NCBI GenBank assembly: GCA_001800315.1
Contig: MGVE01000001.1
Location: 140,269-204,268, forward strand
Source: Elusimicrobia bacterium RIFOXYA2_FULL_47_53
Lineage (GTDB): Bacteria > Elusimicrobiota > Endomicrobiia > Endomicrobiales > XYA2-FULL-47-53
Length of the DNA stretch: 64,000 nucleotides
Reading direction: 5' to 3'
Shown: piece after piece, positions 1 to 64,000 of the stretch
Layout: every line of letters starts with the position of its first letter
Numbering within the stretch: position 1 is the stretch's first letter
The notes under the pieces: generated by a model
Seen by the model: the letters and a program-made list of their open reading frames with translations, nothing else
Database searches by the model: none
What the model was told of the DNA's origin: nothing
Position numbers and translations under genes: made by a program

Positions 1-504
1 GGGTTTAAGCGAATACTTCTCTATTACCACGGCTTCATCAAACATTATGTTTTTATGCTCATTCCAGACTTTAATGTTTCCGCCGACCAGCTGCAGCGCG
101 TCTTTGTCGCCGGTTACTATAACCACATCCAGGCCTTCCGCGGATGATCTTTTCGCCAGAGTGGCTATTACATCATCGGCTTCAAAGCCTTCTTTTTCTA
201 TTACGGGGATGTTTATGGCCTTCATGGCCTCTCGCGCGAGGGGCATTTGAAACTTAAGATCGGGTTCGGTTTCTTTGCGGTGCGATTTGTAGTCAAGATA
301 TTGCTTGTGCCTGAAGGTGGGAGCCGGAAAGTCAAAGCAAACGACGGTGTAGTCAGGTTTATGAGCCTTCATCAGCTTAAAAATAAATTTCAAAAATCCA
401 AAAACTGCCCCTATCGGCTCACCTCTGGAATTTGTCAGAGGAGGCAGCGCGTGATAAGCTCTGTGAAGGTAGGCATTGCCGTCAATAATGTAAATTTTAG
501 GCAT
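1..504 (-). CDS. polA: DNA polymerase I, N-terminal 5'-3' exonuclease part (cut by window edge)
   Basis: The first 168 codons are present and the frame is open through base 1, so the gene continues outside the window. The protein starts MPKIYIIDGNAYLHRAYHAL and carries the acidic metal-binding residues of the FEN/PolA 5' nuclease fold: D8, the FDFPAPTFRHK region around residue 57, E108-D110-D111 in GFEADDV, and D133/D135 in VTGDKDA. The family removes RNA primers and 5' flaps during replication and repair. It starts 34 bases after trxB and probably belongs to the trxA-tlpA-trxB transcript. A free-standing 5' nuclease without a polymerase domain cannot be excluded, because only the N-terminus is visible. 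Confidence 0.9.
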   Translation of the reverse strand, partial: MPKIYIIDGNAYLHRAYHALPPLTNSRGEPIGAVFGFLKFIFKLMKAHKPDYTVVCFDFPAPTFRHKQYLDYKSHRKETEPDLKFQMPLAREAMKAINIPVIEKEGFEADDVIATLAKRSSAEGLDVVIVTGDKDALQLVGGNIKVWNEHKNIMFDEAVVIEKYSLKP

Positions 505-537
505 ACAAGAAGGGTTATTAAAGATGGGTGTGATAGA

Positions 538-1485
538 CTATTTGTAAGATGTTCCGAGTATGTTCTCCACATACTCCTGAGCCGCGAAAGCCGCGGTAGC
601 CCCGTCGCCGGCAGCCGTTACAACCTGTCTTAATAACTTGTTTCTTGAGTCTCCGCAGCAAAATATGCCTGGAACGCTGGTGCCCATGTCGTTGTCCGTA
701 AAAATATACCCTTTGTCATCCATCTTCAGTAAACCGGAAAACGGCACGGTGTTTGGCGAATGGCCGACAAAAATAAAAACGCCTCCGCAGGCTATTTCGC
801 TTTCCACCCCGGAAACGACATTCTTTATAGATATTGCCTCTACTTTGTCTTTGCCGGATATTTTAACGGCTGTAGAATTCCATACAACCTGAATTTTGTT
901 GTTTGAAAGCGCCCTGTCCGAAAGAATCTTGGTCGCTCTGAAACGGTCTCTGCGGTGCACGATAGTGACTTTTGAAGCAAAGCGGGTTAAATAGATTGCT
1001 TCCTGTACCGCGGAATCCCCTCCGCCCACGACAACCACCTCTTTCCCCCTGAAAAAAGGGCCGTCGCAGGTCGCGCAGTAGGATACGCCCCTGCCCCTTA
1101 AATCAAGTTCGCCGGGAATATCCAGCATTTTGTATTCCGCTCCGGAAGCGATTATGACGGAATAGGCGCTGTATTGGTTCTCGGCCGTTTTAAGGGTTTT
1201 GATCCGCGAGTCCGCGTCAACAGAAACACTCTTTACTTCCTCAAAAGCAATTTTTAACCCGAATTTCTTGGCCTGCTCCTCAAATTTTCCCGAAAGCTCA
1301 AAACCGGAAATGCCTTCCGGAAAGCCCGGATAATTTTCAATCCAGTCGGTTATGGCGTTCTGGCCGCCGCAGCCCATTTTCTCTATCAAAAGGACATTCA
1401 TTCTGGCGCGCGCGGCATAAATACCGGCCGTGAGCCCCGAGGGGCCTCCGCCTATTATGATGATATCAAGAATATTTTCAGGCAT
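538..1485 (-). CDS. trxB: thioredoxin reductase (NADPH, FAD)
   Basis: This 315-residue protein has the normal length for low-molecular-weight thioredoxin reductase, which passes electrons from NADPH through FAD to thioredoxin. Visible landmarks are the FAD dinucleotide motif GGGPSG (residues 12-17), the redox-active CATC pair (C137 and C140), the NADPH-binding GGGDSA (154-159), and the C-terminal FAD motif GIFCCGD followed by RQVVTAAGDG. The ATG lies directly after the stop of the upstream TlpA-like gene with no clear Shine-Dalgarno sequence, which suggests translational coupling. Together with trxA and the TlpA-like gene it forms a complete cytoplasm-to-envelope thiol reduction set. Confidence 0.96.
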   Translation of the reverse strand: MPENILDIIIIGGGPSGLTAGIYAARARMNVLLIEKMGCGGQNAITDWIENYPGFPEGISGFELSGKFEEQAKKFGLKIAFEEVKSVSVDADSRIKTLKTAENQYSAYSVIIASGAEYKMLDIPGELDLRGRGVSYCATCDGPFFRGKEVVVVGGGDSAVQEAIYLTRFASKVTIVHRRDRFRATKILSDRALSNNKIQVVWNSTAVKISGKDKVEAISIKNVVSGVESEIACGGVFIFVGHSPNTVPFSGLLKMDDKGYIFTDNDMGTSVPGIFCCGDSRNKLLRQVVTAAGDGATAAFAAQEYVENILGTSYK

Positions 1486-1486
1486 T

Positions 1487-2020
1487 TTATTTGGAGAGCT
1501 TTTTTGAGGGAGTTTTGGAGCCTTTCGGCGCCGCTTCTTTTAAGAGGGTTTCAATGGCCTCATCCCAATGGTTTACATACTCAGGATCGTAACCCGCGTA
1601 ATTAGAGTGCACTTCCCCGGCCTTGTTAATTATGAAAAATGAAGGTATACCTCTAACTTCGTAGTAGGCCGAAGCTTTTCTATCGTCAAACAAAACCGTG
1701 TATTTCATGGAATTCTTCTCAATAAACTTTCTTATCGCGGGGGTGTTCCCCTCAAGGTTTATGCCGTAAAATTCCACATCTTTCCCTTTGTATTTATCAT
1801 AAAGCTTTTCAACCGCCGGTATGGAAGCTCTGCAGGGCGGGCACCAGGAAGCCCAGAAATCAATAAAAACTACCTTTCCGCGGGCTTCGGAAAGAGTAAC
1901 TTTTTTTCCGTTTACATCAAGAAGAGTAAAATCCGGAGCTTTAATATTTTCGGCGAACGCAAACGAGGCAAGAGACGCCATGGTAATCGCCGCGGCAATA
2001 ACCGTTTTAAAGTAAAGCAT
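1487..2020 (-). CDS. TlpA/ResA-like envelope thiol-disulfide oxidoreductase
   Basis: The protein has 177 residues. An N-terminal hydrophobic signal (about residues 1-23, ending SFAFA) is followed by an AhpC/TSA-TlpA thioredoxin fold. The active site is WASWCPPC with C60 and C63, the CxxC type usual in TlpA and ResA proteins, and GIPSFFII supplies the cis-proline loop. The family reduces disulfides on the outer face of the inner membrane, for example in cytochrome c apoproteins. No CcdA/DsbD partner is visible here to bring electrons across the membrane. The start overlaps the end of trxA by 14 bases, indicating coupled translation. The exact substrate cannot be read from sequence. Confidence 0.88.
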   Translation of the reverse strand: MLYFKTVIAAAITMASLASFAFAENIKAPDFTLLDVNGKKVTLSEARGKVVFIDFWASWCPPCRASIPAVEKLYDKYKGKDVEFYGINLEGNTPAIRKFIEKNSMKYTVLFDDRKASAYYEVRGIPSFFIINKAGEVHSNYAGYDPEYVNHWDEAIETLLKEAAPKGSKTPSKKLSK

Positions 2021-2327
2021 CTATAACCTTCTTTAGTTCAATTTTAGGTTTAAAACCGACTATCTTTTGCACCGGTTTCCCGTCTTTGAAAATCAAAAGA
2101 GAGGGAATGGAAGTTATCTGAAACTTGCTTGCCAGGTCTAAATTCTCGTCCGTGTTTAGTTTCGCGACTTTAAGCTTGCCCGCGTATTCGGAGGCAAGTT
2201 CGGCCACTACAGGGGCAATCATTTTGCACGGCCCGCACCAGGGAGCCCAAAAATCCACTAAAACCGGCAACGCGCTTTTGCTGACTTCCGCCTCAAAATT
2301 GCTCTGATTAAGCTCAATCTCTGCCAT
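2007..2327 (-). CDS. trxA: thioredoxin
   Basis: A 106-residue cytoplasmic thioredoxin with the canonical active site WAPWCGPCK (C31 and C34) and the cis-proline stretch ITSIPSLLIF. It has no signal peptide. The length and motif order match classical TrxA, the disulfide reductase for ribonucleotide reductase, peroxiredoxins and other clients. The ATG is preceded by GGAGG at four bases' distance, and a near-consensus promoter lies about 28 bases further upstream, so this is the first gene of the trxA-tlpA-trxB-polA run. Having its own reductase two genes downstream fits a self-contained redox operon. Confidence 0.97.
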   Translation of the reverse strand: MAEIELNQSNFEAEVSKSALPVLVDFWAPWCGPCKMIAPVVAELASEYAGKLKVAKLNTDENLDLASKFQITSIPSLLIFKDGKPVQKIVGFKPKIELKKVIDALL

Positions 2328-2354
2328 ATTTCCTCCGACGGTATTTGATGCGCC

Positions 2355-2383
2355 ATTTTACCAAAGTATGAGGATGTTGTCAA
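2355..2383 (-). promoter_or_regulatory. sigma-70-type promoter for the trxA operon
   Basis: On the minus strand TTGACA (2378-2383) is separated by exactly 17 bases from TAAAAT (2355-2360). The -35 is perfect and the -10 matches five of six. Transcription would begin near 2348, leaving a leader of about 20 bases with the GGAGG of trxA. This is read from sequence only. Confidence 0.82.
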
Positions 2384-2453
2384 CTTTTTGGTGTTTCGTT
2401 AATCATCCGACAGTGCCGTGTTTTGATGGTAAAGATTTCACCGGTTAAGTTGA

Positions 2454-2534
2454 GTCACCCTGAACAAAGTGAAGGGTCTGGCTTTTCATACTACGACGAG
2501 ATTCTTCGTCCGCCGCGGCGGACTCAAGAATGAC
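2454..2534. repeat. dispersed palindromic repeat, copy 1
   Basis: An 81-base unit made of two imperfect palindromes: ACCCT...AGGGT (about 2457-2477), and a longer hairpin 2501-2531 with arms ATTCTT and AAGAAT around a CCGCCGCGGCGG core. A diverged second copy lies at 59618-59695 in the same orientation. Repeats of this look (GTCA-CTGAA-GAAG-GTCT, then GATTCTTCG) recur in many bacterial genomes. It sits between the end of the histidine-kinase gene and the trxA promoter, where its hairpins could also protect or stop the upstream transcript. Confidence 0.75.
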
Positions 2535-2574
2535 TGCGACGCCTGGTGTTTCGCGAAATGCAGGGACGGCGTTT

Positions 2575-5238
2575 TCAGCCGGCAGCCCTACCGGAGCCTG
2601 CTTTTCCGTCCAATGTGTCTCTAACCTTATTCAGTATTTCTCCGATCTGATAGGGCTTTTGGATAAAAACAGAACCGCCGTTTTTGACGAGATCCTGCGA
2701 CTTTGCGTCCTGATTCATCCCTGAGGAGAATATGACTTTTACCTCCGGATTAATCTCTTTCAGCTTTACATAAGTTTCATAACCGGACATTTTAGGCATG
2801 ATCATATCAAGAATAACCAGTCCAATCTTTGATGAGTTGCTTTTATAAATTTCCGCCGCTTCCAGTCCGTTTTCCGCGAGCATAACCTTATACCCGTAAG
2901 TTTCAAGCATGTTTTTCGCGAAGGACCTTATGTATTTCTCGTCATCGGCGATCAGGATGGTTTCGCTGCCTCTTGGAATTTCACCGGGTTTTTTCTGGGG
3001 TTCCTCTTTAACTTCATTAGACATGCTGGCAGGAATATATATTTCAAAAGTTGAACCTTCCCCGGGTTCGCTGTAGACATTTATAAAGCCGTTATGGCTC
3101 TTTATGATGCTGTAAGCCATAAATAGCCCTAGCCCCACTGATTTGTCGTTGTCCTTTGTGGTGAAGAACGGTTCAAAAAGCTTATCTCTGGTTTTCGCGT
3201 CAATGCCCTGTCCGGTGTCGGTAATGGAAAGCGTAACATAGGAGCCGGGTTTTATATCGGTATGCTGTCTGGCCAGGTCATCGGTTATCATGCTTATGCC
3301 GGTGATTAAAACAAGTTTTCCGCCTGATGGCATGGCCTCTTTTGAATTTATACATATATTCATGAGGGCCTGCTGGATCTGGGAAGCGTCGGCGTCAATG
3401 GCGGGAAGCCCGGAATAGAGATTGTTCTCAACTTCAATATTTTTGTCAAAAGTAGAGGAAATTATCTTTAAAGTTTCTTTTACTATCTGGTTAAGGTTCA
3501 CGCTGTGAAGTTTGTATTTGCCCCCCCTGGCAAAAGTCAAAAGCTGGGTTGTCAGAGAAGCGGCACGCCGGGCGTTATCTTCAATTATCTGGATTCCTTC
3601 AAAAAACTTATTGTCGCTGGCGATATTGTTCTTTATAAATGAAGCATAGCCGAGAATTCCGGTTAAAAGGTTGTTAAATTCATGGGAAATGCCGCCGGCG
3701 AGCAGGCCCAGTGATTCCATTCTTTGAGACTGCAGCAGCTGGTGCTCTATCTTCTTTCTCTCGGTAACATCTCTGATTATGCAGCGGTATTCGGTTACAT
3801 TGTTTTTTTTGTCTGTCACGGCGGTTCCCGACAGCTGAATATATATCTGGTGCCCGTCCTTGAGTTTCAGCACCATCTCAAAGTCTTTTATAAAACCTTT
3901 AGAGCCGGCCAGGGCTTTAAAATTTACACATTCCGTATCGGAACAATTAAAGTCGTTAAAGAAATTAATGTTTCGTGCCTGCTCTATGGAATCTATCCTG
4001 AACAGGTCAAGGCCGCTGGGGTTTATGTCCGTAATCTCGCCGGCAGGTTTAAAAATAACAATGACATCCTTGGAGTCCTCAAACAGTTTTCTGTATTTCT
4101 CCTCTGATTTTCTAAGCGCTTCTTCCAGCACTATTTTGTTTGTTATGTCTTCCGCTATTCCCAGAAGATACTGCGGGTTGCCGTTTTCGTCCAGTATAGG
4201 CAGTTTTTTAGTGTTTAGAATTTTCTTTTTTTTATCTTTTGTTATAATTGTTTCATCGGGGATCTCTAACATCTTTTTTGTTCTTATCACTTCTCTGTCT
4301 TTCTCTCTTAACTGGTCGGCTCTTTCCGCTGGAAAAATGTCGTAGTCATTTTTTCCGATGAGCGCGTTTTTCGGGTAGCCGAGGAGGTGTTCGGCTGCCT
4401 TATTGAACTGAACAAATTTAAAGTCCCGTGCGCTTTTTAAAAATATAGCGTGAGGTATGTTTTCAAAAATAGAATTTATCAGCGCATGGGAGTGCTGTAT
4501 CTCGTCCTCATTTCTCTTTCGCTCGGTTATGTCGCGGGCTACAACCACGGCATGGGTTATGGACTTTGATTTTGTTCCCGCGTAGGGGTAGTATGAAACA
4601 TCAAAGAATCTTTCCCCGGCTATCGGTAGTTCAACCCGCTCCTGATAATGCACCTCATGGCCGCCGAAACATTTATCAAGGTAAATCTTGGTGATGGATC
4701 TAAACATTTTATCGCCAAAAACATCCGAAACCGATTTTCCTATGAAATGCTCGCGTTTTTTATTGTGAGCGCTGATAAGCGACTCATTCACGGCCTCATA
4801 AATATAGTTGCGGCTTATCAGAGACATGAACTCTTTTGATGTGTTGATGATAAATTCATATTTTTTCCAGGTGTCCTCAATGGAGAGATGCTGGGTAATG
4901 TCCTGTCCCGAGCAGAAAATAGAAGAAATCTTTCCGCTTTCGTCGCTCTGCGAAATCAAATTCCATAGAAATATTTTCTCGGCCCCCGTTTTAGTTAAAA
5001 AAGGAGTCTCAAAGCTTTCCGACGAGCTTTCCCTGGAACGAAACATTCTTTTAAGTATGTCATGAGACTCCGCCCTGGCCCTTTCCGGCATAAGGTCAAA
5101 AACAAAGCTTCTGCCGAGAATATCCTTTTCATTGTATCCGAGGATTCCCTTCGCCGCGTGATTGGCAAAGGTCACATTGAGCCCGGAATCAATGATAATA
5201 AAAGCTGAGCCGATTTTGTTAAAATGATGAAGTTCCAT
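2575..5238 (-). CDS. multi-PAS hybrid sensor histidine kinase
   Basis: An 887-residue soluble kinase with no transmembrane segment. Four PAS-type sensor modules can be read in order (about 5-118, 125-245, 250-368 and 378-498), each of the last three ending in the usual DIT/DVT-E/N-K link. The histidine-kinase core follows with phospho-acceptor H519 in GGISHEFNN, an N-box (NICINSKEA), a G1 box DTGQGID and a G2 box GLGL. The C-terminal receiver (about 755-880) has phospho-acceptor D in LVILDMIMP and a KPY switch lysine. It belongs to a phosphorelay: the attached receiver should hand phosphate to an unlinked Hpt protein or act back on the kinase. It follows the second hybrid kinase by 11 bases. 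The signal is unknown. Confidence 0.92.
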   Translation of the reverse strand: MELHHFNKIGSAFIIIDSGLNVTFANHAAKGILGYNEKDILGRSFVFDLMPERARAESHDILKRMFRSRESSSESFETPFLTKTGAEKIFLWNLISQSDESGKISSIFCSGQDITQHLSIEDTWKKYEFIINTSKEFMSLISRNYIYEAVNESLISAHNKKREHFIGKSVSDVFGDKMFRSITKIYLDKCFGGHEVHYQERVELPIAGERFFDVSYYPYAGTKSKSITHAVVVARDITERKRNEDEIQHSHALINSIFENIPHAIFLKSARDFKFVQFNKAAEHLLGYPKNALIGKNDYDIFPAERADQLREKDREVIRTKKMLEIPDETIITKDKKKKILNTKKLPILDENGNPQYLLGIAEDITNKIVLEEALRKSEEKYRKLFEDSKDVIVIFKPAGEITDINPSGLDLFRIDSIEQARNINFFNDFNCSDTECVNFKALAGSKGFIKDFEMVLKLKDGHQIYIQLSGTAVTDKKNNVTEYRCIIRDVTERKKIEHQLLQSQRMESLGLLAGGISHEFNNLLTGILGYASFIKNNIASDNKFFEGIQIIEDNARRAASLTTQLLTFARGGKYKLHSVNLNQIVKETLKIISSTFDKNIEVENNLYSGLPAIDADASQIQQALMNICINSKEAMPSGGKLVLITGISMITDDLARQHTDIKPGSYVTLSITDTGQGIDAKTRDKLFEPFFTTKDNDKSVGLGLFMAYSIIKSHNGFINVYSEPGEGSTFEIYIPASMSNEVKEEPQKKPGEIPRGSETILIADDEKYIRSFAKNMLETYGYKVMLAENGLEAAEIYKSNSSKIGLVILDMIMPKMSGYETYVKLKEINPEVKVIFSSGMNQDAKSQDLVKNGGSVFIQKPYQIGEILNKVRDTLDGKAGSGRAAG

Positions 5239-5249
5239 AAGTTTTCCGC

Positions 5250-8200
5250 TTAATTCAGCACTTCTCTTACTTTTTTTAAGAGGTCAAACGGTGAAAACGG
5301 TTTTTGAATAAAATGGCTGTTCTCAATCTTCGCTACTTCTTCGGCGATATTCGGGAAACCCGAAAAAACTATTATTTTAGTGCTCTTATCGTTTCGCCGT
5401 ATAGTTCTGGCGAGGTCGGTTCCGTTTATTTTAGGCATTACGGCGTCGCTTAAAAAAAGTTTCAGCCCCTTATTCATGTTTTCCTGATATAATCTCATGG
5501 CTGTTTCGCCGTCCATAGCCTCAATGACCCGGTAACCCTGTTCTTTCAGCACCCTTGATGTCAGGTTCATTACCGTAACATCATCCTCGGCGAGTAAAAT
5601 AGTCTCGTTCCCCTTGGTATAGTCTACAATATTATCAGCGACTTGAGTAGTGTCTTCTGCCGCTTCAGCCGCGGGAAGATATATTTTAATTGTAGTCCCC
5701 TTGTTAAGCTCGCTGGAAATGATTATGTTGCCTCCGCTCTGCTTAATGATGCCAAAGCAGGTCGCCAATCCCAGTCCGGTGCCTTTTCCTTTCTCTTTTG
5801 TGGTAAAAAACGGCTCAAAAAGATGATTTTTAACTTCCTCGCTCATTCCGGAACCATGGTCCGTGACACTCAATAACACATAGTTGCCGGGTGGAATGTC
5901 TCCCATAAGATCAAAAATAGGAGCCGTGATTTTCACATTTGAAGTCGCGAGCTCTATAGTGCCTCCGTTTTGCATGGCGTCTTTGGCGTTAATAACAAGA
6001 TTTGTAAGCACCTGATCAATCTGTGACGGGTCAACATTTACATTTTTCAAGCCGGTATCCAGGTTCAGGTCCAGCCGGTTGCCCGCGCCGATGAGTTTAT
6101 TCAGCATTTTTTGTATATTAAGAATCAGAGTGTTTATGTTTATAACGGATGGATTTAATGTCTGTCTGCGCGAAAAGGCAAGAAGCTGTTTTGTGAAAAC
6201 AGAAGCCCTTTCGGCGGTTAAAAATATTTCCTTCGCGTCTTCATGAGCCGGATCGGCTTCATTTAGGGTATTTAACAGGAGCTGCGAATAGCCGATTATC
6301 GGCGTCATCAGGTTGTTGAGGTCATGGGCCACGCTTCCGGCCAGCCTGCCGACGGTTTCAATTTTCTGAGATTGAAATAACTGCATTTCAAGCTTAGTAT
6401 GCTCAATAGAGTTAATGAATACCTCTCCCAAGAGGCTCAAAAGCGAGAAATCCCTGTGGTCAAACGGGTTCTTTGGATAAAATGAGGCGAATCCGTAAAA
6501 ACCTCTTAAGGTATCTTTGAAATACATTGGTAGCATTGTAATGAATTTAATAGTCTGCTCTCCGCTTTCCGCCAAAAACTTCAGGTCGTCCTGGGAGATA
6601 AGGTTGTTTTCGGTAAGGTTCATGCTGACATATTCATCCCTCTTGAAAAAATTCATCAGCCATTGAATGTCTTTAACCTCAAGGAGTTTGCTGAAGGACA
6701 GCCCCGCATCGTTGTGCGGAGGAGTTGAAGCGAATAACTCTGCTTTTGTGATTGAAGTATTGAAAAGGTATAAAAACGAATGTTCAATGGAAAAAAATCT
6801 GGAGATCTTACCGAGCGAAGCAGCCAGTTCGGTGTTAATTTCGCCAGAGCGGATGTTGATGAATTTAGCGGAAATCTCAGAGACCTTCTGTTCAAATTCA
6901 AGGCGCTGCTTTAACGCTTCTTCGGTTTTTTTTCGTTCAATAACACCGGCCAGGGTATTCGCTATTGCGGTTAAAAAAGCAATGTCATTTTCATTGTATT
7001 TGTAGCCATGAGCGAGGTAAAGGTTAATAACGCCGAGCATTTTTTCGCCAGAAATAATCGGCACGCAATAGTGGCCGTGATCGTGGATTCCCGGGTAATT
7101 TACGGAATGTCTGGCATCCAGGGCGCTTGAAAATACAACCTTTTTTTCTTTAGCGGCTATCCCGCAGAGGCACTTGCCGAAGGGAAGTGAGGAACAGCTG
7201 GTTAACAAAGAATCGCTGAGCCCGGTCTGGGTCTTCATTATCAGGGTTTCGCCGGATTCGTTTGCAAGGAAAATGCAGCCCTTGGACTCAAGGGAAAGCC
7301 AGGAAACGGAGATTATAATGGAAAGCGCTTCCTCAAGCAGCTTGTCAATGGATATATTTTCAAGAGATTTTGACAGCAGGTTGTTTATTGCTGATTCTGT
7401 CTCGTAATTTCTAATCACCTTTTCCTGGTATTCAAATCTCTGAGTTATATCTTTTTGCATGCCCCGGTACCCAATAAGTTCTCCGGATTCGGATAACATA
7501 GGCATGGCGTTGGATTCATGGATTTGAACGCGCCCGCTTTTATGGATATTTCTGCAGACAATATTTTTAAAAACAACTTTATTCTCAAACCCCTTAAAAA
7601 GCTCCGGCGCAAGGTTTTTTCTGTCACCTTCCGTGAAAAAGTCATAAAAATATTTTCCAATAACCTCTTCTCGGCTATAGCCAAGAATATCAAAAACAGT
7701 GTCGTTGGAATATGTGTATTTTCCTGCGGCGTCAACTTCCCATATCCACTCGCCGGAAAGTTCCGACAGCTGTCTGAAACGCTCCTCCGAGTATCTCAGG
7801 CGGCTCTCTGCTTTCTTGAACTCCGATAAATCTTCTCCTGAACTGAGTATGGCATAAGTGTCGCCGTTATTGTCTTTCAGCAGGCTGTTGTGCCATAAAA
7901 ATTCCTTTTCCGAACCATCTCTGCGGAGGATGGAATTTTCATGATACTCGTATTTCCCCAAATCACCGTTAAAAAGGGTGTCAATTGCTGAAATTATGCC
8001 GGCCCTTGACTTTTCTGGGATAAAAAGCGCTGCCCAGTCTTTTCCAATGACTTCATTGGGGTCAGAGAATCCCAGTATTTCCACGCCCTTTTTGTTTATG
8101 CTGGATATTTTCCCGTCTCTGCCGATAGTTATGATAAATGAGCCAGAGACTTCAAACAGGTTGTTATTTTTACTCAGTTCCCTGGCAAGAGTTGACTCGG

Positions 8201-8438
8201 CGATAATGTTTTTTTTGAATATTATATACAAAGCCGCTGAGTAACCGGAAATAAAAACGATGGCAAGAATCCTCATCCATAAAATATCAACATCACCAGT
8301 AAATATTGTCTGAACGAAATTGCCTTCCTTTAAAATAACGGTGTCAAACAACGAGTCCAGTATCCAGTAGAGCAGGGACGCTGCCAGCGCGGTAATAGAC
8401 AAAAAAATGAGAGTTTTCCTTTTATCGTGTTTTTTCAT
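5250..8438 (-). CDS. membrane-anchored PAS/GAF hybrid sensor histidine kinase
   Basis: This 1062-residue protein has two N-terminal membrane helices (about 9-30 and 53-75) enclosing only about 22 residues outside, so sensing is probably cytoplasmic or within the membrane. Two PAS domains (about 90-210 and 215-335), a GAF domain (about 345-500) and a second GAF-like domain (about 510-685) precede the kinase core with H705 in GSVAHDLNN, ATPase boxes NAKDAM, DHGSGM and GTGLGL, and a C-terminal receiver. The first GAF has a cluster of possible metal or cofactor ligands: C423, C425, H444, H452, H454, H456 and C458. GAGGAG precedes the ATG. It probably forms a transcription unit with the next kinase. 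Confidence 0.92.
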   Translation of the reverse strand: MKKHDKRKTLIFLSITALAASLLYWILDSLFDTVILKEGNFVQTIFTGDVDILWMRILAIVFISGYSAALYIIFKKNIIAESTLARELSKNNNLFEVSGSFIITIGRDGKISSINKKGVEILGFSDPNEVIGKDWAALFIPEKSRAGIISAIDTLFNGDLGKYEYHENSILRRDGSEKEFLWHNSLLKDNNGDTYAILSSGEDLSEFKKAESRLRYSEERFRQLSELSGEWIWEVDAAGKYTYSNDTVFDILGYSREEVIGKYFYDFFTEGDRKNLAPELFKGFENKVVFKNIVCRNIHKSGRVQIHESNAMPMLSESGELIGYRGMQKDITQRFEYQEKVIRNYETESAINNLLSKSLENISIDKLLEEALSIIISVSWLSLESKGCIFLANESGETLIMKTQTGLSDSLLTSCSSLPFGKCLCGIAAKEKKVVFSSALDARHSVNYPGIHDHGHYCVPIISGEKMLGVINLYLAHGYKYNENDIAFLTAIANTLAGVIERKKTEEALKQRLEFEQKVSEISAKFINIRSGEINTELAASLGKISRFFSIEHSFLYLFNTSITKAELFASTPPHNDAGLSFSKLLEVKDIQWLMNFFKRDEYVSMNLTENNLISQDDLKFLAESGEQTIKFITMLPMYFKDTLRGFYGFASFYPKNPFDHRDFSLLSLLGEVFINSIEHTKLEMQLFQSQKIETVGRLAGSVAHDLNNLMTPIIGYSQLLLNTLNEADPAHEDAKEIFLTAERASVFTKQLLAFSRRQTLNPSVININTLILNIQKMLNKLIGAGNRLDLNLDTGLKNVNVDPSQIDQVLTNLVINAKDAMQNGGTIELATSNVKITAPIFDLMGDIPPGNYVLLSVTDHGSGMSEEVKNHLFEPFFTTKEKGKGTGLGLATCFGIIKQSGGNIIISSELNKGTTIKIYLPAAEAAEDTTQVADNIVDYTKGNETILLAEDDVTVMNLTSRVLKEQGYRVIEAMDGETAMRLYQENMNKGLKLFLSDAVMPKINGTDLARTIRRNDKSTKIIVFSGFPNIAEEVAKIENSHFIQKPFSPFDLLKKVREVLN

Positions 8439-8532
8439 AATTTCTCCTCAATGCTGTCGGCATCCATGCAACGAAATCAGTGTTTTTGAAATGTATTACT
8501 GGCAAAATATAACAGCCATGATTCATCTAAGA

Positions 8533-9849
8533 TCATAATATCCATTCACCTTTTGTTTTTTCATCGTTTAAACAATTTAATATCTTTTCCTGATCCGAAG
8601 CGCTCAGAGATGTTTTATCAAAGTTTGTTCTGCCGGCCATTGTTTTAAAGTTCTTTAATACTTCTCTTTTTACGGTGCTATCGCTGTCGTTGTACAGGTC
8701 AAATAATATTTTAATCGTATCGGGATTGGCTATCAGCGCCAGGGCACGCACAACATTGGATCTTATCTGAGGGTTCTCGTTTTTTGACATTTTTTTTAGA
8801 AAATCAAGCGCCGAGCCCGGCGCGTACTCATAGAGGTTTTGCGCCATCGCGGCGATTCTTTCCCGGGCCGATTCAAGAGCCGGAGAAGCAAATTCACCGG
8901 TGCTTATGTCTCCGTCAAGAATTTCAAGAATCCTGGCCTGCTGCTGGTGAAAAAAAGCTTCCTGTGGGGCGGCATTCCTGCCGTATTTAGCTATCATTTC
9001 GGAACGGAGCCTTTCTTCAATCTGCCTGGTTTTCTGCTCCAGTTCTATTTTAAGCCTTTCTTCTTCCTTCCTTGATCTTTGCTTAAGTTCAACCCTGAAC
9101 TGCTCGGCGATCTGATGCTCGTATTTGATTTTCTCTTTATGTTTTTCAAGTTCAATAGATACATTGTTCTTTTCTTTAGAAAGCGTTTTAAACTCCTCTT
9201 CAACCTTTAACAGGCTGGCCCTTACTTTTTTCAGGGAAATTGATTCAATTATCAGGGAGGCCAAAAGAACAATAAACCCGAGAAAGAAAACGGACGCGGC
9301 TCCCGCAAAAATAAAAAAGTATCTTATCTTGTAATCATTTGACTTGTCCCGATAAACCGCGTTAAGAGGCGCCCTCTGCTCGGCCGTTCGCTTCACGGGA
9401 GCTTCCGCCTTTACCGCCGGCTTATACTGTTTTGTAACCTGAGTCTGCGGTTCAGGATAGCTTTTTCGCTCTTTTGATTCTCCCGGTTTATTGTATTCCT
9501 GGGCGGTGTTCATCAGGTCGTTCGTAAGCTTGTATAATTCCTGAACCCTCTGGTTTTGCGGAGCGAAAGCGTTCGCTCTGCTGATGTATTCCAGGGCCTG
9601 CCTGTAGTTTCTGTTCATGTGAGCCTGGGTCGTAGCCTCAATAAGTATTTTAATAATAAATTCCCGAATTTTGGCGTTAGAAGGGTCTAATTTTTGAGCC
9701 TTTTCAAGATTTTCAACGGCTTCAGCGAAATTACCCTGCAGATATTTCTCGGTACCGGCGTTGAAATACAAATTGGAATCTTCCGATGAGAATATCGTCC
9801 CGAGCGAGAAAAAAATAATTAAAATAATTGAAGCGGTTATTTTTATCAT
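8533..9849 (-). CDS. TPR, transmembrane, coiled-coil and HEAT-repeat protein of unknown function
   Basis: The protein has 438 residues with an unusual order of modules: a signal-like hydrophobic N-terminus (about 1-22), TPR repeats (about 25-115), a proline- and lysine-rich linker, one strong membrane helix (about 178-203), a charged coiled coil (about 205-290), and HEAT-like repeats to the C-terminus (about 320-430). If the N-terminal segment is cleaved or acts as a second anchor, the TPRs lie outside the cytoplasm and the HEAT repeats inside. That would make it a scaffold linking the two faces of the inner membrane. It ends 94 bases before the kinase gene and follows the PorV-TPR gene by 33 bases. 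I do not recognise a named family. Confidence 0.8.
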   Translation of the reverse strand: MIKITASIILIIFFSLGTIFSSEDSNLYFNAGTEKYLQGNFAEAVENLEKAQKLDPSNAKIREFIIKILIEATTQAHMNRNYRQALEYISRANAFAPQNQRVQELYKLTNDLMNTAQEYNKPGESKERKSYPEPQTQVTKQYKPAVKAEAPVKRTAEQRAPLNAVYRDKSNDYKIRYFFIFAGAASVFFLGFIVLLASLIIESISLKKVRASLLKVEEEFKTLSKEKNNVSIELEKHKEKIKYEHQIAEQFRVELKQRSRKEEERLKIELEQKTRQIEERLRSEMIAKYGRNAAPQEAFFHQQQARILEILDGDISTGEFASPALESARERIAAMAQNLYEYAPGSALDFLKKMSKNENPQIRSNVVRALALIANPDTIKILFDLYNDSDSTVKREVLKNFKTMAGRTNFDKTSLSASDQEKILNCLNDEKTKGEWIL

Positions 9850-9882
9850 AATATTAACCTCTTGGAGCCATATTGAGTCAAA

Positions 9883-11343
9883 TTACTGAGATATTTCCAG
9901 AATTGTCTGTATTCTCTTAAGGAGCAGAGAGGCCTCCGTGTTTTGCGGATCAATCTTCATAACCTCTATTAATTCGCCTTTAGCGTCATTATATTTCTGT
10001 TCACCCAGATATAGCTGCGCCTGAGAGAGAAAACCCATGACCCTAACTTCCGTGTTATCGGGTTGAATATCCAGCAGGTAATTAATGTCGCTCATGGCGG
10101 CCTCGTACTTCCCTTGTTTATAGTTTGCCCGTATTTCCTTGAGCCTTCGGACAATTGTTTCGCTGTTCATTCTTGATCTAATTTCCGCGAGCAGAGCTTT
10201 TGCCTCTTCCTGGGCAGGATCGGATTTCAGAATCGCCTCAAGAATTTCAGCGGACGCGCTGTATTGTTTTTTCTCGTATTTATCCCTCGCGTCTATAAAC
10301 ATTATTATCAGCTTTGAGGAGGTTTTTAAGCGCTCTTTTTCAAAGCGGATCCGCTCCAGTTCGTTAGCCGATTTGTTTTCAAATTCAATCCTTTCATTCT
10401 TAAGGTTTTCCCACTCGCTTTTTACCCTCTCCTCGGCCTCGGTCAATATAAAGCCGTAACGGACAGTAAGCGTGAAAGAATGAATCAAATCAAGCGGATG
10501 GTATATGATAGCATAGTCAAAATCAATCTGCCTTGTTGAAAATCCGAAACCCGCGGAAAACTGCTTCTGATTCGCCCCCACGCGCCAGTGAGCCATTTTA
10601 GGATAATCGTACTCCAGGCCCGCAAACCATCTGGAAACCAGATTCCCGCTCTGGAATAAATTTAAGATATGCAGGTCAACAGCCGCCGTAAGTTTCCCCG
10701 GAATCAGTATACGGCTGTATCCGGCTTTGGGGACAAATTCAAATACATCCGTGCCCAGCCGGGCCGGGATGATATTAGACAAGGTCAGCCCCCAGCTGTC
10801 CGCGGGAGAGGTCTTGATAATAAGGCCGGCGTCGGCTCCGGCTCCGCGCGCGGAATAATAATCAATATCCTGGGAAATAAACTTTGCTCCGCCCCCCGCG
10901 AAAATGTTTTTTGAAAGCTTGCGCGAGTATACGGCCATTATCGTTGTGTTGACATCCGCGAAGCTTCCCAAAGTTTCTCCGAGAGCGTTGGTCTTTTCGG
11001 CATCGGAAGAGGAAAGCCTTATCAGCGAAAGCCCGAACGAATGTTTTTCGTTGAACGGATAACCGTAGCTCATAGCTATGAACTGACCCTGGGCGAACAG
11101 AGGGGTCACATTAAAGCTTGCTTCTTTCCACCAGAGGCTGGCCAGGCTGGCCGGGTTTGAATAAATCAGCTCTGCTTTGCCGTCAAGCCCTGTCCCCGCG
11201 AGCCCGAGAGAGGCGCCTCTGGCGCCTCCGGAAAACGCGTTAAGGTATTCTCCCGCGTAGCCGCTGTAGTCCTGCTGCAGCCAGGAAAATGAATCTGATG
11301 AGAGTAGCAGTAGCAGCATGATAGCCGGCGCGAGCCTTTTCAT
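9883..11343 (-). CDS. PorV/PorQ-like outer-membrane protein fused to TPR repeats
   Basis: The 486-residue protein starts with a signal peptide (about 1-19). Residues about 20-300 look like the PorV/PorQ family: a GARGASLGLAGTG opening, YSNPASLASLWW, then alternating beta strands with aromatic ends, as expected of a small outer-membrane barrel. The C-terminal part (about 300-486) is helical: a charged coiled coil, then TPR motifs such as KYEAAMSDINYLLDIQPDN. PorV carries type IX secretion substrates on the cell surface in Bacteroidota, but here the TPR tail would lie in the periplasm. A protein with a type IX-like C-terminal domain is encoded two genes upstream. Function is inferred from family and context. 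Confidence 0.8.
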   Translation of the reverse strand: MKRLAPAIMLLLLLSSDSFSWLQQDYSGYAGEYLNAFSGGARGASLGLAGTGLDGKAELIYSNPASLASLWWKEASFNVTPLFAQGQFIAMSYGYPFNEKHSFGLSLIRLSSSDAEKTNALGETLGSFADVNTTIMAVYSRKLSKNIFAGGGAKFISQDIDYYSARGAGADAGLIIKTSPADSWGLTLSNIIPARLGTDVFEFVPKAGYSRILIPGKLTAAVDLHILNLFQSGNLVSRWFAGLEYDYPKMAHWRVGANQKQFSAGFGFSTRQIDFDYAIIYHPLDLIHSFTLTVRYGFILTEAEERVKSEWENLKNERIEFENKSANELERIRFEKERLKTSSKLIIMFIDARDKYEKKQYSASAEILEAILKSDPAQEEAKALLAEIRSRMNSETIVRRLKEIRANYKQGKYEAAMSDINYLLDIQPDNTEVRVMGFLSQAQLYLGEQKYNDAKGELIEVMKIDPQNTEASLLLKRIQTILEISQ

Positions 11344-11345
11344 AG

Positions 11346-11720
11346 TTATTGGCGCTGCAAAATCTCGTTAACCGTTGAAAGCAGGGTGGCGACTTTAAAG
11401 GGCTTCTCAAGATAGGCGGCAACACTGACGCCTTCTCTTGCTTTAAGAAATTCCTGCATATGCCCTTTGCCCGTGACAATTACAACGGGAATGCCGGCTG
11501 TTTCCGGGTTTTCCCTGAGCCTGAGATTCACGGAATAACCGTCCAGCACAGGCATCATAATGTCAAGAATTATCAAATCCGGCTTAAAGGACGCGACTTT
11601 TTTAAGAGCCTCTAAACCGTCGGCCGCGCTGTCGGTTATATAGCCGGAACCGTCCAGGGCGGATTTCAGGACGAAAACAATGTCTTTTTCGTCATCAACC
11701 ACAAGCACTTTTTTGGACAT
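11346..11720 (-). CDS. single-domain response regulator (CheY-like)
   Basis: A 124-residue receiver with no output domain. The acidic pocket D9-D10 and phospho-acceptor D53 in LIILDIMMP are present, as are the conserved threonine (VVIVTGKG) and lysine (LEKPFK). The start is well supported by GGAGGGG seven bases before the ATG, and the stop is followed within two bases by the PorV-TPR start. It therefore sits inside an apparent operon of secreted proteins, between the kelch protein and the PorV-TPR protein. Such regulators act by protein contact or as phosphorelay intermediates; the hybrid kinases about 3 kb away are plausible partners. Confidence 0.93.
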   Translation of the reverse strand: MSKKVLVVDDEKDIVFVLKSALDGSGYITDSAADGLEALKKVASFKPDLIILDIMMPVLDGYSVNLRLRENPETAGIPVVIVTGKGHMQEFLKAREGVSVAAYLEKPFKVATLLSTVNEILQRQ

Positions 11721-11734
11721 ATCCCCTCCACGAC

Positions 11735-14700
11735 TTATTTTACAACCCCAATCTTCCTTAACTGCTTTTCGGAGCCGCTTTTAATCTCAAGCAGATAGAT
11801 GCCGTTGGCCACATATCTCCCGGAGTTATTTTTACCGTCCCATTTTATCTCATTGGAATAGCCGGTCGGCTGGCCCTTTGCGCCTTCCGAGCCTGAAGGA
11901 TAATTTCTTTCAAGCACCAGATCCCCCAGCTGTGTGTATATTTTAATGGTCGTATCGTGATTTTCCGTTAACACATAAAGAATCCTGGTCTCCTCTTTGC
12001 CGGCCGCGAAAGGGTTTGGAAAATTTGTTACGCCGGAAATCGCGGAAACAGGCGCGAGAGCCCCTACAAGAGTTATCACGCCTAATTTTGATATCGCTGT
12101 TCTAACTGCGCCGGCGCCTGAGTCAATAGAAGGGAAATCAGGAGCCGTTTCCCATTTGCCGGCATTTTCATTGAGCAGGGCGCATCTTAAGTTTTTCAGG
12201 GGCACGCTTGTGCCGTCATAATAGTTGTCTTTGTTGCTGTTGCGATATCTGAATTTAATTTCGCATTTGGGATTATCAACGGGAAGCACGCTATCGTCCG
12301 CCGCGCAAACGCTTAATCTGTATGAGTCTTCATTCAGCGGTTTAATAAGCCTGTCGGCCAGCGTAAATTCATCAGCCATGGCTATGGCCTTGAGCTCGGA
12401 CGACTGAACCTTTACAATTTTCAGGTAGCCGTTGTCAGGAAGGCCCTGCGTGATTTCAGCGTACAATTTGGAATCCGTGCTGGTGGTTTTGAAACGGCTT
12501 AAAACAAAAGCCCAGCCCGAGCCGGAACTGATTTTTTCAAGTCCCAGAGGGTCTTTTGCCACTACTCTCCAGAAGTAAGTGGTTTCCTGGGTTAAACTTA
12601 ACGGGGAAAGCCTGTAAGTGTTTGTGCTTATGCCTTCAACAACAAAGGATGGAGTGAAGTTCTCGGCTGTGCTGATGACAAGAGAAAACGAGATAATATC
12701 TTCAGGGTTCGGGTCCCCGTTATTTTCCCAGGCGAAATCAAGATTCAGCTGCGAGACATTATCCCCGCTGGCCGGATAGATAATTGAAAAATCCATCGGA
12801 GGAAAGTTCTGGTTATTAACCGAAATATCGGCTGTTGAAAGGGCCTCAGCGGAGAGCGGAGGAGCGCCGTTGTCAGTGACAATAATTTTAATCCGGTAGT
12901 TCGGGCCGTTTGGGATAGTTCTTGTATTTAACTGGTAATAAGTCGCGTTAACCGTTGATAACAGCGAGAAATTTTCTCCGCTGTCATTTGAAATATATAC
13001 GGCTGAGGAGTGAGAGTCGGCGAGATTTGGGTCGGATACGGACCAGGAAATTTGAACCGTACCGCTGATGGTTGTGCCTCCCGCGGGTGTCTGAAGCGAC
13101 ACCGAAGGAGCCTCGTTAATATTGGAAATCTGAAAGTTCGCGGCGGAAGCAGTTGAAAAATTCAGGCCCCTTTCGTCCGTTGCGGTTATTTTTATTTTGT
13201 GTTCGGCGCCGTTGCAGGTCTGCCGGGTATTCCATAGGTAATGGGTGGTTCCGTTTGGCAGGCCGGAGGCTACAGTAACAGGGAAAGTAAGCCCGCCGTC
13301 AAAAGATTCGTATATTGAAAACACCCTTGTGTCTCCCGGGTTAGGATCTGCCGAACTCCAGAGAATATCCTGTTCCGCGGCCCAGTTTTCCCCTCCGGAC
13401 GGCGCTATAATGGTTACTAAGGGAGGAGCATTGGTTAAAGCGCTCGCCTGTGGAGAAGAGATTGTTGAAGAATTGCCGGCGATATCGTACAGCTTCACCG
13501 CGAAATAGTAGGTTGTGGAATTGTTTAAACCGTCAACGGCGACATTCTCATGATGCCCCTGCGGCGAGTTGGCGAAGCTGCCGGTGTTTTGCCCGGGAGT
13601 TGAGTCAAAGCTTCCCGCTGTAATGGCTGAAATTGAACTGTGCCTGATGTCATAGGCCTTAAAATAGGTGTTTCCGGAGGGGCTTGAATCCCACGGAGAG
13701 GTCCAGGAAAGAATTATCTGTCCGTTGGAATAGCCTATAGAAGCTGAAAGGTCGGTTATAGGGTTTGGAGCGATCGTGTCAACATAAAGAGTATAACTGT
13801 CAGACCAGTCGCCGTAAGCGGTGGCGTCAAAGGCTCTTACCTGCCAGTACCAGGTGCCCGGGGTCAGGAGCGAGGTGGTTCCGGAAGTCAGAAAAGATGT
13901 GGTATTGAGCCCAGAGGTGCTTATTTCGGGGCTTGAGAAAGCAGGAGCGTTGTCAACCTGCAGATGGTATGTGATAATATCTCCCGTGTCAGAGTCCTGC
14001 GAGTCTAACCAGGAAAAGACGGGCCTGGAAAAATTTGTGGTGGCGCCGGTGAGCGGCGAAAGCAGTGTTACTTTATTCGGGGCGGAATTGTATGTTACGG
14101 TTACCGACTTTATGACAGGAGTTTTGGGAAGCGTTGTCGCGTCAAAATATGCTTTATATTTTATAAATCTCCTGTTGTTATGCACTGTCGTGCCGATAGA
14201 ATAAGGCGGCATGCCGGTGAAAAAAGTATTCGTATTGCCGTCCGGCCCCCTGAAACTATCCCAGTTAGCGTTGTCAGTTGACGATGCCAGCTGGAATTTT
14301 AAGGTAGTACCTGTTATAACCTGAGGGTTATCCGTGACGCTGAGCTGTTTCCACTGCAAAGATGTCGTAAAAGGCACATCAATATAGGCCGATTCAAAAC
14401 TGCCGGAGGCGCGGTAAACGAAATATCTCGTTTCCTGAAGATTCGCGGTATCACTGCCGCCGAAAAAAAATGATTTTCTTTGAGAAGGAATATAGACAGC
14501 GGACTGTCCGTATCTGGCGGTAATTACATTTAACGGCGCTTCATTGCTCAGGGCCCAGGAATTTGTTATCGGCACAAAATACCTGATATCATTGTAACGA
14601 GTCGTATTGAATATTCCTCCCGTGACGACTATACAGGAAGAAGTAAAAGAGTTATACGCGTCGTAGAACATTGATGAATCCGTCCTTGCTTCAGGCGCGT

Positions 14701-15526
14701 TACTGGCAGCGTTATAAACATACCAGGAGCTTGAAACTACATCGTAGGACCATAGATCCTGCATCTCCGCATTGGAAATATTAACGCCTCCGAATATAAA
14801 CACTTTACCGGCATTATCGTAAGCTATTGAGGCGCCGGTGCGCGCCGCCGGCGCGGTTTGAGGCGAGGCCAGGCTCCAGGTTTTTGCGGCTATATCGTAA
14901 AACCAGGTTTCGTTTGATTTGGTTCCCTCGGTGTTGCCGCCAAAAAGAACCACCTTGGATTGATTATCAACCCTTGCCATGGAAAAGAAAGCCCTGTTTG
15001 AAGGTGAGGTTGAGACGGACTGTTCCTCCCATTTTGTTGTGCTGCAATTGTAGAACCAGGTGTCTCCGTAGTAAGTTCCAGCCTCATTTTTACCGCCAAA
15101 CAGAAGTATCCTGTTTGAGTCAAGAGGCACAATGGTGTGTCCGTATCTTGCCTGGGGCGCCACAGTGCTTGTAATTATGTGCTGGTTCCATAAATTATTT
15201 GAGGAATTGTATTCCCAGACATCATTAAATTCACTCCCTGAATTGTATCCGCCAAAAACTATCATGGATGAATTTGATGCCGGATTCAGGCAGGCAGAAT
15301 GCCAGCGTCTTGGGGAAGGGCTTAAGGCGGGAGTCAGGTCTGAAGACCACTGAAAACTCAGCTGTATGCTGTCAGTCGCGGCGTCAACAACCTGAACCTG
15401 ATCCTGCTTCCCTGAATTAAACTGGTTGTACGAGTTTTGAGTAGAAGAATTGGCAAACACAAGAGAGTCAGCCGCGCATGAGAGCAACAGGATAAGCGTA
15501 TAAAATGAATGACGAATATTTCTCAC
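11735..15526 (-). CDS. giant secreted kelch/fibronectin-like protein with FlgD/type IX-like C-terminal domain
   Basis: A 1263-residue secreted protein with a signal peptide (about 1-26). Residues about 75-370 hold five or six kelch repeats (pattern VFGG...D.W.Y......W), expected to fold as a beta propeller. Several fibronectin/Ig-like beta modules follow (about 480-1010). The last roughly 100 residues match the FlgD-like or type IX sorting domain: NFPNPFAAG, IKIYTQLGDLV, IKWDGKNNSGRYVANGIYLL and a final KIGVVK. The likely start is a GTG, because the signal peptide begins there, though no well-spaced Shine-Dalgarno is seen. The gene is 15 bases upstream of the response regulator. It probably is a surface or extracellular adhesin or enzyme-like protein; no catalytic motif was recognised. 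Confidence 0.88.
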   Translation of the reverse strand: MRNIRHSFYTLILLLSCAADSLVFANSSTQNSYNQFNSGKQDQVQVVDAATDSIQLSFQWSSDLTPALSPSPRRWHSACLNPASNSSMIVFGGYNSGSEFNDVWEYNSSNNLWNQHIITSTVAPQARYGHTIVPLDSNRILLFGGKNEAGTYYGDTWFYNCSTTKWEEQSVSTSPSNRAFFSMARVDNQSKVVLFGGNTEGTKSNETWFYDIAAKTWSLASPQTAPAARTGASIAYDNAGKVFIFGGVNISNAEMQDLWSYDVVSSSWYVYNAASNAPEARTDSSMFYDAYNSFTSSCIVVTGGIFNTTRYNDIRYFVPITNSWALSNEAPLNVITARYGQSAVYIPSQRKSFFFGGSDTANLQETRYFVYRASGSFESAYIDVPFTTSLQWKQLSVTDNPQVITGTTLKFQLASSTDNANWDSFRGPDGNTNTFFTGMPPYSIGTTVHNNRRFIKYKAYFDATTLPKTPVIKSVTVTYNSAPNKVTLLSPLTGATTNFSRPVFSWLDSQDSDTGDIITYHLQVDNAPAFSSPEISTSGLNTTSFLTSGTTSLLTPGTWYWQVRAFDATAYGDWSDSYTLYVDTIAPNPITDLSASIGYSNGQIILSWTSPWDSSPSGNTYFKAYDIRHSSISAITAGSFDSTPGQNTGSFANSPQGHHENVAVDGLNNSTTYYFAVKLYDIAGNSSTISSPQASALTNAPPLVTIIAPSGGENWAAEQDILWSSADPNPGDTRVFSIYESFDGGLTFPVTVASGLPNGTTHYLWNTRQTCNGAEHKIKITATDERGLNFSTASAANFQISNINEAPSVSLQTPAGGTTISGTVQISWSVSDPNLADSHSSAVYISNDSGENFSLLSTVNATYYQLNTRTIPNGPNYRIKIIVTDNGAPPLSAEALSTADISVNNQNFPPMDFSIIYPASGDNVSQLNLDFAWENNGDPNPEDIISFSLVISTAENFTPSFVVEGISTNTYRLSPLSLTQETTYFWRVVAKDPLGLEKISSGSGWAFVLSRFKTTSTDSKLYAEITQGLPDNGYLKIVKVQSSELKAIAMADEFTLADRLIKPLNEDSYRLSVCAADDSVLPVDNPKCEIKFRYRNSNKDNYYDGTSVPLKNLRCALLNENAGKWETAPDFPSIDSGAGAVRTAISKLGVITLVGALAPVSAISGVTNFPNPFAAGKEETRILYVLTENHDTTIKIYTQLGDLVLERNYPSGSEGAKGQPTGYSNEIKWDGKNNSGRYVANGIYLLEIKSGSEKQLRKIGVVK

Positions 15527-15595
15527 CCCTGTTTTCGTTGTGCCTAAGCCGGATATAATAATTTTTACGGCCGACGCGCGTTTACCGGGACAGGC

Positions 15596-15970
15596 TTACT
15601 CAAGAAGTTTTGCCATTACGGCCTGCCTTAAGTATTTAAGGTCAAACGGCTTGAAAATGCAGTCAAAAGCGCCGATGCGAAAGGCATCAACAACTTTTTC
15701 GGCGTCGCGGTAAGCGGTAATCATAATAACAGGCAGGTCGGGCTGAATTTTTTTTAATTCTCTCAAAGTTTCAATGCCGTTCATGCCCGGCATTGCCATA
15801 TCCAGAAGAACCAGATTCGCCTTCATTTCATGAAGTTTGTCAACGGCCTGCTGTCCGCTCTTAGCCGTCAACACCTTAAACCCCTCACTACTGAGAAACT
15901 CGCCAAGAATCATTAATATGTCCGGCTCGTCGTCAACAATCATGATGCTGCTCTTTTTAGTTTCTGCCAC
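15596..15970 (-). CDS. single-domain response regulator (CheY-like)
   Basis: A 124-residue receiver starting at a GTG (15970) that is preceded by GGGGAGG at five bases. A longer frame back to 16015 would need a TTG and lacks a ribosome site, so I reject it. The acidic pair D13-D14, phospho-acceptor D57 in LVLLDMAMP, the threonine of VIMITAYRD and the lysine of IFKPF are all present. There is no output domain. It lies between the receiver-GAF-kinase gene and the kelch gene, separated from the former by a 221-base gap full of repeats. It is the same length as the regulator at 11346-11720 but clearly diverged from it. Confidence 0.9.
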   Translation of the reverse strand: MAETKKSSIMIVDDEPDILMILGEFLSSEGFKVLTAKSGQQAVDKLHEMKANLVLLDMAMPGMNGIETLRELKKIQPDLPVIMITAYRDAEKVVDAFRIGAFDCIFKPFDLKYLRQAVMAKLLE

Positions 15971-16016
15971 AATAACCTCCCCGGTTAGCCACCCCTTCGC
16001 ATCTTTGCTGCTCAAA

Positions 16017-16036
16017 TTGAGTCTGTTGAAAAACCC
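16017..16036. repeat. solo sequence resembling the terminal repeat of the 62591-62757 element
   Basis: The stretch TTGAGTCTGTTGAAAAACCC matches the right terminal repeat of the MITE-like element at 62591-62757 (read inward, TGAGTCAGTTGAAAAACC) at 17 of 18 compared positions. No partner end was found nearby; a different repeat family begins 13 bases later. Confidence 0.5.
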
Positions 16037-16048
16037 TTAAAACGACCC

Positions 16049-16132
16049 GTCATTGCGATCTCCCGCAGGGAGAGAAGCAATCTTGAAGTTTCGTTGTTGT
16101 CGTTGCGAGCGACTGAAAGGAGCGTGGCAATC
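16049..16132. repeat. GTCATTGCGA-type dispersed repeat, two units
   Basis: Two related units lie in tandem: 16049-16084 begins GTCATTGCGA and contains the hairpin ATTGC..TCTCCC-GCA-GGGAGA..GCAAT, and 16100-16132 reads TCGTTGCGAGCGA...GCGTGGCAATC. This ATTGCGA...GCAATC class is familiar from many bacterial genomes as a non-coding palindromic repeat. It fills most of the gap between the receiver-GAF-kinase and the response-regulator gene, so the two may be separate transcription units or be separated by an RNA hairpin. Confidence 0.7.
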
Positions 16133-16191
16133 CCGCAGTTTTCGCCGGACTATTCGGTGCGATTTTGACACGCAGGGCAGCTTTAAAAGGT

Positions 16192-17784
16192 TCAGGCTTC
16201 CTGATTTACAGGAAGCCTGACAAAAAACTTTGAGCCCTTGCCTTTTTCCGACTCAGCCCAGATAGCGCCCCTGTGTTTTTCAACTATTGATTTAACAATG
16301 GCCAGGCCGAGGCCAAACCCGGCGTGGGTTCTTGAAACCGAACCGTCCACCTGGAAAAACTTTTCAAAAATCCTACCAATCTTGTCAGCGGGTATGCCTT
16401 CGCCGTTGTCACTTACGACCAGCAGGACAGTCTTGCCGCCTTCTTCAATTTTGGCGCTTATTATTACTTCTCCTCCCGAGTGAGTGAATTTTAATGCGTT
16501 GCCGATAAGGTTTACAATTACCTGTTTTATGCGTTCATTATCGCCGAATATTTCAATTTTCCCGTCAGAATGCTTGAAAATAAGTTCAATGTTCTTTTCT
16601 TTCGCTCTTAAATGAAGGTCCTGAAGGGTTTCGTCAATAAGAACTTTTAAATTAAACCATGAAGGCATGAGGTTAAGTTTATTTGTCTCCATACGGGAAA
16701 AATCAAGCAGGTCGTTTACCAGGAGCTGCATTCTTGTTGAATTTCTCTTAATGAGGTCAAAAAACATGGTGACTTTGTCATTGTCCTTTAAAATGGACAT
16801 ATAGGGGTAAAGCAGTTCAATTGCTCCGCCGATAGACATTAAGGGAGTCCTCAGCTCGTGCGAAACATTGGACATAAACTCTGAGCGCAGTTCGTCAAGC
16901 TGTCTTTGCGCCTCGCGGTACTGCATGGCTGAAATCAGCAGAGTGGAGTGCACGCCAAAGACCTTGAGCGAATCAAGGTCATTCTGGGTAAACTGGTAAT
17001 TGGTCTGAGAAACCAGCCTGTTAAGGCATATCACCCCTATAAGGGCGTCTTCATTTATCAACGGACAGATTAGAGAGGAGACTATTTCAGACCTTGAGGG
17101 AAGCTCGGCAAACTGCGGCGCGTTCTCAAACCCACTTTGAATAAGAACGGCCTCCCTGTTCTTGGCGACCCACCCGACTATTTTTTCGCCGTAACCGACT
17201 CTGGTCAGTTCCTCCTCATTCAGGCCGAAGGAAGCCACTGAAGCAAGCTGATTGCTGTCCAGAACAAGCATAAAAATGGATCCGGTATCCGCCTTTAGCG
17301 TTTTTATGGCTCTTTCCAGTATCAGGTTAAGCAGTTCTTTCTGGGTGTTATTTTTCGTGGCCTGCTGGGCGAGTTGATACAGGTGAGTGGTTTCCCTGTA
17401 AATATTCTCTTTGCGTGAGAGTTTGGCGTGTTCCAGGCACTTTCTGACATTCACAAGAACATCTTCAATATTGAATGGTTTCAGCAGATAGGCGAAAGCG
17501 CCGCTTTTAATTGAGGCTATGGCGGACTCTATTGTGGCCTGGCCGGTCATTATTATTACTTCTGTCTGAGGTTTTATAAGGCGGATTTTGTTGAGGATTT
17601 CCATGCCGTTGCAGTCCGGCATTTTCAGGTCGGTCAGCACAAGATCAAAAAAAGTCGTGGAAATTAACGAGTCAAGATTGGCGCAGGAATTAAGGGTGGT
17701 TACCTTGTACCCCTCCGCTTCTAATACTTTGCTCAGCAGCTTAAGTATTCCTTCTTCGTCGTCAATGATTAATACGCTTTCCAT
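16192..17784 (-). CDS. receiver-GAF-histidine kinase
   Basis: This 530-residue cytoplasmic protein has reversed hybrid order: an N-terminal receiver (D8-D9, phospho-acceptor D52 in LVLTDLKMP, K102 in LLKPF), a GAF domain (about 135-290), then a HisKA dimerisation helix with H309 in SNVSHELRTP and an HATPase domain (NLIGNALKF, DNGEGIP, GFGLGLAI). This arrangement suggests that phosphate on the receiver controls the kinase, as an intermediate in a relay fed by another kinase. The ATG is preceded by GGGAGA. A perfect consensus promoter lies about 150 bases upstream, leaving a structured leader. No DNA-binding output domain is encoded next to it. Confidence 0.93.
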   Translation of the reverse strand: MESVLIIDDEEGILKLLSKVLEAEGYKVTTLNSCANLDSLISTTFFDLVLTDLKMPDCNGMEILNKIRLIKPQTEVIIMTGQATIESAIASIKSGAFAYLLKPFNIEDVLVNVRKCLEHAKLSRKENIYRETTHLYQLAQQATKNNTQKELLNLILERAIKTLKADTGSIFMLVLDSNQLASVASFGLNEEELTRVGYGEKIVGWVAKNREAVLIQSGFENAPQFAELPSRSEIVSSLICPLINEDALIGVICLNRLVSQTNYQFTQNDLDSLKVFGVHSTLLISAMQYREAQRQLDELRSEFMSNVSHELRTPLMSIGGAIELLYPYMSILKDNDKVTMFFDLIKRNSTRMQLLVNDLLDFSRMETNKLNLMPSWFNLKVLIDETLQDLHLRAKEKNIELIFKHSDGKIEIFGDNERIKQVIVNLIGNALKFTHSGGEVIISAKIEEGGKTVLLVVSDNGEGIPADKIGRIFEKFFQVDGSVSRTHAGFGLGLAIVKSIVEKHRGAIWAESEKGKGSKFFVRLPVNQEA

Positions 17785-17839
17785 TTCTCCCGCTTTTCAA
17801 TCTGTCGTGTAATATGTTAAAAGACTTACCAAGATTAGT

Positions 17840-17866
17840 GCGCCCCCGTGGGGGGGACGGGGGCGC
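17840..17866 (-). other. very GC-rich hairpin in the leader of the receiver-GAF-kinase gene
   Basis: A perfect 10-base stem (GCGCCCCCGT paired with ACGGGGGCGC) closes a loop of seven identical bases (G on the plus strand, C in the minus-strand RNA). It lies about 56 bases before the kinase start and about 60 after the predicted transcription start. No T-run follows on either strand, so it is not an ordinary intrinsic terminator. A role in RNA stability, attenuation or protein binding is possible but unproven. Confidence 0.7.
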
Positions 17867-17930
17867 TGGGGATATTGAAAAATATTATTATGATCGCTGG
17901 ATGGAGCAATACTGCTAAACTCTCACATGA

Positions 17931-17959
17931 ATTATAACAGAAGCTTTACCTGTTGTCAA
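17931..17959 (-). promoter_or_regulatory. perfect consensus sigma-70 promoter
   Basis: On the minus strand TTGACA (17954-17959) and TATAAT (17931-17936) both match consensus at all six positions with a 17-base spacer. It reads toward the receiver-GAF-kinase gene. Transcription would start near 17924, giving an untranslated leader of about 140 bases that contains the hairpin at 17840-17866. It is the strongest promoter seen in the window. Confidence 0.88.
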
Positions 17960-18018
17960 GCGGTAAGTTTGCACAAATTTTAAGATACGCGTTATCGGAA
18001 TGTGACTGTATTTTAGGT

Positions 18019-19818
18019 TCATTTCTTGTTTTTGTCCGGCTGTGCCGCGGCGCGCTTATTGTTTTTCTCATGAGCAGTTAAAAGCTTTGATTCAGCGTTT
18101 TCACGGCGCTCAGTTTCTTTCGCGAGCAGCTGCTTAAGCCGGTCGTTTTCCTCTTTTAACCGCGCGAAGCGTTCCGTGCTGTTTTCCTGCCTGTTCTTTA
18201 TCAAAGCGGAATCGTGCTTATTCTGAGCGTCCATAAGCTGAGAGTTTTTAATCGCTAAATCCCGCTTAATTTTCTGCAGTATCTCCTTCTGTTCGGCCTG
18301 AGCTGTCTGAGCGGCCGCGAGCTCCGCGTTCAGCCTTGAAATCTCGTTGTCCCTGGACTCAATCTGGATGTTAAACTTATTTCTGCCGTCATCAAGCTGT
18401 TTTTTGTAGAGTTCCTTTTCTTTTGACAGAGTCTCCTGCCAGTGAAGGTCATTTTTACCGTTGTATTCGTTCAGCCTGCTATTTTCCGACTCAGTGGATC
18501 TTAGTTTTGCCGCCAGAACGGCCAATTCTTCTTTCGCGCGCGATAAATCATCCTTCAGGGCGGACAATAAATCCTCCAGCAATTTCTTTTCGCCTTTTAA
18601 TGCGGACTGGTCTATTTCAGACTGAGCGCTCATGCCGGACAGCTCTTTGGCGAAAGCCCCCTCTTTCTCGCGCAGAATGGATTCAAAGCCTGCTGTTTTA
18701 TTGGCAGATTCGGCCAGAAGTTTCTGAATTTTTGACTCGGCTTCAATAAGGCGAGAGTCTTTCTCGTTAATTTTAGCTTCCAGTTCGGCGCGCAATTTCT
18801 TCTCGTCGTCCAGCTGCTGTTCAAACATCTCAGCCGACTGCGCCAGCCTCTTTATCTGCTCAAGGTGGTCATTTTTTAATACCTCAATCTGCCTGGAAGC
18901 TTCTTCCTTTGATTCAGTGGCGCTTCTCTGCGCGTCAAGACGAATTTTCTCGGCTTCTATCTTTTCGTGCTCCGATAAAAGCTTAAGCTGAGCGACAAGG
19001 GTTTCTTTGCCCGCGAGCTCTTCTTTATAAGAAACGGCCTGCTGCTGCAGAGCTTCATTGGAATTTCTCAGGGCATTGAGCTGAATTATCGTGTCCTGCA
19101 GGGCGTTCTGAAGCTTCTGAATATCCGAATCCTTCTTTTCAGCGGATTTTTTGATATTCTCCATTTCAAAGCCGTGCGTTTTAGCAAGCTGTTCTATCTT
19201 AGCCTTTAACTCAAACAGCTCATTGTCTTTATCGGAAGCGGCTTTTAAGAGGGAGGTTTCTTTTTTGTAAATATTGTCCCTGAGCGCGCGCAGTTCATCA
19301 TCGCGTTTTTTTAACTCGTCGTTCAGCCTTTTTACGGCTTCCTCATGGGCTCTCTTTATGTGTATTATGCGCTCGCGTTCCGCGGCAAGCGCCTTTTCCG
19401 ATATTTCGGACGCGGCCTTATAGTCTTTCAGTTTCTCGGAGATTTCATCCCATTTCTTCTTTTCCGTGATCCTTCGCAGTTCGGCTTCCCTGGACTTTTC
19501 CTCCAGCCTGACGATGTCAAGCGACCTTTCGTCGTTAAGCCTCTGCTTGGCGGCCTTAAGGATGTTTTCCGTCTCTTCCAGCTTTGAACGGAGCGATAAA
19601 ATTATGCTTTCTTTTTCAGAAATGATTTTAGTCCAGCCCTCTTTTTCCTTCTCGTGGCGGGAGCGGACAAGGCGGAGTGTTTCGGATGAAATTTCTTTCT
19701 CCGTGTTTAACAGGTCCTGGACTATCTTATCGGGATTATCGGGCGTAACGGGCCGGGGAGTAGTTTCTTTTTGAATGCTGAAATTCATGAAGGAGTTGTT
19801 TTTATCGTCAATTGCCAT
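18019..19818 (-). CDS. long cytoplasmic coiled-coil protein of the MotA/MotB cluster
   Basis: A 599-residue protein that is almost wholly charged helix with heptad spacing from about residue 30 to 585. It has no signal peptide, no membrane segment and no recognisable catalytic motif. The first 30 residues and the lysine-rich tail (KKRAAAQPDKNKK) are probably disordered. It follows the second motB by nine bases and is the last gene of the motA-motB-motB run, so a structural role attached to that ion-driven motor is the simplest inference. Coiled-coil composition makes similarity to myosin-like or SMC-like proteins uninformative. Its start has an ATG inside the operon; the product name remains unknown. 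Confidence 0.85.
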   Translation of the reverse strand: MAIDDKNNSFMNFSIQKETTPRPVTPDNPDKIVQDLLNTEKEISSETLRLVRSRHEKEKEGWTKIISEKESIILSLRSKLEETENILKAAKQRLNDERSLDIVRLEEKSREAELRRITEKKKWDEISEKLKDYKAASEISEKALAAERERIIHIKRAHEEAVKRLNDELKKRDDELRALRDNIYKKETSLLKAASDKDNELFELKAKIEQLAKTHGFEMENIKKSAEKKDSDIQKLQNALQDTIIQLNALRNSNEALQQQAVSYKEELAGKETLVAQLKLLSEHEKIEAEKIRLDAQRSATESKEEASRQIEVLKNDHLEQIKRLAQSAEMFEQQLDDEKKLRAELEAKINEKDSRLIEAESKIQKLLAESANKTAGFESILREKEGAFAKELSGMSAQSEIDQSALKGEKKLLEDLLSALKDDLSRAKEELAVLAAKLRSTESENSRLNEYNGKNDLHWQETLSKEKELYKKQLDDGRNKFNIQIESRDNEISRLNAELAAAQTAQAEQKEILQKIKRDLAIKNSQLMDAQNKHDSALIKNRQENSTERFARLKEENDRLKQLLAKETERRENAESKLLTAHEKNNKRAAAQPDKNKK

Positions 19819-19827
19819 AGGTAAGCC

Positions 19828-20547
19828 TCACTGGGCGGCTTGTTTTCTGGCGGTAAGTATGTCAATTTCTATGCGCCTGTTCTGAGAGCGGTTCTCTTCG
19901 GTGTCATTGGATAAAACAGGGCGGAATTCCCCATACCCCGCTGCGGCGAACCTCCGCGGGTCTAATCCTTCATTTTTTACAAAGTAGTTAACCACTTCCA
20001 TGGCTCTGGCTATTGAAAGCTCCCAGTTGGATTTAAATTTGCCGCCGTGGATGGGAAGATTGTCGGTATGGCCTTCAACTATTATCTCATTATCCGTCTG
20101 CTTCAGGATTATCTGGGCCATCTCGTGCATCAGTTCTTTTGATTCCTTTTTAAGCTCAAACTGGCCTACATCAAAAAGTATAGGGTTCGCGAAAACAACC
20201 TTGATATGATCCGCCGCGCTGTTAACCGTGATGAAGTTTTTAAGATGCAGTTTTTCTATCATGTCGTCAAATTTTGAGACTATCTGGTCATTTTTATCCT
20301 GTTCCACCATTTTTTCAATAAGGTCTTTATTTACCTCTCCGCCCATCTCCGCCTGAATGTCGGCCACTATCTTCTGGAAGCTTTTATCCTGTTTTGAATT
20401 ATAGGCGAACGCGAACATCAGAAGAAAGAATATCATTAAAACCGTCATGAAGTCCGCGTATGGAACTATCCATAGGTCTCCGAGATCGGTCTGGTGATCT
20501 TCTTCTCTTGTGGCATTCTCCCAGTCTCTTGACGAGTATTTAGACAT
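19828..20547 (-). CDS. MotB-type stator protein with OmpA peptidoglycan-binding domain (second copy)
   Basis: The protein has 239 residues. A short cytoplasmic tail is followed by one membrane helix (about 26-48) whose WIVPYADFMTVLM motif contains the ion-carrying aspartate D32. A plug and linker segment precedes the OmpA/MotB domain (about 110-230), with VEGHTDN, NWELSIARA and the final NRRIEIDI signature that binds peptidoglycan. Family members form the rotating or anchoring B subunits of 5:2 ion-driven motors. Only one MotA is encoded, directly before the two MotB genes, so the two B proteins may share it or form a heterodimer. No flagellar genes are present in the window. Confidence 0.92.
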   Translation of the reverse strand: MSKYSSRDWENATREEDHQTDLGDLWIVPYADFMTVLMIFFLLMFAFAYNSKQDKSFQKIVADIQAEMGGEVNKDLIEKMVEQDKNDQIVSKFDDMIEKLHLKNFITVNSAADHIKVVFANPILFDVGQFELKKESKELMHEMAQIILKQTDNEIIVEGHTDNLPIHGGKFKSNWELSIARAMEVVNYFVKNEGLDPRRFAAAGYGEFRPVLSNDTEENRSQNRRIEIDILTARKQAAQ

Positions 20548-20552
20548 AGCCC

Positions 20553-21242
20553 CTACTTTATTTTGATAATGCTGATTTCTATTCTTCTGTTTATCATTCT
20601 GTTTTCCGGATTGTCATTGGGCGCCTTGGGCCTGAACTCGCCATAGCCAAGGGCCGAAATCCTTTTTGGCTCAATACCCTCTTTGTCTATCAGGTATTGT
20701 ATGACGCTAAAGGCCCGGGCGGCCGAAAGTTCCCAATTTGAGGCGTATTCGCCCCCGGCAGTTATCGCGATGTTGTCCGTATGCCCTTCAACAACAACTC
20801 TGTTTGTGGTATTTTTTATAAGGTTTGAAATTTCGCTCAGCGTTTTTATGGTCGCGGCCTTAAGCTCGGCGCTGCCGGAATCAAAGAGAACGGGGCTTGG
20901 CAGGACTATTTTTATTTTTTCTTCGTTTATTTCAACATTGGCGAACTGCTGTTTTGCTTTTTTCTCCAGGTCTTCCTGTTCTTCCATCTGAGTCTGCCGC
21001 TTCTTTTCCAGGCCCTTTTCAGTTTCCATTACCTCGTTTTTCTGTCCGCCGAAAGTTTCGGCGAATGAAGAGGCCGCCAGCTGCCTGTCGCTTTCATCCA
21101 GCCAGGTCAGGCAATAGGACATAAGGAAAAATATCATGAGATTGGTGATCATATCGGTGTATATGATCATCCAAAGCGGCGCTTTCAGGTCAGAATCCAC
21201 GCCTCTGACATTGTCGTAGTTAGGCGAAAACGGGTCTGACAT
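20553..21242 (-). CDS. motB: MotB-type stator protein with OmpA peptidoglycan-binding domain (first copy)
   Basis: The protein has 229 residues. The membrane helix (about 23-46) has the MotB motif WMIIYTDMITNLMIFF with the essential aspartate D30. A strongly charged, glutamate- and lysine-rich linker (about 70-105) leads to the OmpA-like domain (about 110-225) with VEGHTDN, NWELSAARA and NRRIEISI. Both this protein and the next one keep the proton- or sodium-carrying aspartate and the peptidoglycan-binding residues, so neither looks degenerate. It starts four bases after the motA stop and five bases separate it from the second motB. The two differ clearly in the linker, which argues for distinct roles rather than recent duplication. 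Confidence 0.93.
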   Translation of the reverse strand: MSDPFSPNYDNVRGVDSDLKAPLWMIIYTDMITNLMIFFLMSYCLTWLDESDRQLAASSFAETFGGQKNEVMETEKGLEKKRQTQMEEQEDLEKKAKQQFANVEINEEKIKIVLPSPVLFDSGSAELKAATIKTLSEISNLIKNTTNRVVVEGHTDNIAITAGGEYASNWELSAARAFSVIQYLIDKEGIEPKRISALGYGEFRPKAPNDNPENRMINRRIEISIIKIK

Positions 21243-21245
21243 TAA

Positions 21246-22022
21246 TTACTCCCGGACGGGTTTTTTGCTGCGCAGCTTCGCGGCCATGAAAGCCTGAAGT
21301 TTCCTGTTTAAAATAATAGGTATGTCGCCTTTCTGAATGGAAAGAATTCCTTCTATCATAACTTCTTTAATCAGGAGTTCTTCCTCGGTGTGGGCGTCCA
21401 GTTTGTTCGCCATGGGAAGGAAAAGAAAGTTCGCGGCGGAGATGCCGTAAAATGTTCCGGTAACGGCGATCGCCATTGAGTGGCCGAGGTTTTTCGGGTC
21501 GCTTATGCTTTTAAGCACCTGCACAACGCCGAGCAGTGTCGCCAGAAGGCCGAAGATCGGAGAGAAAGTTCCCAGCGAGCGGATAACATTGCTTACCTGG
21601 TGATGGCGTTTCCTGATAAAGGTGATTTCTTTTAAAAGATTCTCGCGCACCATCTGAGGCTCAAGGCCGTCAATGAGCATTAAAATTCCGTCGGCAAGAA
21701 ATCTGTCCTTTACCCTGCCTACATCTTCCTGCAGGGAGTATATGCCTTCTCTTTTGGCTTTTTCAGAAAAATTTACCAGAGACGAGATAACATCATTTGG
21801 TTTAAGAGTTTTTCTGGCAAGGAATACATTAAGAAGCGCTCCGGGCAGCCTGAGCACAACTTCCATAGGGGTTGAGATAAGCATAGAGGCGAAAGTCCCG
21901 CCGAAAACCAGCACAAACGCGTCCCTGTGCCAGAGCAGATGAGATGTTCCGCCCCAGTACATTACGATGTAAACAGCTCCGAAACCAAGGCCTAATCCAA
22001 GCAGTGTCATGAAATCAAGCAT
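21246..22022 (-). CDS. motA: MotA-type ion-channel subunit of a stator/motor
   Basis: A 258-residue inner-membrane protein with four membrane helices (about 3-23, 33-52, 148-170 and 182-204) and a cytoplasmic loop between the second and third. The family signature is seen in SPIFGLLATLLGVVQVL and GTFYGISAANFLFLP. MotA pentamers surround a MotB dimer and turn ion flow into torque. The size is that of a normal MotA, without the long C-terminal tail of ZorA. GGGAGAAG lies before the ATG. It heads a run of motA, motB, motB and a coiled-coil gene; the 91-base upstream gap is AT-rich but shows no convincing promoter. Confidence 0.93.
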   Translation of the reverse strand: MLDFMTLLGLGLGFGAVYIVMYWGGTSHLLWHRDAFVLVFGGTFASMLISTPMEVVLRLPGALLNVFLARKTLKPNDVISSLVNFSEKAKREGIYSLQEDVGRVKDRFLADGILMLIDGLEPQMVRENLLKEITFIRKRHHQVSNVIRSLGTFSPIFGLLATLLGVVQVLKSISDPKNLGHSMAIAVTGTFYGISAANFLFLPMANKLDAHTEEELLIKEVMIEGILSIQKGDIPIILNRKLQAFMAAKLRSKKPVRE

Positions 22023-22113
22023 TATTTCTTCTCCCTGAGTGAAGTATAATATTTAAAATACATTTAAAATATAGCATATTTTTCCGCGATTCAAAAGGGT
22101 TTTGTGTTTTTGC

Positions 22114-23217
22114 TCAGGCCTGTTTGATTACCCTCTTCAAAGGAAGGCCGTGTTTTAAGGCTTTTCTTTTTGCCTCTTCAAATTCTATCCTGATTTTTTT
22201 AGTTCCGCCGGGCATAAATATCGTTTTACGCGAGCCGTCAGTGGATCTGTTGAGCAGGTATCTTTTGGCCGGGAGGGATCTTACCCCGATTGTGGTTGTT
22301 TCGTCAAAAAGTATTGAGGCCATTTTTGCCTCGTCTTTTGTATCGCAGAGCACGCCTATCTTGGTGCCGGGCCTGCCTTTTTTCATCATAATCTGCTCAA
22401 GCCATACATCCTTGGCTCCGGCTTTAAGCAGTTGCTCGGAAACATAGGGATAGATTCTTGGGTCCATGTCGTCAATGTTGGTTTCAAGCACCGCGATCTC
22501 TTCCTGCCTGAAATCGTATTTATCCCCCGCGGCGCCGGGCTCGCCTACCAGGATATTTAAAACATTGGGTTTGCCGTCTATGTCATTTTCTCCGGCTCCA
22601 AAACCGGATTTCGTCACGATTAACGAAGGCATGGCGCCGAAATTCAAACAGAGGCTTCCTATCAGGGCCATCCCCGTCGGCGTAGCGAGCTCATGGTTTG
22701 AATCATCGGAGAAAACCGGCACCTTCATCGCTTTCGCGAGTTCAATAGCCGCGGGAGCCGGCCTGCCGAGATTAACTTCGGAGGCGAATAACCGCTTTAT
22801 ACCGAGAAGCTGCAAAGCAAGGCAGACACCGGAAATATCCACCAGGGTGTCAATATCCGCGAGCTGATGAAAATGAGTGCCGTCTACGGGCCTTCTGTGC
22901 ACGGAAGCCTCGGCGGCGGCAAGCGAACGCATGGCCGCAAGCGCGTTTGACTTGACTTCACCGGGCAGCGAGGACCTGTTCAGGGCGCTGATAAGCTTCA
23001 GCGGAGTATCAAACTTTATGTTTCCCTCCACTCGCAGAGTTTTGGCCGGGAAGTGATACCTGTTTGTAGTTCTTACAGTCAGCCTAAAATCACCTATGTT
23101 TAAGCGCTTTTTAAGAGTCCCGGCAAAAGCCGAAGGATTTAAGCCGGCATCTATTAGCGCGGAGAGCAGCATATCGCCTGATACGCCCCGCGAACAGTTT
23201 ATGTAGGCTATGCTCAT
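22114..23217 (-). CDS. larC: nickel-pincer cofactor biosynthesis protein LarC
   Basis: This 367-residue protein starts MSIAYINCSRGVSGDMLLSA, the typical LarC opening, and continues with the conserved THFHQLADIDTLVDISG, ATPTGMALI and ETNIDDMDPRIYPYV stretches. LarC is a CTP-dependent nickel insertase that completes the nickel-pincer cofactor of lactate racemase (LarA) and related enzymes. The start overlaps the larB stop as ATGA. The protein is a single uninterrupted frame, unlike the frameshifted larC1/larC2 of Lactobacillus plantarum. Neither larE nor a larA-type enzyme is in the window, so they must lie elsewhere or the cofactor serves another apoenzyme. Confidence 0.93.
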   Translation of the reverse strand: MSIAYINCSRGVSGDMLLSALIDAGLNPSAFAGTLKKRLNIGDFRLTVRTTNRYHFPAKTLRVEGNIKFDTPLKLISALNRSSLPGEVKSNALAAMRSLAAAEASVHRRPVDGTHFHQLADIDTLVDISGVCLALQLLGIKRLFASEVNLGRPAPAAIELAKAMKVPVFSDDSNHELATPTGMALIGSLCLNFGAMPSLIVTKSGFGAGENDIDGKPNVLNILVGEPGAAGDKYDFRQEEIAVLETNIDDMDPRIYPYVSEQLLKAGAKDVWLEQIMMKKGRPGTKIGVLCDTKDEAKMASILFDETTTIGVRSLPAKRYLLNRSTDGSRKTIFMPGGTKKIRIEFEEAKRKALKHGLPLKRVIKQA

Positions 23218-23870
23218 TTCTTTCCTCCGCCGTTTATCAGCCCGGCTATAACACCGGCCCCAAAACCGTCGTCAATATTTACCACGCTCACATTTGCCGC
23301 GCAGGAATTTAACATGCTCATTAAAGCCGAGACACCGCCGAAAGATACTCCGTATCCCACGGAGGTAGGAACGCCTATAACCGGACAGGCGACCAAACCG
23401 CCCACCACGCTGGCCAGAGCGCCCTCCATGCCAGCGCAGACGACGGCACAAGAGGCGTTTTTTAAAAGCTTATCGTATTTAAAAAGCCTGTGTATTCCGG
23501 CAACACCGACATCGTAAACTCTTTCAACTCTATTTCCCAGAATCTCCGCTGTAACCGCGGCTTCTTCCGCCACCCTAATGTCGGAAGTTCCAGCAGTAAC
23601 CACGCAGATATACCCGCCTGGCCTGCCGATTTTATGCTTTCTGTTGAAAAGTATTATCCCCGCGCTTTCATAGTATTTGGAACCCCGAAAAGAGCGGCGA
23701 ATCTTTTGGTAAAGATCCGGCTGAACTCTTGTGGCTATGACAGGGCCGCCGCCATTGACAAGTTCCCTGGCTATAGAAATTATCTGCTTTACCGTCTTTC
23801 CGGGAGCATAGATAGCCTCGGGAAAGTTCTGCCGCAGGTACCTGTGCCCGTCAGCGTGAAAATGTTTCAT
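23214..23870 (-). CDS. larB: nickel-pincer cofactor biosynthesis protein LarB
   Basis: The protein has 218 residues and keeps LarB features: an N-terminal NFPEAIYAPGKT segment, and the PurE-like core with VVTAGTSDIRVAEEAA, CAGMEGALASVVGGL and GVPTSVGYGVSFGG. LarB carboxylates and hydrolyses nicotinic acid adenine dinucleotide in the first step of nickel-pincer cofactor synthesis. It is slightly shorter at the N-terminus than many homologues. It overlaps dusB upstream and larC downstream by four bases each (ATGA), which indicates tight translational coupling. Confidence 0.93.
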   Translation of the reverse strand: MKHFHADGHRYLRQNFPEAIYAPGKTVKQIISIARELVNGGGPVIATRVQPDLYQKIRRSFRGSKYYESAGIILFNRKHKIGRPGGYICVVTAGTSDIRVAEEAAVTAEILGNRVERVYDVGVAGIHRLFKYDKLLKNASCAVVCAGMEGALASVVGGLVACPVIGVPTSVGYGVSFGGVSALMSMLNSCAANVSVVNIDDGFGAGVIAGLINGGGKK

Positions 23871-24889
23871 ATTTTTCCCTCAAAGTACGGGGCATGCCAT
23901 ACCTTATTGAGAAGCTCGGTCAATTCCGCGAGGTTTTGCGCCTTATTGAACTTGTTCCTGATGGCTGAGGCGTTCGGAAGCCCTTTGAGGTAATAGGCGG
24001 CAATTTTTCTAAGCAGAATGACTCCTTTTTTCTCTCCGTAATAGGCGCTGGCGATAAGCGCGTGTTTCTTTAAATACCTTAGCCTGTCTTCCCATGAGGG
24101 GTGAGGCAGAATGTTTCCGGAGTTAATATAGTATTCTATTCGCTTGAATATATCAAAGTTGCCTATCGCGGCTCTTCCGATCATAATGCCGGCACAGCCT
24201 GTTTTTTCAACAAAGTTCACCGCGGACAATTCGTCTACTATCCCGCCGTTGCCTATCACGGGTATTTTTGAGGTTTCAACCACGGCGCGAATGGCGTCAA
24301 GGTCCGGGCTTCCGCTGTGTACAGCCTCAGCGGTCCTGCCGTGTACTGTTATGGCGCTTACTCCGGCCTCGCGGGCTATTTTCGCGAGCCTTGAAGCCGT
24401 ATTTTCGCCTCCGTTTGATCCGATCCGGACTTTTATAGTTACGGGAACCTTCACGGCGGAAACAGTTTTCTCCATTACCCTGATTAAATGCGCCTCGTTC
24501 TCTATAAGTTTTACCCCCGCCCCTGAACGCACGATCTTTCTTACCGGGCAGCCAAGGTTAATGTCAATAATATCGGCTCCGGCCCCTTCTGAAATTCTTG
24601 CGGCTTCCGCAATAACTTCAGGCTTCGCGCCGAATAGCTGAACTCCGGCGGGATATTCGGATTTTGAAATTCTCAGCATTTTTGAGGTCCGCTCGTCTTT
24701 ATGCACAAGCGCGTTGGCCGAGATCATTTCCGTAAACACAAGGCCGGCCCCGCCTTCCTTGGCAAGAGACCTGAACGGAAGGTCCGTTATCCCCGCCATC
24801 GGGGCCATAACCATGTTTCTTTTTATGTATACTCCGCCAATAAAAAGAGGCGTGGAGAATATTTTTTCCTGTTTTCGCAAAGCCGTCAT
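23867..24889 (-). CDS. dusB: tRNA-dihydrouridine synthase, DusB type
   Basis: I place the start at the ATG at 24889, which overlaps the tsaD stop as TAATG, giving 340 residues; an in-frame TTG at 24901 is less likely. The FMN-dependent TIM barrel shows MAPMAGITDLPFR near the start, the catalytic cysteine C114 in NLGCPVRKIV, and the SGAGVKLIE and GNGGIVDE phosphate-binding loops. The enzyme reduces specific uridines in tRNA to dihydrouridine. The NLGCPVRKI wording is closest to the DusB/NifR3 subgroup. It lies in a housekeeping and envelope run between tsaD and larB. Confidence 0.93.
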   Translation of the reverse strand: MTALRKQEKIFSTPLFIGGVYIKRNMVMAPMAGITDLPFRSLAKEGGAGLVFTEMISANALVHKDERTSKMLRISKSEYPAGVQLFGAKPEVIAEAARISEGAGADIIDINLGCPVRKIVRSGAGVKLIENEAHLIRVMEKTVSAVKVPVTIKVRIGSNGGENTASRLAKIAREAGVSAITVHGRTAEAVHSGSPDLDAIRAVVETSKIPVIGNGGIVDELSAVNFVEKTGCAGIMIGRAAIGNFDIFKRIEYYINSGNILPHPSWEDRLRYLKKHALIASAYYGEKKGVILLRKIAAYYLKGLPNASAIRNKFNKAQNLAELTELLNKVWHAPYFEGKI

Positions 24890-25932
24890 TAATATTTCCA
24901 ATCCGAAAGAATCAGGCCGGGATCACTTGCGAGGGTATCCGCTCCGGCATAAGCCTTATCACCGGTATTCTTTAATTTCAGATAGCCGGCGTAGGCTATC
25001 ATAGCGGCGTTATCGGTGCACAAAAGTGTGCCCGGCATAAAAACCCTGAAAGCGTTGGCTTTTGAGGCGCTCGTGAACGCTCTTCTTAAAGCTGAGTTAG
25101 AGCTGACGCCGCCGCCTAAAGCCAGCCGCGAAATCCCGAATTGCTTCATGGCTGTTACGGCTTTGGATACAAGAGTGTCAACAACGGAGTTTTGAAAAGC
25201 TGAGGCCACCGCTGTTTTGTTTTTTAAGGAATTTTGATAGGAACCGCTCTTTGAGTTTAAGTGGTTAACAACCGCGGTTTTAAGCCCCGAAAACGAAAAG
25301 TCCCAGGTGCCTTTTAAATAAGGGCGTGGAAAATTAATTAAGTCTCTTACGGCGTTTTTTGAGAGCCTGTCAATAACAGGCCCGCCCGGATACCCCAGGG
25401 AAAGCAGTTTGGCAACCTTATCGTAGGCTTCGCCGGCAGCGTCATCCCTTGTGCCGCCAAGAATCTCGTATTTTCCCGGGGCGCGAACGATTATCAGTTC
25501 GGTGTGCCCGCCTGATACGACAAGCGCCATAAACGGCGGTTTTAAATCCTTATTCTCTATCATAGCCGAATATATGTGCCCTTCAAGGTGATTGACCTGA
25601 ATAAGCGGCAGGTTGTTAATGTATGAAAGTGTTCTGGCGCAAACAGCCCCTACAAGCAGAGAACCGGCGAGGCCGGGGCCCGCCGTGTAGGCGATGGCCG
25701 AGACCCTGTCCATGCCCAGGCCCGAACTCTTCAGCGCCCGAGAGACAACCGTGTTGACGCTTTCCAGATGGGCCCTGCTGGCCAGTTCGGGAACCACACC
25801 GGAATATTTTCTGTGTATGCCGATCTGTGACAGGATAACATTTGAAAGCACCCTGCCGTCAATTAACAGTGAAGCGGATGTTTCATCGCAGGAGGTTTCA
25901 ATCCCGAGTATTATAATGTTATTTTTTTTCAT
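24889..25932 (-). CDS. tsaD: tRNA N6-adenosine threonylcarbamoyltransferase TsaD
   Basis: The 347-residue protein begins with ILGIETSCDETS and carries the metal-binding H115 and H119 in VNHLEGHIYSA, the VVSGGHTELI phosphate loop and LALGGGVSSN near the C-terminus. TsaD transfers the threonylcarbamoyl group to A37 of ANN-decoding tRNAs, working with TsaB and TsaE, which are not in this window. Length and motif order are standard. It overlaps the polysaccharide deacetylase gene by 14 bases on one side and dusB by one base (TAATG) on the other. Confidence 0.96.
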   Translation of the reverse strand: MKKNNIIILGIETSCDETSASLLIDGRVLSNVILSQIGIHRKYSGVVPELASRAHLESVNTVVSRALKSSGLGMDRVSAIAYTAGPGLAGSLLVGAVCARTLSYINNLPLIQVNHLEGHIYSAMIENKDLKPPFMALVVSGGHTELIIVRAPGKYEILGGTRDDAAGEAYDKVAKLLSLGYPGGPVIDRLSKNAVRDLINFPRPYLKGTWDFSFSGLKTAVVNHLNSKSGSYQNSLKNKTAVASAFQNSVVDTLVSKAVTAMKQFGISRLALGGGVSSNSALRRAFTSASKANAFRVFMPGTLLCTDNAAMIAYAGYLKLKNTGDKAYAGADTLASDPGLILSDWKY

Positions 25933-27028
25933 ATAGATCCGAAAGATATATGAATTCAGCCCCGGATTGCCTGACTTTTGGAATGTACTTTGATAGTGAG
26001 CCGAGCAGATATTTTTTCTGAATGTGGCCTATGGCGATGACCGTATCATGTTTTTTGAGCCTGTTTAAAAGAATATCAAGCTGTCTGTCTATTGAGGCGG
26101 TATCGTCCGAATTGTCCAGAAAAAGGCCGTTCTCAATCAAAAGCATGCCTTCAGCCTTTGCCGCGGCCGCGGCTTTTGATTTAGTCGTGGTGTAAGAGTC
26201 AAAAAAGAAAAGGCCGTGTTTTTTTACAAGCGAAAGCAGGTATTTCATTTTTTCATAATCGGCAGTAAACCTGGACCCCATATGATTGGAAACTCCGGCG
26301 GCTCCCGGCACAGTTTTGAGGTTTGATTCAAAGATACTTTTAATTTCGGCATCGCTCATTGTTGAAAGAATCGCGGCTTTCCCCGGGTTAACCTTCGGGT
26401 AAGCCTCCGGTTCAAGAGGAAGATGCATAATAAACGGAATCCCTTTTTTGGCAAGCTCTTTTGCTATGGAAACCGAAAATCTTTCCTTCGGCAGAACGGC
26501 GAAGGTCACCGGTATGCCGAGTTCGGAAAATCCGTTTAAGCCTTTATAATACCCCACATCGTCTATTACAAGGACGACGCGTTTCTTATTGGAAACGGAA
26601 GAGACCGGCGGTAACAGAACTATCCTTGAGAGAATTTTCCCCTCGGCGGAGGCCTCAATGGAAATAGAATTGTCGGCAAGTTTGCTCTTTTTCAGGGTTA
26701 GTTTATATCTTTCCGCTAATTCACCGACCCTGCTGATGAAGGCGTCAAGATCAAACCCTTTTCTAATCCTTATCTTTTTGTAATTCTCAATCCACAAGGA
26801 GCCCGCGGACCTCTTTTCTTCCCTGGATTGGGAAATAATGTCGGAGTCCGAGATTTTTAATGAAAATAAAATATCGGTTATTCCGGCGTCAACTCTCGCG
26901 GATTGAAGAGTCAGGTCGCTTCCGGAGTACCTGAAAAATACCCAGGAGAGCGCTCCGAAAAGCATCAGAAGAGCTATAAATACGGCTTTAATCGGTCCGG
27001 AGTTCCCGGGCTTCTTATTTTTATCCAT
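25919..27028 (-). CDS. YibQ-family divergent polysaccharide deacetylase
   Basis: The protein has 369 residues: a short cytoplasmic tail, one membrane anchor (about 13-33), a linker domain, and a divergent polysaccharide-deacetylase fold (about 150-365). The family signatures VVLVIDDVGY, HLPLEPEAYP and NHMGSRFT are present, as in YibQ proteins. These envelope proteins usually lie beside EnvC and CtpA genes, exactly as here, and are thought to act on cell-wall or surface polysaccharide, but the reaction is not well established. It follows ctpA by nine bases. Confidence 0.88.
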   Translation of the reverse strand: MDKNKKPGNSGPIKAVFIALLMLFGALSWVFFRYSGSDLTLQSARVDAGITDILFSLKISDSDIISQSREEKRSAGSLWIENYKKIRIRKGFDLDAFISRVGELAERYKLTLKKSKLADNSISIEASAEGKILSRIVLLPPVSSVSNKKRVVLVIDDVGYYKGLNGFSELGIPVTFAVLPKERFSVSIAKELAKKGIPFIMHLPLEPEAYPKVNPGKAAILSTMSDAEIKSIFESNLKTVPGAAGVSNHMGSRFTADYEKMKYLLSLVKKHGLFFFDSYTTTKSKAAAAAKAEGMLLIENGLFLDNSDDTASIDRQLDILLNRLKKHDTVIAIGHIQKKYLLGSLSKYIPKVRQSGAEFIYLSDLYEKK

Positions 27029-27037
27029 TATTTTATG

Positions 27038-28300
27038 TTATTTCTTGTTTATGAATATTTCCCTGATCTTCAGGTATTCAACAGCTCTTTTAAGCGCTTC
27101 GTCTTCAACTCTTTCCTGTTTCTTAAGAGCCGGTTCCGGTGTCTTGCCGGGCGCGAAGATTTCCTCGGACTGGGCGTAGAGTTTTGCCTCAACTTCACGG
27201 GGCACCTCTATGATAACATCGGGCATTATTCCTCCGGCTCCGGTATCTTCGTTGCGGTGTATGCTTCTGCCGGAAGGTGTATAGTACTTGGCGGTCGTAA
27301 GCCTCAGCGCGTTTCCTTCCGTCAGAGGGAAGACGGACTGAACGCTTCCTTTCCCGAAGGTGGTCGTTCCCACTATCAGGGCTCTTTTTAAATCCTGCAT
27401 AGCGCCCGCGACGATTTCGGAACCCGAAGCCGACCCTCTGTTTACCAGCAGAACTATGGGCAGGTCCTCGTATGGCGCCTTGTCATAGGCGTTATAGTCC
27501 TTTCTTGTTTCCTTATGCCTGCCCTGGGTGAAAACTATTACTTTGTTTCCTCCGATAAATTCCCTGCAGACATTGACAGCGGTATCCAAAAGCCCTCCGG
27601 GGTTGTTCCTTAAATCAAACACAAGAGATTTCATGCCTTTTTTGGAAAGCTCGCTGAGCGCCTTATCAAGGTCTTTGTCGGAACTGGCGTTAAACTCTGT
27701 AAGCTGAATGTAGCCCACATCTCCATTCAGCATCTTGCTTCTGATGGTTTCTATCTTAATTATCTCTCTGGTAATAGTGAAATCAATCAGTTCCTTTGCT
27801 CCCTCGCGGGCGATGGTAATGGAAACCTTTGTGCCGGGCGTGCCGCGCAGTTTCTTTACGGCATCTTCTATGGATATTCCCTCAGTGGATTTCCCCTCAA
27901 TCTTTACAATTCTGTCGTCGGGCAGAATGCCAATTCTGTAAGCCGGCGTGCCGAGCAGAGGCGTAATAACGGTGAGCCAGTTATTTTTAAGCGAAATTCT
28001 GATTCCGAGGCCGCCAAACTGGCCCTCGGTCTCGGTTTTCATTTCTTTATAGGCTTCGGGTTCCATAAACTGGGAGAAAGGGTCAAGAACTCTTACCATG
28101 CCGTTAATGGCGCCTGTAAGAAGTTTCTTCGGTTCTCTTTCCTCTACATAATTCTCCTGAATTATGCCCATGATATCCACAAGAAGCCTTATCTGTTCAT
28201 AGGTTGTATTAACATTCACTTTTACCTGCGGTATGGCCGTATAAGTAAGCGTTCCGATTAATACAAAAGCCGCCAGCAGGGACAACAGTTTTCTTCTCAT
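27038..28300 (-). CDS. ctpA: C-terminal processing serine peptidase (S41, CtpA)
   Basis: A 420-residue exported protease with an N-terminal signal or anchor (about 4-24), a PDZ domain (about 93-165) and the S41 tail-specific protease core. The catalytic serine is S292 in RGSASGSE, with the general-base lysine K317 and Q321 in FGKGSVQ at the usual 25- and 29-residue spacing. The conserved LRNNPGG is also present. CtpA enzymes trim or degrade envelope proteins, often peptidoglycan hydrolases. GGAGG stands five bases before the ATG. Gene order ftsX, envC, ctpA, yibQ links it to cell-wall remodelling at division. Confidence 0.95.
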   Translation of the reverse strand: MRRKLLSLLAAFVLIGTLTYTAIPQVKVNVNTTYEQIRLLVDIMGIIQENYVEEREPKKLLTGAINGMVRVLDPFSQFMEPEAYKEMKTETEGQFGGLGIRISLKNNWLTVITPLLGTPAYRIGILPDDRIVKIEGKSTEGISIEDAVKKLRGTPGTKVSITIAREGAKELIDFTITREIIKIETIRSKMLNGDVGYIQLTEFNASSDKDLDKALSELSKKGMKSLVFDLRNNPGGLLDTAVNVCREFIGGNKVIVFTQGRHKETRKDYNAYDKAPYEDLPIVLLVNRGSASGSEIVAGAMQDLKRALIVGTTTFGKGSVQSVFPLTEGNALRLTTAKYYTPSGRSIHRNEDTGAGGIMPDVIIEVPREVEAKLYAQSEEIFAPGKTPEPALKKQERVEDEALKRAVEYLKIREIFINKK

Positions 28301-28320
28301 CTAAACCTCCGTTAAGTAAT

Positions 28321-29451
28321 TTATCTCAACCAAAGCAATGGGTTTTCCGGTTTGCCGCCTGATCTAACCTCAAAATACAGATCAGGGTCTCCTGTTCCAG
28401 CAATCTTTCCTATGACCGTGTCTTCTCTGACTTTTTGTTTTTCTTCAACGGCTATCTCGCCCAACAGGCCGTAAATCGTGTAAAATCCGCCGCCGTGGTC
28501 AACAATTATCATAAGGCCGTAAGCGCGGAACTCGCCGCTGAATATTACCTCTCCTCTGCTTACGGGTTTTACGGCATTATTCCGCACAGACCTGATTTTA
28601 ATGCCGTTGCTTATAATGAAGGTGTCAAGTTCAGGGTGCTTGTTCTTTCCGAAGGCCGTTATTACTTTGCCTTCAACGGGCCAGGGAAGCTTATTTTTCT
28701 TTTCGGCAAAACTCTTTCTTGCAAGAGCGTCCTGTTCCGTCTGCTTCTTTTTCTTTACCAGCTCAAAGATAACATCTTCAAGCGCCCTGGCCGATTCAAC
28801 CAGGCCTTTTATCTCGTTCTCCGCCACAATGCGTTTTCCAACGGTAGTCCCTAACAATTTCTGTTTTTGCGCCTTTATCAGCTCATTTTCCTTAAAGGAG
28901 TTCTCCTGCTGAGCTTTAAGTCCCATCAATTCCGTCTTGTAGCGGCGCCAATTCCCCAATGAAACCTTTGAGTTCTCTTCCTTAATCCTGGCGCCGTCAA
29001 TATAAGACTTCTTCTGTCTTATCGCCTCAAGACTCTGTACATCAAGCGGAATATCATTTAAAAAAGAGTGATACGCCTTGTGCGCCCGGAACCAAAGACG
29101 GGATTCCGCGGCATAGAGTTCTATCCACTGATTTTTTTCCAAATTGGCGGCCTTAAGTTCATTGTCCGCCTTAGTGAGATTTTTCTCGGTTGCCAATATT
29201 TTTTTTCGGATAACTTCTCTCTGTTTCTGCAGGCGCGCGAGTTCTTTTTCTATCTTTGACAGTTCGGCTTTAATTTTCTTCTCGTCCTGCGCTATGCGCT
29301 CTTTTTCGGCTTTTTTGTCATCAATAGTTTTTTTCAGCTGCTTGAGGCTTTGATTTTCTTTTTCAATTTCTTTTTGATACTGTCTGGCGCTTTTCGCGTA
29401 AGCGCCGGAGGCGGAAAGCAGAATAATCAGAACTAACAGAAGGCGCCTCAT
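28321..29451 (-). CDS. EnvC-like murein hydrolase activator with degenerate M23 domain
   Basis: A 376-residue periplasmic protein with a signal peptide (about 1-19), a long coiled coil (about 20-245) and a C-terminal M23/LytM domain (about 255-376). The zinc ligands of active M23 peptidases are missing: the first motif reads SNGIKIRSV and the last reads LYFEVR instead of the usual HxH form. This is the pattern of EnvC, which does not cut peptidoglycan itself but activates amidases when driven by FtsEX. It follows the ftsX-like gene by three bases, and ctpA comes next. Confidence 0.92.
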   Translation of the reverse strand: MRRLLLVLIILLSASGAYAKSARQYQKEIEKENQSLKQLKKTIDDKKAEKERIAQDEKKIKAELSKIEKELARLQKQREVIRKKILATEKNLTKADNELKAANLEKNQWIELYAAESRLWFRAHKAYHSFLNDIPLDVQSLEAIRQKKSYIDGARIKEENSKVSLGNWRRYKTELMGLKAQQENSFKENELIKAQKQKLLGTTVGKRIVAENEIKGLVESARALEDVIFELVKKKKQTEQDALARKSFAEKKNKLPWPVEGKVITAFGKNKHPELDTFIISNGIKIRSVRNNAVKPVSRGEVIFSGEFRAYGLMIIVDHGGGFYTIYGLLGEIAVEEKQKVREDTVIGKIAGTGDPDLYFEVRSGGKPENPLLWLR

Positions 29452-29454
29452 TTT

Positions 29455-30171
29455 TTAGAGGTTCTCCCAAAGCAAAACGCCCGTAAAACCCGGGATCATC
29501 AGATACATCAGGTAGTGCGACGGCAGGGCTAAACTGCTTGAATGAAAGAAAATGTTCACAATCAGGAAATAAACCCAGGAACCGGCAAGGCCGCTCGCCA
29601 GAGCGAAGGCCGCGGTTTTAACCTGTTCCTTCGCGTTAAAACCTGAACGGTAAACAATAACCGCGTATTTCGCGGCTATAACCAGCAACACGAGCAGTAA
29701 AGTCAGTTTGGAGAAAGATTTGACAGAATTGATTATCCCGGTCAGGGCGAAAACTATCTGAGGGATATTTTCGTCGTAACGAATCTCTTCAACGCCGCTG
29801 ATTTTGCTGAGGTTGTTTTTAAGGTTCTCAACTAACCCCGGATTAACCGAGTCGGGATAAACGATAAAATACGGCGTGAACGGGTTATCTGAACCGATTA
29901 ATATCTCTTTGGCCCTGGGAGAGTCTTTTATAGCCCGTTCAAAAACCGCGTCTGCCGGTATCAGCTCGGATTTTTTTACCCCGTCGCTGTTTACAATATG
30001 CTCGGCGACAACCTCCGGCGCCGCAGTCTTATCTATGAACACGGCCATCTGAAACTTTGGCGCGACAATATCCCTGTAGGTTTTGGCCTGATGATAATAA
30101 CTCAAGACAAGACCGGCCGGCAGGCATGTCAGTATTCCGGACAGCACAACAAACAGATATTTAATTTTCAT
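29455..30171 (-). CDS. ftsX: FtsX-like division membrane protein without an adjacent FtsE
   Basis: The protein has 238 residues, shorter than usual FtsX (about 300). It shows a first membrane helix near the N-terminus (about 4-24), an extracytoplasmic domain (about 25-150) with the SGVEEIRYDE segment typical of FtsX, and three further helices (about 153-173, 182-205 and 215-235). The family transmits ATP-driven movement from FtsE to EnvC-type activators. The cytoplasmic N-terminal tail is nearly absent, and no ftsE lies upstream: the preceding gene is csaB. The assignment rests on topology, the short motif and the EnvC/CtpA neighbourhood. Confidence 0.8.
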   Translation of the reverse strand: MKIKYLFVVLSGILTCLPAGLVLSYYHQAKTYRDIVAPKFQMAVFIDKTAAPEVVAEHIVNSDGVKKSELIPADAVFERAIKDSPRAKEILIGSDNPFTPYFIVYPDSVNPGLVENLKNNLSKISGVEEIRYDENIPQIVFALTGIINSVKSFSKLTLLLVLLVIAAKYAVIVYRSGFNAKEQVKTAAFALASGLAGSWVYFLIVNIFFHSSSLALPSHYLMYLMIPGFTGVLLWENL

Positions 30172-30191
30172 GTATTCCCCTTCAACTTTCT

Positions 30192-31262
30192 CTATTTAAG
30201 TTTCGCGGCCGGATTAATCTCGTTTCCGAAAATCTCCGCCGTCATCTTTGAACGCAGCTGCAATGAGGGCAGAATATTAGAAACATTCTTAATGAACTCA
30301 TCGCGCCATTCCCAGACATCGGCGATAACCGCCAGAAGCGAATACGGATTAGTTTCCGCGGAAATAGCTATGTTCTTCTGCCCCAGCTCCCTGAGGTAGC
30401 GTTCCAGCTTGGAGTCGTCGGAGATGCCGACCAATGGTATCCTGTAAAGCGACGCGAGTATCAGCCCGTGCAGCCTCTGGCTTACGACCATGTCAATTTC
30501 GCTGAAGATGTTATAGAGATCATTGGGTTTGTTCCATTGCACCAGCCTGGCCGTGGAGCGCATGGAATTCATCACGGAGAGAGTGAATCCCAGGTCCTTT
30601 TCTATATGAAACGGGATGAATATTATTTTCGCGGATATTCTCTGGCTCAAAGAGTCGCAGAGTTTTGAAAACATGCCCGCCGAGGCAGCCACTTCGGTTC
30701 TGGGAGGGCGGAGCACAAAAGCGATCTTTGGCTGGGGGCGTTTTGCATTTACATAAGGCACTTCCCTGTGAAGCACAGGATCGGCAGTGACATCCATTTT
30801 CGCCTGAGAAACACCCCATCTGACCAGCATGTCAAACGAGTAGTTTTCCCTGACGGTGATCCTGTCGCATAATTTCAGCGTAAACGCCGTAAAAAACCTG
30901 TTTATCAGCTTAAGTTCATTTATGCCGACGGCGTATATGAACACCTTTTTTCGCAGCAGCTTAGCGGTTAATATCGTAAGCAGGTAGTAATACAGGCTCG
31001 GGCTGCCGGTCATGTCCTGAAACAACCCGCCACCGCCTGAGATTAATATATCCGAACGGTAGATAGCCCAGAAAGATTTAAACGGGTTCCATCTGTTAAT
31101 TGAACGCACTTTATAAAATGACGAAGTCTTCTCCGGCTGAACGGAAAGCACCGTAATGTTAAGGCCCGGCTCTTTTGACCTGATTTGCGTTATTATGGCG
31201 TCAAGAATCAGCTCGTCGCCGGCGTTGCCAAAACCGTAATATCCCGAAATAACAACTTTCAT
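30192..31262 (-). CDS. csaB: polysaccharide pyruvyl transferase CsaB
   Basis: The 356-residue protein starts VVISGYYGFGNAGDELIL, the hallmark of CsaB, with ISGGGGLFQD at about residue 75 and the SQRLHGLILA segment near 270. CsaB adds ketal-linked pyruvate to a cell-wall polysaccharide, and the pyruvylated polymer then anchors surface proteins through SLH domains. It overlaps the DUF5693 gene as ATGA, a pairing also found in other bacteria. No SLH protein is present in the window, so the anchored partner remains to be found. Confidence 0.93.
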   Translation of the reverse strand: MKVVISGYYGFGNAGDELILDAIITQIRSKEPGLNITVLSVQPEKTSSFYKVRSINRWNPFKSFWAIYRSDILISGGGGLFQDMTGSPSLYYYLLTILTAKLLRKKVFIYAVGINELKLINRFFTAFTLKLCDRITVRENYSFDMLVRWGVSQAKMDVTADPVLHREVPYVNAKRPQPKIAFVLRPPRTEVAASAGMFSKLCDSLSQRISAKIIFIPFHIEKDLGFTLSVMNSMRSTARLVQWNKPNDLYNIFSEIDMVVSQRLHGLILASLYRIPLVGISDDSKLERYLRELGQKNIAISAETNPYSLLAVIADVWEWRDEFIKNVSNILPSLQLRSKMTAEIFGNEINPAAKLK

Positions 31263-32980
31263 AGTTTAAACCCTAAATTAAAATGCCTGTGTAGATATTT
31301 AATCAGCAGGACAAATATATACCCGATAAGCAAACCCATCCAAATCCCGTTAACGGTTCTTATCAGGGAAATCGTTACCGGGGTGTGCGCGTGCATAAAA
31401 GTATTGAGTATGGATACCTGTCCTATCATGCCAAACCAGATCAGAACCGGTTTTTTGAATACAAAGCCCGCCAGCAGCATAGGATGGCCGAAAAGAAATT
31501 CTTTTGTGCGCGGCCTGACAAAAAGCAGTTGTTCCAGCAATTCCCTGAGTTTCTGCTCGGGCGCGAAAAGAAAATTGGAATTGTTGCCGGTGCGTATAAG
31601 TATAACGGCCGCTGCCGCTATCAGCGCGCCGGCTATAACCAGGTGTTTGACCCTCAGGTTTTTATTCCAGGTTTTTTTCAAAACATCAAACGGGAATACG
31701 ATAAATAGAGCCAGTACCATCGGCAGCAATAAGGAAAGTTTAACTCCGGGCATGTCGGATATTTTCTGCATAAAGAAAACATCTCCAAGCACGGCGGCGA
31801 CGACAAGCCCGCCTAAAAGAGAAACGGAATTCGCGGTAACAAAAGCATGTATAGGATTGTTTATTTTTCTGGCGTTCAGCACAGCGACAAGCGGGAATAT
31901 AATAGTCGCCGTCAAAGCCAGATAAATCCGGAAAGTTCTGTTGCCCTTGTTGGGAAAGCCGGGCGGCTCGCTTAAAGCGAGAGTAAAACCATTTTTCTTT
32001 AAAACCCTGGAGAGTTCCCGTAAGTACTCCAGATTCTGTTCAATTCCCTTGTTGGCAAAGAAATGAAAATAGGCAAACCTGATATTTCTTTCGGAAACGG
32101 CTCTCACCCACCTGTTTATCCATTGGGAGTTGTTTGGATCCCTGGACAGCTCAACGACGCTGATAGAGTGGGCTCGTACGGTTTTGTCAGGGAGAAGCCC
32201 GAAAAATGCCCCCCCACCGTAGAGTGACTGGAATTCCATGTTGATAAGTTTTACATTCGCGTCCTTGAATTTTGCCGCGGCTTTGCCGCCCGCGCCGGGG
32301 TAGCCGGGGGTTTCTTTCTCAAATATCAGGCCGGAAAGATCGTCTGTATTAAGAGCTAAAAGCCACGACGGGTCGCCGTAATTCTGCGCTTTTAATACCA
32401 GTTTAAACCCACGGTCTTTAATGTATGAAGCCCTGGCGGCTGAGGGGCCCATAAAGGTGTCATTTCTGAATACCGGGGAACCGAATAAAGGCTGATGTGT
32501 GGAGTAAACCACGAAATACTTCCCGGCCGCGAACGCCTGCGCGGGCAGGCCGTACCTTATTTGCAGTTGAGCCATCAGCTGGTCTCTCTGCTCGCGGTTT
32601 GCCGTGAGAAAACAATTCTCTTTTAATTTTGAGGATTCGGGTACCAGGTCAAGCAGGCGAAGCTGCTGAAAATCATTTCTTGAAACAAAAAGAGCCTCGC
32701 CCGAGGTTGTAAGCGAGCCGATATTTTCCTCGCTTAAAGACAGGCTTGAGACGCCAATGGCGCGGCACCTTTCCAGGAAACTTTCAAGGGGATAGCCGTT
32801 TCTGGCGCAGATATCCGCCGCCTCTTCAAAATCAAGGCAGAGCTCAACGGTTTTGTTGCCGTTTTCGGACTGCGCCCGCTTAAATACTGCAAACGCAACC
32901 AGGGCAAGCAGGGCAAACGCGAGAACAAGCGCTGTTTTCTGTCCGAAGCTTAGCCTGCCAATCAGATTTGATATCTTCAT
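31259..32980 (-). CDS. DUF5693 family membrane protein
   Basis: A 573-residue protein with an N-terminal membrane anchor (about 14-33), a large extracytoplasmic domain to about residue 345, and a C-terminal half with seven or eight membrane helices. The ELCLDFEEAADICARNGYP start of the soluble domain and the gene pairing with csaB match DUF5693. The biochemical role of this family is unknown. Because it is overlapped on both sides (glgA stop and csaB start, each ATGA), its expression is tied to surface polysaccharide modification. A polymer transporter or ligase role would be a guess. Confidence 0.85.
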   Translation of the reverse strand: MKISNLIGRLSFGQKTALVLAFALLALVAFAVFKRAQSENGNKTVELCLDFEEAADICARNGYPLESFLERCRAIGVSSLSLSEENIGSLTTSGEALFVSRNDFQQLRLLDLVPESSKLKENCFLTANREQRDQLMAQLQIRYGLPAQAFAAGKYFVVYSTHQPLFGSPVFRNDTFMGPSAARASYIKDRGFKLVLKAQNYGDPSWLLALNTDDLSGLIFEKETPGYPGAGGKAAAKFKDANVKLINMEFQSLYGGGAFFGLLPDKTVRAHSISVVELSRDPNNSQWINRWVRAVSERNIRFAYFHFFANKGIEQNLEYLRELSRVLKKNGFTLALSEPPGFPNKGNRTFRIYLALTATIIFPLVAVLNARKINNPIHAFVTANSVSLLGGLVVAAVLGDVFFMQKISDMPGVKLSLLLPMVLALFIVFPFDVLKKTWNKNLRVKHLVIAGALIAAAAVILIRTGNNSNFLFAPEQKLRELLEQLLFVRPRTKEFLFGHPMLLAGFVFKKPVLIWFGMIGQVSILNTFMHAHTPVTISLIRTVNGIWMGLLIGYIFVLLIKYLHRHFNLGFKL

Positions 32981-34437
32981 TTTTCGTTTTTTTGTTTTAC
33001 GGCGTGCGTATAGAGCTTAACATACTGTCCGACCGTTTTTGACCAGGAAAAATCGCTTTTCATGGCGTTTGAGACAAGTTTGTTCCACTGTTTTCTGTTC
33101 TTAAAAAATCCGTAGGCCTTAAGGACGGCTTTGACAAAAGCTTCGGTTGTCAAAGGCCTGAATGAAATTCCGTTTCCCTCGCCTGTTTTCGCGTTGTAAT
33201 CGGCTATCGTATCGGCAAGGCCGCCCGTCTTGTGAACAATCGGGATTGTGCCGTAAGCAAGAGCAATCATTTGGCCCAGGCCGCAGGGTTCAAACCTTGA
33301 CGGCATCAGAAAGGAGTCCGAACCCGCGTATATCTTATGAGCCAGAGGATTGTTAAATCCCGGATTAAAACTCGCTCTGCCGGGAAACTTAGCCATGGAC
33401 AGCGCGAGCTGTTCCTGAAGTTTTCTGTCTCCGCTGCCCAGCACCACAACCTGAATATTGTTCTTAAGCAGTTCGGCTATGGAATCGGCCAGCAGGTCGC
33501 AGCCTTTTTGAGGGTCTACGCGGGAAACCATTCCGAGCACAAAAGCGTTCCTGTCCGCCTGCAGGCCGGCGGTTTTCTGGAGTTCCAGCCTGCACAGCTG
33601 TTTCCCGTCCATGCTGGAAGAGTCGTAAACCGCCTTTATGTGCTGATCCTCAGCCGGGTTCCATTCCTGATAATCCAGGCCGTTCAATATGCCGAAAAGA
33701 TCTCCTGACCTGTATCTTAAAGTCGGTTCCATGCCGCGGCCCTCTTCGGTAAGAAGGATTTCCTTGGCGTAAGTAGGGCTTACGGTTGATATGGCCTCAG
33801 AATAAACTATTCCTGATTTTAAAAGGTTTACCTTGCCGAAATACTCAAGCTTGTCCCAGGTAAATTCCGTCTGCGGAATGCCGGCTATCTTTAGAATATC
33901 CTGAGTGAACAAACCCTGATAGGCGATATTGTGTATAGTGAATACGGAGGCCGTTTTAAGAAAAAACGCGTCAAAAGAATAAGCGGTTTTCAAAAGAGCC
34001 GGGACTATGCCCGTCTGCCAGTCGTGGCAGTGGATGACATCAGGCTGAAAATTTATCAGTTTGGCGGCTTCAAGCACGGCCTTGGAGAAAAACACAAACC
34101 GCTCTTTGTTGTCGTTATAGTCTCCGTCGGGAGTTCCGTAAATTCCGGGCCGCGCGAAATATTTGTCGCTGTCCACGAAATATACCGGAACACCGTTATC
34201 CATAGTGCTTTCAAATATCCGCGCCGGTTCATTTCTTCCGCCGAGCAGTATTTTGAATTCACGGCCCAGCGGCCTTAAGGAATAGCCGGCCGCGTCTATT
34301 TTTGAATACTTGGGCAGAATAACCCTCACATCGTGTTTGGCTTTTCTTAGATGTTTAGGCAAAGTGCCTATCACATCCGCCAGGCCGCCGACTTTTACGA
34401 ATGGAGCGCATTCCGATGCCGCTATCAGTATTTTCAT
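32977..34437 (-). CDS. glgA: glycogen synthase (ADP-glucose, GT5)
   Basis: A 486-residue enzyme of standard GlgA length. The N-terminal glycosyltransferase signature KVGGLADVIG (K15) binds ADP-glucose, VIHCHDWQTG lies near residue 145, and the C-terminal half has MVSRVDPQKG, PSRFEPCGLGQMIALAYG and KTGGLADT. It elongates alpha-1,4-glucan chains from ADP-glucose. No glgB, glgC or glgP is in the window. It lies 18 bases after galT, which handles hexose-1-phosphates, so the pair may couple sugar activation to storage glucan or to a surface glucan. Confidence 0.96.
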   Translation of the reverse strand: MKILIAASECAPFVKVGGLADVIGTLPKHLRKAKHDVRVILPKYSKIDAAGYSLRPLGREFKILLGGRNEPARIFESTMDNGVPVYFVDSDKYFARPGIYGTPDGDYNDNKERFVFFSKAVLEAAKLINFQPDVIHCHDWQTGIVPALLKTAYSFDAFFLKTASVFTIHNIAYQGLFTQDILKIAGIPQTEFTWDKLEYFGKVNLLKSGIVYSEAISTVSPTYAKEILLTEEGRGMEPTLRYRSGDLFGILNGLDYQEWNPAEDQHIKAVYDSSSMDGKQLCRLELQKTAGLQADRNAFVLGMVSRVDPQKGCDLLADSIAELLKNNIQVVVLGSGDRKLQEQLALSMAKFPGRASFNPGFNNPLAHKIYAGSDSFLMPSRFEPCGLGQMIALAYGTIPIVHKTGGLADTIADYNAKTGEGNGISFRPLTTEAFVKAVLKAYGFFKNRKQWNKLVSNAMKSDFSWSKTVGQYVKLYTHAVKQKNEK

Positions 34438-34455
34438 GGCTTTAACCTGACTCCG

Positions 34456-35448
34456 TTAAATTTCCCGCAAAAACTTCGCCGCTTCTTCCGGCGGAGTCGG
34501 GTTGATATAAAAACCGCTTCCCCACTCAAAACCAGCTACATTGGACAGTTTGGGTATTATCTCAATGTGCCAGTGGTAATACGGCAGGCGTGATTCTTTA
34601 AGCGGCGCCGTATGAATGACATAGTTGTACGAGGGGTTATCAAGGACTCGGTTAATCCTGCCTAACACATCCTTAAGAACCACCGCAAGGTTGACGGCCT
34701 CGTGCTTCTGAATATCCTCAAAGTCGGAGTCATGTAATTTAGGAAGTATCCAGGTCTCAAATGGGAACCTGGAAGCGAAAGGGCAGAGAGCAACGAAATC
34801 CTCGTTCTCGGACACTATTCTCTGGCCAAACTGCGTCTCCTGCTTAATGATGTCGCAGAACACGCAGCGCTCTTTGTACTCAAAATAATCTTTAGAACCG
34901 TTGACCTCTTCCCGCACCCTTTTAGGCACTATGGGCGTGGCTATGAGCTGAGAATGAGGATGAGCAAGCGTCGCTCCCGCGGAATGGCCGTGGTTTTTGA
35001 ATATCATGGCGTACTCAAGCCTGATATCTCTCTTTAAATCCATAATCCGGTCGCGGTAGGCCCAGATAATATCTTCAACATGCTTGTCGGGCAGGTCCGG
35101 TATCTGCTTTGTGTGATGAGGGGATTCTACTATCACCTCGTGAGCGCCGAGGCCGTTCATCTTGTCGTACATCCCCTCGCCCTGGCGGTTGAGCGTTCCC
35201 TCAACCTTGAGCGCCGGGAATTTATTGGGTATTACCCTGAGCCACCATCCGTCGGAATCTTTAGGCTTGGCGGTTTCGCGGTACGCGAGAATCTCGCGGG
35301 GAGTCATGTTCTCGTTGCCCATGCAGAACGGACAGCTCTGATCCGACGTTTTCTCAAATTCCTTTTTGTTTTCCAGAAGCCTCTTGGCTCGTTCAGTGGA
35401 TATGATCACCCACCTGCCTATGATGGGATCTCTCCTTAATTCGGACAT
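34456..35448 (-). CDS. galT: galactose-1-phosphate uridylyltransferase family protein
   Basis: The 330-residue protein has the double HIT fold of GalT. C39-C42 in CPFCMG and further cysteines in CVFCD suggest metal sites, and the active-site stretch H163-P-H165-S-Q carries the nucleophilic histidine H165. NHGHSAGATLAHPHSQ is the best-conserved block. The family swaps UMP between UDP-glucose and galactose-1-phosphate, but relatives use ADP or other sugars, so the donor is uncertain; the link with glgA could hint at an ADP-glucose role. GGAGG precedes the ATG. Confidence 0.92.
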   Translation of the reverse strand: MSELRRDPIIGRWVIISTERAKRLLENKKEFEKTSDQSCPFCMGNENMTPREILAYRETAKPKDSDGWWLRVIPNKFPALKVEGTLNRQGEGMYDKMNGLGAHEVIVESPHHTKQIPDLPDKHVEDIIWAYRDRIMDLKRDIRLEYAMIFKNHGHSAGATLAHPHSQLIATPIVPKRVREEVNGSKDYFEYKERCVFCDIIKQETQFGQRIVSENEDFVALCPFASRFPFETWILPKLHDSDFEDIQKHEAVNLAVVLKDVLGRINRVLDNPSYNYVIHTAPLKESRLPYYHWHIEIIPKLSNVAGFEWGSGFYINPTPPEEAAKFLREI

Positions 35449-35464
35449 TTTTCCTCCGGACTGC

Positions 35465-36385
35465 TCAGTTAATTATTTGCCTGTCAGTTAAATATTTTAC
35501 CGCGTTTTTCAGTTCGCCGGCCGTTGACTTGGCGTGCGCTTCAATAACAAGCAGGGTTTCCTTGCCTATGTAAGCCTTCAGCCGCGAAAAGTCAAAATCC
35601 CCGCTGCCGGGAGCGAAATGGTCTTCAAGGCCGTTAATGTCATGCAGGTGCATGCCGAAAATATGTTTTGACAGCGGTTTTAAAAAATCATCCTGAGAAG
35701 CCGCGAGCCCGAGCCTTACAAAAACCTCGGCGTGGCCGTTGTCATGCCAATAGGCAAGAGGGGCGCCCTTGAACTTGTCTATGAGCATCAGGGTTTCCTC
35801 AACGGAGGGTATCTCGTGAGGGTAAAGCCGGTTTTCAAGGCAAAGAGTCACATTTCTTTTTGACGCGGCGTTGAGGCACTGGTCCATAGACCTCATCAGG
35901 TTGTCTAAATATTTTGGGGCGAGTTTATTTCTTGCGCTTAAAACCGTGGACTTATATTTTTCAAAAAGCATGCCTTTTATTCCGAACTTCACGGCGTAAT
36001 TATAAAGCTCCACCCCGGAAAGCTCCATGGGCACGGTTCCGGCGTGAATAACGACCGCCCTGGCGTTGACCCTGGCGGCGAAATCAATGGTTTTAAGGGT
36101 GTTTTGCACAGCGAGGGCGAATTCGCCCGGATCGTCGGAAGAAAGAAAATATCCGGAATATATTGACCTGTTTTCCGGAAGGTTTTCCAGTTTGGGGCAG
36201 TAGTTGTGCAGGCTTGAAACAGAAATCTCGCCGGAAGCCACGGACTTGACAATATCGCCAAACCAGGCCTCGGGCACCTGGACATTGAGCTCAACGCTGT
36301 TGATGCCGAAACCAAGCACCTCGTCTCGGAGCGAGTTCCAGGACTCATGCCTGCGTATGTTGTAAGCGGTTGAAAGGGATAACAT
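35465..36385 (-). CDS. sugar phosphate isomerase/epimerase-like TIM-barrel protein
   Basis: A 306-residue protein of the AP-endonuclease-2/xylose-isomerase-like TIM barrel superfamily. Candidate metal ligands are seen in order: VVIHAGT, LCLENRLYPHE, YWHDNGHAE, MHLHDINGLEDHFAPGSGDFDF and LVIEAH. The last block (HDxxGxxDxHxxxGxGxxD-like) is the strongest family mark. Members isomerise or epimerise sugars or sugar derivatives; the substrate cannot be told. It begins inside the scpB stop (TAATG) and lies just before galT, so a carbohydrate role is likely. Confidence 0.85.
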   Translation of the reverse strand: MLSLSTAYNIRRHESWNSLRDEVLGFGINSVELNVQVPEAWFGDIVKSVASGEISVSSLHNYCPKLENLPENRSIYSGYFLSSDDPGEFALAVQNTLKTIDFAARVNARAVVIHAGTVPMELSGVELYNYAVKFGIKGMLFEKYKSTVLSARNKLAPKYLDNLMRSMDQCLNAASKRNVTLCLENRLYPHEIPSVEETLMLIDKFKGAPLAYWHDNGHAEVFVRLGLAASQDDFLKPLSKHIFGMHLHDINGLEDHFAPGSGDFDFSRLKAYIGKETLLVIEAHAKSTAGELKNAVKYLTDRQIIN

Positions 36386-36966
36386 TATTGCTGGCCCTGG
36401 TTCTCTAATTCCTCCGGCACCGCTTCGGGCAGTGTTTCCTCCGGCGGAGTTACTTCCTCAATGGCAGGCAGCTCGCTTAAATGGCCCAGCCCGAAATGCC
36501 TGAGAAACTCGGTGGTCGTGCCGTAAAGAAGCGGACGGCCTATGGTTTCTTTTCTTCCCACTATGTGTACCAGTTTGCGTTCCAGGATGGTTTCAAGAAC
36601 CGAAGTTATCTCAACGCCGCGGATCTCCTCAATTTCGGACCTTGTAATCGGCTGTTTGTAGGCGATTATGGAAAGGGTTTCCAAGGCCGAGGTTGAAAGG
36701 CGCAGCATGGTCCTTTCTTTATACAGGCGCTTGATAAACGGCGAAAACTCTTTTTTAGACGAAAACTGCCAGCCCTCGGCCACAAACCTCAGCTCAATGG
36801 GGCTGTTTCTCTGCTTATAATCCTCGGCTATCTCTTTGATCAGCTGTTCAATATCATGCCCTTCGCTGACATCGCCCAGAATGGATTTAATGTTTTTAAT
36901 GCTGAGCGCCCGGTCCGACATAAACAGCAGAGATTCAACAATTTGCTTTACCTGATTAGATTCCAT
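36385..36966 (-). CDS. scpB: segregation and condensation protein B
   Basis: The 193-residue protein has the paired winged-helix domains of ScpB: VKQIVESLLFMSDRALS at the start, then LSTSALETLSIIAYKQPITRSEIEEIRGV and GRPLLYGTT, which are diagnostic. ScpB dimers bind ScpA and the SMC heads to form bacterial condensin. The C-terminal 30 residues are rich in proline and glutamate and probably disordered. It follows scpA by 31 bases. The smc gene is not in the window. Confidence 0.95.
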   Translation of the reverse strand: MESNQVKQIVESLLFMSDRALSIKNIKSILGDVSEGHDIEQLIKEIAEDYKQRNSPIELRFVAEGWQFSSKKEFSPFIKRLYKERTMLRLSTSALETLSIIAYKQPITRSEIEEIRGVEITSVLETILERKLVHIVGRKETIGRPLLYGTTTEFLRHFGLGHLSELPAIEEVTPPEETLPEAVPEELENQGQQ

Positions 36967-36997
36967 AAGTATCCCGTATTTTTATTTCACCGCACTC

Positions 36998-37732
36998 TCA
37001 GGCCTCGGGCGCCGTTTCCTGCGCCTGAACCTGATCAAAGGGTGCTATTTTATATATTCTGATCTCGTCAAATATATCCGATTGCTTCGCGACGATTTGC
37101 TTTAGCCTTATCAACTCAAGGATAGCAAGGAAACTGACTATCAGCGCCATGCGGGAAGGCTGTTTTTTTAATATTTCGCCGAAGGAAATATACTCGCAGC
37201 CCTCCATGAGGTCAAGGACCTCGCGAATCTTTTCTTCTATAGGTATTTCTTTAAAAACTATCTCCTTGACATCTTTGGGGAGTTCCTGGATAACATTCTT
37301 GAATTTGTCAAGAAGATCAAAAAGCGAGACATCAAGGACAAAATCGTCTTTTTCAAACGACGGGGAAGGCCGGTAGTAGAGGTTGGCGAACTCTTCCTCC
37401 CTGCCGGAAAGAGTCTGTGCGACTTCTTTATATTTCTGGTATTCCAGGAGCCTGGCTTTGAGTTCCTCCAGCGGATCCGGGCCTTCTTCGCCCTCAACCT
37501 CCGGCGCCGGCAAAAGCATCCTTGCCTTTATCTGCATAAGCGTGGAGGCCATCACAAGAAATTCGCCGGCGACATCAAGGTTCATCTCTTTCATAAGCGC
37601 AAGGCACTCAAGGTACTCGGCCGTGATGCCGGATATGGGTATCTCGGCTATCTCAAGGTCATTCTTTTTAATGAGAAAAAGAAGCAGGTCCAGAGGCCCT
37701 TCAAAATTTTCCAAATGCACATCGTATGCCAT
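36998..37732 (-). CDS. scpA: segregation and condensation protein A
   Basis: The 244-residue kleisin starts YDVHLENFEGPLDLLLFLIKK, the diagnostic N-terminus that binds the SMC neck, with YLVMAS-like helices and an acidic middle (about 95-130). The C-terminal winged helix (SRMALIVSFLAILELIRLKQI) contacts the SMC cap. It bridges two SMC heads together with ScpB. It follows trpS by nine bases and precedes scpB, the common scpAB order. Confidence 0.95.
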   Translation of the reverse strand: MAYDVHLENFEGPLDLLLFLIKKNDLEIAEIPISGITAEYLECLALMKEMNLDVAGEFLVMASTLMQIKARMLLPAPEVEGEEGPDPLEELKARLLEYQKYKEVAQTLSGREEEFANLYYRPSPSFEKDDFVLDVSLFDLLDKFKNVIQELPKDVKEIVFKEIPIEEKIREVLDLMEGCEYISFGEILKKQPSRMALIVSFLAILELIRLKQIVAKQSDIFDEIRIYKIAPFDQVQAQETAPEA

Positions 37733-37741
37733 ATTTGCCTT

Positions 37742-38722
37742 TTATCTGTGGAGAACGGTTTTTCTTACTTCAGACATCGTCTGCTGAGCGAAAGCCTTTG
37801 CTTTTTTATTGCCGGCGCTTAGTATGTCGTCAACCAGGTTCTTGTCTTTGAGAATGGAGTTTCTCTTTTCCCTTAACGGTTCCATGGCTTTGTCCATGAG
37901 GCTGACCAGCTGGGCCTTGCAGGCGACACAGCCTATCTGAGAGTTTTTGCATTCCACTTCCCTCTGCTTGCCTTCGGGGTTGAATATTGAGTGAAAAGCA
38001 AAAACCACGCAGCCTTCGGGGTGCCCGGGGTCGTTGGCCCTTATTTTCTGAGGGTCGGTGAACATCTTCTGAACTTTCTGTTTAATAACAGCCGCGTCCT
38101 CGGCTATGCTTATGGAGTTGCCGTAGGATTTAGACATCTTCCTTGCGTCTATGCCCGGGACTCTCGCCGATTTTGTCAGCCTGGCCTGAGGCTCCGGAAA
38201 TATATCGCCGTAGAAATTGTTAAATCTTCTTACTATCTCCCTTGTTAACTCAAGGTGAGGCAGCTGATCCTCTCCTACCGGCACGGCGTGAGCTTTATAG
38301 ATCATTATATCCGCGGCCTGAAGGACCGGATATCCGAGAAAGCCGAGGTTATGAAGGTCTTTGTCCTTAATTTCCGAAAGCTGTTCTTTATAGGTCGGGC
38401 AGCGGAACAACCATCCAAGTGGCGTAACCATGCCAAGCAAAAGGTTTAACTCGGCGTGTTCAATCACCTCGGATTGAGTGAAAATTGTACACTTGTCCGG
38501 GTCAATGCCGGCCGTCAGCCAGTCAATGACCATCTCCCTGATATTGGACGGTATCGCGGCTGTGTTGGCGTAATCCGTGGTAAGCGCGTGCCAGTCGGCC
38601 ACCATGTAGTAGCATTCGTATTCATCCTGCAGAGAGGCCCAGTTATTCAGGGCCCCGTAAAGATGCCCGAGATGAAGCCTTCCTGTCGGGCGCATTCCAG
38701 ATAAAATCCGTTTTTTATTCAT
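37742..38722 (-). CDS. trpS: tryptophanyl-tRNA synthetase
   Basis: I set the start at the ATG at 38722 (MNKKRILSGMRPTGRLHLGH), giving 326 residues; a TTG 24 bases upstream would overlap the M50 protease gene and lacks family support. The class I signatures are HLGH (residues 17-20) and KMSKS in ARKMSKSYGN. The enzyme charges tRNA-Trp. Four cysteines around CKNSQIGCVACKAQ near residue 270 are seen in a subset of bacterial TrpS. A GGAGGG box lies about 17 bases before the ATG, and the upstream stop is one base away, so translation is probably coupled. Confidence 0.95.
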   Translation of the reverse strand: MNKKRILSGMRPTGRLHLGHLYGALNNWASLQDEYECYYMVADWHALTTDYANTAAIPSNIREMVIDWLTAGIDPDKCTIFTQSEVIEHAELNLLLGMVTPLGWLFRCPTYKEQLSEIKDKDLHNLGFLGYPVLQAADIMIYKAHAVPVGEDQLPHLELTREIVRRFNNFYGDIFPEPQARLTKSARVPGIDARKMSKSYGNSISIAEDAAVIKQKVQKMFTDPQKIRANDPGHPEGCVVFAFHSIFNPEGKQREVECKNSQIGCVACKAQLVSLMDKAMEPLREKRNSILKDKNLVDDILSAGNKKAKAFAQQTMSEVRKTVLHR

Positions 38723-38723
38723 A

Positions 38724-39359
38724 TCAGATGTAAGCTGTCCCTCCAAGATGGAAAATAATAAAATTTGCTATCGGCCCTAATATCCCCCACAAAATACCGG
38801 AAGAAAGCAGGATTATAATAATAAAAAAACCGTATTGTTCCAGCATAGCGTACCTGTACGCCAGTCCGGAAGGCAGAAAACCAGCCAGAACGCGGCTTCC
38901 GTCAAGAGGCGGCAGAGGAAAGAGGTTAAAGACCGGCAGTATTACATTAATCACAAGTACCATTCTCATAAGTTCATGGATTGATATGGCCATTGAGGCG
39001 CCCATGATATCATAACTGCGGACAATCCACATGATAAAGGCCGCGCCTGCGGCCAAAGCGATGTTTGAGGCCGGCCCGGCGAGCGAAACCCAGATGATAT
39101 CGCGCGAGGGATTATTTAACCTGTAGGTATTAACGGGCACCGGTTTAGCCCAGCCGAAAACAGGGGCTCCGGTTATAAGCGAAAGGCCGGGAAGTATTAT
39201 GGTTCCGAAAAGGTCTATATGAGGGATGGGGTTTAGCGTAAGCCTGCCCATAACCCTGGCGGTGTCGTCTCCGAATTTATCAGCCGTCCAGCCATGAGCG
39301 ACTTCATGAATTATAACGGAAAAAAGCAGCACGGGCAGTTGAACCAGTATATTAATCAC
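38724..39359 (-). CDS. site-2 protease family membrane metalloprotease (M50)
   Basis: A 211-residue membrane protein starting at GTG (39359). The zinc site H18-E19-x-x-H22 in HEVAHG lies in the first helix and the third ligand D153 in NLFPLPPLDGSRVL in a later one, both hallmarks of M50 proteases that cut within the membrane. There is no PDZ domain, so it is the short YwhC/SpoIVFB-like type rather than RseP. Five or six helices are visible. The substrate is unknown. AGGA lies before the start, and trpS follows immediately. Confidence 0.92.
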   Translation of the reverse strand: MINILVQLPVLLFSVIIHEVAHGWTADKFGDDTARVMGRLTLNPIPHIDLFGTIILPGLSLITGAPVFGWAKPVPVNTYRLNNPSRDIIWVSLAGPASNIALAAGAAFIMWIVRSYDIMGASMAISIHELMRMVLVINVILPVFNLFPLPPLDGSRVLAGFLPSGLAYRYAMLEQYGFFIIIILLSSGILWGILGPIANFIIFHLGGTAYI

Positions 39360-39403
39360 AGGGTATCGTCCTATTTGTATTTTAGATTGAAATTTGACTA
39401 ATT

Positions 39404-40432
39404 TTATCTATTTTTGGGGAATTTGTCAAACAGGAGGGAAATGGCGTCTTTTTTTGACTTGAAAGCGCCGTTATTTATGGCAGTCAGAATATCCTTAAAA
39501 GAGGGCCCGGGCTTATAGCCGAGATTAATCAAGTCCTTTCCGGTGAGCAGGGGTTTCTTATTTTTGCCGGCAATAGCGCGTACCCCCGACTTTAAACCGC
39601 GAGCTATCCTGAGATCCTTTAAAACCTTCTCCCGGGTTCCGCTGTCCAAATGAGCCGTTAATGCACGCAGTTTGACGGCGATAGAAGCCCCGGTTTTTAC
39701 GCCCTTTAATGCGGAAACACCGGCTTGAGGAAATACGACACTTAAGACCCCCCACTTTACCAGCAGTTTCATGGCTGCGTAAGGATTATTATCTTCCAGA
39801 ATCTCCAAAATCTCTTCCCGCACTCTTTCCGCTGAAAGCCCTGACACAAAAGTACAGGATTCGGCAGCCAGCTTTGCTGTTTTTCCTTCAATCCTGTAAC
39901 CTCTGGACGCAAAACGCGCCAGGCGGAAAATCCTGGTCGGATCATCGCGGAAACTGTTGCCGTGAATAACTCTGAGAGTTTTGGCTCCGAGATCTTTTAA
40001 TCCGCCCGTAAAATCGCTGACTGTTCCAAAATCGGAACCGGAGAGAGAGGCAGCCAGAGCGTTTATAGTGAAATCGCGCCGCAGCATGTCATCGCGGAGC
40101 GTGCCCGGCGCCACGACGGGAAGCCTGGCCGGGGCAGGATAAACCTCGTTTCTCGCCGTTACAAAATCTATATGGGCGTTTTTGGCCGGAGAAAGAGTAT
40201 ATGTCATAAACCGCGGGTGCGATACAACTTTTACGCGCCATTTCTCAGACAGGTATTTAACCAGTTTGTGCGGGTTTATCTCGGAAACGACATCAATATC
40301 GCGGGTTTTTCCTCCCAGGAGAATATCCCTTACGGCTCCGCCCACAAGATAGGTCCTGATGCCGAGTTTGTCCGAAGCAAAGGATATGTCTTTAAGATAC
40401 CTGTTGTTAAACCTGTTTTTGTTTATTTTCAT
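39404..40432 (-). CDS. CCA-adding / poly(A) polymerase family tRNA nucleotidyltransferase
   Basis: The 342-residue class II nucleotidyltransferase has LVGGAVRDILLG, the catalytic D45 and D47 in RDIDVVSE, RRDFTINALA (base and sugar recognition) near 117, and the RIFRLARFASR helix. There is no C-terminal HD domain. The family repairs or builds the tRNA 3' CCA end, but near relatives add only A or CC, or polyadenylate RNA; the sequence alone does not separate these. Its start overlaps the end of the small membrane protein gene by 26 bases. Confidence 0.9.
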   Translation of the reverse strand: MKINKNRFNNRYLKDISFASDKLGIRTYLVGGAVRDILLGGKTRDIDVVSEINPHKLVKYLSEKWRVKVVSHPRFMTYTLSPAKNAHIDFVTARNEVYPAPARLPVVAPGTLRDDMLRRDFTINALAASLSGSDFGTVSDFTGGLKDLGAKTLRVIHGNSFRDDPTRIFRLARFASRGYRIEGKTAKLAAESCTFVSGLSAERVREEILEILEDNNPYAAMKLLVKWGVLSVVFPQAGVSALKGVKTGASIAVKLRALTAHLDSGTREKVLKDLRIARGLKSGVRAIAGKNKKPLLTGKDLINLGYKPGPSFKDILTAINNGAFKSKKDAISLLFDKFPKNR

Positions 40433-40742
40433 TTTGTTTGCCGCGCCGCCTTATAAAATAGTATGCCGCCGCCGCTGCCAGCAGCGCTACCGGAAGAAGT
40501 TTCCAGCCGTATTTTGCCGAGAGTCTTTTGGCCAAACTCATGCCTTCCGGTCCGGCAAGATAAAACCCCAGGGCGAGCATTCCCCACGATATGGCGTAAA
40601 CGGCGGTTCCAATCGCGATATAATATTTTTTGCCGGTTTTTTTCGCGAGATAAGCGAAATAAATAATGCCCCCCCAGCCTACCGGCTGGTTAGTCACAAG
40701 CAGTATAAGGCCGGCGATAAAGCGCGTCGTCATGTGTTCCAT
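40407..40742 (-). CDS. small hypothetical membrane protein
   Basis: A 111-residue protein with three predicted membrane helices (about 7-30, 38-64 and 78-96) and a basic, glutamine-rich C-terminal tail (RRRGKQNENKQKQV). Its ATG overlaps the stop of the P-type ATPase gene (TAATG) and its end overlaps the nucleotidyltransferase start by 26 bases, so it is translationally coupled on both sides. This supports it as a real gene. I do not recognise a family. A link to the ATPase is possible from position only. Confidence 0.75.
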   Translation of the reverse strand: MEHMTTRFIAGLILLVTNQPVGWGGIIYFAYLAKKTGKKYYIAIGTAVYAISWGMLALGFYLAGPEGMSLAKRLSAKYGWKLLPVALLAAAAAYYFIRRRGKQNENKQKQV

Positions 40743-43453
40743 TATTGATTGGCCGCCTGTGAGGGGCTCATTTTCTTTCTGATAAAAGCCTTCGCTGCTT
40801 CCATGGAAACGAAAACCGCGGCTCCCAGATAGAAGATCAGGCTTAAGTCGCGAAATGAAGGCATGTTAATTCCGAAGGATGACCTTACCGACGGTATCTG
40901 CACCAGCGCGAAAAGAAGCGCCAGCTCCCAGAAAATCGCAATCAAAAGCCATTTGTGAGGCGGAGCCTTAAAGACGCTGTATTTCATGGACCGGAAGTTC
41001 AGCGCTATTATAAGTTCAACTATTATAAACATAAAAAACATTTCCGTCCGCGCGTGGGCGATATCGGTCAGGTCATGAAAAAATATAAAGTAAAAGAAAG
41101 GTATCTCTATAAACAGCGCCAGGGCGATAAAAGCCTTAACATCAAAAGAAAACACGCTCTCGCGGGGATTTCTCGGCGGCCTGTTCATGATATCCGGGTC
41201 GGCCGGTGCCACGCCTAAAGCCAGAGCCGGGAGTCCGTCAGTGCCGAGGTTGATATAAAGAATGGCGGCCGGCAAAAGGGGCAGGTATTCCGGCCCCAGT
41301 ATAAGAACCACCCCTCCGATAACCACGACCTCCACTATATTACAGCGCAGCAGGTAGGTGAGATATTTTTTTATATTGTCGTAGATCCATCTGCCCAATT
41401 CAATGGCCTTGACGATGGTCGCGAAATTGTCGTCGTTTAGCACCATGTCGGCCGCTTCCTTTGTAACCTCGGTTCCGGTAATTCCCATGGCGATGCCGAT
41501 ATCGGCGTGTTTTAAAGCCGGCGCGTCATTGACTCCGTCACCGGTCATGGCGACCACTTCGCCGCACTTCTTCCAGGCGTTGACAATTTTAAGCTTGTCC
41601 ATGGGCGAAACGCGCGCGTAAACCGAAACTTTTCGCACGATTTTTTGCAGGTCCTCGTCAGACATTTTTTCAAGTTCTTCTCCGGTTAAGACCAGGTCCC
41701 CCTCAGTGTAAAAACCAATTTCTCTGGCGACAGAGACCGCGGTAAGCTTATGGTCTCCTGTTATCATAACAGGTTTAATGTGAACCCGCCTGCAGATTTT
41801 AGTGGCCTCAATAACCTCGGCCCTGGGAGGGTCCATCATGCCCGCGAGACCGATAAAAACCATATCACTTTCTATGGCCTCTTCGGAATAACTCTGCTGT
41901 TCGCCTATCACCTTATAAGAAAGGCCGAGAACTCTCAGCGCGTTTTTGGCAAATTCTTCATTGGTGTATAATAGTTTTTTTCGGCTCTCGTCAGTTAAGT
42001 CAGATTCTCCCGCGCCTTCTGATATTTTGGCGCACCTGCCTAAAATAGTTTCCGGGGCCCCTTTCATAAAGGCGACAACTCTGCCGTCGGCCATTTTGTG
42101 AACGGTTGTCATCCTCTTTCTCTCGGAGCTGAAAGGGAATTCGTGTATTCGTTTGTTTGATTTCTTTAACTCATCAACAGACAATCCCTTTTTGGAAGCC
42201 GCCACAAGCAGAGCCGCCTCCGTTGAATCTCCCTTTACGGACCATTTTCCGTCATCAAGAGAAAGCTCGGAATCGTTGCATAAAACGCCGCATAACAGGA
42301 GCAGTTTTAATTTTTCTTCGTCTTCGTTCTTAAGCCCGACAAATTCTCCCTCGGGCGCGTAGCCCGAACCCGTAACCCCAACGGTTCCGCTGCCCAGCGC
42401 GATATTTCTTATAGTCATTTCGCCTTTGGTAAGCGTGCCGGTTTTGTCCGAGCAGATTACGGTGGTGCAGCCCAGGGTTTCCACGGCGGGCATTTTTCTT
42501 ACAAGAGCGTTGTTTTTTGCCATTTTATGCATGCCTATAGCCAGAGCGCCTGTTACTATAGCGGCCAGCGCCTCCGGCACGGCGGCAACCGCCAGGGCAA
42601 TGCCGAACATGGTAATTTTGACGACAAAACTCAGATTGACGCTTCCACCCAGGTATTCTCTTATTATGCTGACCGCAATTACTATCAGGCAGATGGCTAT
42701 TGAGGAAATGCTGAGCCATTTGCCTATCTCGTCAGTCCTTTTTTCAAGAGGAGTTTTTTCGGTTTTTATTGCCGTGACCTCACGGGCGATCTTGCCGAAT
42801 TCCGTGTTCATGCCGGTGGAGGTGACCACAGCCATGCCTCTTCCGTAGGTCACGGTGGTTCCGGCAAAGAGCATATTGCTTCTGTCGTTTACGGGCGCGC
42901 TCTCGTCAACCGGCGTAGTTTCTTTTTCCGCGGGAAAGGATTCCCCTGTTAGGGATGCCTCGTCGCATTTAAGGGAGTGTGCTTTTATCAGCCTCGCGTC
43001 AGCCGGCACCTTGTCGCCTGCTTCAAGCAGGAGAATGTCTCCCGGCACCAGCTCCTTGGAAGGCACCTTTTGTCTGGACGAACCCCTTAGAACCGTGGTA
43101 GTGGGCGAAAGCATTTTTTTGAGGGCGTCTAAAGCTTTCTCTGCCCTGTATTCCTGAATAAAACCCAGTATTGCCACAAAAAAAACAATCAACGCTATGA
43201 TGCCGGCATCAATGTATTCCCCCACAAGCGCGGAAAGCACAATAGCGACAAGCAGGATTATAACGAGCACATTGTTGAATTGATTGATGAATGTTTTAAA
43301 AGCCGAGGTTTTCTCTTCCTTACTGAGCTCGTTAAGCCCGTATTTTTGCGCGCGGATACCGACTTCCGCGTCACTTAAGCCCGTTTCGGAGTTTGTGTTC
43401 AGTTCGCTTAAAACACCGGCGGTTTCAATCGCATGCCACGCTTTAGAATCCAT
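40742..43453 (-). CDS. calcium-type (P2) cation-transporting ATPase
   Basis: A 903-residue P-type ATPase of full length. The phosphorylated aspartate is D336 in CSDKTGTLT; TGES (169-172) forms the actuator loop, and MTGDGVNDAPALKHADIGIAMG the hinge. The M4 motif AVPEALAAIV (E294) and an N-terminal cation-ATPase domain (about 1-70) point to a type II calcium-pump-like enzyme. Ten helices fit the hydrophobic profile. It would export Ca2+ or a similar ion from the cytoplasm. AAGGA lies before the ATG. It follows the CpXC gene by 48 bases and overlaps the small membrane-protein gene. Confidence 0.94.
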   Translation of the reverse strand: MDSKAWHAIETAGVLSELNTNSETGLSDAEVGIRAQKYGLNELSKEEKTSAFKTFINQFNNVLVIILLVAIVLSALVGEYIDAGIIALIVFFVAILGFIQEYRAEKALDALKKMLSPTTTVLRGSSRQKVPSKELVPGDILLLEAGDKVPADARLIKAHSLKCDEASLTGESFPAEKETTPVDESAPVNDRSNMLFAGTTVTYGRGMAVVTSTGMNTEFGKIAREVTAIKTEKTPLEKRTDEIGKWLSISSIAICLIVIAVSIIREYLGGSVNLSFVVKITMFGIALAVAAVPEALAAIVTGALAIGMHKMAKNNALVRKMPAVETLGCTTVICSDKTGTLTKGEMTIRNIALGSGTVGVTGSGYAPEGEFVGLKNEDEEKLKLLLLCGVLCNDSELSLDDGKWSVKGDSTEAALLVAASKKGLSVDELKKSNKRIHEFPFSSERKRMTTVHKMADGRVVAFMKGAPETILGRCAKISEGAGESDLTDESRKKLLYTNEEFAKNALRVLGLSYKVIGEQQSYSEEAIESDMVFIGLAGMMDPPRAEVIEATKICRRVHIKPVMITGDHKLTAVSVAREIGFYTEGDLVLTGEELEKMSDEDLQKIVRKVSVYARVSPMDKLKIVNAWKKCGEVVAMTGDGVNDAPALKHADIGIAMGITGTEVTKEAADMVLNDDNFATIVKAIELGRWIYDNIKKYLTYLLRCNIVEVVVIGGVVLILGPEYLPLLPAAILYINLGTDGLPALALGVAPADPDIMNRPPRNPRESVFSFDVKAFIALALFIEIPFFYFIFFHDLTDIAHARTEMFFMFIIVELIIALNFRSMKYSVFKAPPHKWLLIAIFWELALLFALVQIPSVRSSFGINMPSFRDLSLIFYLGAAVFVSMEAAKAFIRKKMSPSQAANQ

Positions 43454-43501
43454 AAAGTTCCTTCCTTAAGATTATGAATGTTTTTAACGAAATAAGGCGG
43501 G

Positions 43502-44158
43502 TTATTCACTGACAACAAGTTTCTTGTCTAATTTCCATTTTTTGTCGTGCTCAAGAAGCTGCAGGAATTTTCTGTATGACGAGAGATGCTGGTTGTGTTT
43601 GATGAGGCAGGAAAGGCCTGCGATAAAGTCGTCTCTTTCCGATGCTTTGCTGGCTTTCGGTTTCGGGAGAACTCTCGGCATGTCTTTAGGCCTTGCCAGA
43701 GCGGGATGAAGTTTAATCAGGGCCAGTTCCAGCTCTTTGGCCATATGTTCAAGTATTCTTACTTCGTCGTTAAAGGCATCGTCATTTTTTATAATTTCAA
43801 CAAGCGTATCCATCCCGAAAACAAGCATGGGTTCGTATTTTATGGATTTTGTGTCCCCGAGCTCGGACATCGCGTTCTTGAAATCCTTTTCCATTTTATC
43901 GCGCCAGTGCGCGGCCTGATGAGAAAAACTTGACGGATAGACAAAAGCGATGAGCTCTGAGGCGGGGTCATGATAAAGCACAAAATGCTCGGCGTAAAAA
44001 ATCTCTCTGCAGTTCGGGCAGCAGACAACATTGACCTCGCCGGCTATAAGAGATTCTTTCAGCTCAGGGTCTTCGTTTACATTTATGGCGTTGTAGAGCT
44101 CGGCCTCAAAAACTTCTCCGCACGGGCATACAATCTCTTCAAGTTTTAAAAATGACAT
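43502..44158 (-). CDS. CpXC-domain protein
   Basis: The protein has 218 residues. The N-terminal part carries a CpXC domain: VCPCGEVFEAELYNAINV, then a spacer and VVCCPNCREIFY, giving two pairs of cysteines that probably bind zinc. The remainder is helical with no recognised motif. The function of CpXC proteins is not established. GAGGG precedes the ATG and a good promoter lies only about 24 bases upstream, so this is the first gene of a long run that includes the P-type ATPase. Confidence 0.85.
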   Translation of the reverse strand: MSFLKLEEIVCPCGEVFEAELYNAINVNEDPELKESLIAGEVNVVCCPNCREIFYAEHFVLYHDPASELIAFVYPSSFSHQAAHWRDKMEKDFKNAMSELGDTKSIKYEPMLVFGMDTLVEIIKNDDAFNDEVRILEHMAKELELALIKLHPALARPKDMPRVLPKPKASKASERDDFIAGLSCLIKHNQHLSSYRKFLQLLEHDKKWKLDKKLVVSE

Positions 44159-44181
44159 ATTCCCTCGTAAATTACAGGGAT

Positions 44182-44210
44182 ATAATAACAGAAAAAATAT
44201 ATTAAATCAA
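44182..44210 (-). promoter_or_regulatory. sigma-70-type promoter for the CpXC/P-ATPase run
   Basis: On the minus strand TTGATT (44205-44210) and TATTAT (44182-44187) are 17 bases apart, matching consensus at four and five of six positions. The region is AT-rich. The predicted start near 44175 leaves a short leader with GAGGG before the CpXC start. It lies just beyond the terminator of the YeiH gene, a natural transcription-unit boundary. Confidence 0.7.
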
Positions 44211-44246
44211 TAGAATAACGGCCGCGGCTTACGAAAATACTCCAAA

Positions 44247-44289
44247 ACAAAGCGCCTCTGTTCTGTTTAAGAGAACCGAGGCGCTTTGT
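44247..44289 (-). terminator. intrinsic terminator after the YeiH-family gene
   Basis: A perfect 12-base stem (ACAAAGCGCCTC with GAGGCGCTTTGT), extended inside by further pairs, is followed on the minus strand by TTTT. It lies 21 bases beyond the stop of the YeiH-family gene. The T-run is short, but the stem is strong and the position fits. Confidence 0.75.
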
Positions 44290-44309
44290 GAAACTTTTAA
44301 GAGCTTAAA

Positions 44310-45350
44310 TCAGATAATCGTCATGAAAATCCCGAATCCGACCGCGAAGGCTATAAGAGAGACCGCGAGCGGCACCCATAGCTTTTTAAAGACGCCGAGA
44401 AAATTCGCGTTCATTCCGACAGAAGCGAGTACGGTCGCGAGCGAAATAGTTCCGATCTGGCCCGCAAGCTCGGAGATAGCCTTATTCTTGCCGATGTCCG
44501 AGTAGGTCCAGTACAATCCGAAGGCCACAAAGACAAGCAAAAACCACGGCAGTACTATTTTTCTGCGCAATATAAAGGTAACACACGGGATGTAGAGCAC
44601 CAGCAGGGCCACTCTCATGGATTTAAGCGCCATTCCGGCTTTCACCAAAGGCGCTTCAAGAGGAGACAAGCCTACTTTGCAAAAACCCGTCTGCTGGACG
44701 AAGAAGCCGACTGCCTGGGCGTACAACTCAGGGGCGAGCCATTTCAACACGAAAGTCAGCATAAAGAATGTTGTTATTACTGTCAGGATGGTGTTTAACA
44801 CAAGCGCTGTGGCGGTGTCGTCGGGCTCGGCTTCCACAAAGGGGCTTGTCATGGCTATCGCAGAGGCTCCGCACACAGCCGAACCAAAACCCAGGAGGAA
44901 GCACAGTTTTTCGCCTAACCCGAATTTCCTGCCGACAAAATAAATTATCGCGAAGGTCAGGATCATCGTTCCCACAAGGCCGAGAAGCACTAAAGGGTTT
45001 ATCTCGGTCAACAGCTTGAAGTTAAGGCTCTTGCCGTAAAAAATAATTCCGATGGGAATAAAGAATACCTGCGCCATCAAGATGCCGGGAAGCACCTTAA
45101 AATATGTTTTGCTTGTGCCGATTATCATTCGTATCAACAGCCCGATTAATATCGCGACCACCATAGCGTCAAACAGATTGCCGGCATGTCCGCCAACGGC
45201 ATTTTTTCCCCAGGCGGCTATGAGGGGCGCGGAATATCCGAGGCCAAGAGAGAGCAGAAAGCCTATCCACACATCTTTAAGCAGGTTGCCGATGTTGACA
45301 TTTGAAAAATTCATCTGAGACGGAAAGAATACCTCTTTAATGCTGCCCAT
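44310..45350 (-). CDS. YeiH-family (UPF0324) putative sulfate/anion exporter
   Basis: A 346-residue membrane protein with about ten helices. The FGSAVCGASAIAMTSPFVEA block and the internally repeated helical halves match the YeiH/UPF0324 family, annotated as putative sulfate exporters on limited evidence. GGAGG stands five bases before the ATG. It follows a small 89-residue gene by nine bases, and a strong hairpin terminator follows it, so the two genes form a compact two-gene unit. The transported ion cannot be told from sequence. Confidence 0.88.
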   Translation of the reverse strand: MGSIKEVFFPSQMNFSNVNIGNLLKDVWIGFLLSLGLGYSAPLIAAWGKNAVGGHAGNLFDAMVVAILIGLLIRMIIGTSKTYFKVLPGILMAQVFFIPIGIIFYGKSLNFKLLTEINPLVLLGLVGTMILTFAIIYFVGRKFGLGEKLCFLLGFGSAVCGASAIAMTSPFVEAEPDDTATALVLNTILTVITTFFMLTFVLKWLAPELYAQAVGFFVQQTGFCKVGLSPLEAPLVKAGMALKSMRVALLVLYIPCVTFILRRKIVLPWFLLVFVAFGLYWTYSDIGKNKAISELAGQIGTISLATVLASVGMNANFLGVFKKLWVPLAVSLIAFAVGFGIFMTII

Positions 45351-45359
45351 TTTGGCCTC

Positions 45360-45629
45360 CTATTTTAGATTTGCTGGCAGGACAATACCTGAATCGTTGG
45401 CGTAAGGAGCTATGGCGCCTTTCATAAGCATTAAGGCAACCGTTCCGGCTATTTTCTCGTAGGAAGCAACAACCGCCGTAAGTTTCGCCGCGTCACCGCC
45501 GGTGGCTGTGCCATCCTGTGCCACGGTTAGCCCGGCGATGTCTTTTACCGACTTGAGCGCCATGTTGGAGCCTATGATACTCATCTGCTTTTTTATGATA
45601 GCAGAAATCACATCATTGTAAGTAGCCAT
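45360..45629 (-). CDS. small hypothetical protein upstream of the YeiH-family transporter
   Basis: An 89-residue soluble protein. An amphipathic N-terminal helix (TYNDVISAIIKKQMSIIGSN) is followed by a KSVKDIAGLTV segment, a glycine/threonine-rich turn and a second helical region. No signal peptide or known motif. It has a very good ribosome site (GGAGG five bases before ATG) and is nine bases from the transporter, so it is probably real and co-expressed. An accessory or regulatory role for the transporter is only an inference. The 145-base gap upstream is AT-rich without a clear promoter. Confidence 0.75.
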   Translation of the reverse strand: MATYNDVISAIIKKQMSIIGSNMALKSVKDIAGLTVAQDGTATGGDAAKLTAVVASYEKIAGTVALMLMKGAIAPYANDSGIVLPANLK

Positions 45630-45774
45630 TTAAACCTCCATATCTAAAATTTATACAAAGCTAACCCGCCTCCTTTAATACATTATTTATTGTTATACTT
45701 AAGCCTATCCTAAAGTGGCTGCAATATGAATAAATTCTATTAAATATTTCTTATGTTTTCAATAGGCGCGTCAA

Positions 45775-47250
45775 TTATTTTCTTGAGCCAAACAGGCCAA
45801 GAATATCCTGCTCGGTTTTGGCGCTTTCCAGGTTTCCCATATATATGTAACTGTTGGCCAGGTACAGATGAGCGTTCTCGTAAAAAGGGTTTATTGCAAT
45901 GGACTCGCAAAAAGCTTTTATGGCCTCCGGGTATCTTGCCTGTTTGTAATACAGCTCACCAAGCGCCTGGTACGGAGTCACATAATTCGGATTTTTTTCA
46001 ATCGCGGACAGCAGGTATTGCTCGGCCTTTTTCTCGTCGCCGGAGGCCAGCAGAGACCTGGAAAGCTTAAGAAGTATAAGCGGGTTTGCCGGCTCAAGTT
46101 CAAGAGCGCCGCTGTATTGTGCCGCGGCCGCGGCCATGTTGCCCAGCTGCCTGAATTTGTCGCCCAGCCTTATCTTGCCGGCCGCGTCGGCTCCTATATA
46201 TTCATCTTCGGGCTTGCTATAAAAAACCGGCAGATCGGATACGGTTCCAACGGCCCTCTCCAGGCCGAGCCCGCCCAGATATTTTCTGAACTTATTCTCA
46301 AAAGACGCCTCGGAAACACCGACAGAGGACTTAAAGGATTTATTATAAGGGAGTGAAGACAGCCCGGAGAGAAGGAGCCTCAGGGCGTCAGGCCCGTAAT
46401 TTTTTTTCATAAAATCCACGGCAGCCGAGACTTCCGCGAAGGCAAGAGCTATCTCGTCCTGATCCTTTAAATAAATAAGAGACGGGCTCATTTTCTTAAA
46501 TGTAACATAGGTTCCGGCCTTATTTGAATCTGCCAGGCGGTTTTTGGCGTCCGGAGTAAGAAAAAGCGGCTCAGCCAGCCTCCACCTGGTGTCATGGTAA
46601 CGGGCTATCCCTTCGTGAAGCCAGAGCGGGCACTGCGAGACGGAAATATAGTTGACAAGATAGTGGGTGTACTCGTGAGAGAGCGTATCAAGCCACCTGT
46701 AGCCAAGAGGCAGGGCGTTGGGCGAGAGCAGCATGATCCTGTTGAATTTGCATATACCCACCGTCCCGGTCTTTTCAATGATGTCAAGCGGGATCGTGGA
46801 CGCGAAAGAAAACTCCTCTTTGTTCGGATAAACCTCCACAAGAATCTTGTTTTCGGGGTAGGCGCCCAGGTCAGCGCCTATCTCTGTATATGACATTTCA
46901 AGCGCCGTAAGAGCGTAAGTGGAGAGAATTACATCATAGCCCCTGGCTTTAAAAACAAAATGAGAGCTTTCAGCCGCGGAAAAGTTTTTTGTTATCATGG
47001 CAAGCTTTAGAAAGTAGCCGCTGTTTTCAGAAGCCACATTACCGGCCGAGGAATAATCGCCCCCATAAAATTTAATTCTGCTTTTCCACAGTTTTGCGTC
47101 CCGGGAATCGCCGTTTTGTTCAATTATCGCAGCGGCTTCCGACAGCCTGCCAGATTCCAGCAGCCTGTAGAGCCTGTTGTCGTCATAAGCGTGAGATAAA
47201 CACGCCGGCGCGATTAGAAAAAACACGGTTAAAACCAATTTAATATTCAC
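45775..47250 (-). CDS. secreted TPR protein with gluzincin (peptidase MA-like) domain
   Basis: The 491-residue protein starts at a GTG that overlaps the DUF4175 stop (GTGA). A signal peptide (about 1-21) is followed by a zinc-metallopeptidase domain: H192-E193-x-x-H196 in LSHEYTHYLV and a downstream glutamate E213 in LHEGIARY, the gluzincin pattern. The C-terminal third (about 350-485) contains TPR repeats (for example RYPEAIKAFCESIAINPFYENAHLYLA). It is probably a periplasmic protease or peptidase-like scaffold and is the last gene of the MoxR-led cluster. Confidence 0.88.
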   Translation of the reverse strand: MNIKLVLTVFFLIAPACLSHAYDDNRLYRLLESGRLSEAAAIIEQNGDSRDAKLWKSRIKFYGGDYSSAGNVASENSGYFLKLAMITKNFSAAESSHFVFKARGYDVILSTYALTALEMSYTEIGADLGAYPENKILVEVYPNKEEFSFASTIPLDIIEKTGTVGICKFNRIMLLSPNALPLGYRWLDTLSHEYTHYLVNYISVSQCPLWLHEGIARYHDTRWRLAEPLFLTPDAKNRLADSNKAGTYVTFKKMSPSLIYLKDQDEIALAFAEVSAAVDFMKKNYGPDALRLLLSGLSSLPYNKSFKSSVGVSEASFENKFRKYLGGLGLERAVGTVSDLPVFYSKPEDEYIGADAAGKIRLGDKFRQLGNMAAAAAQYSGALELEPANPLILLKLSRSLLASGDEKKAEQYLLSAIEKNPNYVTPYQALGELYYKQARYPEAIKAFCESIAINPFYENAHLYLANSYIYMGNLESAKTEQDILGLFGSRK

Positions 47251-50200
47251 TTTGTCAGCCTTCTGTAATACTCTTTTATAATTCCTTCAAATTTCTCTGG
47301 AAATTTTTCCTTCATGGCTTCCAGGAGTTCCTGCCGGAACTCACGCGGCGGTTTGAAATCTCGGGATTTAGGCAAAAGCACCGGAGCCGTCCTGAATCCC
47401 GCCGACTGCCCCCCGCGCGTTTTTACCTGCCTCATGCCCGGAGCCCCGCCAGCGGCGCCTTCGGCGCTCTCCTGCATGGACTCTGAAGTCCCTTTAAGAT
47501 TGTCGGCGCCGCTTAAAAGCAGGTTAAGCGCGTTTCTTTGCGATTCAACCGCTTGAGGAACCCTGCCTGAATCCAGTTCGGAGGCGGCGCTCTCCATGCT
47601 GGCCCCGGCCTCGTTTAAGCTTCCAAGCGTTTCGGGAGGGATCAGTGCGCTTTTTCTGCCAACAGTTTCTAACGATTGCCTTAATGACACGGTGTCTCGC
47701 GCAAGGGCAGACTGTTCCTTTGAGGCCGCTTCGGTGTCGCCCGCGGCGGCAGCGCCGGAAACTGAATTAGTGTCGTTCTCCTTTAATTTCAGCAAAATAT
47801 TCTTCTCCGCGGCCAGCACGGCATTTATACGCGGTGAAACCGCGTCCTCTTTAAACAGCGCCGAGAGATCGGACCAGTGCGAAATAATGTCCTCAAGGTA
47901 CTTTTGCGAATTGTACGCCCTTTTTGAAGCGAACTCGTCGTACACCTTATTCATAAGCGCCATGCTCTGTTGCGTGGAGTCCCCGGCCATGGGCTTCTTT
48001 TCAACAAGCAGCGGAAGCACCTCACCGGCTGAGGCTATAATTCTTTGCTGTTCTTTAGCCAGCAGAAGCAGCATATCTTCCTGTTTCTTCATGGCCTCTC
48101 GGATTCTTTTATTGTTTATCGTTTCAGTTTTAGCCAGAATACGGGACTGTCTTTCCGCCAGTTTTGAGAGTTCATTGCCTAACCTGTTCATCTCTTCGGC
48201 AGATTTGCTCATCGCGCCGCTTGAAAAGCCTATATCCTGCCCGGCGCTCCGCACGGTTTCAAGCATGTCCTCAAGCTGTTTTTTAAGCTCCCGCGCCAGG
48301 TTTTCCGCGGTTTTCCAGTCCCCCCTGTTTACGGCCGCCGACAGCTCGGAGGCCAGATCCCTGCTTTTTGAGATGTCTATGGATTTGACCGCGGGAGAGT
48401 TTACAAAATCCTCAGGCAGGCTCTGAGGAAATTTAGACAGCTGTTCGCCGACCTGAGCCATCAGGTCATTTATCTTATCAAGGATCCGGGCCAGCTCTCC
48501 TGCCTCAGGCTTGCCCTTAAGCGAGTCAAGTATATCATCCGATGATTTACTGAGTTCCGCGGCGGAATCAATAATATCTTTCATGTTCTGGTAGCGCATA
48601 ATATCTTCCGATAGCAGGGAAAGCTTTTCAAGAGAGGCGATTATTTCATTTTGCCTCCTCTCGGCCTCATTGATATTTAGTTCGCGGAGAGCCTCAACCG
48701 CCCTTCGCATGGGGGTATCCTTCAGGTAAACAAGCTGTGACTTTATGCCTTTGTATTCCTTTAAGGTTGAGAAATCGGTAACCGGGTCGCTTTCCATTTT
48801 ATTGAGTATCCCGTCAAGCGATTCAATCCCCCCGGCCGCCGACTCTTGTATTGACGCCTGAGCGTCTATAATGCCCGGGTAGGCCGCGCTGGAGCGTTTC
48901 ACGGCGTAGTCTTTTAGCCAGCTGTTTGCGGACATCTGGTCGGAAAGAAGGTCCAAAAGCTGTTTTTGAAATTTCTTAAGCTCTTCCTCAATTTTTCCGT
49001 GTTCAATCGCGTAATTAGTGGTTTCAACAAGGAAATCCGCGCTTTTGCCGTACTTGGGCCCCGCCGCGGTATCATTGTCCCAGGCTTTTATATAGAAGCG
49101 AATCTTGTCTCCCGGCGTAAGATTATATTTATACAACCGAATGAGATAATCGGTTACCTCGCTGATTTTCTTCTTATCAACGGGAAGCTCCGCAACCTGT
49201 TCCCCCTGTCCGTCCTTTGAATATACGAGTTCAACGCGGGTAACGCCAAAATCGTCGCCTGCCTGAAAGACAACGGGTATTTCCGAATCTACTGAAGAAA
49301 GTAAATCCGAATCCGGTGAAATTAAATCCACCGATGGTTTCTTGTCCTGAATAATATTTACAGAATACTTTACCGGATCGGGATCGCCCGGCGTTTTCTC
49401 GTCCGCCGATTCAATGAAGTATTCTCCGGCCTCCTCGGCCGTAAAATATGCGCTGAGTTTTTTACCTGAAATCTTAACCGGAATGGGTTCGCCCCAGGAG
49501 TTGTTGATTGCCGCCGCGCTCAGGGCAACGGAAGAGTTAAATTCAATATTTACTTTTGTGCCCGGGAGCGCCGAAATGTCTGGCTCGTCGGCAACAGTAA
49601 TCTCGCCAAGACCGGTGTAGCGCGGATAGGCGAGCCTTATCTTAAAATTTGAAAACTGGGCCGCCGTTACCGGTTTTATGCGAAATACCGGAGATTCGAC
49701 GCCTTGAGAAGCCGCAAAATATTCCAGTTCGCTGGTAACCTGGAAAATCGTATAGACGAAACTGCCTGCCGCCGCTTCGTCAAAACTGTACTCTTTCCAG
49801 GGAGAGTCTTTTCCTCTAATGTAAAGGTCGGGGGTTTTGCCCGGCGGGATCCTGCCTGTTAAAGTCAGAGTAACATCCGATCCCCACGCGACCGAGGCGT
49901 TGCCCGGCTTTAATTCAAACCATTTAGACCAGCTCTGGGATGAAAATGCCCCCAGCAGCCTTACGGAAGATCGCGCGAAAAACTCAGGCTGGTAAATAGC
50001 CGCCGAAGCGGTGACAAGAAGCACGGCTACAGGCGGGAACAATACTCTAATATATTGTTTAAAATTAAAAACATCACGGATATTTCGCCCTTTAAGCTTA
50101 TCGTTAACCGAATCAATCAGCGCTTGTGTAAGCTCCCGGGATATACCTTCGGGGGTTTTCTTTGAAAGCTGCCAGGCGCTCAGCAGGGTATCCCCCAGAG

Positions 50201-50480
50201 AAGTTATCTTCCCCTGGATTAGCCTGATAATTGACTCGTCGCTCCAGCTCTCCCTTGAAACAGAAAAGTAATTTTTCCACAGCAGATAAACGGAAAATAT
50301 GAATGAGGCGTAATAATAAAGTTTTCTTATAGCCAGCGGAAGAGCGGCAAAATAATCAACGAGCGAGAAAAGCAAAAAAAACGCCGATAAAACAGCGGCC
50401 AGCCTGGCGGTAAAAAGCGCCAGCGAGATAATAACGGCCATAGCTCTGGTTTTGGAAATAAAAGAAATCATCAGGTTCAT
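47247..50480 (-). CDS. DUF4175 family membrane protein
   Basis: A 1077-residue protein. The N-terminus has helices at about 14-40 and 55-75 and a third near 150-165, followed by a large extracytoplasmic part with Ig-like strands (about 180-490) and then a very long helical, coiled-coil region (about 500-1000). The C-terminal EAMKEKFPEKFEGIIKEYYRRL segment is typical of the family. DUF4175 proteins regularly lie beside MoxR, DUF58, BatA and DUF4159 genes, as here, and their role is unknown. It follows the first DUF2723 gene by five bases. Its helical content gives spurious similarity to many coiled-coil proteins. Confidence 0.88.
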   Translation of the reverse strand: MNLMISFISKTRAMAVIISLALFTARLAAVLSAFFLLFSLVDYFAALPLAIRKLYYYASFIFSVYLLWKNYFSVSRESWSDESIIRLIQGKITSLGDTLLSAWQLSKKTPEGISRELTQALIDSVNDKLKGRNIRDVFNFKQYIRVLFPPVAVLLVTASAAIYQPEFFARSSVRLLGAFSSQSWSKWFELKPGNASVAWGSDVTLTLTGRIPPGKTPDLYIRGKDSPWKEYSFDEAAAGSFVYTIFQVTSELEYFAASQGVESPVFRIKPVTAAQFSNFKIRLAYPRYTGLGEITVADEPDISALPGTKVNIEFNSSVALSAAAINNSWGEPIPVKISGKKLSAYFTAEEAGEYFIESADEKTPGDPDPVKYSVNIIQDKKPSVDLISPDSDLLSSVDSEIPVVFQAGDDFGVTRVELVYSKDGQGEQVAELPVDKKKISEVTDYLIRLYKYNLTPGDKIRFYIKAWDNDTAAGPKYGKSADFLVETTNYAIEHGKIEEELKKFQKQLLDLLSDQMSANSWLKDYAVKRSSAAYPGIIDAQASIQESAAGGIESLDGILNKMESDPVTDFSTLKEYKGIKSQLVYLKDTPMRRAVEALRELNINEAERRQNEIIASLEKLSLLSEDIMRYQNMKDIIDSAAELSKSSDDILDSLKGKPEAGELARILDKINDLMAQVGEQLSKFPQSLPEDFVNSPAVKSIDISKSRDLASELSAAVNRGDWKTAENLARELKKQLEDMLETVRSAGQDIGFSSGAMSKSAEEMNRLGNELSKLAERQSRILAKTETINNKRIREAMKKQEDMLLLLAKEQQRIIASAGEVLPLLVEKKPMAGDSTQQSMALMNKVYDEFASKRAYNSQKYLEDIISHWSDLSALFKEDAVSPRINAVLAAEKNILLKLKENDTNSVSGAAAAGDTEAASKEQSALARDTVSLRQSLETVGRKSALIPPETLGSLNEAGASMESAASELDSGRVPQAVESQRNALNLLLSGADNLKGTSESMQESAEGAAGGAPGMRQVKTRGGQSAGFRTAPVLLPKSRDFKPPREFRQELLEAMKEKFPEKFEGIIKEYYRRLTK

Positions 50481-50485
50481 AAGGT

Positions 50486-52594
50486 TTACCGCATTGTGCC
50501 GCGCCGGGCCCGCGCCTGGCTCAGAAAATACGCGGCTTCTCTATGTCCCGGCTGATAAGACAGCACTTTTTCAAAAGAGGCTATTACCTTGTCCCAACGG
50601 CCGTTCTTCCAGTAGATTACTCCGGTGTTAAAGTAGGCCCTGACATTTGACGGAAATATTTCAACCGCTTTGCCGTAGCTTTCAAGGCCCTCGGCATATT
50701 TGCCGGCTCTCTCCTGAGCCACGCCCAGCGAAACGAATAATTCCGATAATTCTTTTTTAAAACCCTCTACGGCGTCGGGCAGGGCGTTATAGTCTTTTGC
50801 GAGCCTGATTAGTTTTTCGTATTGAACAGCGGCTTTTAAATATGTTTGCTCGGCCTCGGTGTATTTTGACTGCTGAAAAAAGGAAAAAGCCTTAAGATTC
50901 AGGGCTATAGGAAAAACCGGCTGAAAAGCCAGGGCGCTGTCAAGGCACTGTCTTGATAACTCGTACCGTGCTGTTGTCAGATAGGACTGTCCGAGCGAAA
51001 GATAGGCCCTTGAATAGTCGGCTATCAGGTCAGGCGTAAAGAACTCCCTGTAATCATCGTAAACATACCGGCCTCTGTATGAATAAATGTGGTTTAAAAG
51101 CGCATCAGCGGAAGCGTTACCGCCGGAGTTAAGCCGGGTTAAAAGCCCGAAGGGCGCCTCGGTTATGCCTTGAGGGCGGTAGTCAGCGTCCTGAGAATAA
51201 AAGACTCCCCTGCCGGAGTTGGCCTGGTAAAGCAAACGCCAGTCTTCAGGCGACTTAAGCGGCCCTATGTATACCCCCGGGCGCGCCCTCATTAACGGTT
51301 TTCTGTACCAGTCCGAGCCCGAAAGCCCCTGGCTGATAACAGTAAGGTCGGGCCTGATATTTTTTACCAATTGTTCATTCCAGAGCGAAAAAAGCTGGAC
51401 ATCTTTTTTCATGACGACAACCGAACCCGGAGGCGCCGACCTTATGATATTCTTCGCGTAATCAAAACCCACAAAGTTGTTTCTTTTGTTGAGTTCCGGC
51501 AGGTTGGAGTATCCGTTTAAAATGACCATGGCCGCGGCAAGCGCAATAATTATTTTATTGTTTGTTCGGCTTTCAGATAAGCTCAATATTCCCGCTCCGA
51601 TAAAAGGCGCGAAAAGCATATTCGGCAGGAGAAAATGCGCCTCCAGGATTGCAAGCGCGTGCGGGTTTGGAGGCATGTTTGACAGAAAAACAAATAACGG
51701 CCCGCTCGCGGCCCAGGCGAGAAGCAAGCCAGACATAAATACATCTTTTGTCTTCACGCTTCTGTATATCCCAAGAAGACCTAAAAAAATGCCGATATAC
51801 CCGAACCCCTTTAAAAGGTGTTCAAGGTAGAAAGCTATTCCGGCGGAAAAATTCGTTCCTTTCGCGTAAGCCTCTGAAATCAGGTCCAGCGTGCCGCCGT
51901 GGGTTTTCCTTGTCAGGCTTCCCCAGAAACGGCCAAGGTCAGCCGGATGGTTCCAGTCCAACATTGGTCCTGCCGCGGAGCGCACAGGCAGATAGAAAAA
52001 TACCGAGGCCCCGCAAAGAAACAGCAGGGCGGAAACAATCAGGGCTTTTGGCGAGAGGCTTTTTCTTTTTACAAAAGCCGCCGCCGCAAATATTGGCGTG
52101 GAAAGCAAAAGGTCCATCCTGTTGCCAAGCCCCAGGCCGAACAGAAATGAAGCCAGGTAAAGATACCTGAACTCGGTTTTATCCTGAGAAAATCTCAATA
52201 ACAAATAAACAGTCAGCGCCGCGAAAAGCGTATTGAGAGTATACATCTCCGAGACCAGCGCGAGGTACCACTGCAGGTACGAGCTCGCGAGCGTAAGCGC
52301 GAGCAGAGCCGCGACAGCCCTGTTTTTCAGCAGTGCCCTGAAAATCAGATACAGAACATAGCAGGAAGCGGCTCCCGCGAGAGCGGAAAGCGCGTTTAAC
52401 CTGAAGGCCTGCGATCCGAAAGGCACCAGCAGAATGAAAAGCTTTGATATAAGAGTGTAAAACGGATAGCCCGGGGGATGCGCGACGCCTAAGGTATGAG
52501 CGGCACTCACCATTTCACCGGAGTCGCGGTATTGCGAAAGCCCGGGGAAGAGGGTTGTCAGATAGGCTATAAAACTAAGAAAGAATACGGTCAT
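50486..52594 (-). CDS. DUF2723/TMEM260-like glycosyltransferase with C-terminal TPR (paralogue 1)
   Basis: A 702-residue membrane protein. The N-terminal DUF2723 region shows about 10-12 helices, with the first extracytoplasmic loop YRDSGEMV (D24, E27) followed by LGVAHPPGYPFYTL. This acidic loop is the probable catalytic site of a GT-C enzyme. A soluble domain (about 390-540) precedes TPR repeats (about 540-700). Related eukaryotic TMEM260 is a protein O-mannosyltransferase, so transfer of a lipid-linked sugar to exported proteins is plausible here, but no substrate is shown. It overlaps paralogue 2 as ATGA. Confidence 0.87.
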   Translation of the reverse strand: MTVFFLSFIAYLTTLFPGLSQYRDSGEMVSAAHTLGVAHPPGYPFYTLISKLFILLVPFGSQAFRLNALSALAGAASCYVLYLIFRALLKNRAVAALLALTLASSYLQWYLALVSEMYTLNTLFAALTVYLLLRFSQDKTEFRYLYLASFLFGLGLGNRMDLLLSTPIFAAAAFVKRKSLSPKALIVSALLFLCGASVFFYLPVRSAAGPMLDWNHPADLGRFWGSLTRKTHGGTLDLISEAYAKGTNFSAGIAFYLEHLLKGFGYIGIFLGLLGIYRSVKTKDVFMSGLLLAWAASGPLFVFLSNMPPNPHALAILEAHFLLPNMLFAPFIGAGILSLSESRTNNKIIIALAAAMVILNGYSNLPELNKRNNFVGFDYAKNIIRSAPPGSVVVMKKDVQLFSLWNEQLVKNIRPDLTVISQGLSGSDWYRKPLMRARPGVYIGPLKSPEDWRLLYQANSGRGVFYSQDADYRPQGITEAPFGLLTRLNSGGNASADALLNHIYSYRGRYVYDDYREFFTPDLIADYSRAYLSLGQSYLTTARYELSRQCLDSALAFQPVFPIALNLKAFSFFQQSKYTEAEQTYLKAAVQYEKLIRLAKDYNALPDAVEGFKKELSELFVSLGVAQERAGKYAEGLESYGKAVEIFPSNVRAYFNTGVIYWKNGRWDKVIASFEKVLSYQPGHREAAYFLSQARARRGTMR

Positions 52595-54612
52595 TTGTTT
52601 TCGGCTCTTTTTCGGGCTATCGTAAGATATTCGGCGGCACTAAGATTTTTCGGGTCAAGGCGAGCCACAAGCTCAAGCTCTCTGATCACATCGGCCCACT
52701 TGGACCTTCTCCAATAAAGCACCGCCAGGTTATAGTGCGCCTGCGAATTGTTGCTGTCAATCTCTATGGCCCTCCGATAACAGCCCAGGGCCGAATTTGT
52801 ATCACCTCTTTGTTCCATAAGCGCTCCAAGGTTAATTAAAACCTGGGCATCCTCGTGTCCGGATTCCACCGCTTTGCGGTAGTATTTCTCGGCCAGCGCG
52901 AGATTGTTCCTTGAATGGTGCGCGTAACCCAGGTTTCCCCACCAGGAGCGGTTCCTGTCATAAACCGAGAGGCCTTCATATTCCCTTTCAGCCTTTTCCC
53001 ATAAGCCGTTTGAAAGAAAATATTCAGCCAAGAGCTGGCGGTGTGACGAATAAAGGCTCTGATACCTCTGGTCCCAGTGTTTGCTGTCTCCGTCGGCTCG
53101 CAGGGAATAGATAATTTCGTAAGCAAAAGGGGCGCGGCTGCCGTCGTTAAGGGGCTTTGCCAAGTAGAGAAGCCCGGCCTGAACCCTCGGAATATTTATC
53201 ATCTTAGGGTCAAAGGTCGCGTAGTAAACCGCTCCTGTCCGCTTTCTTATCAGCTCGCGCTCCTTTATTTCTCTTAAGGCGAGCCTGCCTTTGCCCCATA
53301 TTTTATAATAGCCGTCACCGTAAATGCTTTTTGTGACTCCTGCGTTGCAGTCGTGAAACTCAATGTCGCTCCTTTTTCCCAGGGCATTGATGTAATAAGC
53401 CACGCCAAATTCCATCTCGTCGGCGCGGTCCATGAACAAAAGGCTGTTTTCCGGCAGTGTCCTGACAATATTTTTTGTGTAATCCCAGAACAGGAATTCA
53501 TCTCTATGGTTTAACGCCGAGCTGTTTGAAATAAGCAGAAACAACGGCAGGGCTGAAAGCAATACCGAAATCTTGCCCGGCAGCCTTTTTAAGGCATAAG
53601 CGGAAACCATAATAATAAAAATAACCGGAAGAAAAAGAAACCTTGAGAGCAGCTCAGTGGAGGATTTGGAAAGGCCTACATTGGCCATTAAAATAAAAAC
53701 AGGGCCTGTACCGGCAAACAGCAAAATCATGGCCCAGCCTGAGAGTCTGTCTTTGAGCGCGAAGTACAAACCCGCGGCAAAAACCGCAGCCGCCGGCAGG
53801 CCCAGGCCGCCGGCTAAGGCCTTGCCCAGAAAGACAAGTTTCGCGGCCACTATTTCAATCCCCAGCGGCGGCATACCGCCCTGAGCCAGCGCCAGAGTGC
53901 CGTACCTCATACGGGAGATTACCTGATAAAACCTTTTCCAGGTTCTTGGGTCTTCCCATGAAAACAGGGGGTTAGCGTTGGCTCTTACATATATGAATAA
54001 CGCTATTGATAAGCCCGCAACAAAAAACAGGAGCGCTGTCGGCAGGAGCTTTTTAAAGTCCGCGTTAATCCTCTTTCCCGATACAAAAACCCAGTACAAA
54101 ACTCCGGGAGCCATCAGCCCTAAGGTGTAATGCGCCTGAATTCCTATCCCAAAAACAAAACTCGCAAGATATATGCCGCTGAGCGACGGTTTACCGGCTA
54201 TTATATAAGCCAGCAGGGCCGCGAAAAACGCTGCCGTGCCGTAAACCTCGGTGACATTTGCCATGGGCCAGACAATACCGCAAAAGGCGAAGATCAATGA
54301 CAAAACAAACGAGGCCGCGGATGAAGCGGATATCTCAAGGCAGGCCGCGAATATAAGCGCGGCGCTTAGAGAAATAAACAGAGCCGATACAAGGTTTGCC
54401 CTGTAAGCGGGGTTTGAAAAAGGCACAACTGTATTTATGGCTTTACCGGCGAGGCTGTAAAACGGGTAGCCGGGAGAGTGGGCTATGCCCAGCGTCGCGC
54501 AGACTCCCGCGAGCTCGCCGGAGTCGTCGGCCGTGATAGACGGCACCATAGTGTAGAGGTAAACACCGAATGAAATTAGTAAAACCGCCGCGGCCAGGAA
54601 TATATTTTTCAT
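52591..54612 (-). CDS. DUF2723/TMEM260-like glycosyltransferase with C-terminal TPR (paralogue 2)
   Basis: The 673-residue middle paralogue has the same plan: signal-anchor helix, acidic loop SITADDSGELAG (D29, D30, E33), LGIAHSPGYPFYSL, about ten more helices, a soluble domain and TPR repeats (about 540-665). Its loop carries one more aspartate than paralogue 1. The three copies differ enough in the middle to be old duplications. It overlaps paralogue 1 and paralogue 3 (ATGA at both joints), so all three are expressed in step. Confidence 0.87.
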   Translation of the reverse strand: MKNIFLAAAVLLISFGVYLYTMVPSITADDSGELAGVCATLGIAHSPGYPFYSLAGKAINTVVPFSNPAYRANLVSALFISLSAALIFAACLEISASSAASFVLSLIFAFCGIVWPMANVTEVYGTAAFFAALLAYIIAGKPSLSGIYLASFVFGIGIQAHYTLGLMAPGVLYWVFVSGKRINADFKKLLPTALLFFVAGLSIALFIYVRANANPLFSWEDPRTWKRFYQVISRMRYGTLALAQGGMPPLGIEIVAAKLVFLGKALAGGLGLPAAAVFAAGLYFALKDRLSGWAMILLFAGTGPVFILMANVGLSKSSTELLSRFLFLPVIFIIMVSAYALKRLPGKISVLLSALPLFLLISNSSALNHRDEFLFWDYTKNIVRTLPENSLLFMDRADEMEFGVAYYINALGKRSDIEFHDCNAGVTKSIYGDGYYKIWGKGRLALREIKERELIRKRTGAVYYATFDPKMINIPRVQAGLLYLAKPLNDGSRAPFAYEIIYSLRADGDSKHWDQRYQSLYSSHRQLLAEYFLSNGLWEKAEREYEGLSVYDRNRSWWGNLGYAHHSRNNLALAEKYYRKAVESGHEDAQVLINLGALMEQRGDTNSALGCYRRAIEIDSNNSQAHYNLAVLYWRRSKWADVIRELELVARLDPKNLSAAEYLTIARKRAENK

Positions 54613-56636
54613 TTTTTTTGCTTTATGTTTTGTTCCGCGACAGGCAGGAAATGCCTGGCCCGTTCATCAGACGGGTTAACGGCGAGAACTCTGCGCAGGT
54701 TAAAAGCGGCTTTTTCCCAGTCAGCTTTCTTCCACCATATTACCGCCGTGTTGTAATAACTGTCGGTATTTTTCGGATCAATCTCGGAAACCCGGGCGTA
54801 GCAGTCCAAAGCTTCCTTCTCTTTGCCAATCTTTTCGTAAACAACGCCGAGGTTCAGGAACGCCGAAGGTTCATCGGGATAAATTCTATTAATTTCTTTG
54901 TAAAATCTTTCGGCCTGAGCGTACCGGTTCCCGCTGAAACTATCAAAGGCTCCGGCAAGAAGTTCAGCTTTTACATTAGTCTTTATCCACGGGACATAAC
55001 TCCATTTCAAATGGCAGTAGCGCCAGTACGGCAAAGGGTTAGCCGAATACAGCGCCGCGAAATACGGATATATCGGCGCCAGAGCGTTTGAACGGTAGTC
55101 ATTTATGGCTCCGCCGTAGATATTTCTCAACGAATAGGCATGAAACGCGTTTATTCCGCTTTTATCGGCGGGGCGGTAGAGTATACCGTCGGAAACAAGC
55201 GCGGGTTGGCCCATGACAGTTTTATTGAAAGTTGAGAAATACACCGGTTTTACGCCAAGGTAGCCGCTCTCCACCTTTCTGCGCCTTGATTCCTTTTCTT
55301 CTTTGGAGAGAGCCCTGAAATCCTTTCCGTAGACATTCTTAAACACAAGCCCGCCGCGGTCATGCAGTTCCAGGTCGGGCCGTTTATTTCGTGCAAAACA
55401 GAGGTAAGCCAGCGAGTAAAAGGTGTCGTCTCCGCCGTCCATAAACAGCACCGCGCCCGGTTTCATGGTCTTAAGGAGGTTGCTGCCGTAGTCGTAGGCA
55501 AGATAACTGCCGCGCATGCTGTTTGAGGGCGCGTTGAGAAGCAAAACAATTACGACGGCGGCGCCCGCCGAAATAAAAATCTTTTTTAACGAAGCCAGGT
55601 AGATAAGCCCGGCAAAGAGAGCGAAACTCCAGCCCAGGTTGATAAAGACATAGAACCTCTCAAGGACGCCTTCGGCCTCGGCGTTAAAGGGCATATTGGC
55701 CAGCAGTAGAAAAGCCGGGCCCGAAAGAACAAAAGTTAAGGCGGCAAGGGTTAAAAACAGCGGCCTTTTTCTTGATATAAAATACAACCCCGCTGTTCCG
55801 GTGATAAGACCGATTAAGGTATACTGCCGGCCAAGCGCGGTAAAAAACCGCGAGGCTTGGGCGGAAAGCGTGCCGAAGTTTCTCTGAATTTTTTCGCCGA
55901 CAGTAAGGGAAAGCGTTCCGTAGTCAGCCCTGGAAATCACCCTCCAGAGAGCCTTGAGGCTCTCGGTATTGCCCCAGTCCAGCTGGGGGTTATTAAAAGA
56001 CCGCGCCGGCAGATATAAATACACCGAAAAACCAAGCGCGAAGACGGCCAGGGCCGTCAGAACCGTTTTTATATTTAGAGCCTTGCTCCTGATAACCGGG
56101 TAAAGAAAAACCGGGGATATGAAAACGAGCGTGTGGTGGTTGCCGAGCCCGAGGCCGAAAAGAAAAGAGGCTAACAATAAATTATCGCGAAGGATAGCGT
56201 AAGCGATCAGAAGAGCGAAGAAGATGTTTAAAGTAAAGACCTCGGTTTGAACGCCCGACTGCCAGACCGATTTAGTCATAACGAAGCTTAAGGCTGTAAT
56301 AAAAGCGGCTGTTTTAACGGTTGCACGGCTGAGGCCGTCGTCATTTACGGAGTTTTGGAATATTTCACCTGCTTTAAGAAGCAGAAAATACAGGATAACA
56401 GCCGAGGAGCAGGCAAAAACCGCGCTTGCGGCGTTAATCCTGTAGGCGAGATCTCCCCAGGGTATAATAACAGTGAATATTTTGCCGACGAGAGAAAAAA
56501 GCGGATAGCCGGGGCTGTGGGCAATGCCCAAAGTGACAGCGGAGGCGCATAGCTCTCCGGCATCGCCTGTTGTTATGCTCGGGGCCAGGGTCGCTATGTA
56601 GGCGGCTATGGAGACGACAAACAGTATAACGGGCAT
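54609..56636 (-). CDS. DUF2723/TMEM260-like glycosyltransferase with C-terminal TPR (paralogue 3)
   Basis: The 675-residue first-transcribed paralogue has acidic loop SITTGDAGELC (D25, E28) and LGIAHSPGYPLFSL, then the multi-helix region, a soluble domain, and TPRs at about 570-670 (RYAQAERFYKEINRIYPDE and similar). It begins where the VWA/amidotransferase-like gene ends (TAAATG). All three copies keep the D-S/A-G-E motif, so all are probably active. TPR tails on GT-C enzymes could bind the acceptor protein. Confidence 0.87.
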   Translation of the reverse strand: MPVILFVVSIAAYIATLAPSITTGDAGELCASAVTLGIAHSPGYPLFSLVGKIFTVIIPWGDLAYRINAASAVFACSSAVILYFLLLKAGEIFQNSVNDDGLSRATVKTAAFITALSFVMTKSVWQSGVQTEVFTLNIFFALLIAYAILRDNLLLASFLFGLGLGNHHTLVFISPVFLYPVIRSKALNIKTVLTALAVFALGFSVYLYLPARSFNNPQLDWGNTESLKALWRVISRADYGTLSLTVGEKIQRNFGTLSAQASRFFTALGRQYTLIGLITGTAGLYFISRKRPLFLTLAALTFVLSGPAFLLLANMPFNAEAEGVLERFYVFINLGWSFALFAGLIYLASLKKIFISAGAAVVIVLLLNAPSNSMRGSYLAYDYGSNLLKTMKPGAVLFMDGGDDTFYSLAYLCFARNKRPDLELHDRGGLVFKNVYGKDFRALSKEEKESRRRKVESGYLGVKPVYFSTFNKTVMGQPALVSDGILYRPADKSGINAFHAYSLRNIYGGAINDYRSNALAPIYPYFAALYSANPLPYWRYCHLKWSYVPWIKTNVKAELLAGAFDSFSGNRYAQAERFYKEINRIYPDEPSAFLNLGVVYEKIGKEKEALDCYARVSEIDPKNTDSYYNTAVIWWKKADWEKAAFNLRRVLAVNPSDERARHFLPVAEQNIKQKK

Positions 56637-58769
56637 TTATAAAAGGCCTTTTTTCCTTCTAAATAGCAAGTCAAAAACAAAGAAAGCCGTAATAACAAAC
56701 ATCCAGAGCGGGCTTTTGAATAATTCCTTTTTTTTCCGGGTTTCGCTTCGGCCGCCCTTTCTGAATTTATCAGATAGCATCCCGGCGGAAGCGTTTTTTT
56801 GATTTAATAGCGCGCCGCCGGAAACTTCAGCGATATATTTTAGCATAGTTTCATTGTTGCCGAGGTTTGAGTCCTCTAAAATTGAAGCCTCGCCCGCCTG
56901 CAGAACTCCGCTCCAGAGCGGTTTTGAACTGTTTGCCGAGTAGAGGGAGATTTTATAAAGGCCGGCCTTGTCAAGCTTTGCGCCCGCGGTAAAAAGCATG
57001 TTTGTGCCTGTTTTTATCTCAAGAAACCGCTGCGGGCCGGAGGGTTCGGTTAAAGACAACCGCAGTTCCGCGGGCCGGCTCTGCCCGGGAGAATATATTT
57101 TCGCGTTGAACTCCTGTCCTGCAAAGTACCGCGATTTGTCCAGCAGGACCTTATACCCCGAAACATTTTCGTCGGAAGAAAGGTATCTGATTACATTGGT
57201 CCAGAACTTATTGTATTCTCTTGGGGTCGGAGCCTGCAAGGCCCACCGCCATGTGGTGTCGGAGGCTATGGCGGCCACTCTTCCTTTTTTATACTGCCAG
57301 GCCGTAATAAGCGGAAGCTCCCGCCATGGACAGAAGGCGAGCGCCGAAGCCTGGCTTTTGGCTTTTAAAACGCGGCAACCTTCAAGCGCGGGCAGATTTT
57401 CCCATAACTGGCGGTTCTTTTTGGGGTTATCATCCAACAACATAACGGGATGACTGTAATCGGCTACCATAGGCTTATAGCTTTCGTAAATCATTGAATC
57501 AGCGCCGGAATCACTCATCTCAACAGGAATAATATCCGCCAGAGCCGTGCTGTTCCAGCCGCCGTTGGCAAAAGCATCTTCGCCGCCTTTAATTAAAAGT
57601 CCGCCTCCGCGTTCACGCACCCATTTGGCTATATTGGAGAAGTATTCGTCCCTGAAACCAAAGCCGCGGTAGGAAAAATTGTCCAGGATAAGTATATCAA
57701 AATTAAACAGCTCCTTAGTGAAGAGCTCATGCACGGGGAATGGGATAAGCGCGAGGTCGTGCTCCGGCACCAGCGCGATATTTTCCGGTCTTCTTAAGAT
57801 AACAAACGACACAAGCTCCACATTCGCGTCGTTTTTAAGCACATTCCTGAGGAAAGCGTACTCCGGGCCGGGCCGGCCGCAAATATAGAGGGCCCTGGTT
57901 TTATCTCTTATTACATCTAAAACAAACTCCGCGGAATTATTGGCTGATGTTGCTTCCCCCTCTACAGGTTCCGCCATTGCCAGATAGGTAAACCTCCCGC
58001 CGGCTTCCGGAGTAAACTGCATATCAACCGAAACCAATTCGCTCTGCTTATCGGCAGTTATAGTCTTTGCTGCGATAATCCGGCTCTTATCGTTTTTGCT
58101 CCTGACGGATAATTTAACAGGAACAGAAGCGCATCCGGTAAGGCGCACAGCGACACTTACAGTCAGCGGAGTGTTTTTAAAAGCAAAGTCCGCTGAATTT
58201 ACTCCTATAACCTCCACATCCCTTACCGAAGACGGCTGGCTGAGTGAAACCACGGTTACCGGCACATTTAAATCGCTGACCCACCTGCCGGGCGGCTGCT
58301 GGCCGTTATGGTTACCGTCGGTAAAAAGCAGTATGCCTGCGAGCCCCGCTCCGTTTTCCCTGCGCACCGTCCAGAGAGAGCGGCTGATATCCGTTGACCG
58401 GCCGCCGGAGCTGTCAGGCGAAAAACTCTTCACCGGCGAGGCATCTGACGAGAAAAAATAATACTTCAGCTCAAAGTTCTTCTTTAAATCATTTTCAATC
58501 TGACGGAAGTATTTAACAGCCTCTCTGAGCTTTTTAGTCAGCACCATGCTGTTTGAATTATCCATCATAACCGCGATAACGGGATTTGCAGAGGCGTTTC
58601 GGTCCGACACAGACGGCCTTAACACGACCAGCAGAAGCAATACCGCCATGCCTACCCGTATAATCCTGCTTAAGACAAGCCTGATCCTGGCCGCGGCAAA
58701 AGAGCCTGCCAGCACGGCCAGAAAAACGGCTGATATTAATATAAGAGGCGATGATGAAAATTCCTGCAT
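56637..58769 (-). CDS. VWA and glutamine-amidotransferase-like membrane protein
   Basis: The 710-residue protein has two N-terminal helices (about 8-28 and 35-52), a VWA-like domain with MIDAS D70-x-S72-x-S74 (MMDNSNSM), beta-rich linkers, and a class I amidotransferase-like domain (about 300-560) including LDNFSYRGFG and RGGGLLIKGGEDAF; a catalytic cysteine is not evident, so it may only bind. A C-terminal helix (about 685-702) ends in RRKKG. Such proteins are standard partners of BatA/DUF4159/DUF58 in MoxR operons. It lies 13 bases before DUF4159's stop on the upstream side. Confidence 0.86.
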   Translation of the reverse strand: MQEFSSSPLILISAVFLAVLAGSFAAARIRLVLSRIIRVGMAVLLLLVVLRPSVSDRNASANPVIAVMMDNSNSMVLTKKLREAVKYFRQIENDLKKNFELKYYFFSSDASPVKSFSPDSSGGRSTDISRSLWTVRRENGAGLAGILLFTDGNHNGQQPPGRWVSDLNVPVTVVSLSQPSSVRDVEVIGVNSADFAFKNTPLTVSVAVRLTGCASVPVKLSVRSKNDKSRIIAAKTITADKQSELVSVDMQFTPEAGGRFTYLAMAEPVEGEATSANNSAEFVLDVIRDKTRALYICGRPGPEYAFLRNVLKNDANVELVSFVILRRPENIALVPEHDLALIPFPVHELFTKELFNFDILILDNFSYRGFGFRDEYFSNIAKWVRERGGGLLIKGGEDAFANGGWNSTALADIIPVEMSDSGADSMIYESYKPMVADYSHPVMLLDDNPKKNRQLWENLPALEGCRVLKAKSQASALAFCPWRELPLITAWQYKKGRVAAIASDTTWRWALQAPTPREYNKFWTNVIRYLSSDENVSGYKVLLDKSRYFAGQEFNAKIYSPGQSRPAELRLSLTEPSGPQRFLEIKTGTNMLFTAGAKLDKAGLYKISLYSANSSKPLWSGVLQAGEASILEDSNLGNNETMLKYIAEVSGGALLNQKNASAGMLSDKFRKGGRSETRKKKELFKSPLWMFVITAFFVFDLLFRRKKGLL

Positions 58770-58782
58770 ATATATTCCTCTG

Positions 58783-59538
58783 TTACCTATTCATTTTTTG
58801 CTCAAGAAACGGCCTGTGAATGGCGTCGCTTTTGTAAGTCCCCGTAACCGAGTACATAATAATATTCATAGTCAGTTTCTGCGCTTCAAACCTCTGGGGC
58901 TGTCCCGAGGGGGCGCATTCCCAGAGGTAATTTCCCATCCTGTCGCGAGCCCAGGCGCCGAACAGGTCGTTCTGCGAATAGATAAGCGCCGTCCTCCCGG
59001 AAATATCAATGCCTTCAACGAAATTATTTACAAGCCGCCGGCCGCTGACTTTCCGTAAGAAGTAATAAGAGCGCATTAACGGATGATCAATCGGAAGCTT
59101 TTTTAACTTAAGTTCGGGGAATACCGCGGCCAGCTCGGACCTGAACGAGGAGTCAAACGCGCCGCCGCGCATAGCGGAAGAATCCTCCACAAGAACAATC
59201 CCGCCGTTTGAAAGATAGCGCCGAAAAAGCTCCCGCTGATTTTTATTGAATTTCGGAAAACTTTCCGAGCCGAGTATGACAAGAAACGGCGACGAGAAAA
59301 GCTCCTTGTCGTCAATTGAGGCCACTCTGCGTTCGCGCTGGGGGCTGATGCTTGTGGCGGTAGCCAGAAACTCAATTATATCCCCCCAGGTCTCGGGATA
59401 AGGATCCCACTGTCCGTCATAACGCAGCTGGGTGAATACAAACTTGTTTAACTGCGCCGCCGTGATAACAACCGGGGATATCATTGTGTATAATAATGCC
59501 GGCAGGATAACTAATAAGCGTAACCTGAGATTTCTCAT
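58783..59538 (-). CDS. DUF4159 family exported protein
   Basis: I prefer the ATG at 59538 (MRNLRLRLLVIL...), which gives a clean signal peptide and has AGGA upstream; a GTG at 59559 is possible. The 251-residue product shows the DUF4159 pattern: FTQLRYDGQWDPYPE, FLVILGSESFPKFN, RYLSNGGIVLVEDSS and HPLMRSYYFL. The fold resembles an amidotransferase-like Rossmann domain and its role is unknown. A dispersed repeat separates it from the BatA gene, so transcription may be weakened there. Confidence 0.86.
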   Translation of the reverse strand: MRNLRLRLLVILPALLYTMISPVVITAAQLNKFVFTQLRYDGQWDPYPETWGDIIEFLATATSISPQRERRVASIDDKELFSSPFLVILGSESFPKFNKNQRELFRRYLSNGGIVLVEDSSAMRGGAFDSSFRSELAAVFPELKLKKLPIDHPLMRSYYFLRKVSGRRLVNNFVEGIDISGRTALIYSQNDLFGAWARDRMGNYLWECAPSGQPQRFEAQKLTMNIIMYSVTGTYKSDAIHRPFLEQKMNR

Positions 59539-59617
59539 GATTGCTGTCCTATTTAGCACTTTGCCAATCCTCCGAGCGCCCGGGGCCTGACGGTGAAGAA
59601 TTCACCAGACATCTAAA

Positions 59618-59695
59618 GTCACTCTGAACGAAGTGAAGAGTCTCGTTTTTCATCCAACTGCGAGATTCTTCGTCCGCGCGGCGTACTCAGAAAGA
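59618..59695. repeat. dispersed palindromic repeat, copy 2
   Basis: This 78-base unit matches the repeat at 2454-2534 in the same orientation: GTCACTCTGAACGAAGTGAAGAG, then GAGATTCTTCGTCCGC and a decayed right arm (CTCAGAAAGAC). It overlaps the last nine bases of the BatA-type gene and supplies its stop codon, so insertion has probably altered that C-terminus. Confidence 0.75.
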
Positions 59696-61717
59696 CCGCG
59701 CCGCCTTCTCGGATGATAGCTCTTTTGGTCTTACTCCCGGGTTGGCAAGCAGAATTTCCGCAATTAGAAGCAGGAGCGCCGCCAATAAAAGATACCGTGA
59801 GAGCTCTTTTCCGTAAAGTATTGAGGCAAGCTCATCTTCCCAGCCCGCAGCGGGCAGCAGGCCGGCAAATCTGCCTTCCCAGTATTCGCGCAGTTCCGAA
59901 TCAGCAAAGCGCTTAAGCGCATCTTCGCCCGTTGAATAGTCCAGGTTTACCGCCAGGTATTCATCCGGAAGACCGTCGGCCTTTACTTCGTAAATACCCG
60001 GCTCATTGGCCATGGAATATTCGTATTCACCGTTAAAATAAGCGGCTTTGGCCCTTTTTCCGTCCGGGCCCGTGATTGAAACCGGTTTTAAAGACTTTCG
60101 CCTGACGATTTCGCCGACTTTATAATAGGGCTCGGCGGCCGTCTTCCTATCGCTTAACAAATGCGCCACCGCGGCGCGCATAAGCGGCAGGAATATGGGT
60201 TTTGACGGCAGGTTATTCCAATCCCTGTCGGCTGTCGTTGTAAAAAGAAGCACTCTTCCCCGGCCATAGGTGCCTTCGCATAAGAAAGGCCATCCCGAAT
60301 CATAGGCGGCAAGCACGGCGCTCCCCGCCCCTGGAGTTGAGGCGTACCCGGATTTAACCGAGATGTTCTGGGACTCAAATTCGGCAGGGTTAAAACCCTG
60401 AAAATCCTTTGGCGAGATATTCCACTTAACGGAGAGAGGCGTTTCAAAAACCGAAGCGATTTCGCAGGGCAGGAACTCCGCCTGCGCGAGCCCCGCTGAA
60501 TGGTTTCCGAGAAAAACCATAACCTTTCCCCCGTTTTTGAGGTAAGCATTGTATTTATCGCTGTTGTCGCGGATATTTAAAAGCATGACCACATCGTATT
60601 TTTCAAAAGCCACGGCTTCCGCCTCGCTTTCCCCGAAAACATCAGCCTCGGGAAATGCCGTGTGCAGGTAATAGCTTTCCGAACCGGAGCCGCCCGCCCC
60701 CGGATCTCCGTCTATTACGCAAAGAGCGGCCTTGCCGGGTTTCAAGGCTGAATAATAATAGCAGTTGTCCGCCTGCAGGTTATCGCCGGTCAGCCGCACC
60801 GAACCGTTAACGACGCCGGCCGTGCTCTTAAAATAGAACGGCTTTACCGGGGTTTCGCCCTTGGGAGCCTCGGCCTGAACCGCTCCGATTTTAGTCATGC
60901 CTGAATAGTACGAAATAGCCAATGAGCCGTATTGCCGTTCCCCGGACGAGAAAACGCGGGCATTCAAGGACCATTTGTCCTGAGACTCTGAGAATTCGGC
61001 AGAGACATCGCGAATAGAAAGGTTTGAAGCTTCCGAATTATCAAAACCCAGCAGTTTGAAGTTCATTCCGCCGTAGTTAAACGGCGCGGTAAAACCGTGG
61101 GCCGCCAGATCGGAGAGTAACAGGACGGTTTTATCGGCAATACTGTTCCCGGCAAAAAACTCTTTAAGAGGTTCAGCGGCGCAGGAAATATCGGTTGTCC
61201 TATAGGTTGGCTTCAGCTGGCTGAGGAAAGAGAGAATATAATTCTTGTCATTTGTAAGTCCCGGAGTGGTTGATTCCACCCTGTTTGAATAGGCAATAAC
61301 TCCTATCCGCGCGCTGCCGGGCAGCAAAGAAACAATCTTTTTGGCCTTTAATATGTATTCGTCAAACCTGTTCTTACCTCCGTCGTTGTAGCGCATGGAG
61401 AAAGAGGTGTCAATAAGCAGTACAAGCTCCCGCGAAAGCTCCGCATTTTTTTCTGCCCGGCCGGGCGCGCCGTACTGAATTCTTGGGCCTGCGAAAGCGG
61501 TTATGATAAGGAGCAAAAAAAGAACTCTTGCCGAGAGAAGCAGTAGCTTTCTTAAGCGCGAGGAGCCTTTTTTTCTCTCAATGGCGAGTTTTAAAAACTT
61601 TATGTGGCTGAAAGGCACGGCGGCATTTTTCTTTTTTCTGATAAGATGCAGAACTATCGGCAAAGCGGCGATGGGCAGGGCCAGCAGAACCGAAGGATTA
61701 AGAAACGATATGTTCAT
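59687..61717 (-). CDS. BatA-domain VWA membrane protein
   Basis: A 676-residue protein. The BatA N-terminal segment FLNPSVLLALPIAALPIVLHLI (helix about 6-26) is followed by a second helix (about 57-77) and a VWA domain with MIDAS D103-x-S105-x-S107 (LLIDTSFSM). A long periplasmic region and a C-terminal helix (about 645-663) follow. The final RSF and the stop codon are encoded by a dispersed repeat. Such proteins assemble with MoxR and DUF58 proteins in membrane complexes. It follows the DUF58 gene by one base. Confidence 0.9.
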   Translation of the reverse strand: MNISFLNPSVLLALPIAALPIVLHLIRKKKNAAVPFSHIKFLKLAIERKKGSSRLRKLLLLSARVLFLLLIITAFAGPRIQYGAPGRAEKNAELSRELVLLIDTSFSMRYNDGGKNRFDEYILKAKKIVSLLPGSARIGVIAYSNRVESTTPGLTNDKNYILSFLSQLKPTYRTTDISCAAEPLKEFFAGNSIADKTVLLLSDLAAHGFTAPFNYGGMNFKLLGFDNSEASNLSIRDVSAEFSESQDKWSLNARVFSSGERQYGSLAISYYSGMTKIGAVQAEAPKGETPVKPFYFKSTAGVVNGSVRLTGDNLQADNCYYYSALKPGKAALCVIDGDPGAGGSGSESYYLHTAFPEADVFGESEAEAVAFEKYDVVMLLNIRDNSDKYNAYLKNGGKVMVFLGNHSAGLAQAEFLPCEIASVFETPLSVKWNISPKDFQGFNPAEFESQNISVKSGYASTPGAGSAVLAAYDSGWPFLCEGTYGRGRVLLFTTTADRDWNNLPSKPIFLPLMRAAVAHLLSDRKTAAEPYYKVGEIVRRKSLKPVSITGPDGKRAKAAYFNGEYEYSMANEPGIYEVKADGLPDEYLAVNLDYSTGEDALKRFADSELREYWEGRFAGLLPAAGWEDELASILYGKELSRYLLLAALLLLIAEILLANPGVRPKELSSEKAARSF

Positions 61718-61718
61718 C

Positions 61719-62588
61719 TTACTGTTTTAGTATCCTTGCCAGCAGGGTTTCCACCGCGCTGTCAGTGAGGCAGAGATTGTAAGTGATTCCGGATTTTCTG
61801 AAAGCCGATTTAAATGTTTCAACGAAGGCCGAGACTATCTTTCTGTAGCTGTCGGCTATTTCGTCGGCGTCGCAGAACAGCTCGGCGGCGCTTTCCAGGT
61901 CCCGAAAAACAGTTTCCCCCGAATAAGCAAAATCCAGTTCCCCGCGGTTTAAGACATGAAAGACCATCACCTCATGGTGCCTGAATTTATAGTATTTCAG
62001 GGCCTTGATTATTTCGCCGGCGTCGCCCATAAGGTCGGATATTATAACAAGAAGCGATCTTTTTTTTATGTGTTTACCGAAATCCCTGAGCACCGAAACA
62101 AACGAAGTCTCATCCCCGGGGCTTAAGGTCTCCAGTTTTTCAAAAATCAGCGGCATGTGGCTCAGCTGGTGGCGCGGCGGTATGTAAAAGGAAAGTTTTT
62201 CGGCAAAAGCCGAAACCGAGACAGCGTCTTCCTGTCTCAGCAGCAGGTATGTCAGCGACGCGGCTACGAGCTTTCCAAAATCAAGTTTGGAAATGCCCGA
62301 AGATCCTTTAAAACCCATGGACGCGGAAGAGTCCAGCAGAATATGGGCCCGCAGGTTAGTCTCATCCTGAAATTGTTTTAAGAAAAGTTTTTCGGTGCGG
62401 CCGAGAATTTTCCAGTCAAGGTACCTCGGGTCATCGCCGGGCGCGTACTCCCTGTGCTGGGCAAATTCCTGGGAGTGGCCGCGGTAAGGGCTGGAATGAA
62501 GGCCGGCAAGCACACCTTCAACTACCAAGTTTACTTTTAGCCTGAGGTTGGATATTCTGGAGAGTTCTACTGGGTCAAGGAGTTTCAT
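61719..62588 (-). CDS. DUF58 VWA-like protein
   Basis: The 289-residue soluble protein has the DUF58 hallmark YAPGDDPRYLDWKILGRTEKLFLKQF (about 49-73) and a VWA domain with MIDAS D86-x-S88-x-S90 (LLDSSASM). DUF58 proteins pair with MoxR ATPases. The ATG lies just after a 167-base MITE-like insertion that separates this gene from moxR, so it may be expressed less than moxR or from a promoter inside the insertion. Confidence 0.92.
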   Translation of the reverse strand: MKLLDPVELSRISNLRLKVNLVVEGVLAGLHSSPYRGHSQEFAQHREYAPGDDPRYLDWKILGRTEKLFLKQFQDETNLRAHILLDSSASMGFKGSSGISKLDFGKLVAASLTYLLLRQEDAVSVSAFAEKLSFYIPPRHQLSHMPLIFEKLETLSPGDETSFVSVLRDFGKHIKKRSLLVIISDLMGDAGEIIKALKYYKFRHHEVMVFHVLNRGELDFAYSGETVFRDLESAAELFCDADEIADSYRKIVSAFVETFKSAFRKSGITYNLCLTDSAVETLLARILKQ

Positions 62589-62590
62589 AT

Positions 62591-62757
62591 TGAGTCAATT
62601 GAAAAAGCCTGTTTCAGGAGCGAAATTTTGGGTTTTGTGCCGAGGCAAGGCGACCGAGGCAAGCATATGCTCCACGGAGTATCTGTAAGCTGAGGCCAAC
62701 GAAGCCGCAGGCCAAAGGCCGAAATTGCAGCCCGAAAGAGGTTTTTCAACTGACTCA
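62591..62757. mobile_element. MITE-like element with imperfect terminal inverted repeats
   Basis: A 167-base non-coding element between moxR and DUF58. Its ends are imperfect inverted repeats of about 27 bases: left TGAGTCAATTGAAAAAGCCT..., right (read inward) TGAGTCAGTTGAAAAACCTC.... The interior has GAGGCAAG twice (GCCGAGGCAAGG and CCGAGGCAAGC) and GGCC-rich palindromes. There is no ORF. It ends a few bases from the DUF58 start codon and does not interrupt either gene. Confidence 0.72.
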
Positions 62758-62795
62758 TATTATAGGTTCAACTCCCGAAAGACGGCAAAACATCG

Positions 62796-63797
62796 TCAGC
62801 CGGCGGACTGTTCCAGGAGCCTTGAGATAAGTTTGTCGGCGGTCATGCCTTCAGCCTCGCCGTTAAAGTTCACTAAAACCCTGTGCCTGAGCGCGGGAGC
62901 GGCCACGGCCTTGATATCCTCAACCGATACGGCAAAACGGCCTTCAAGTATGGCTTTCGCTTTAGCTCCCAGTATAAGCGCCTGCGCGCCTCTCGGCCCG
63001 GCGCCCCAGTTCACGAACTGTTTCACGAAATCCGGGGAAGTGTTTTCATGGGGCCTGGTGGCTCTGGCAAGCCTGACCGCGAATTCAACTGCATGGTCCG
63101 CGGCGGGGACCCTTCTGACAATATCCTGCAGGGCTATAATTTCCTGCGCCGTAAGGAGTTTCTCGGAAACGGCATTAAACTCGCCGGTCGTCCGCGAAAC
63201 TATTTCTTTCTCTTCGTCAAAGCTCGGGTAATCAATATTTATCTGGAAGAAAAACCTGTCCAGTTGGGCTTCCGGAAGCGGATAGGTGCCTTCCTGCTCA
63301 ATAGGGTTCTGGGTGGCTAAAACAAAAAACGGCAGAGCCAGCGGGTAGGTATGTCCGGCGGCGGTGATTTTGTACTCCTGCATTGCCTGCAAAAGCGCGG
63401 CCTGAGTTTTAGGCGGGGTGCGGTTTATCTCGTCTGCCAGTATTATCTGGCCAAAAAGCGGGCCTTTGATGAACCGAAAGTTCCTTTTCCCGGTGCTTAA
63501 GTCCTGGTCAATTACCTCGGTGCCGGTAATATCCGACGGCATAAGGTCGGGAGTAAACTGTATTCTTTTAAAATCCAGGTCTAAGATCTGGGCTATCGTT
63601 GATATTAGGAGGGTTTTTGCCAGGCCCGGCACGCCGACCAGCAGAACATGCCCTTTGCAGAACAGAGAGATCAGCAGTTCGTCTACTACCGCGTCCTGAC
63701 CAACTACTATTTTGGCAAGCTGTTGCTTTATAGCCAGATGGCTTTTTTTCAGTTTATCAACTAAAACAAGGTCGTCTTTTTCTGAGGACTCTTTCAT
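62796..63797 (-). CDS. MoxR-family AAA+ ATPase
   Basis: The 333-residue ATPase has Walker A GVPGLAKT (K61), Walker B ILADEINR (D122, E123), and the MoxR-specific ATQNPIEQEGTYPLPEAQLDRF with sensor 1 and arginine finger. MoxR proteins act as chaperones that fit metals or assemble VWA-domain membrane complexes. GGAGG lies six bases before the ATG and a good promoter is about 40 bases upstream. It heads a cluster of DUF58, BatA, DUF4159, VWA/amidotransferase-like, DUF2723 and DUF4175 genes. Confidence 0.94.
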   Translation of the reverse strand: MKESSEKDDLVLVDKLKKSHLAIKQQLAKIVVGQDAVVDELLISLFCKGHVLLVGVPGLAKTLLISTIAQILDLDFKRIQFTPDLMPSDITGTEVIDQDLSTGKRNFRFIKGPLFGQIILADEINRTPPKTQAALLQAMQEYKITAAGHTYPLALPFFVLATQNPIEQEGTYPLPEAQLDRFFFQINIDYPSFDEEKEIVSRTTGEFNAVSEKLLTAQEIIALQDIVRRVPAADHAVEFAVRLARATRPHENTSPDFVKQFVNWGAGPRGAQALILGAKAKAILEGRFAVSVEDIKAVAAPALRHRVLVNFNGEAEGMTADKLISRLLEQSAG

Positions 63798-63835
63798 TAC
63801 AGCCTCCGCGTGAAATGCCGCTTTGCGCCCACAAA

Positions 63836-63864
63836 AGTATACTCTTTTTGCAATGTATTTTCAA
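63836..63864 (-). promoter_or_regulatory. sigma-70-type promoter for the MoxR cluster
   Basis: On the minus strand TTGAAA (63859-63864) and TATACT (63836-63841) are 17 bases apart, each five of six to consensus. The predicted start near 63829 leaves a leader of about 32 bases including GGAGG before the moxR ATG. Confidence 0.78.
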
Positions 63865-63899
63865 ACAAAAACGCCGCAGAGGTTTTAAAGGAGGGTAAT

Positions 63900-63974
63900 G
63901 TGGTCGGAAAAGATAATTCAGGACAGTCAAACAAGATGTTCGCAGCCGCGCAGCTTACCTCGCATTCGCACTAA
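63900..63974 (+). CDS. possible divergent small ORF (24 residues)
   Basis: On the plus strand AAAGGAGGG is followed five bases later by GTG and an open frame of 24 codons ending TAA. The peptide is VVGKDNSGQSNKMFAAAQLT plus SHSH. An overlapping ATG (63898) would give an unrelated 26-residue peptide. The strong ribosome site is the main support; there is no homology evidence and no promoter was found. A partial hairpin follows at the window edge. It could equally be chance. Confidence 0.25.
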   Translation: MVGKDNSGQSNKMFAAAQLTSHSH

Positions 63975-63980
63975 TTAGTT

Positions 63981-64000
63981 AAAACCTTGCGGTTAAGCCG
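63981..64000 (+). terminator. possible terminator hairpin cut by the window edge
   Basis: The last 20 bases read AAAACCTTGCGGTTAAGCCG. CGG pairs with the final CCG around a five-base loop, and the upstream AAAACCTTG would extend the stem if CAAGGTTTT follows outside the window. Only part of the structure can be seen. Confidence 0.2.

Follow-up and report, generated by a model that had tools for sequence, protein, structure and literature searches.

In Elusimicrobiota, a widespread envelope operon built around a MoxR-type AAA+ ATPase carries, between its own members, genes for putative glycosyltransferases of family PF11028 (the former DUF2723, which Pfam now calls 'TMEM260-like'). This embedding is a conserved trait of the phylum, not an accident of one genome. 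The MoxR envelope operon itself is already known; its PF11028-embedding form is the new part, and a literature search found no publication that treats this set of genes in Elusimicrobiota. We propose that the operon combines the widespread envelope unit with ancient, phylum-specific TMEM260-like O-glycosyltransferases that would act in the periplasm and depend on lipid-linked sugars, a reading to which we assign about an even chance.

Layout of the locus

The locus is part of a window of 64,000 nucleotides, the whole stretch of DNA analysed, which forms the end of a 204-kb contig. The source genome is near-complete (2.4 Mb), and the host bacterium belongs to the order Endomicrobiales of Elusimicrobiota. 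Gene and Pfam calls confirm the ten genes that an initial annotation, made from this sequence, had placed on one strand between 45775 and 63797, together with their domains: all are on the minus strand and run from MoxR to PepMA (Table 1). The contig ends directly upstream of MoxR, and the 5' side of the operon is therefore outside the window.

Table 1. Coordinates and diagnostic features of the locus, from MoxR downstream
Feature	Coordinates	Strand	Evidence and remarks
MoxR AAA+ ATPase	62796..63797	-	Pfam AAA_3 4e-61, AAA_lid_2; Walker A GVPGLAKT, Walker B LADE
DUF58 protein, soluble, VWA-like	61719..62588	-	Pfam DUF58 4e-36; MIDAS DSSAS at residue 86; no TM segment
BatA-type inner-membrane VWA protein	59687..61717	-	Pfam BatA 5e-16, VWA_2 5e-14; MIDAS DTSFS at residue 103
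Dispersed ~130-bp repeat, one copy, BatA/DUF4159 gap	59565..59695	-	33 matches within this genome
DUF4159 protein, N-terminal hydrophobic signal	58783..59559	-	Pfam DUF4159 2e-32
GAT, membrane protein with VWA and GATase1-like domain	56637..58769	-	Pfam GATase1_like 8e-13; MIDAS DNSNS at residue 70
PF11028-TPR putative glycosyltransferase a, position 1	54609..56636	-	Pfam 2e-29; DAGE D25/E28; clade a
PF11028-TPR putative glycosyltransferase b, position 2	52591..54612	-	Pfam 4e-17; DSGE D30/E33; clade b
PF11028-TPR putative glycosyltransferase c, position 3	50486..52594	-	Pfam 4e-32; DSGE D24/E27; AF2 fold
DUF4175 protein	47247..50480	-	Pfam DUF4175 7e-23; AF2 model; Foldseek
PepMA, exported TPR metallopeptidase-type protein	45775..47250	-	Pfam Peptidase_MA_2 2e-7 (score just under the curated cut-off) + TPR; HEYTH motif
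Unrelated UPF0324/YeiH-like transporter, splits CpXC from PepMA here	44310-45350		
CpXC zinc-ribbon gene	43502..44158	-	Pfam CpXC 1e-20; neighbour conserved in relatives

The initial annotation had also described the genes as linked by ATGA and TAAATG joints. Such joints are present where GAT meets a (TAAATG, with 0 nt between the genes) and where a meets b and b meets c (ATGA overlaps in both cases); in addition, DUF4175 and PepMA overlap by GTGA and only 1 nt separates DUF58 from BatA. The exceptions are the wider gaps between MoxR and DUF58 (207 nt) and between BatA and DUF4159 (127 nt), the latter being occupied by the copy of the dispersed repeat. These two gaps apart, packing is tight from DUF58 through PepMA. 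The real start of DUF4159 is probably an ATG near 59538. Judging by several relatives, the conserved unit reaches beyond 45775 to the CpXC gene, which adjoins or lies near PepMA/DUF4175 in seven genomes (G003, G005, G007, G066, G101, G105 and G135).

Conservation within and outside Elusimicrobiota

A survey of 198 Elusimicrobiota genomes identified DUF4159 in 53, PF11028 in 64 and DUF4175 in 39, with PF11028 also present in 49 of the 53 genomes that have DUF4159. Among the matches listed for DUF4159-bearing genomes, 70 of the 134 PF11028 genes are less than 20 kb from DUF4159; all 70 are on its strand and 69 are downstream of it. Chance would account for about 2.2 linked genes, compared with at least 70 observed, by a binomial that ignores shared descent. 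This excess, combined with an operon order kept across many families even though the proteins are only ~25-50% identical, rules out a chance neighbourhood, and the embedding of PF11028 genes among the core members, first noticed in a single sequence, holds across Elusimicrobiota. Counted from the side of DUF4159, 35 of 54 loci have a linked PF11028 gene, and several of the remaining loci are close to the end of a contig. Gene calling in 29 regions of relatives gave the order MoxR-DUF58-BatA-DUF4159-GAT-a-b-c-(GT-C, GT2 or GT28)-DUF4175-PepMA-CpXC, each operon having between one and three PF11028 copies, and this order is conserved in most of the Elusimicrobiota families examined. The operon of G003 is in two contigs, one with MoxR to GAT and the other with a, b and c together with DUF4175, PepMA and CpXC. 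A reduced sister family with small genomes (f6) has no DUF4159 and no PF11028 above the cut-off.

Scanning named genomes with a GAT alignment yielded 80 loci. PF11028 is found in the locus in 34 of the 39 labelled Elusimicrobiota and in 0 of the other 41, which bear a different label or none; among these, the unlabelled L120 is itself Elusimicrobiota, with PF11028 places equal to those of G106. The core with DUF4175 and PepMA also occurs in Tectomicrobia, in Myxococcota, in a Pseudomonadota MAG and in MAGs labelled Clostridia; in other words, the MoxR/DUF58/BatA/DUF4159/GAT/DUF4175 set, said from the start to travel together, is a real unit in several phyla. When core-bearing genomes outside the phylum were searched whole, 16 of 20 had no PF11028 anywhere. 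PF11028 is present in a Bacteroides control genome. Taken together, the counts inside and outside the phylum indicate that the junction of the two gene sets is an Elusimicrobiota trait and old within the phylum. A universal MoxR-PF11028 system is rejected, because the 41 loci not labelled as Elusimicrobiota all lack an embedded PF11028 gene. The survey of co-occurrence that the initial annotation had proposed gives a positive result inside the phylum and a negative one outside it. The same annotation had named two observations that would speak against a joint system, namely the MoxR set without the glycosyltransferases and the latter in unrelated neighbourhoods, and each is found in part. The core occurs without PF11028 outside the phylum and, within it, in G064, G095, G101 and G124, while about half of the PF11028 genes among the matches listed sit outside the operon and the G003 trio is apart from MoxR.

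It is possible, if somewhat unlikely, that these patterns reflect neighbourhood only. The locus would then be a co-transcribed envelope-biogenesis island into which PF11028 was inserted once, in the Elusimicrobiota ancestor, and kept by inheritance or shared expression, its products perhaps being protein glycosyltransferases that have no tie to the MoxR core. The absence of PF11028 from all loci outside the labelled phylum and from most core-bearing genomes there is consistent with such a history, and so is the observation that other glycosyltransferase genes come and go at the same spot. However, the three clades of PF11028 proteins hold their order and adjacency at that low level of protein identity, the trio stayed with DUF4175 and PepMA in the broken G003 operon, and DUF4159 and PF11028 are missing together in f6.

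TMEM260-like proteins and a candidate donor pathway

Proteins a, b and c score 103, 63.1 and 111.8 bits, respectively, against the PF11028 cut-off of 24.2, and each has a C-terminal TPR region by Pfam, modelled at residues 519-701 in c. Human TMEM260 is a protein O-mannosyltransferase of CAZy family GT117; in TMEM260 and the TMTC enzymes, acidic residues of the first loop are predicted to be catalytically relevant and the TPRs are thought to recruit Ig-like acceptors, those proposed for the TPR part of TMEM260 being Ig-like IPT domains (PMC11292533). The PF11028 profile matches TMEM260 (PDB 9rql) with E=1.5e-80 across the whole catalytic domain, and a alone (1.3e-33 over 4-432) and b alone (2.5e-27 over 9-420) match it as well; the sequence match spans the catalytic domain, and the TPR part lies outside it. 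The DxGE motif in the first extracytoplasmic loop (D in 100% and E in 99% of 86 sequences) aligns with GDSGE of TMEM260, and a second motif, HPPGYPL, is common to both. Near-invariance in the 86 sequences extends to an H and to several R and D positions, and a, b and c have all of these residues, DxGE included. With a homologous GT-C domain over its whole length, both motifs and a C-terminal TPR region, the PF11028 proteins are, by sequence, bona fide TMEM260 relatives with an intact catalytic motif. They differ from the human protein in being bacterial and in forming up to three operon paralogues, and the donor and acceptors considered here for a, b and c are candidates. From what is known of the family, they would use a lipid-linked sugar and transfer it on the periplasmic side. 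The literature search returned no characterised bacterial PF11028 member, and no reported glycoprotein, donor or acceptor was found for Elusimicrobiota.

The AF2 model of c (pLDDT 91.9, pTM 0.90) has structural matches with Z of 22-27, led by Pmt1-Pmt2 and Pmt4 (~27) and followed by ArnT (25.6) and then STT3/PglB (OST). In Foldseek alone, the C-terminal domain of c brings TPR proteins to the top of the ranking. Since TMEM260's own structure is absent from the matches listed for c, the comparison between PF11028 and TMEM260 is by sequence only. The GT-C fold and the motif are also found in the lipid-modifying ArnT and therefore do not prove protein acceptors. The initial description of a, b and c as putative protein glycosyltransferases is borne out as regards kinship with TMEM260 and the intact motif, while protein acceptors stay an assumption.

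The spot downstream of c offers a hint about the donor. In G005, the stretch of the operon between c and DUF4175 also encodes a PMT_2 GT-C enzyme and a GT2. The closest models for the GT2 are ArnC and then PgfS, both under their equivalog cut-offs; PgfS belongs to a streptococcal protein-glycosylation pathway. The GT2, resembling these ArnC/PgfS-like polyprenyl-phosphate-sugar synthases, is a candidate donor enzyme. It is retained at that spot without PF11028 in G101, and one Endomicrobia family has an MGDG-synthase-like GT28 gene there instead, next to DUF4175. In the window's genome, the operon itself lacks both the donor synthase-like GT2 and PMT_2; a GT2 orthologue with 52% identity is encoded on a different contig, and an off-operon PF11028 gene adjoins a PMT_2-TPR gene and has a WecG-type glycosyltransferase as a further neighbour.

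The presence of ArnT among the closest folds, of ArnC as the nearest named GT2 model, of PMT_2 and WecG-type genes beside an off-operon PF11028 copy and of the GT28 beside DUF4175 in some relatives would also suit an envelope-glycan operon, in which the lipid-linked sugars would be the same but the PF11028 enzymes would attach them to a glycan or lipid of the envelope, such as LPS core, O-antigen or another polysaccharide. We consider this unlikely, given that the homology is specifically to the protein O-mannosyltransferase TMEM260, over the full catalytic domain and with a shared arrangement of GT-C and TPR parts, that the best structural matches are Pmt1-Pmt2 and Pmt4, and that PgfS, the second-best GT2 model, is a protein-glycosylation enzyme.

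The initial annotation called the glycosyltransferase genes triplicated. There are indeed three PF11028 genes in tandem, but their pairwise identity is only 26-31% and they have position-specific orthologues throughout the phylum. In a quick tree of 91 sequences, made without bootstrap, a clade c of 37 rows has support 100, a clade a of 28 rows 99 and a clade b of 15 rows 86. Copies of different families that occupy the same position mostly group together, the first copy of family f12 being placed outside a. By these measures, a, b and c are an old triplet with position-specific clades. A recent tandem triplication for dosage, which a row of three family members linked by ATGA joints might bring to mind, is rejected as highly improbable on account of the low identity and the grouping by position, which is strongly supported for a and c and more weakly for b.

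The MoxR core and its possible connection to glycosylation

The core genes for DUF4159, MoxR, DUF58, BatA and DUF4175 are complete on one strand here. MoxR has both Walker A and Walker B, and the MIDAS DxSxS is kept in DUF58, BatA and GAT. In BatA and GAT, a pair of hydrophobic segments near the N terminus, separated by a positively charged loop, precedes a VWA domain and a C-terminal segment; in BatA the hydrophobic segments are at 8, 58 and 639. In Borrelia BB0173, which has the same layout, the VWA domain was measured as periplasmic (PMC5700661). The BatA VWA domain, DUF4175 and the PF11028 TPR domains are predicted to be periplasmic. MoxR and DUF58 have no membrane segments, the one hydrophobic stretch of MoxR being its P-loop strand, and are predicted to be cytoplasmic, with the other operon proteins facing the periplasm. 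DUF58 is for this reason the sole protein positioned to be a direct MoxR partner. The suggestion that glycosylation is under MoxR control is unsupported, the enzymes being predicted to face the opposite side of the membrane from MoxR and DUF58. In the GATase1-like domain of GAT, GGGLLMIGG replaces the GxCxG catalytic Cys elbow (alignment of 20 orthologues); since the elbow is missing, the domain is probably structural. A Pfam search of the ten proteins gave no BatD and no second BatA-type match; DUF4175 and GAT carry periplasmic beta domains. An anti-phage defence role was also considered and rejected, as a PADLOC scan of seven core proteins yielded nothing beyond a partial AAA match to IetA at 17 bits.

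Several known systems resemble parts of the operon. The MoxR operon RL3499-RL3502 (cmdA-cmdD) of Rhizobium leguminosarum is described in two citing papers as broadly conserved, and mutating it leads to defects of cell morphology and envelope integrity (PMC4287336, PMC5700661); among operons of this type, it is the one with a known role in envelope integrity. It and the Elusimicrobiota operon have MoxR/DUF58/VWA-type content in common, a likeness at the level of domain content. The Rhizobium operon presumably includes DUF4159 and DUF4175, and we know of no PF11028, GATase-like or peptidase gene in it. Bat operons (Bacteroides aerotolerance; Leptospira; Borrelia bb0170-bb0176) likewise combine MoxR, DUF58 and a BatA-VWA protein, the BatA-type protein of Borrelia having a periplasmic VWA (PMC5700661), but continue with further Bat, TPR and SH3 genes, whereas here DUF4159, GAT, DUF4175, PepMA and the glycosyltransferases are found. 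In NorQ/NorD and CbbQ/CbbO, a MoxR AAA+ ring is paired with MIDAS adaptor proteins (PMC13036017). In those pairs the partner acts on the ring itself, which in the present operon DUF58 alone, having no membrane segment, could do.

The model of DUF4175 is moderate (pLDDT 77.9, pTM 0.47) and consists of TM helices at the N terminus, beta domains of Ig/FnIII-like type in tandem (~188-490) and a long helical coiled region; the C-terminal tail is conserved. Foldseek returned Ig/FnIII matches at low TM and no specific relative, a profile search against solved structures only generic helical bundles, and a single-sequence scan of genome contigs no match. Because TMEM260 modifies Ig-like domains, DUF4175 is one possible acceptor; it is also found without PF11028, so that an acceptor role cannot be its only purpose. 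PepMA has a gluzincin-type HEYTH at residue 192, a second Glu in LHEGIARY and an N-terminal hydrophobic signal, and is therefore likely to be an active exported metallopeptidase. That it is a processing enzyme for glycosylated proteins, as first suggested, is a guess.

If the reading proposed at the outset is correct, an Elusimicrobiota ancestor would have acquired a PF11028/GT117-type glycosyltransferase set within a MoxR-DUF58-BatA-DUF4159-GAT-DUF4175-PepMA operon. A cytoplasmic ArnC/PgfS-like GT2 would load one sugar onto undecaprenyl (or other polyprenyl) phosphate, the lipid-sugar would be flipped across the membrane, and, on the periplasmic face, a, b and c would use the first-loop acidic residues to attach the sugar to Ser/Thr residues of exported proteins. 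The C-terminal TPR domains of a, b and c may each pick different acceptors, a division that would account for three copies that cannot replace one another. The core might serve as an inner-membrane scaffold for assembly or quality control of those same exported proteins, with MoxR and DUF58 in the cytoplasm and BatA, GAT, DUF4159 and DUF4175 contributing MIDAS and Ig-like or coiled parts in the periplasm, where PepMA would be a protease. Of the joint function first suggested, the part that ties periplasmic glycosyltransferases to an envelope operon appears reasonable. A bolder version, which we regard as quite unlikely, is that three TMEM260-like enzymes with distinct TPR 'readers' share out exported Ig-like proteins, possibly including DUF4175, and that the MoxR/BatA/GAT core assembles or checks them as a physically coupled AAA+/VWA scaffold. 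If true, eukaryotic O-mannosylation of Ig domains would have a bacterial counterpart, coupled to such a scaffold.

The locus allows two questions to be tested together, namely the role of the MoxR/DUF58/BatA/DUF4159/DUF4175 operon and that of the bacterial TMEM260 relatives. The conserved operon supplies candidate partners and the ArnC/PgfS-like synthase clustered with it in a relative a candidate donor pathway, making a dedicated bacterial protein-glycosylation machine a concrete and testable idea. Bacteroidota have a general O-glycosylation of exported proteins that begins with mannose and whose transferring enzyme is still sought (PMC12871550). Although this is a different phylum, PF11028 is common to Elusimicrobiota and the Bacteroides control genome.

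PF11028 genes away from the operon

In Endomicrobiales relatives, the off-operon PF11028 (formerly DUF2723) genes of loci L147, L148, L150 and L051 form a distinct clade (support 100 in a quick tree of 91 sequences, calculated without bootstrap). At L150 the gene adjoins the peptide deformylase and methionyl-tRNA formyltransferase genes, and PriA is encoded upstream of it; at the other three loci the flanking genes are of similar sizes. This setting is a second conserved neighbourhood of the family. The window's own genome carries a further PF11028 gene downstream of SMC (L145); a PMT_2-TPR gene and a WecG-type glycosyltransferase gene come immediately after it. A MAG labelled Clostridia (L060/G198) has the core operon without PF11028, and five strong PF11028 genes lie at other places in its genome. 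The Clostridia label of such MAGs looks doubtful, since their core genes are close to those of Elusimicrobiota.

Insertions within and beside the operon

In relatives, a large exported protein separates PF11028 copies a and b. The domain scan, which covered the L019 protein, identified it as a subtilase carrying a weak CHU_C-like sorting domain at its C-terminus; the L035 protein looks similar. This large protein is a candidate client or processing enzyme.

Locations of the features discussed
Feature	Locus	Coordinates
Large exported protein, a/b gap	L019	5489-8422
Large exported protein, a/b gap	L035	8674-11676
Large exported protein, a/b gap (probable case)	L041	16224-18758
PF11028 gene, then PMT_2-TPR and WecG-type genes	L145	7922-12419
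Dispersed ~130-bp repeat, BatA/DUF4159 gap	window	59565-59695
Dispersed ~130-bp repeat, further copy	window	about 2424-2526
UPF0324/YeiH-like transporter	window	44310-45350

The operon also contains a copy of a dispersed repeat, which has an internal inverted motif (CTCTTCACTTCGTTCAGAGTGAC) and 33 matches spread across many contigs of the same genome; it is a REP/MITE-like element. Beside the operon, an inserted UPF0324/YeiH-like transporter separates the metallopeptidase-like PepMA from the CpXC gene in this genome; in the relatives compared, the module does not include this transporter.
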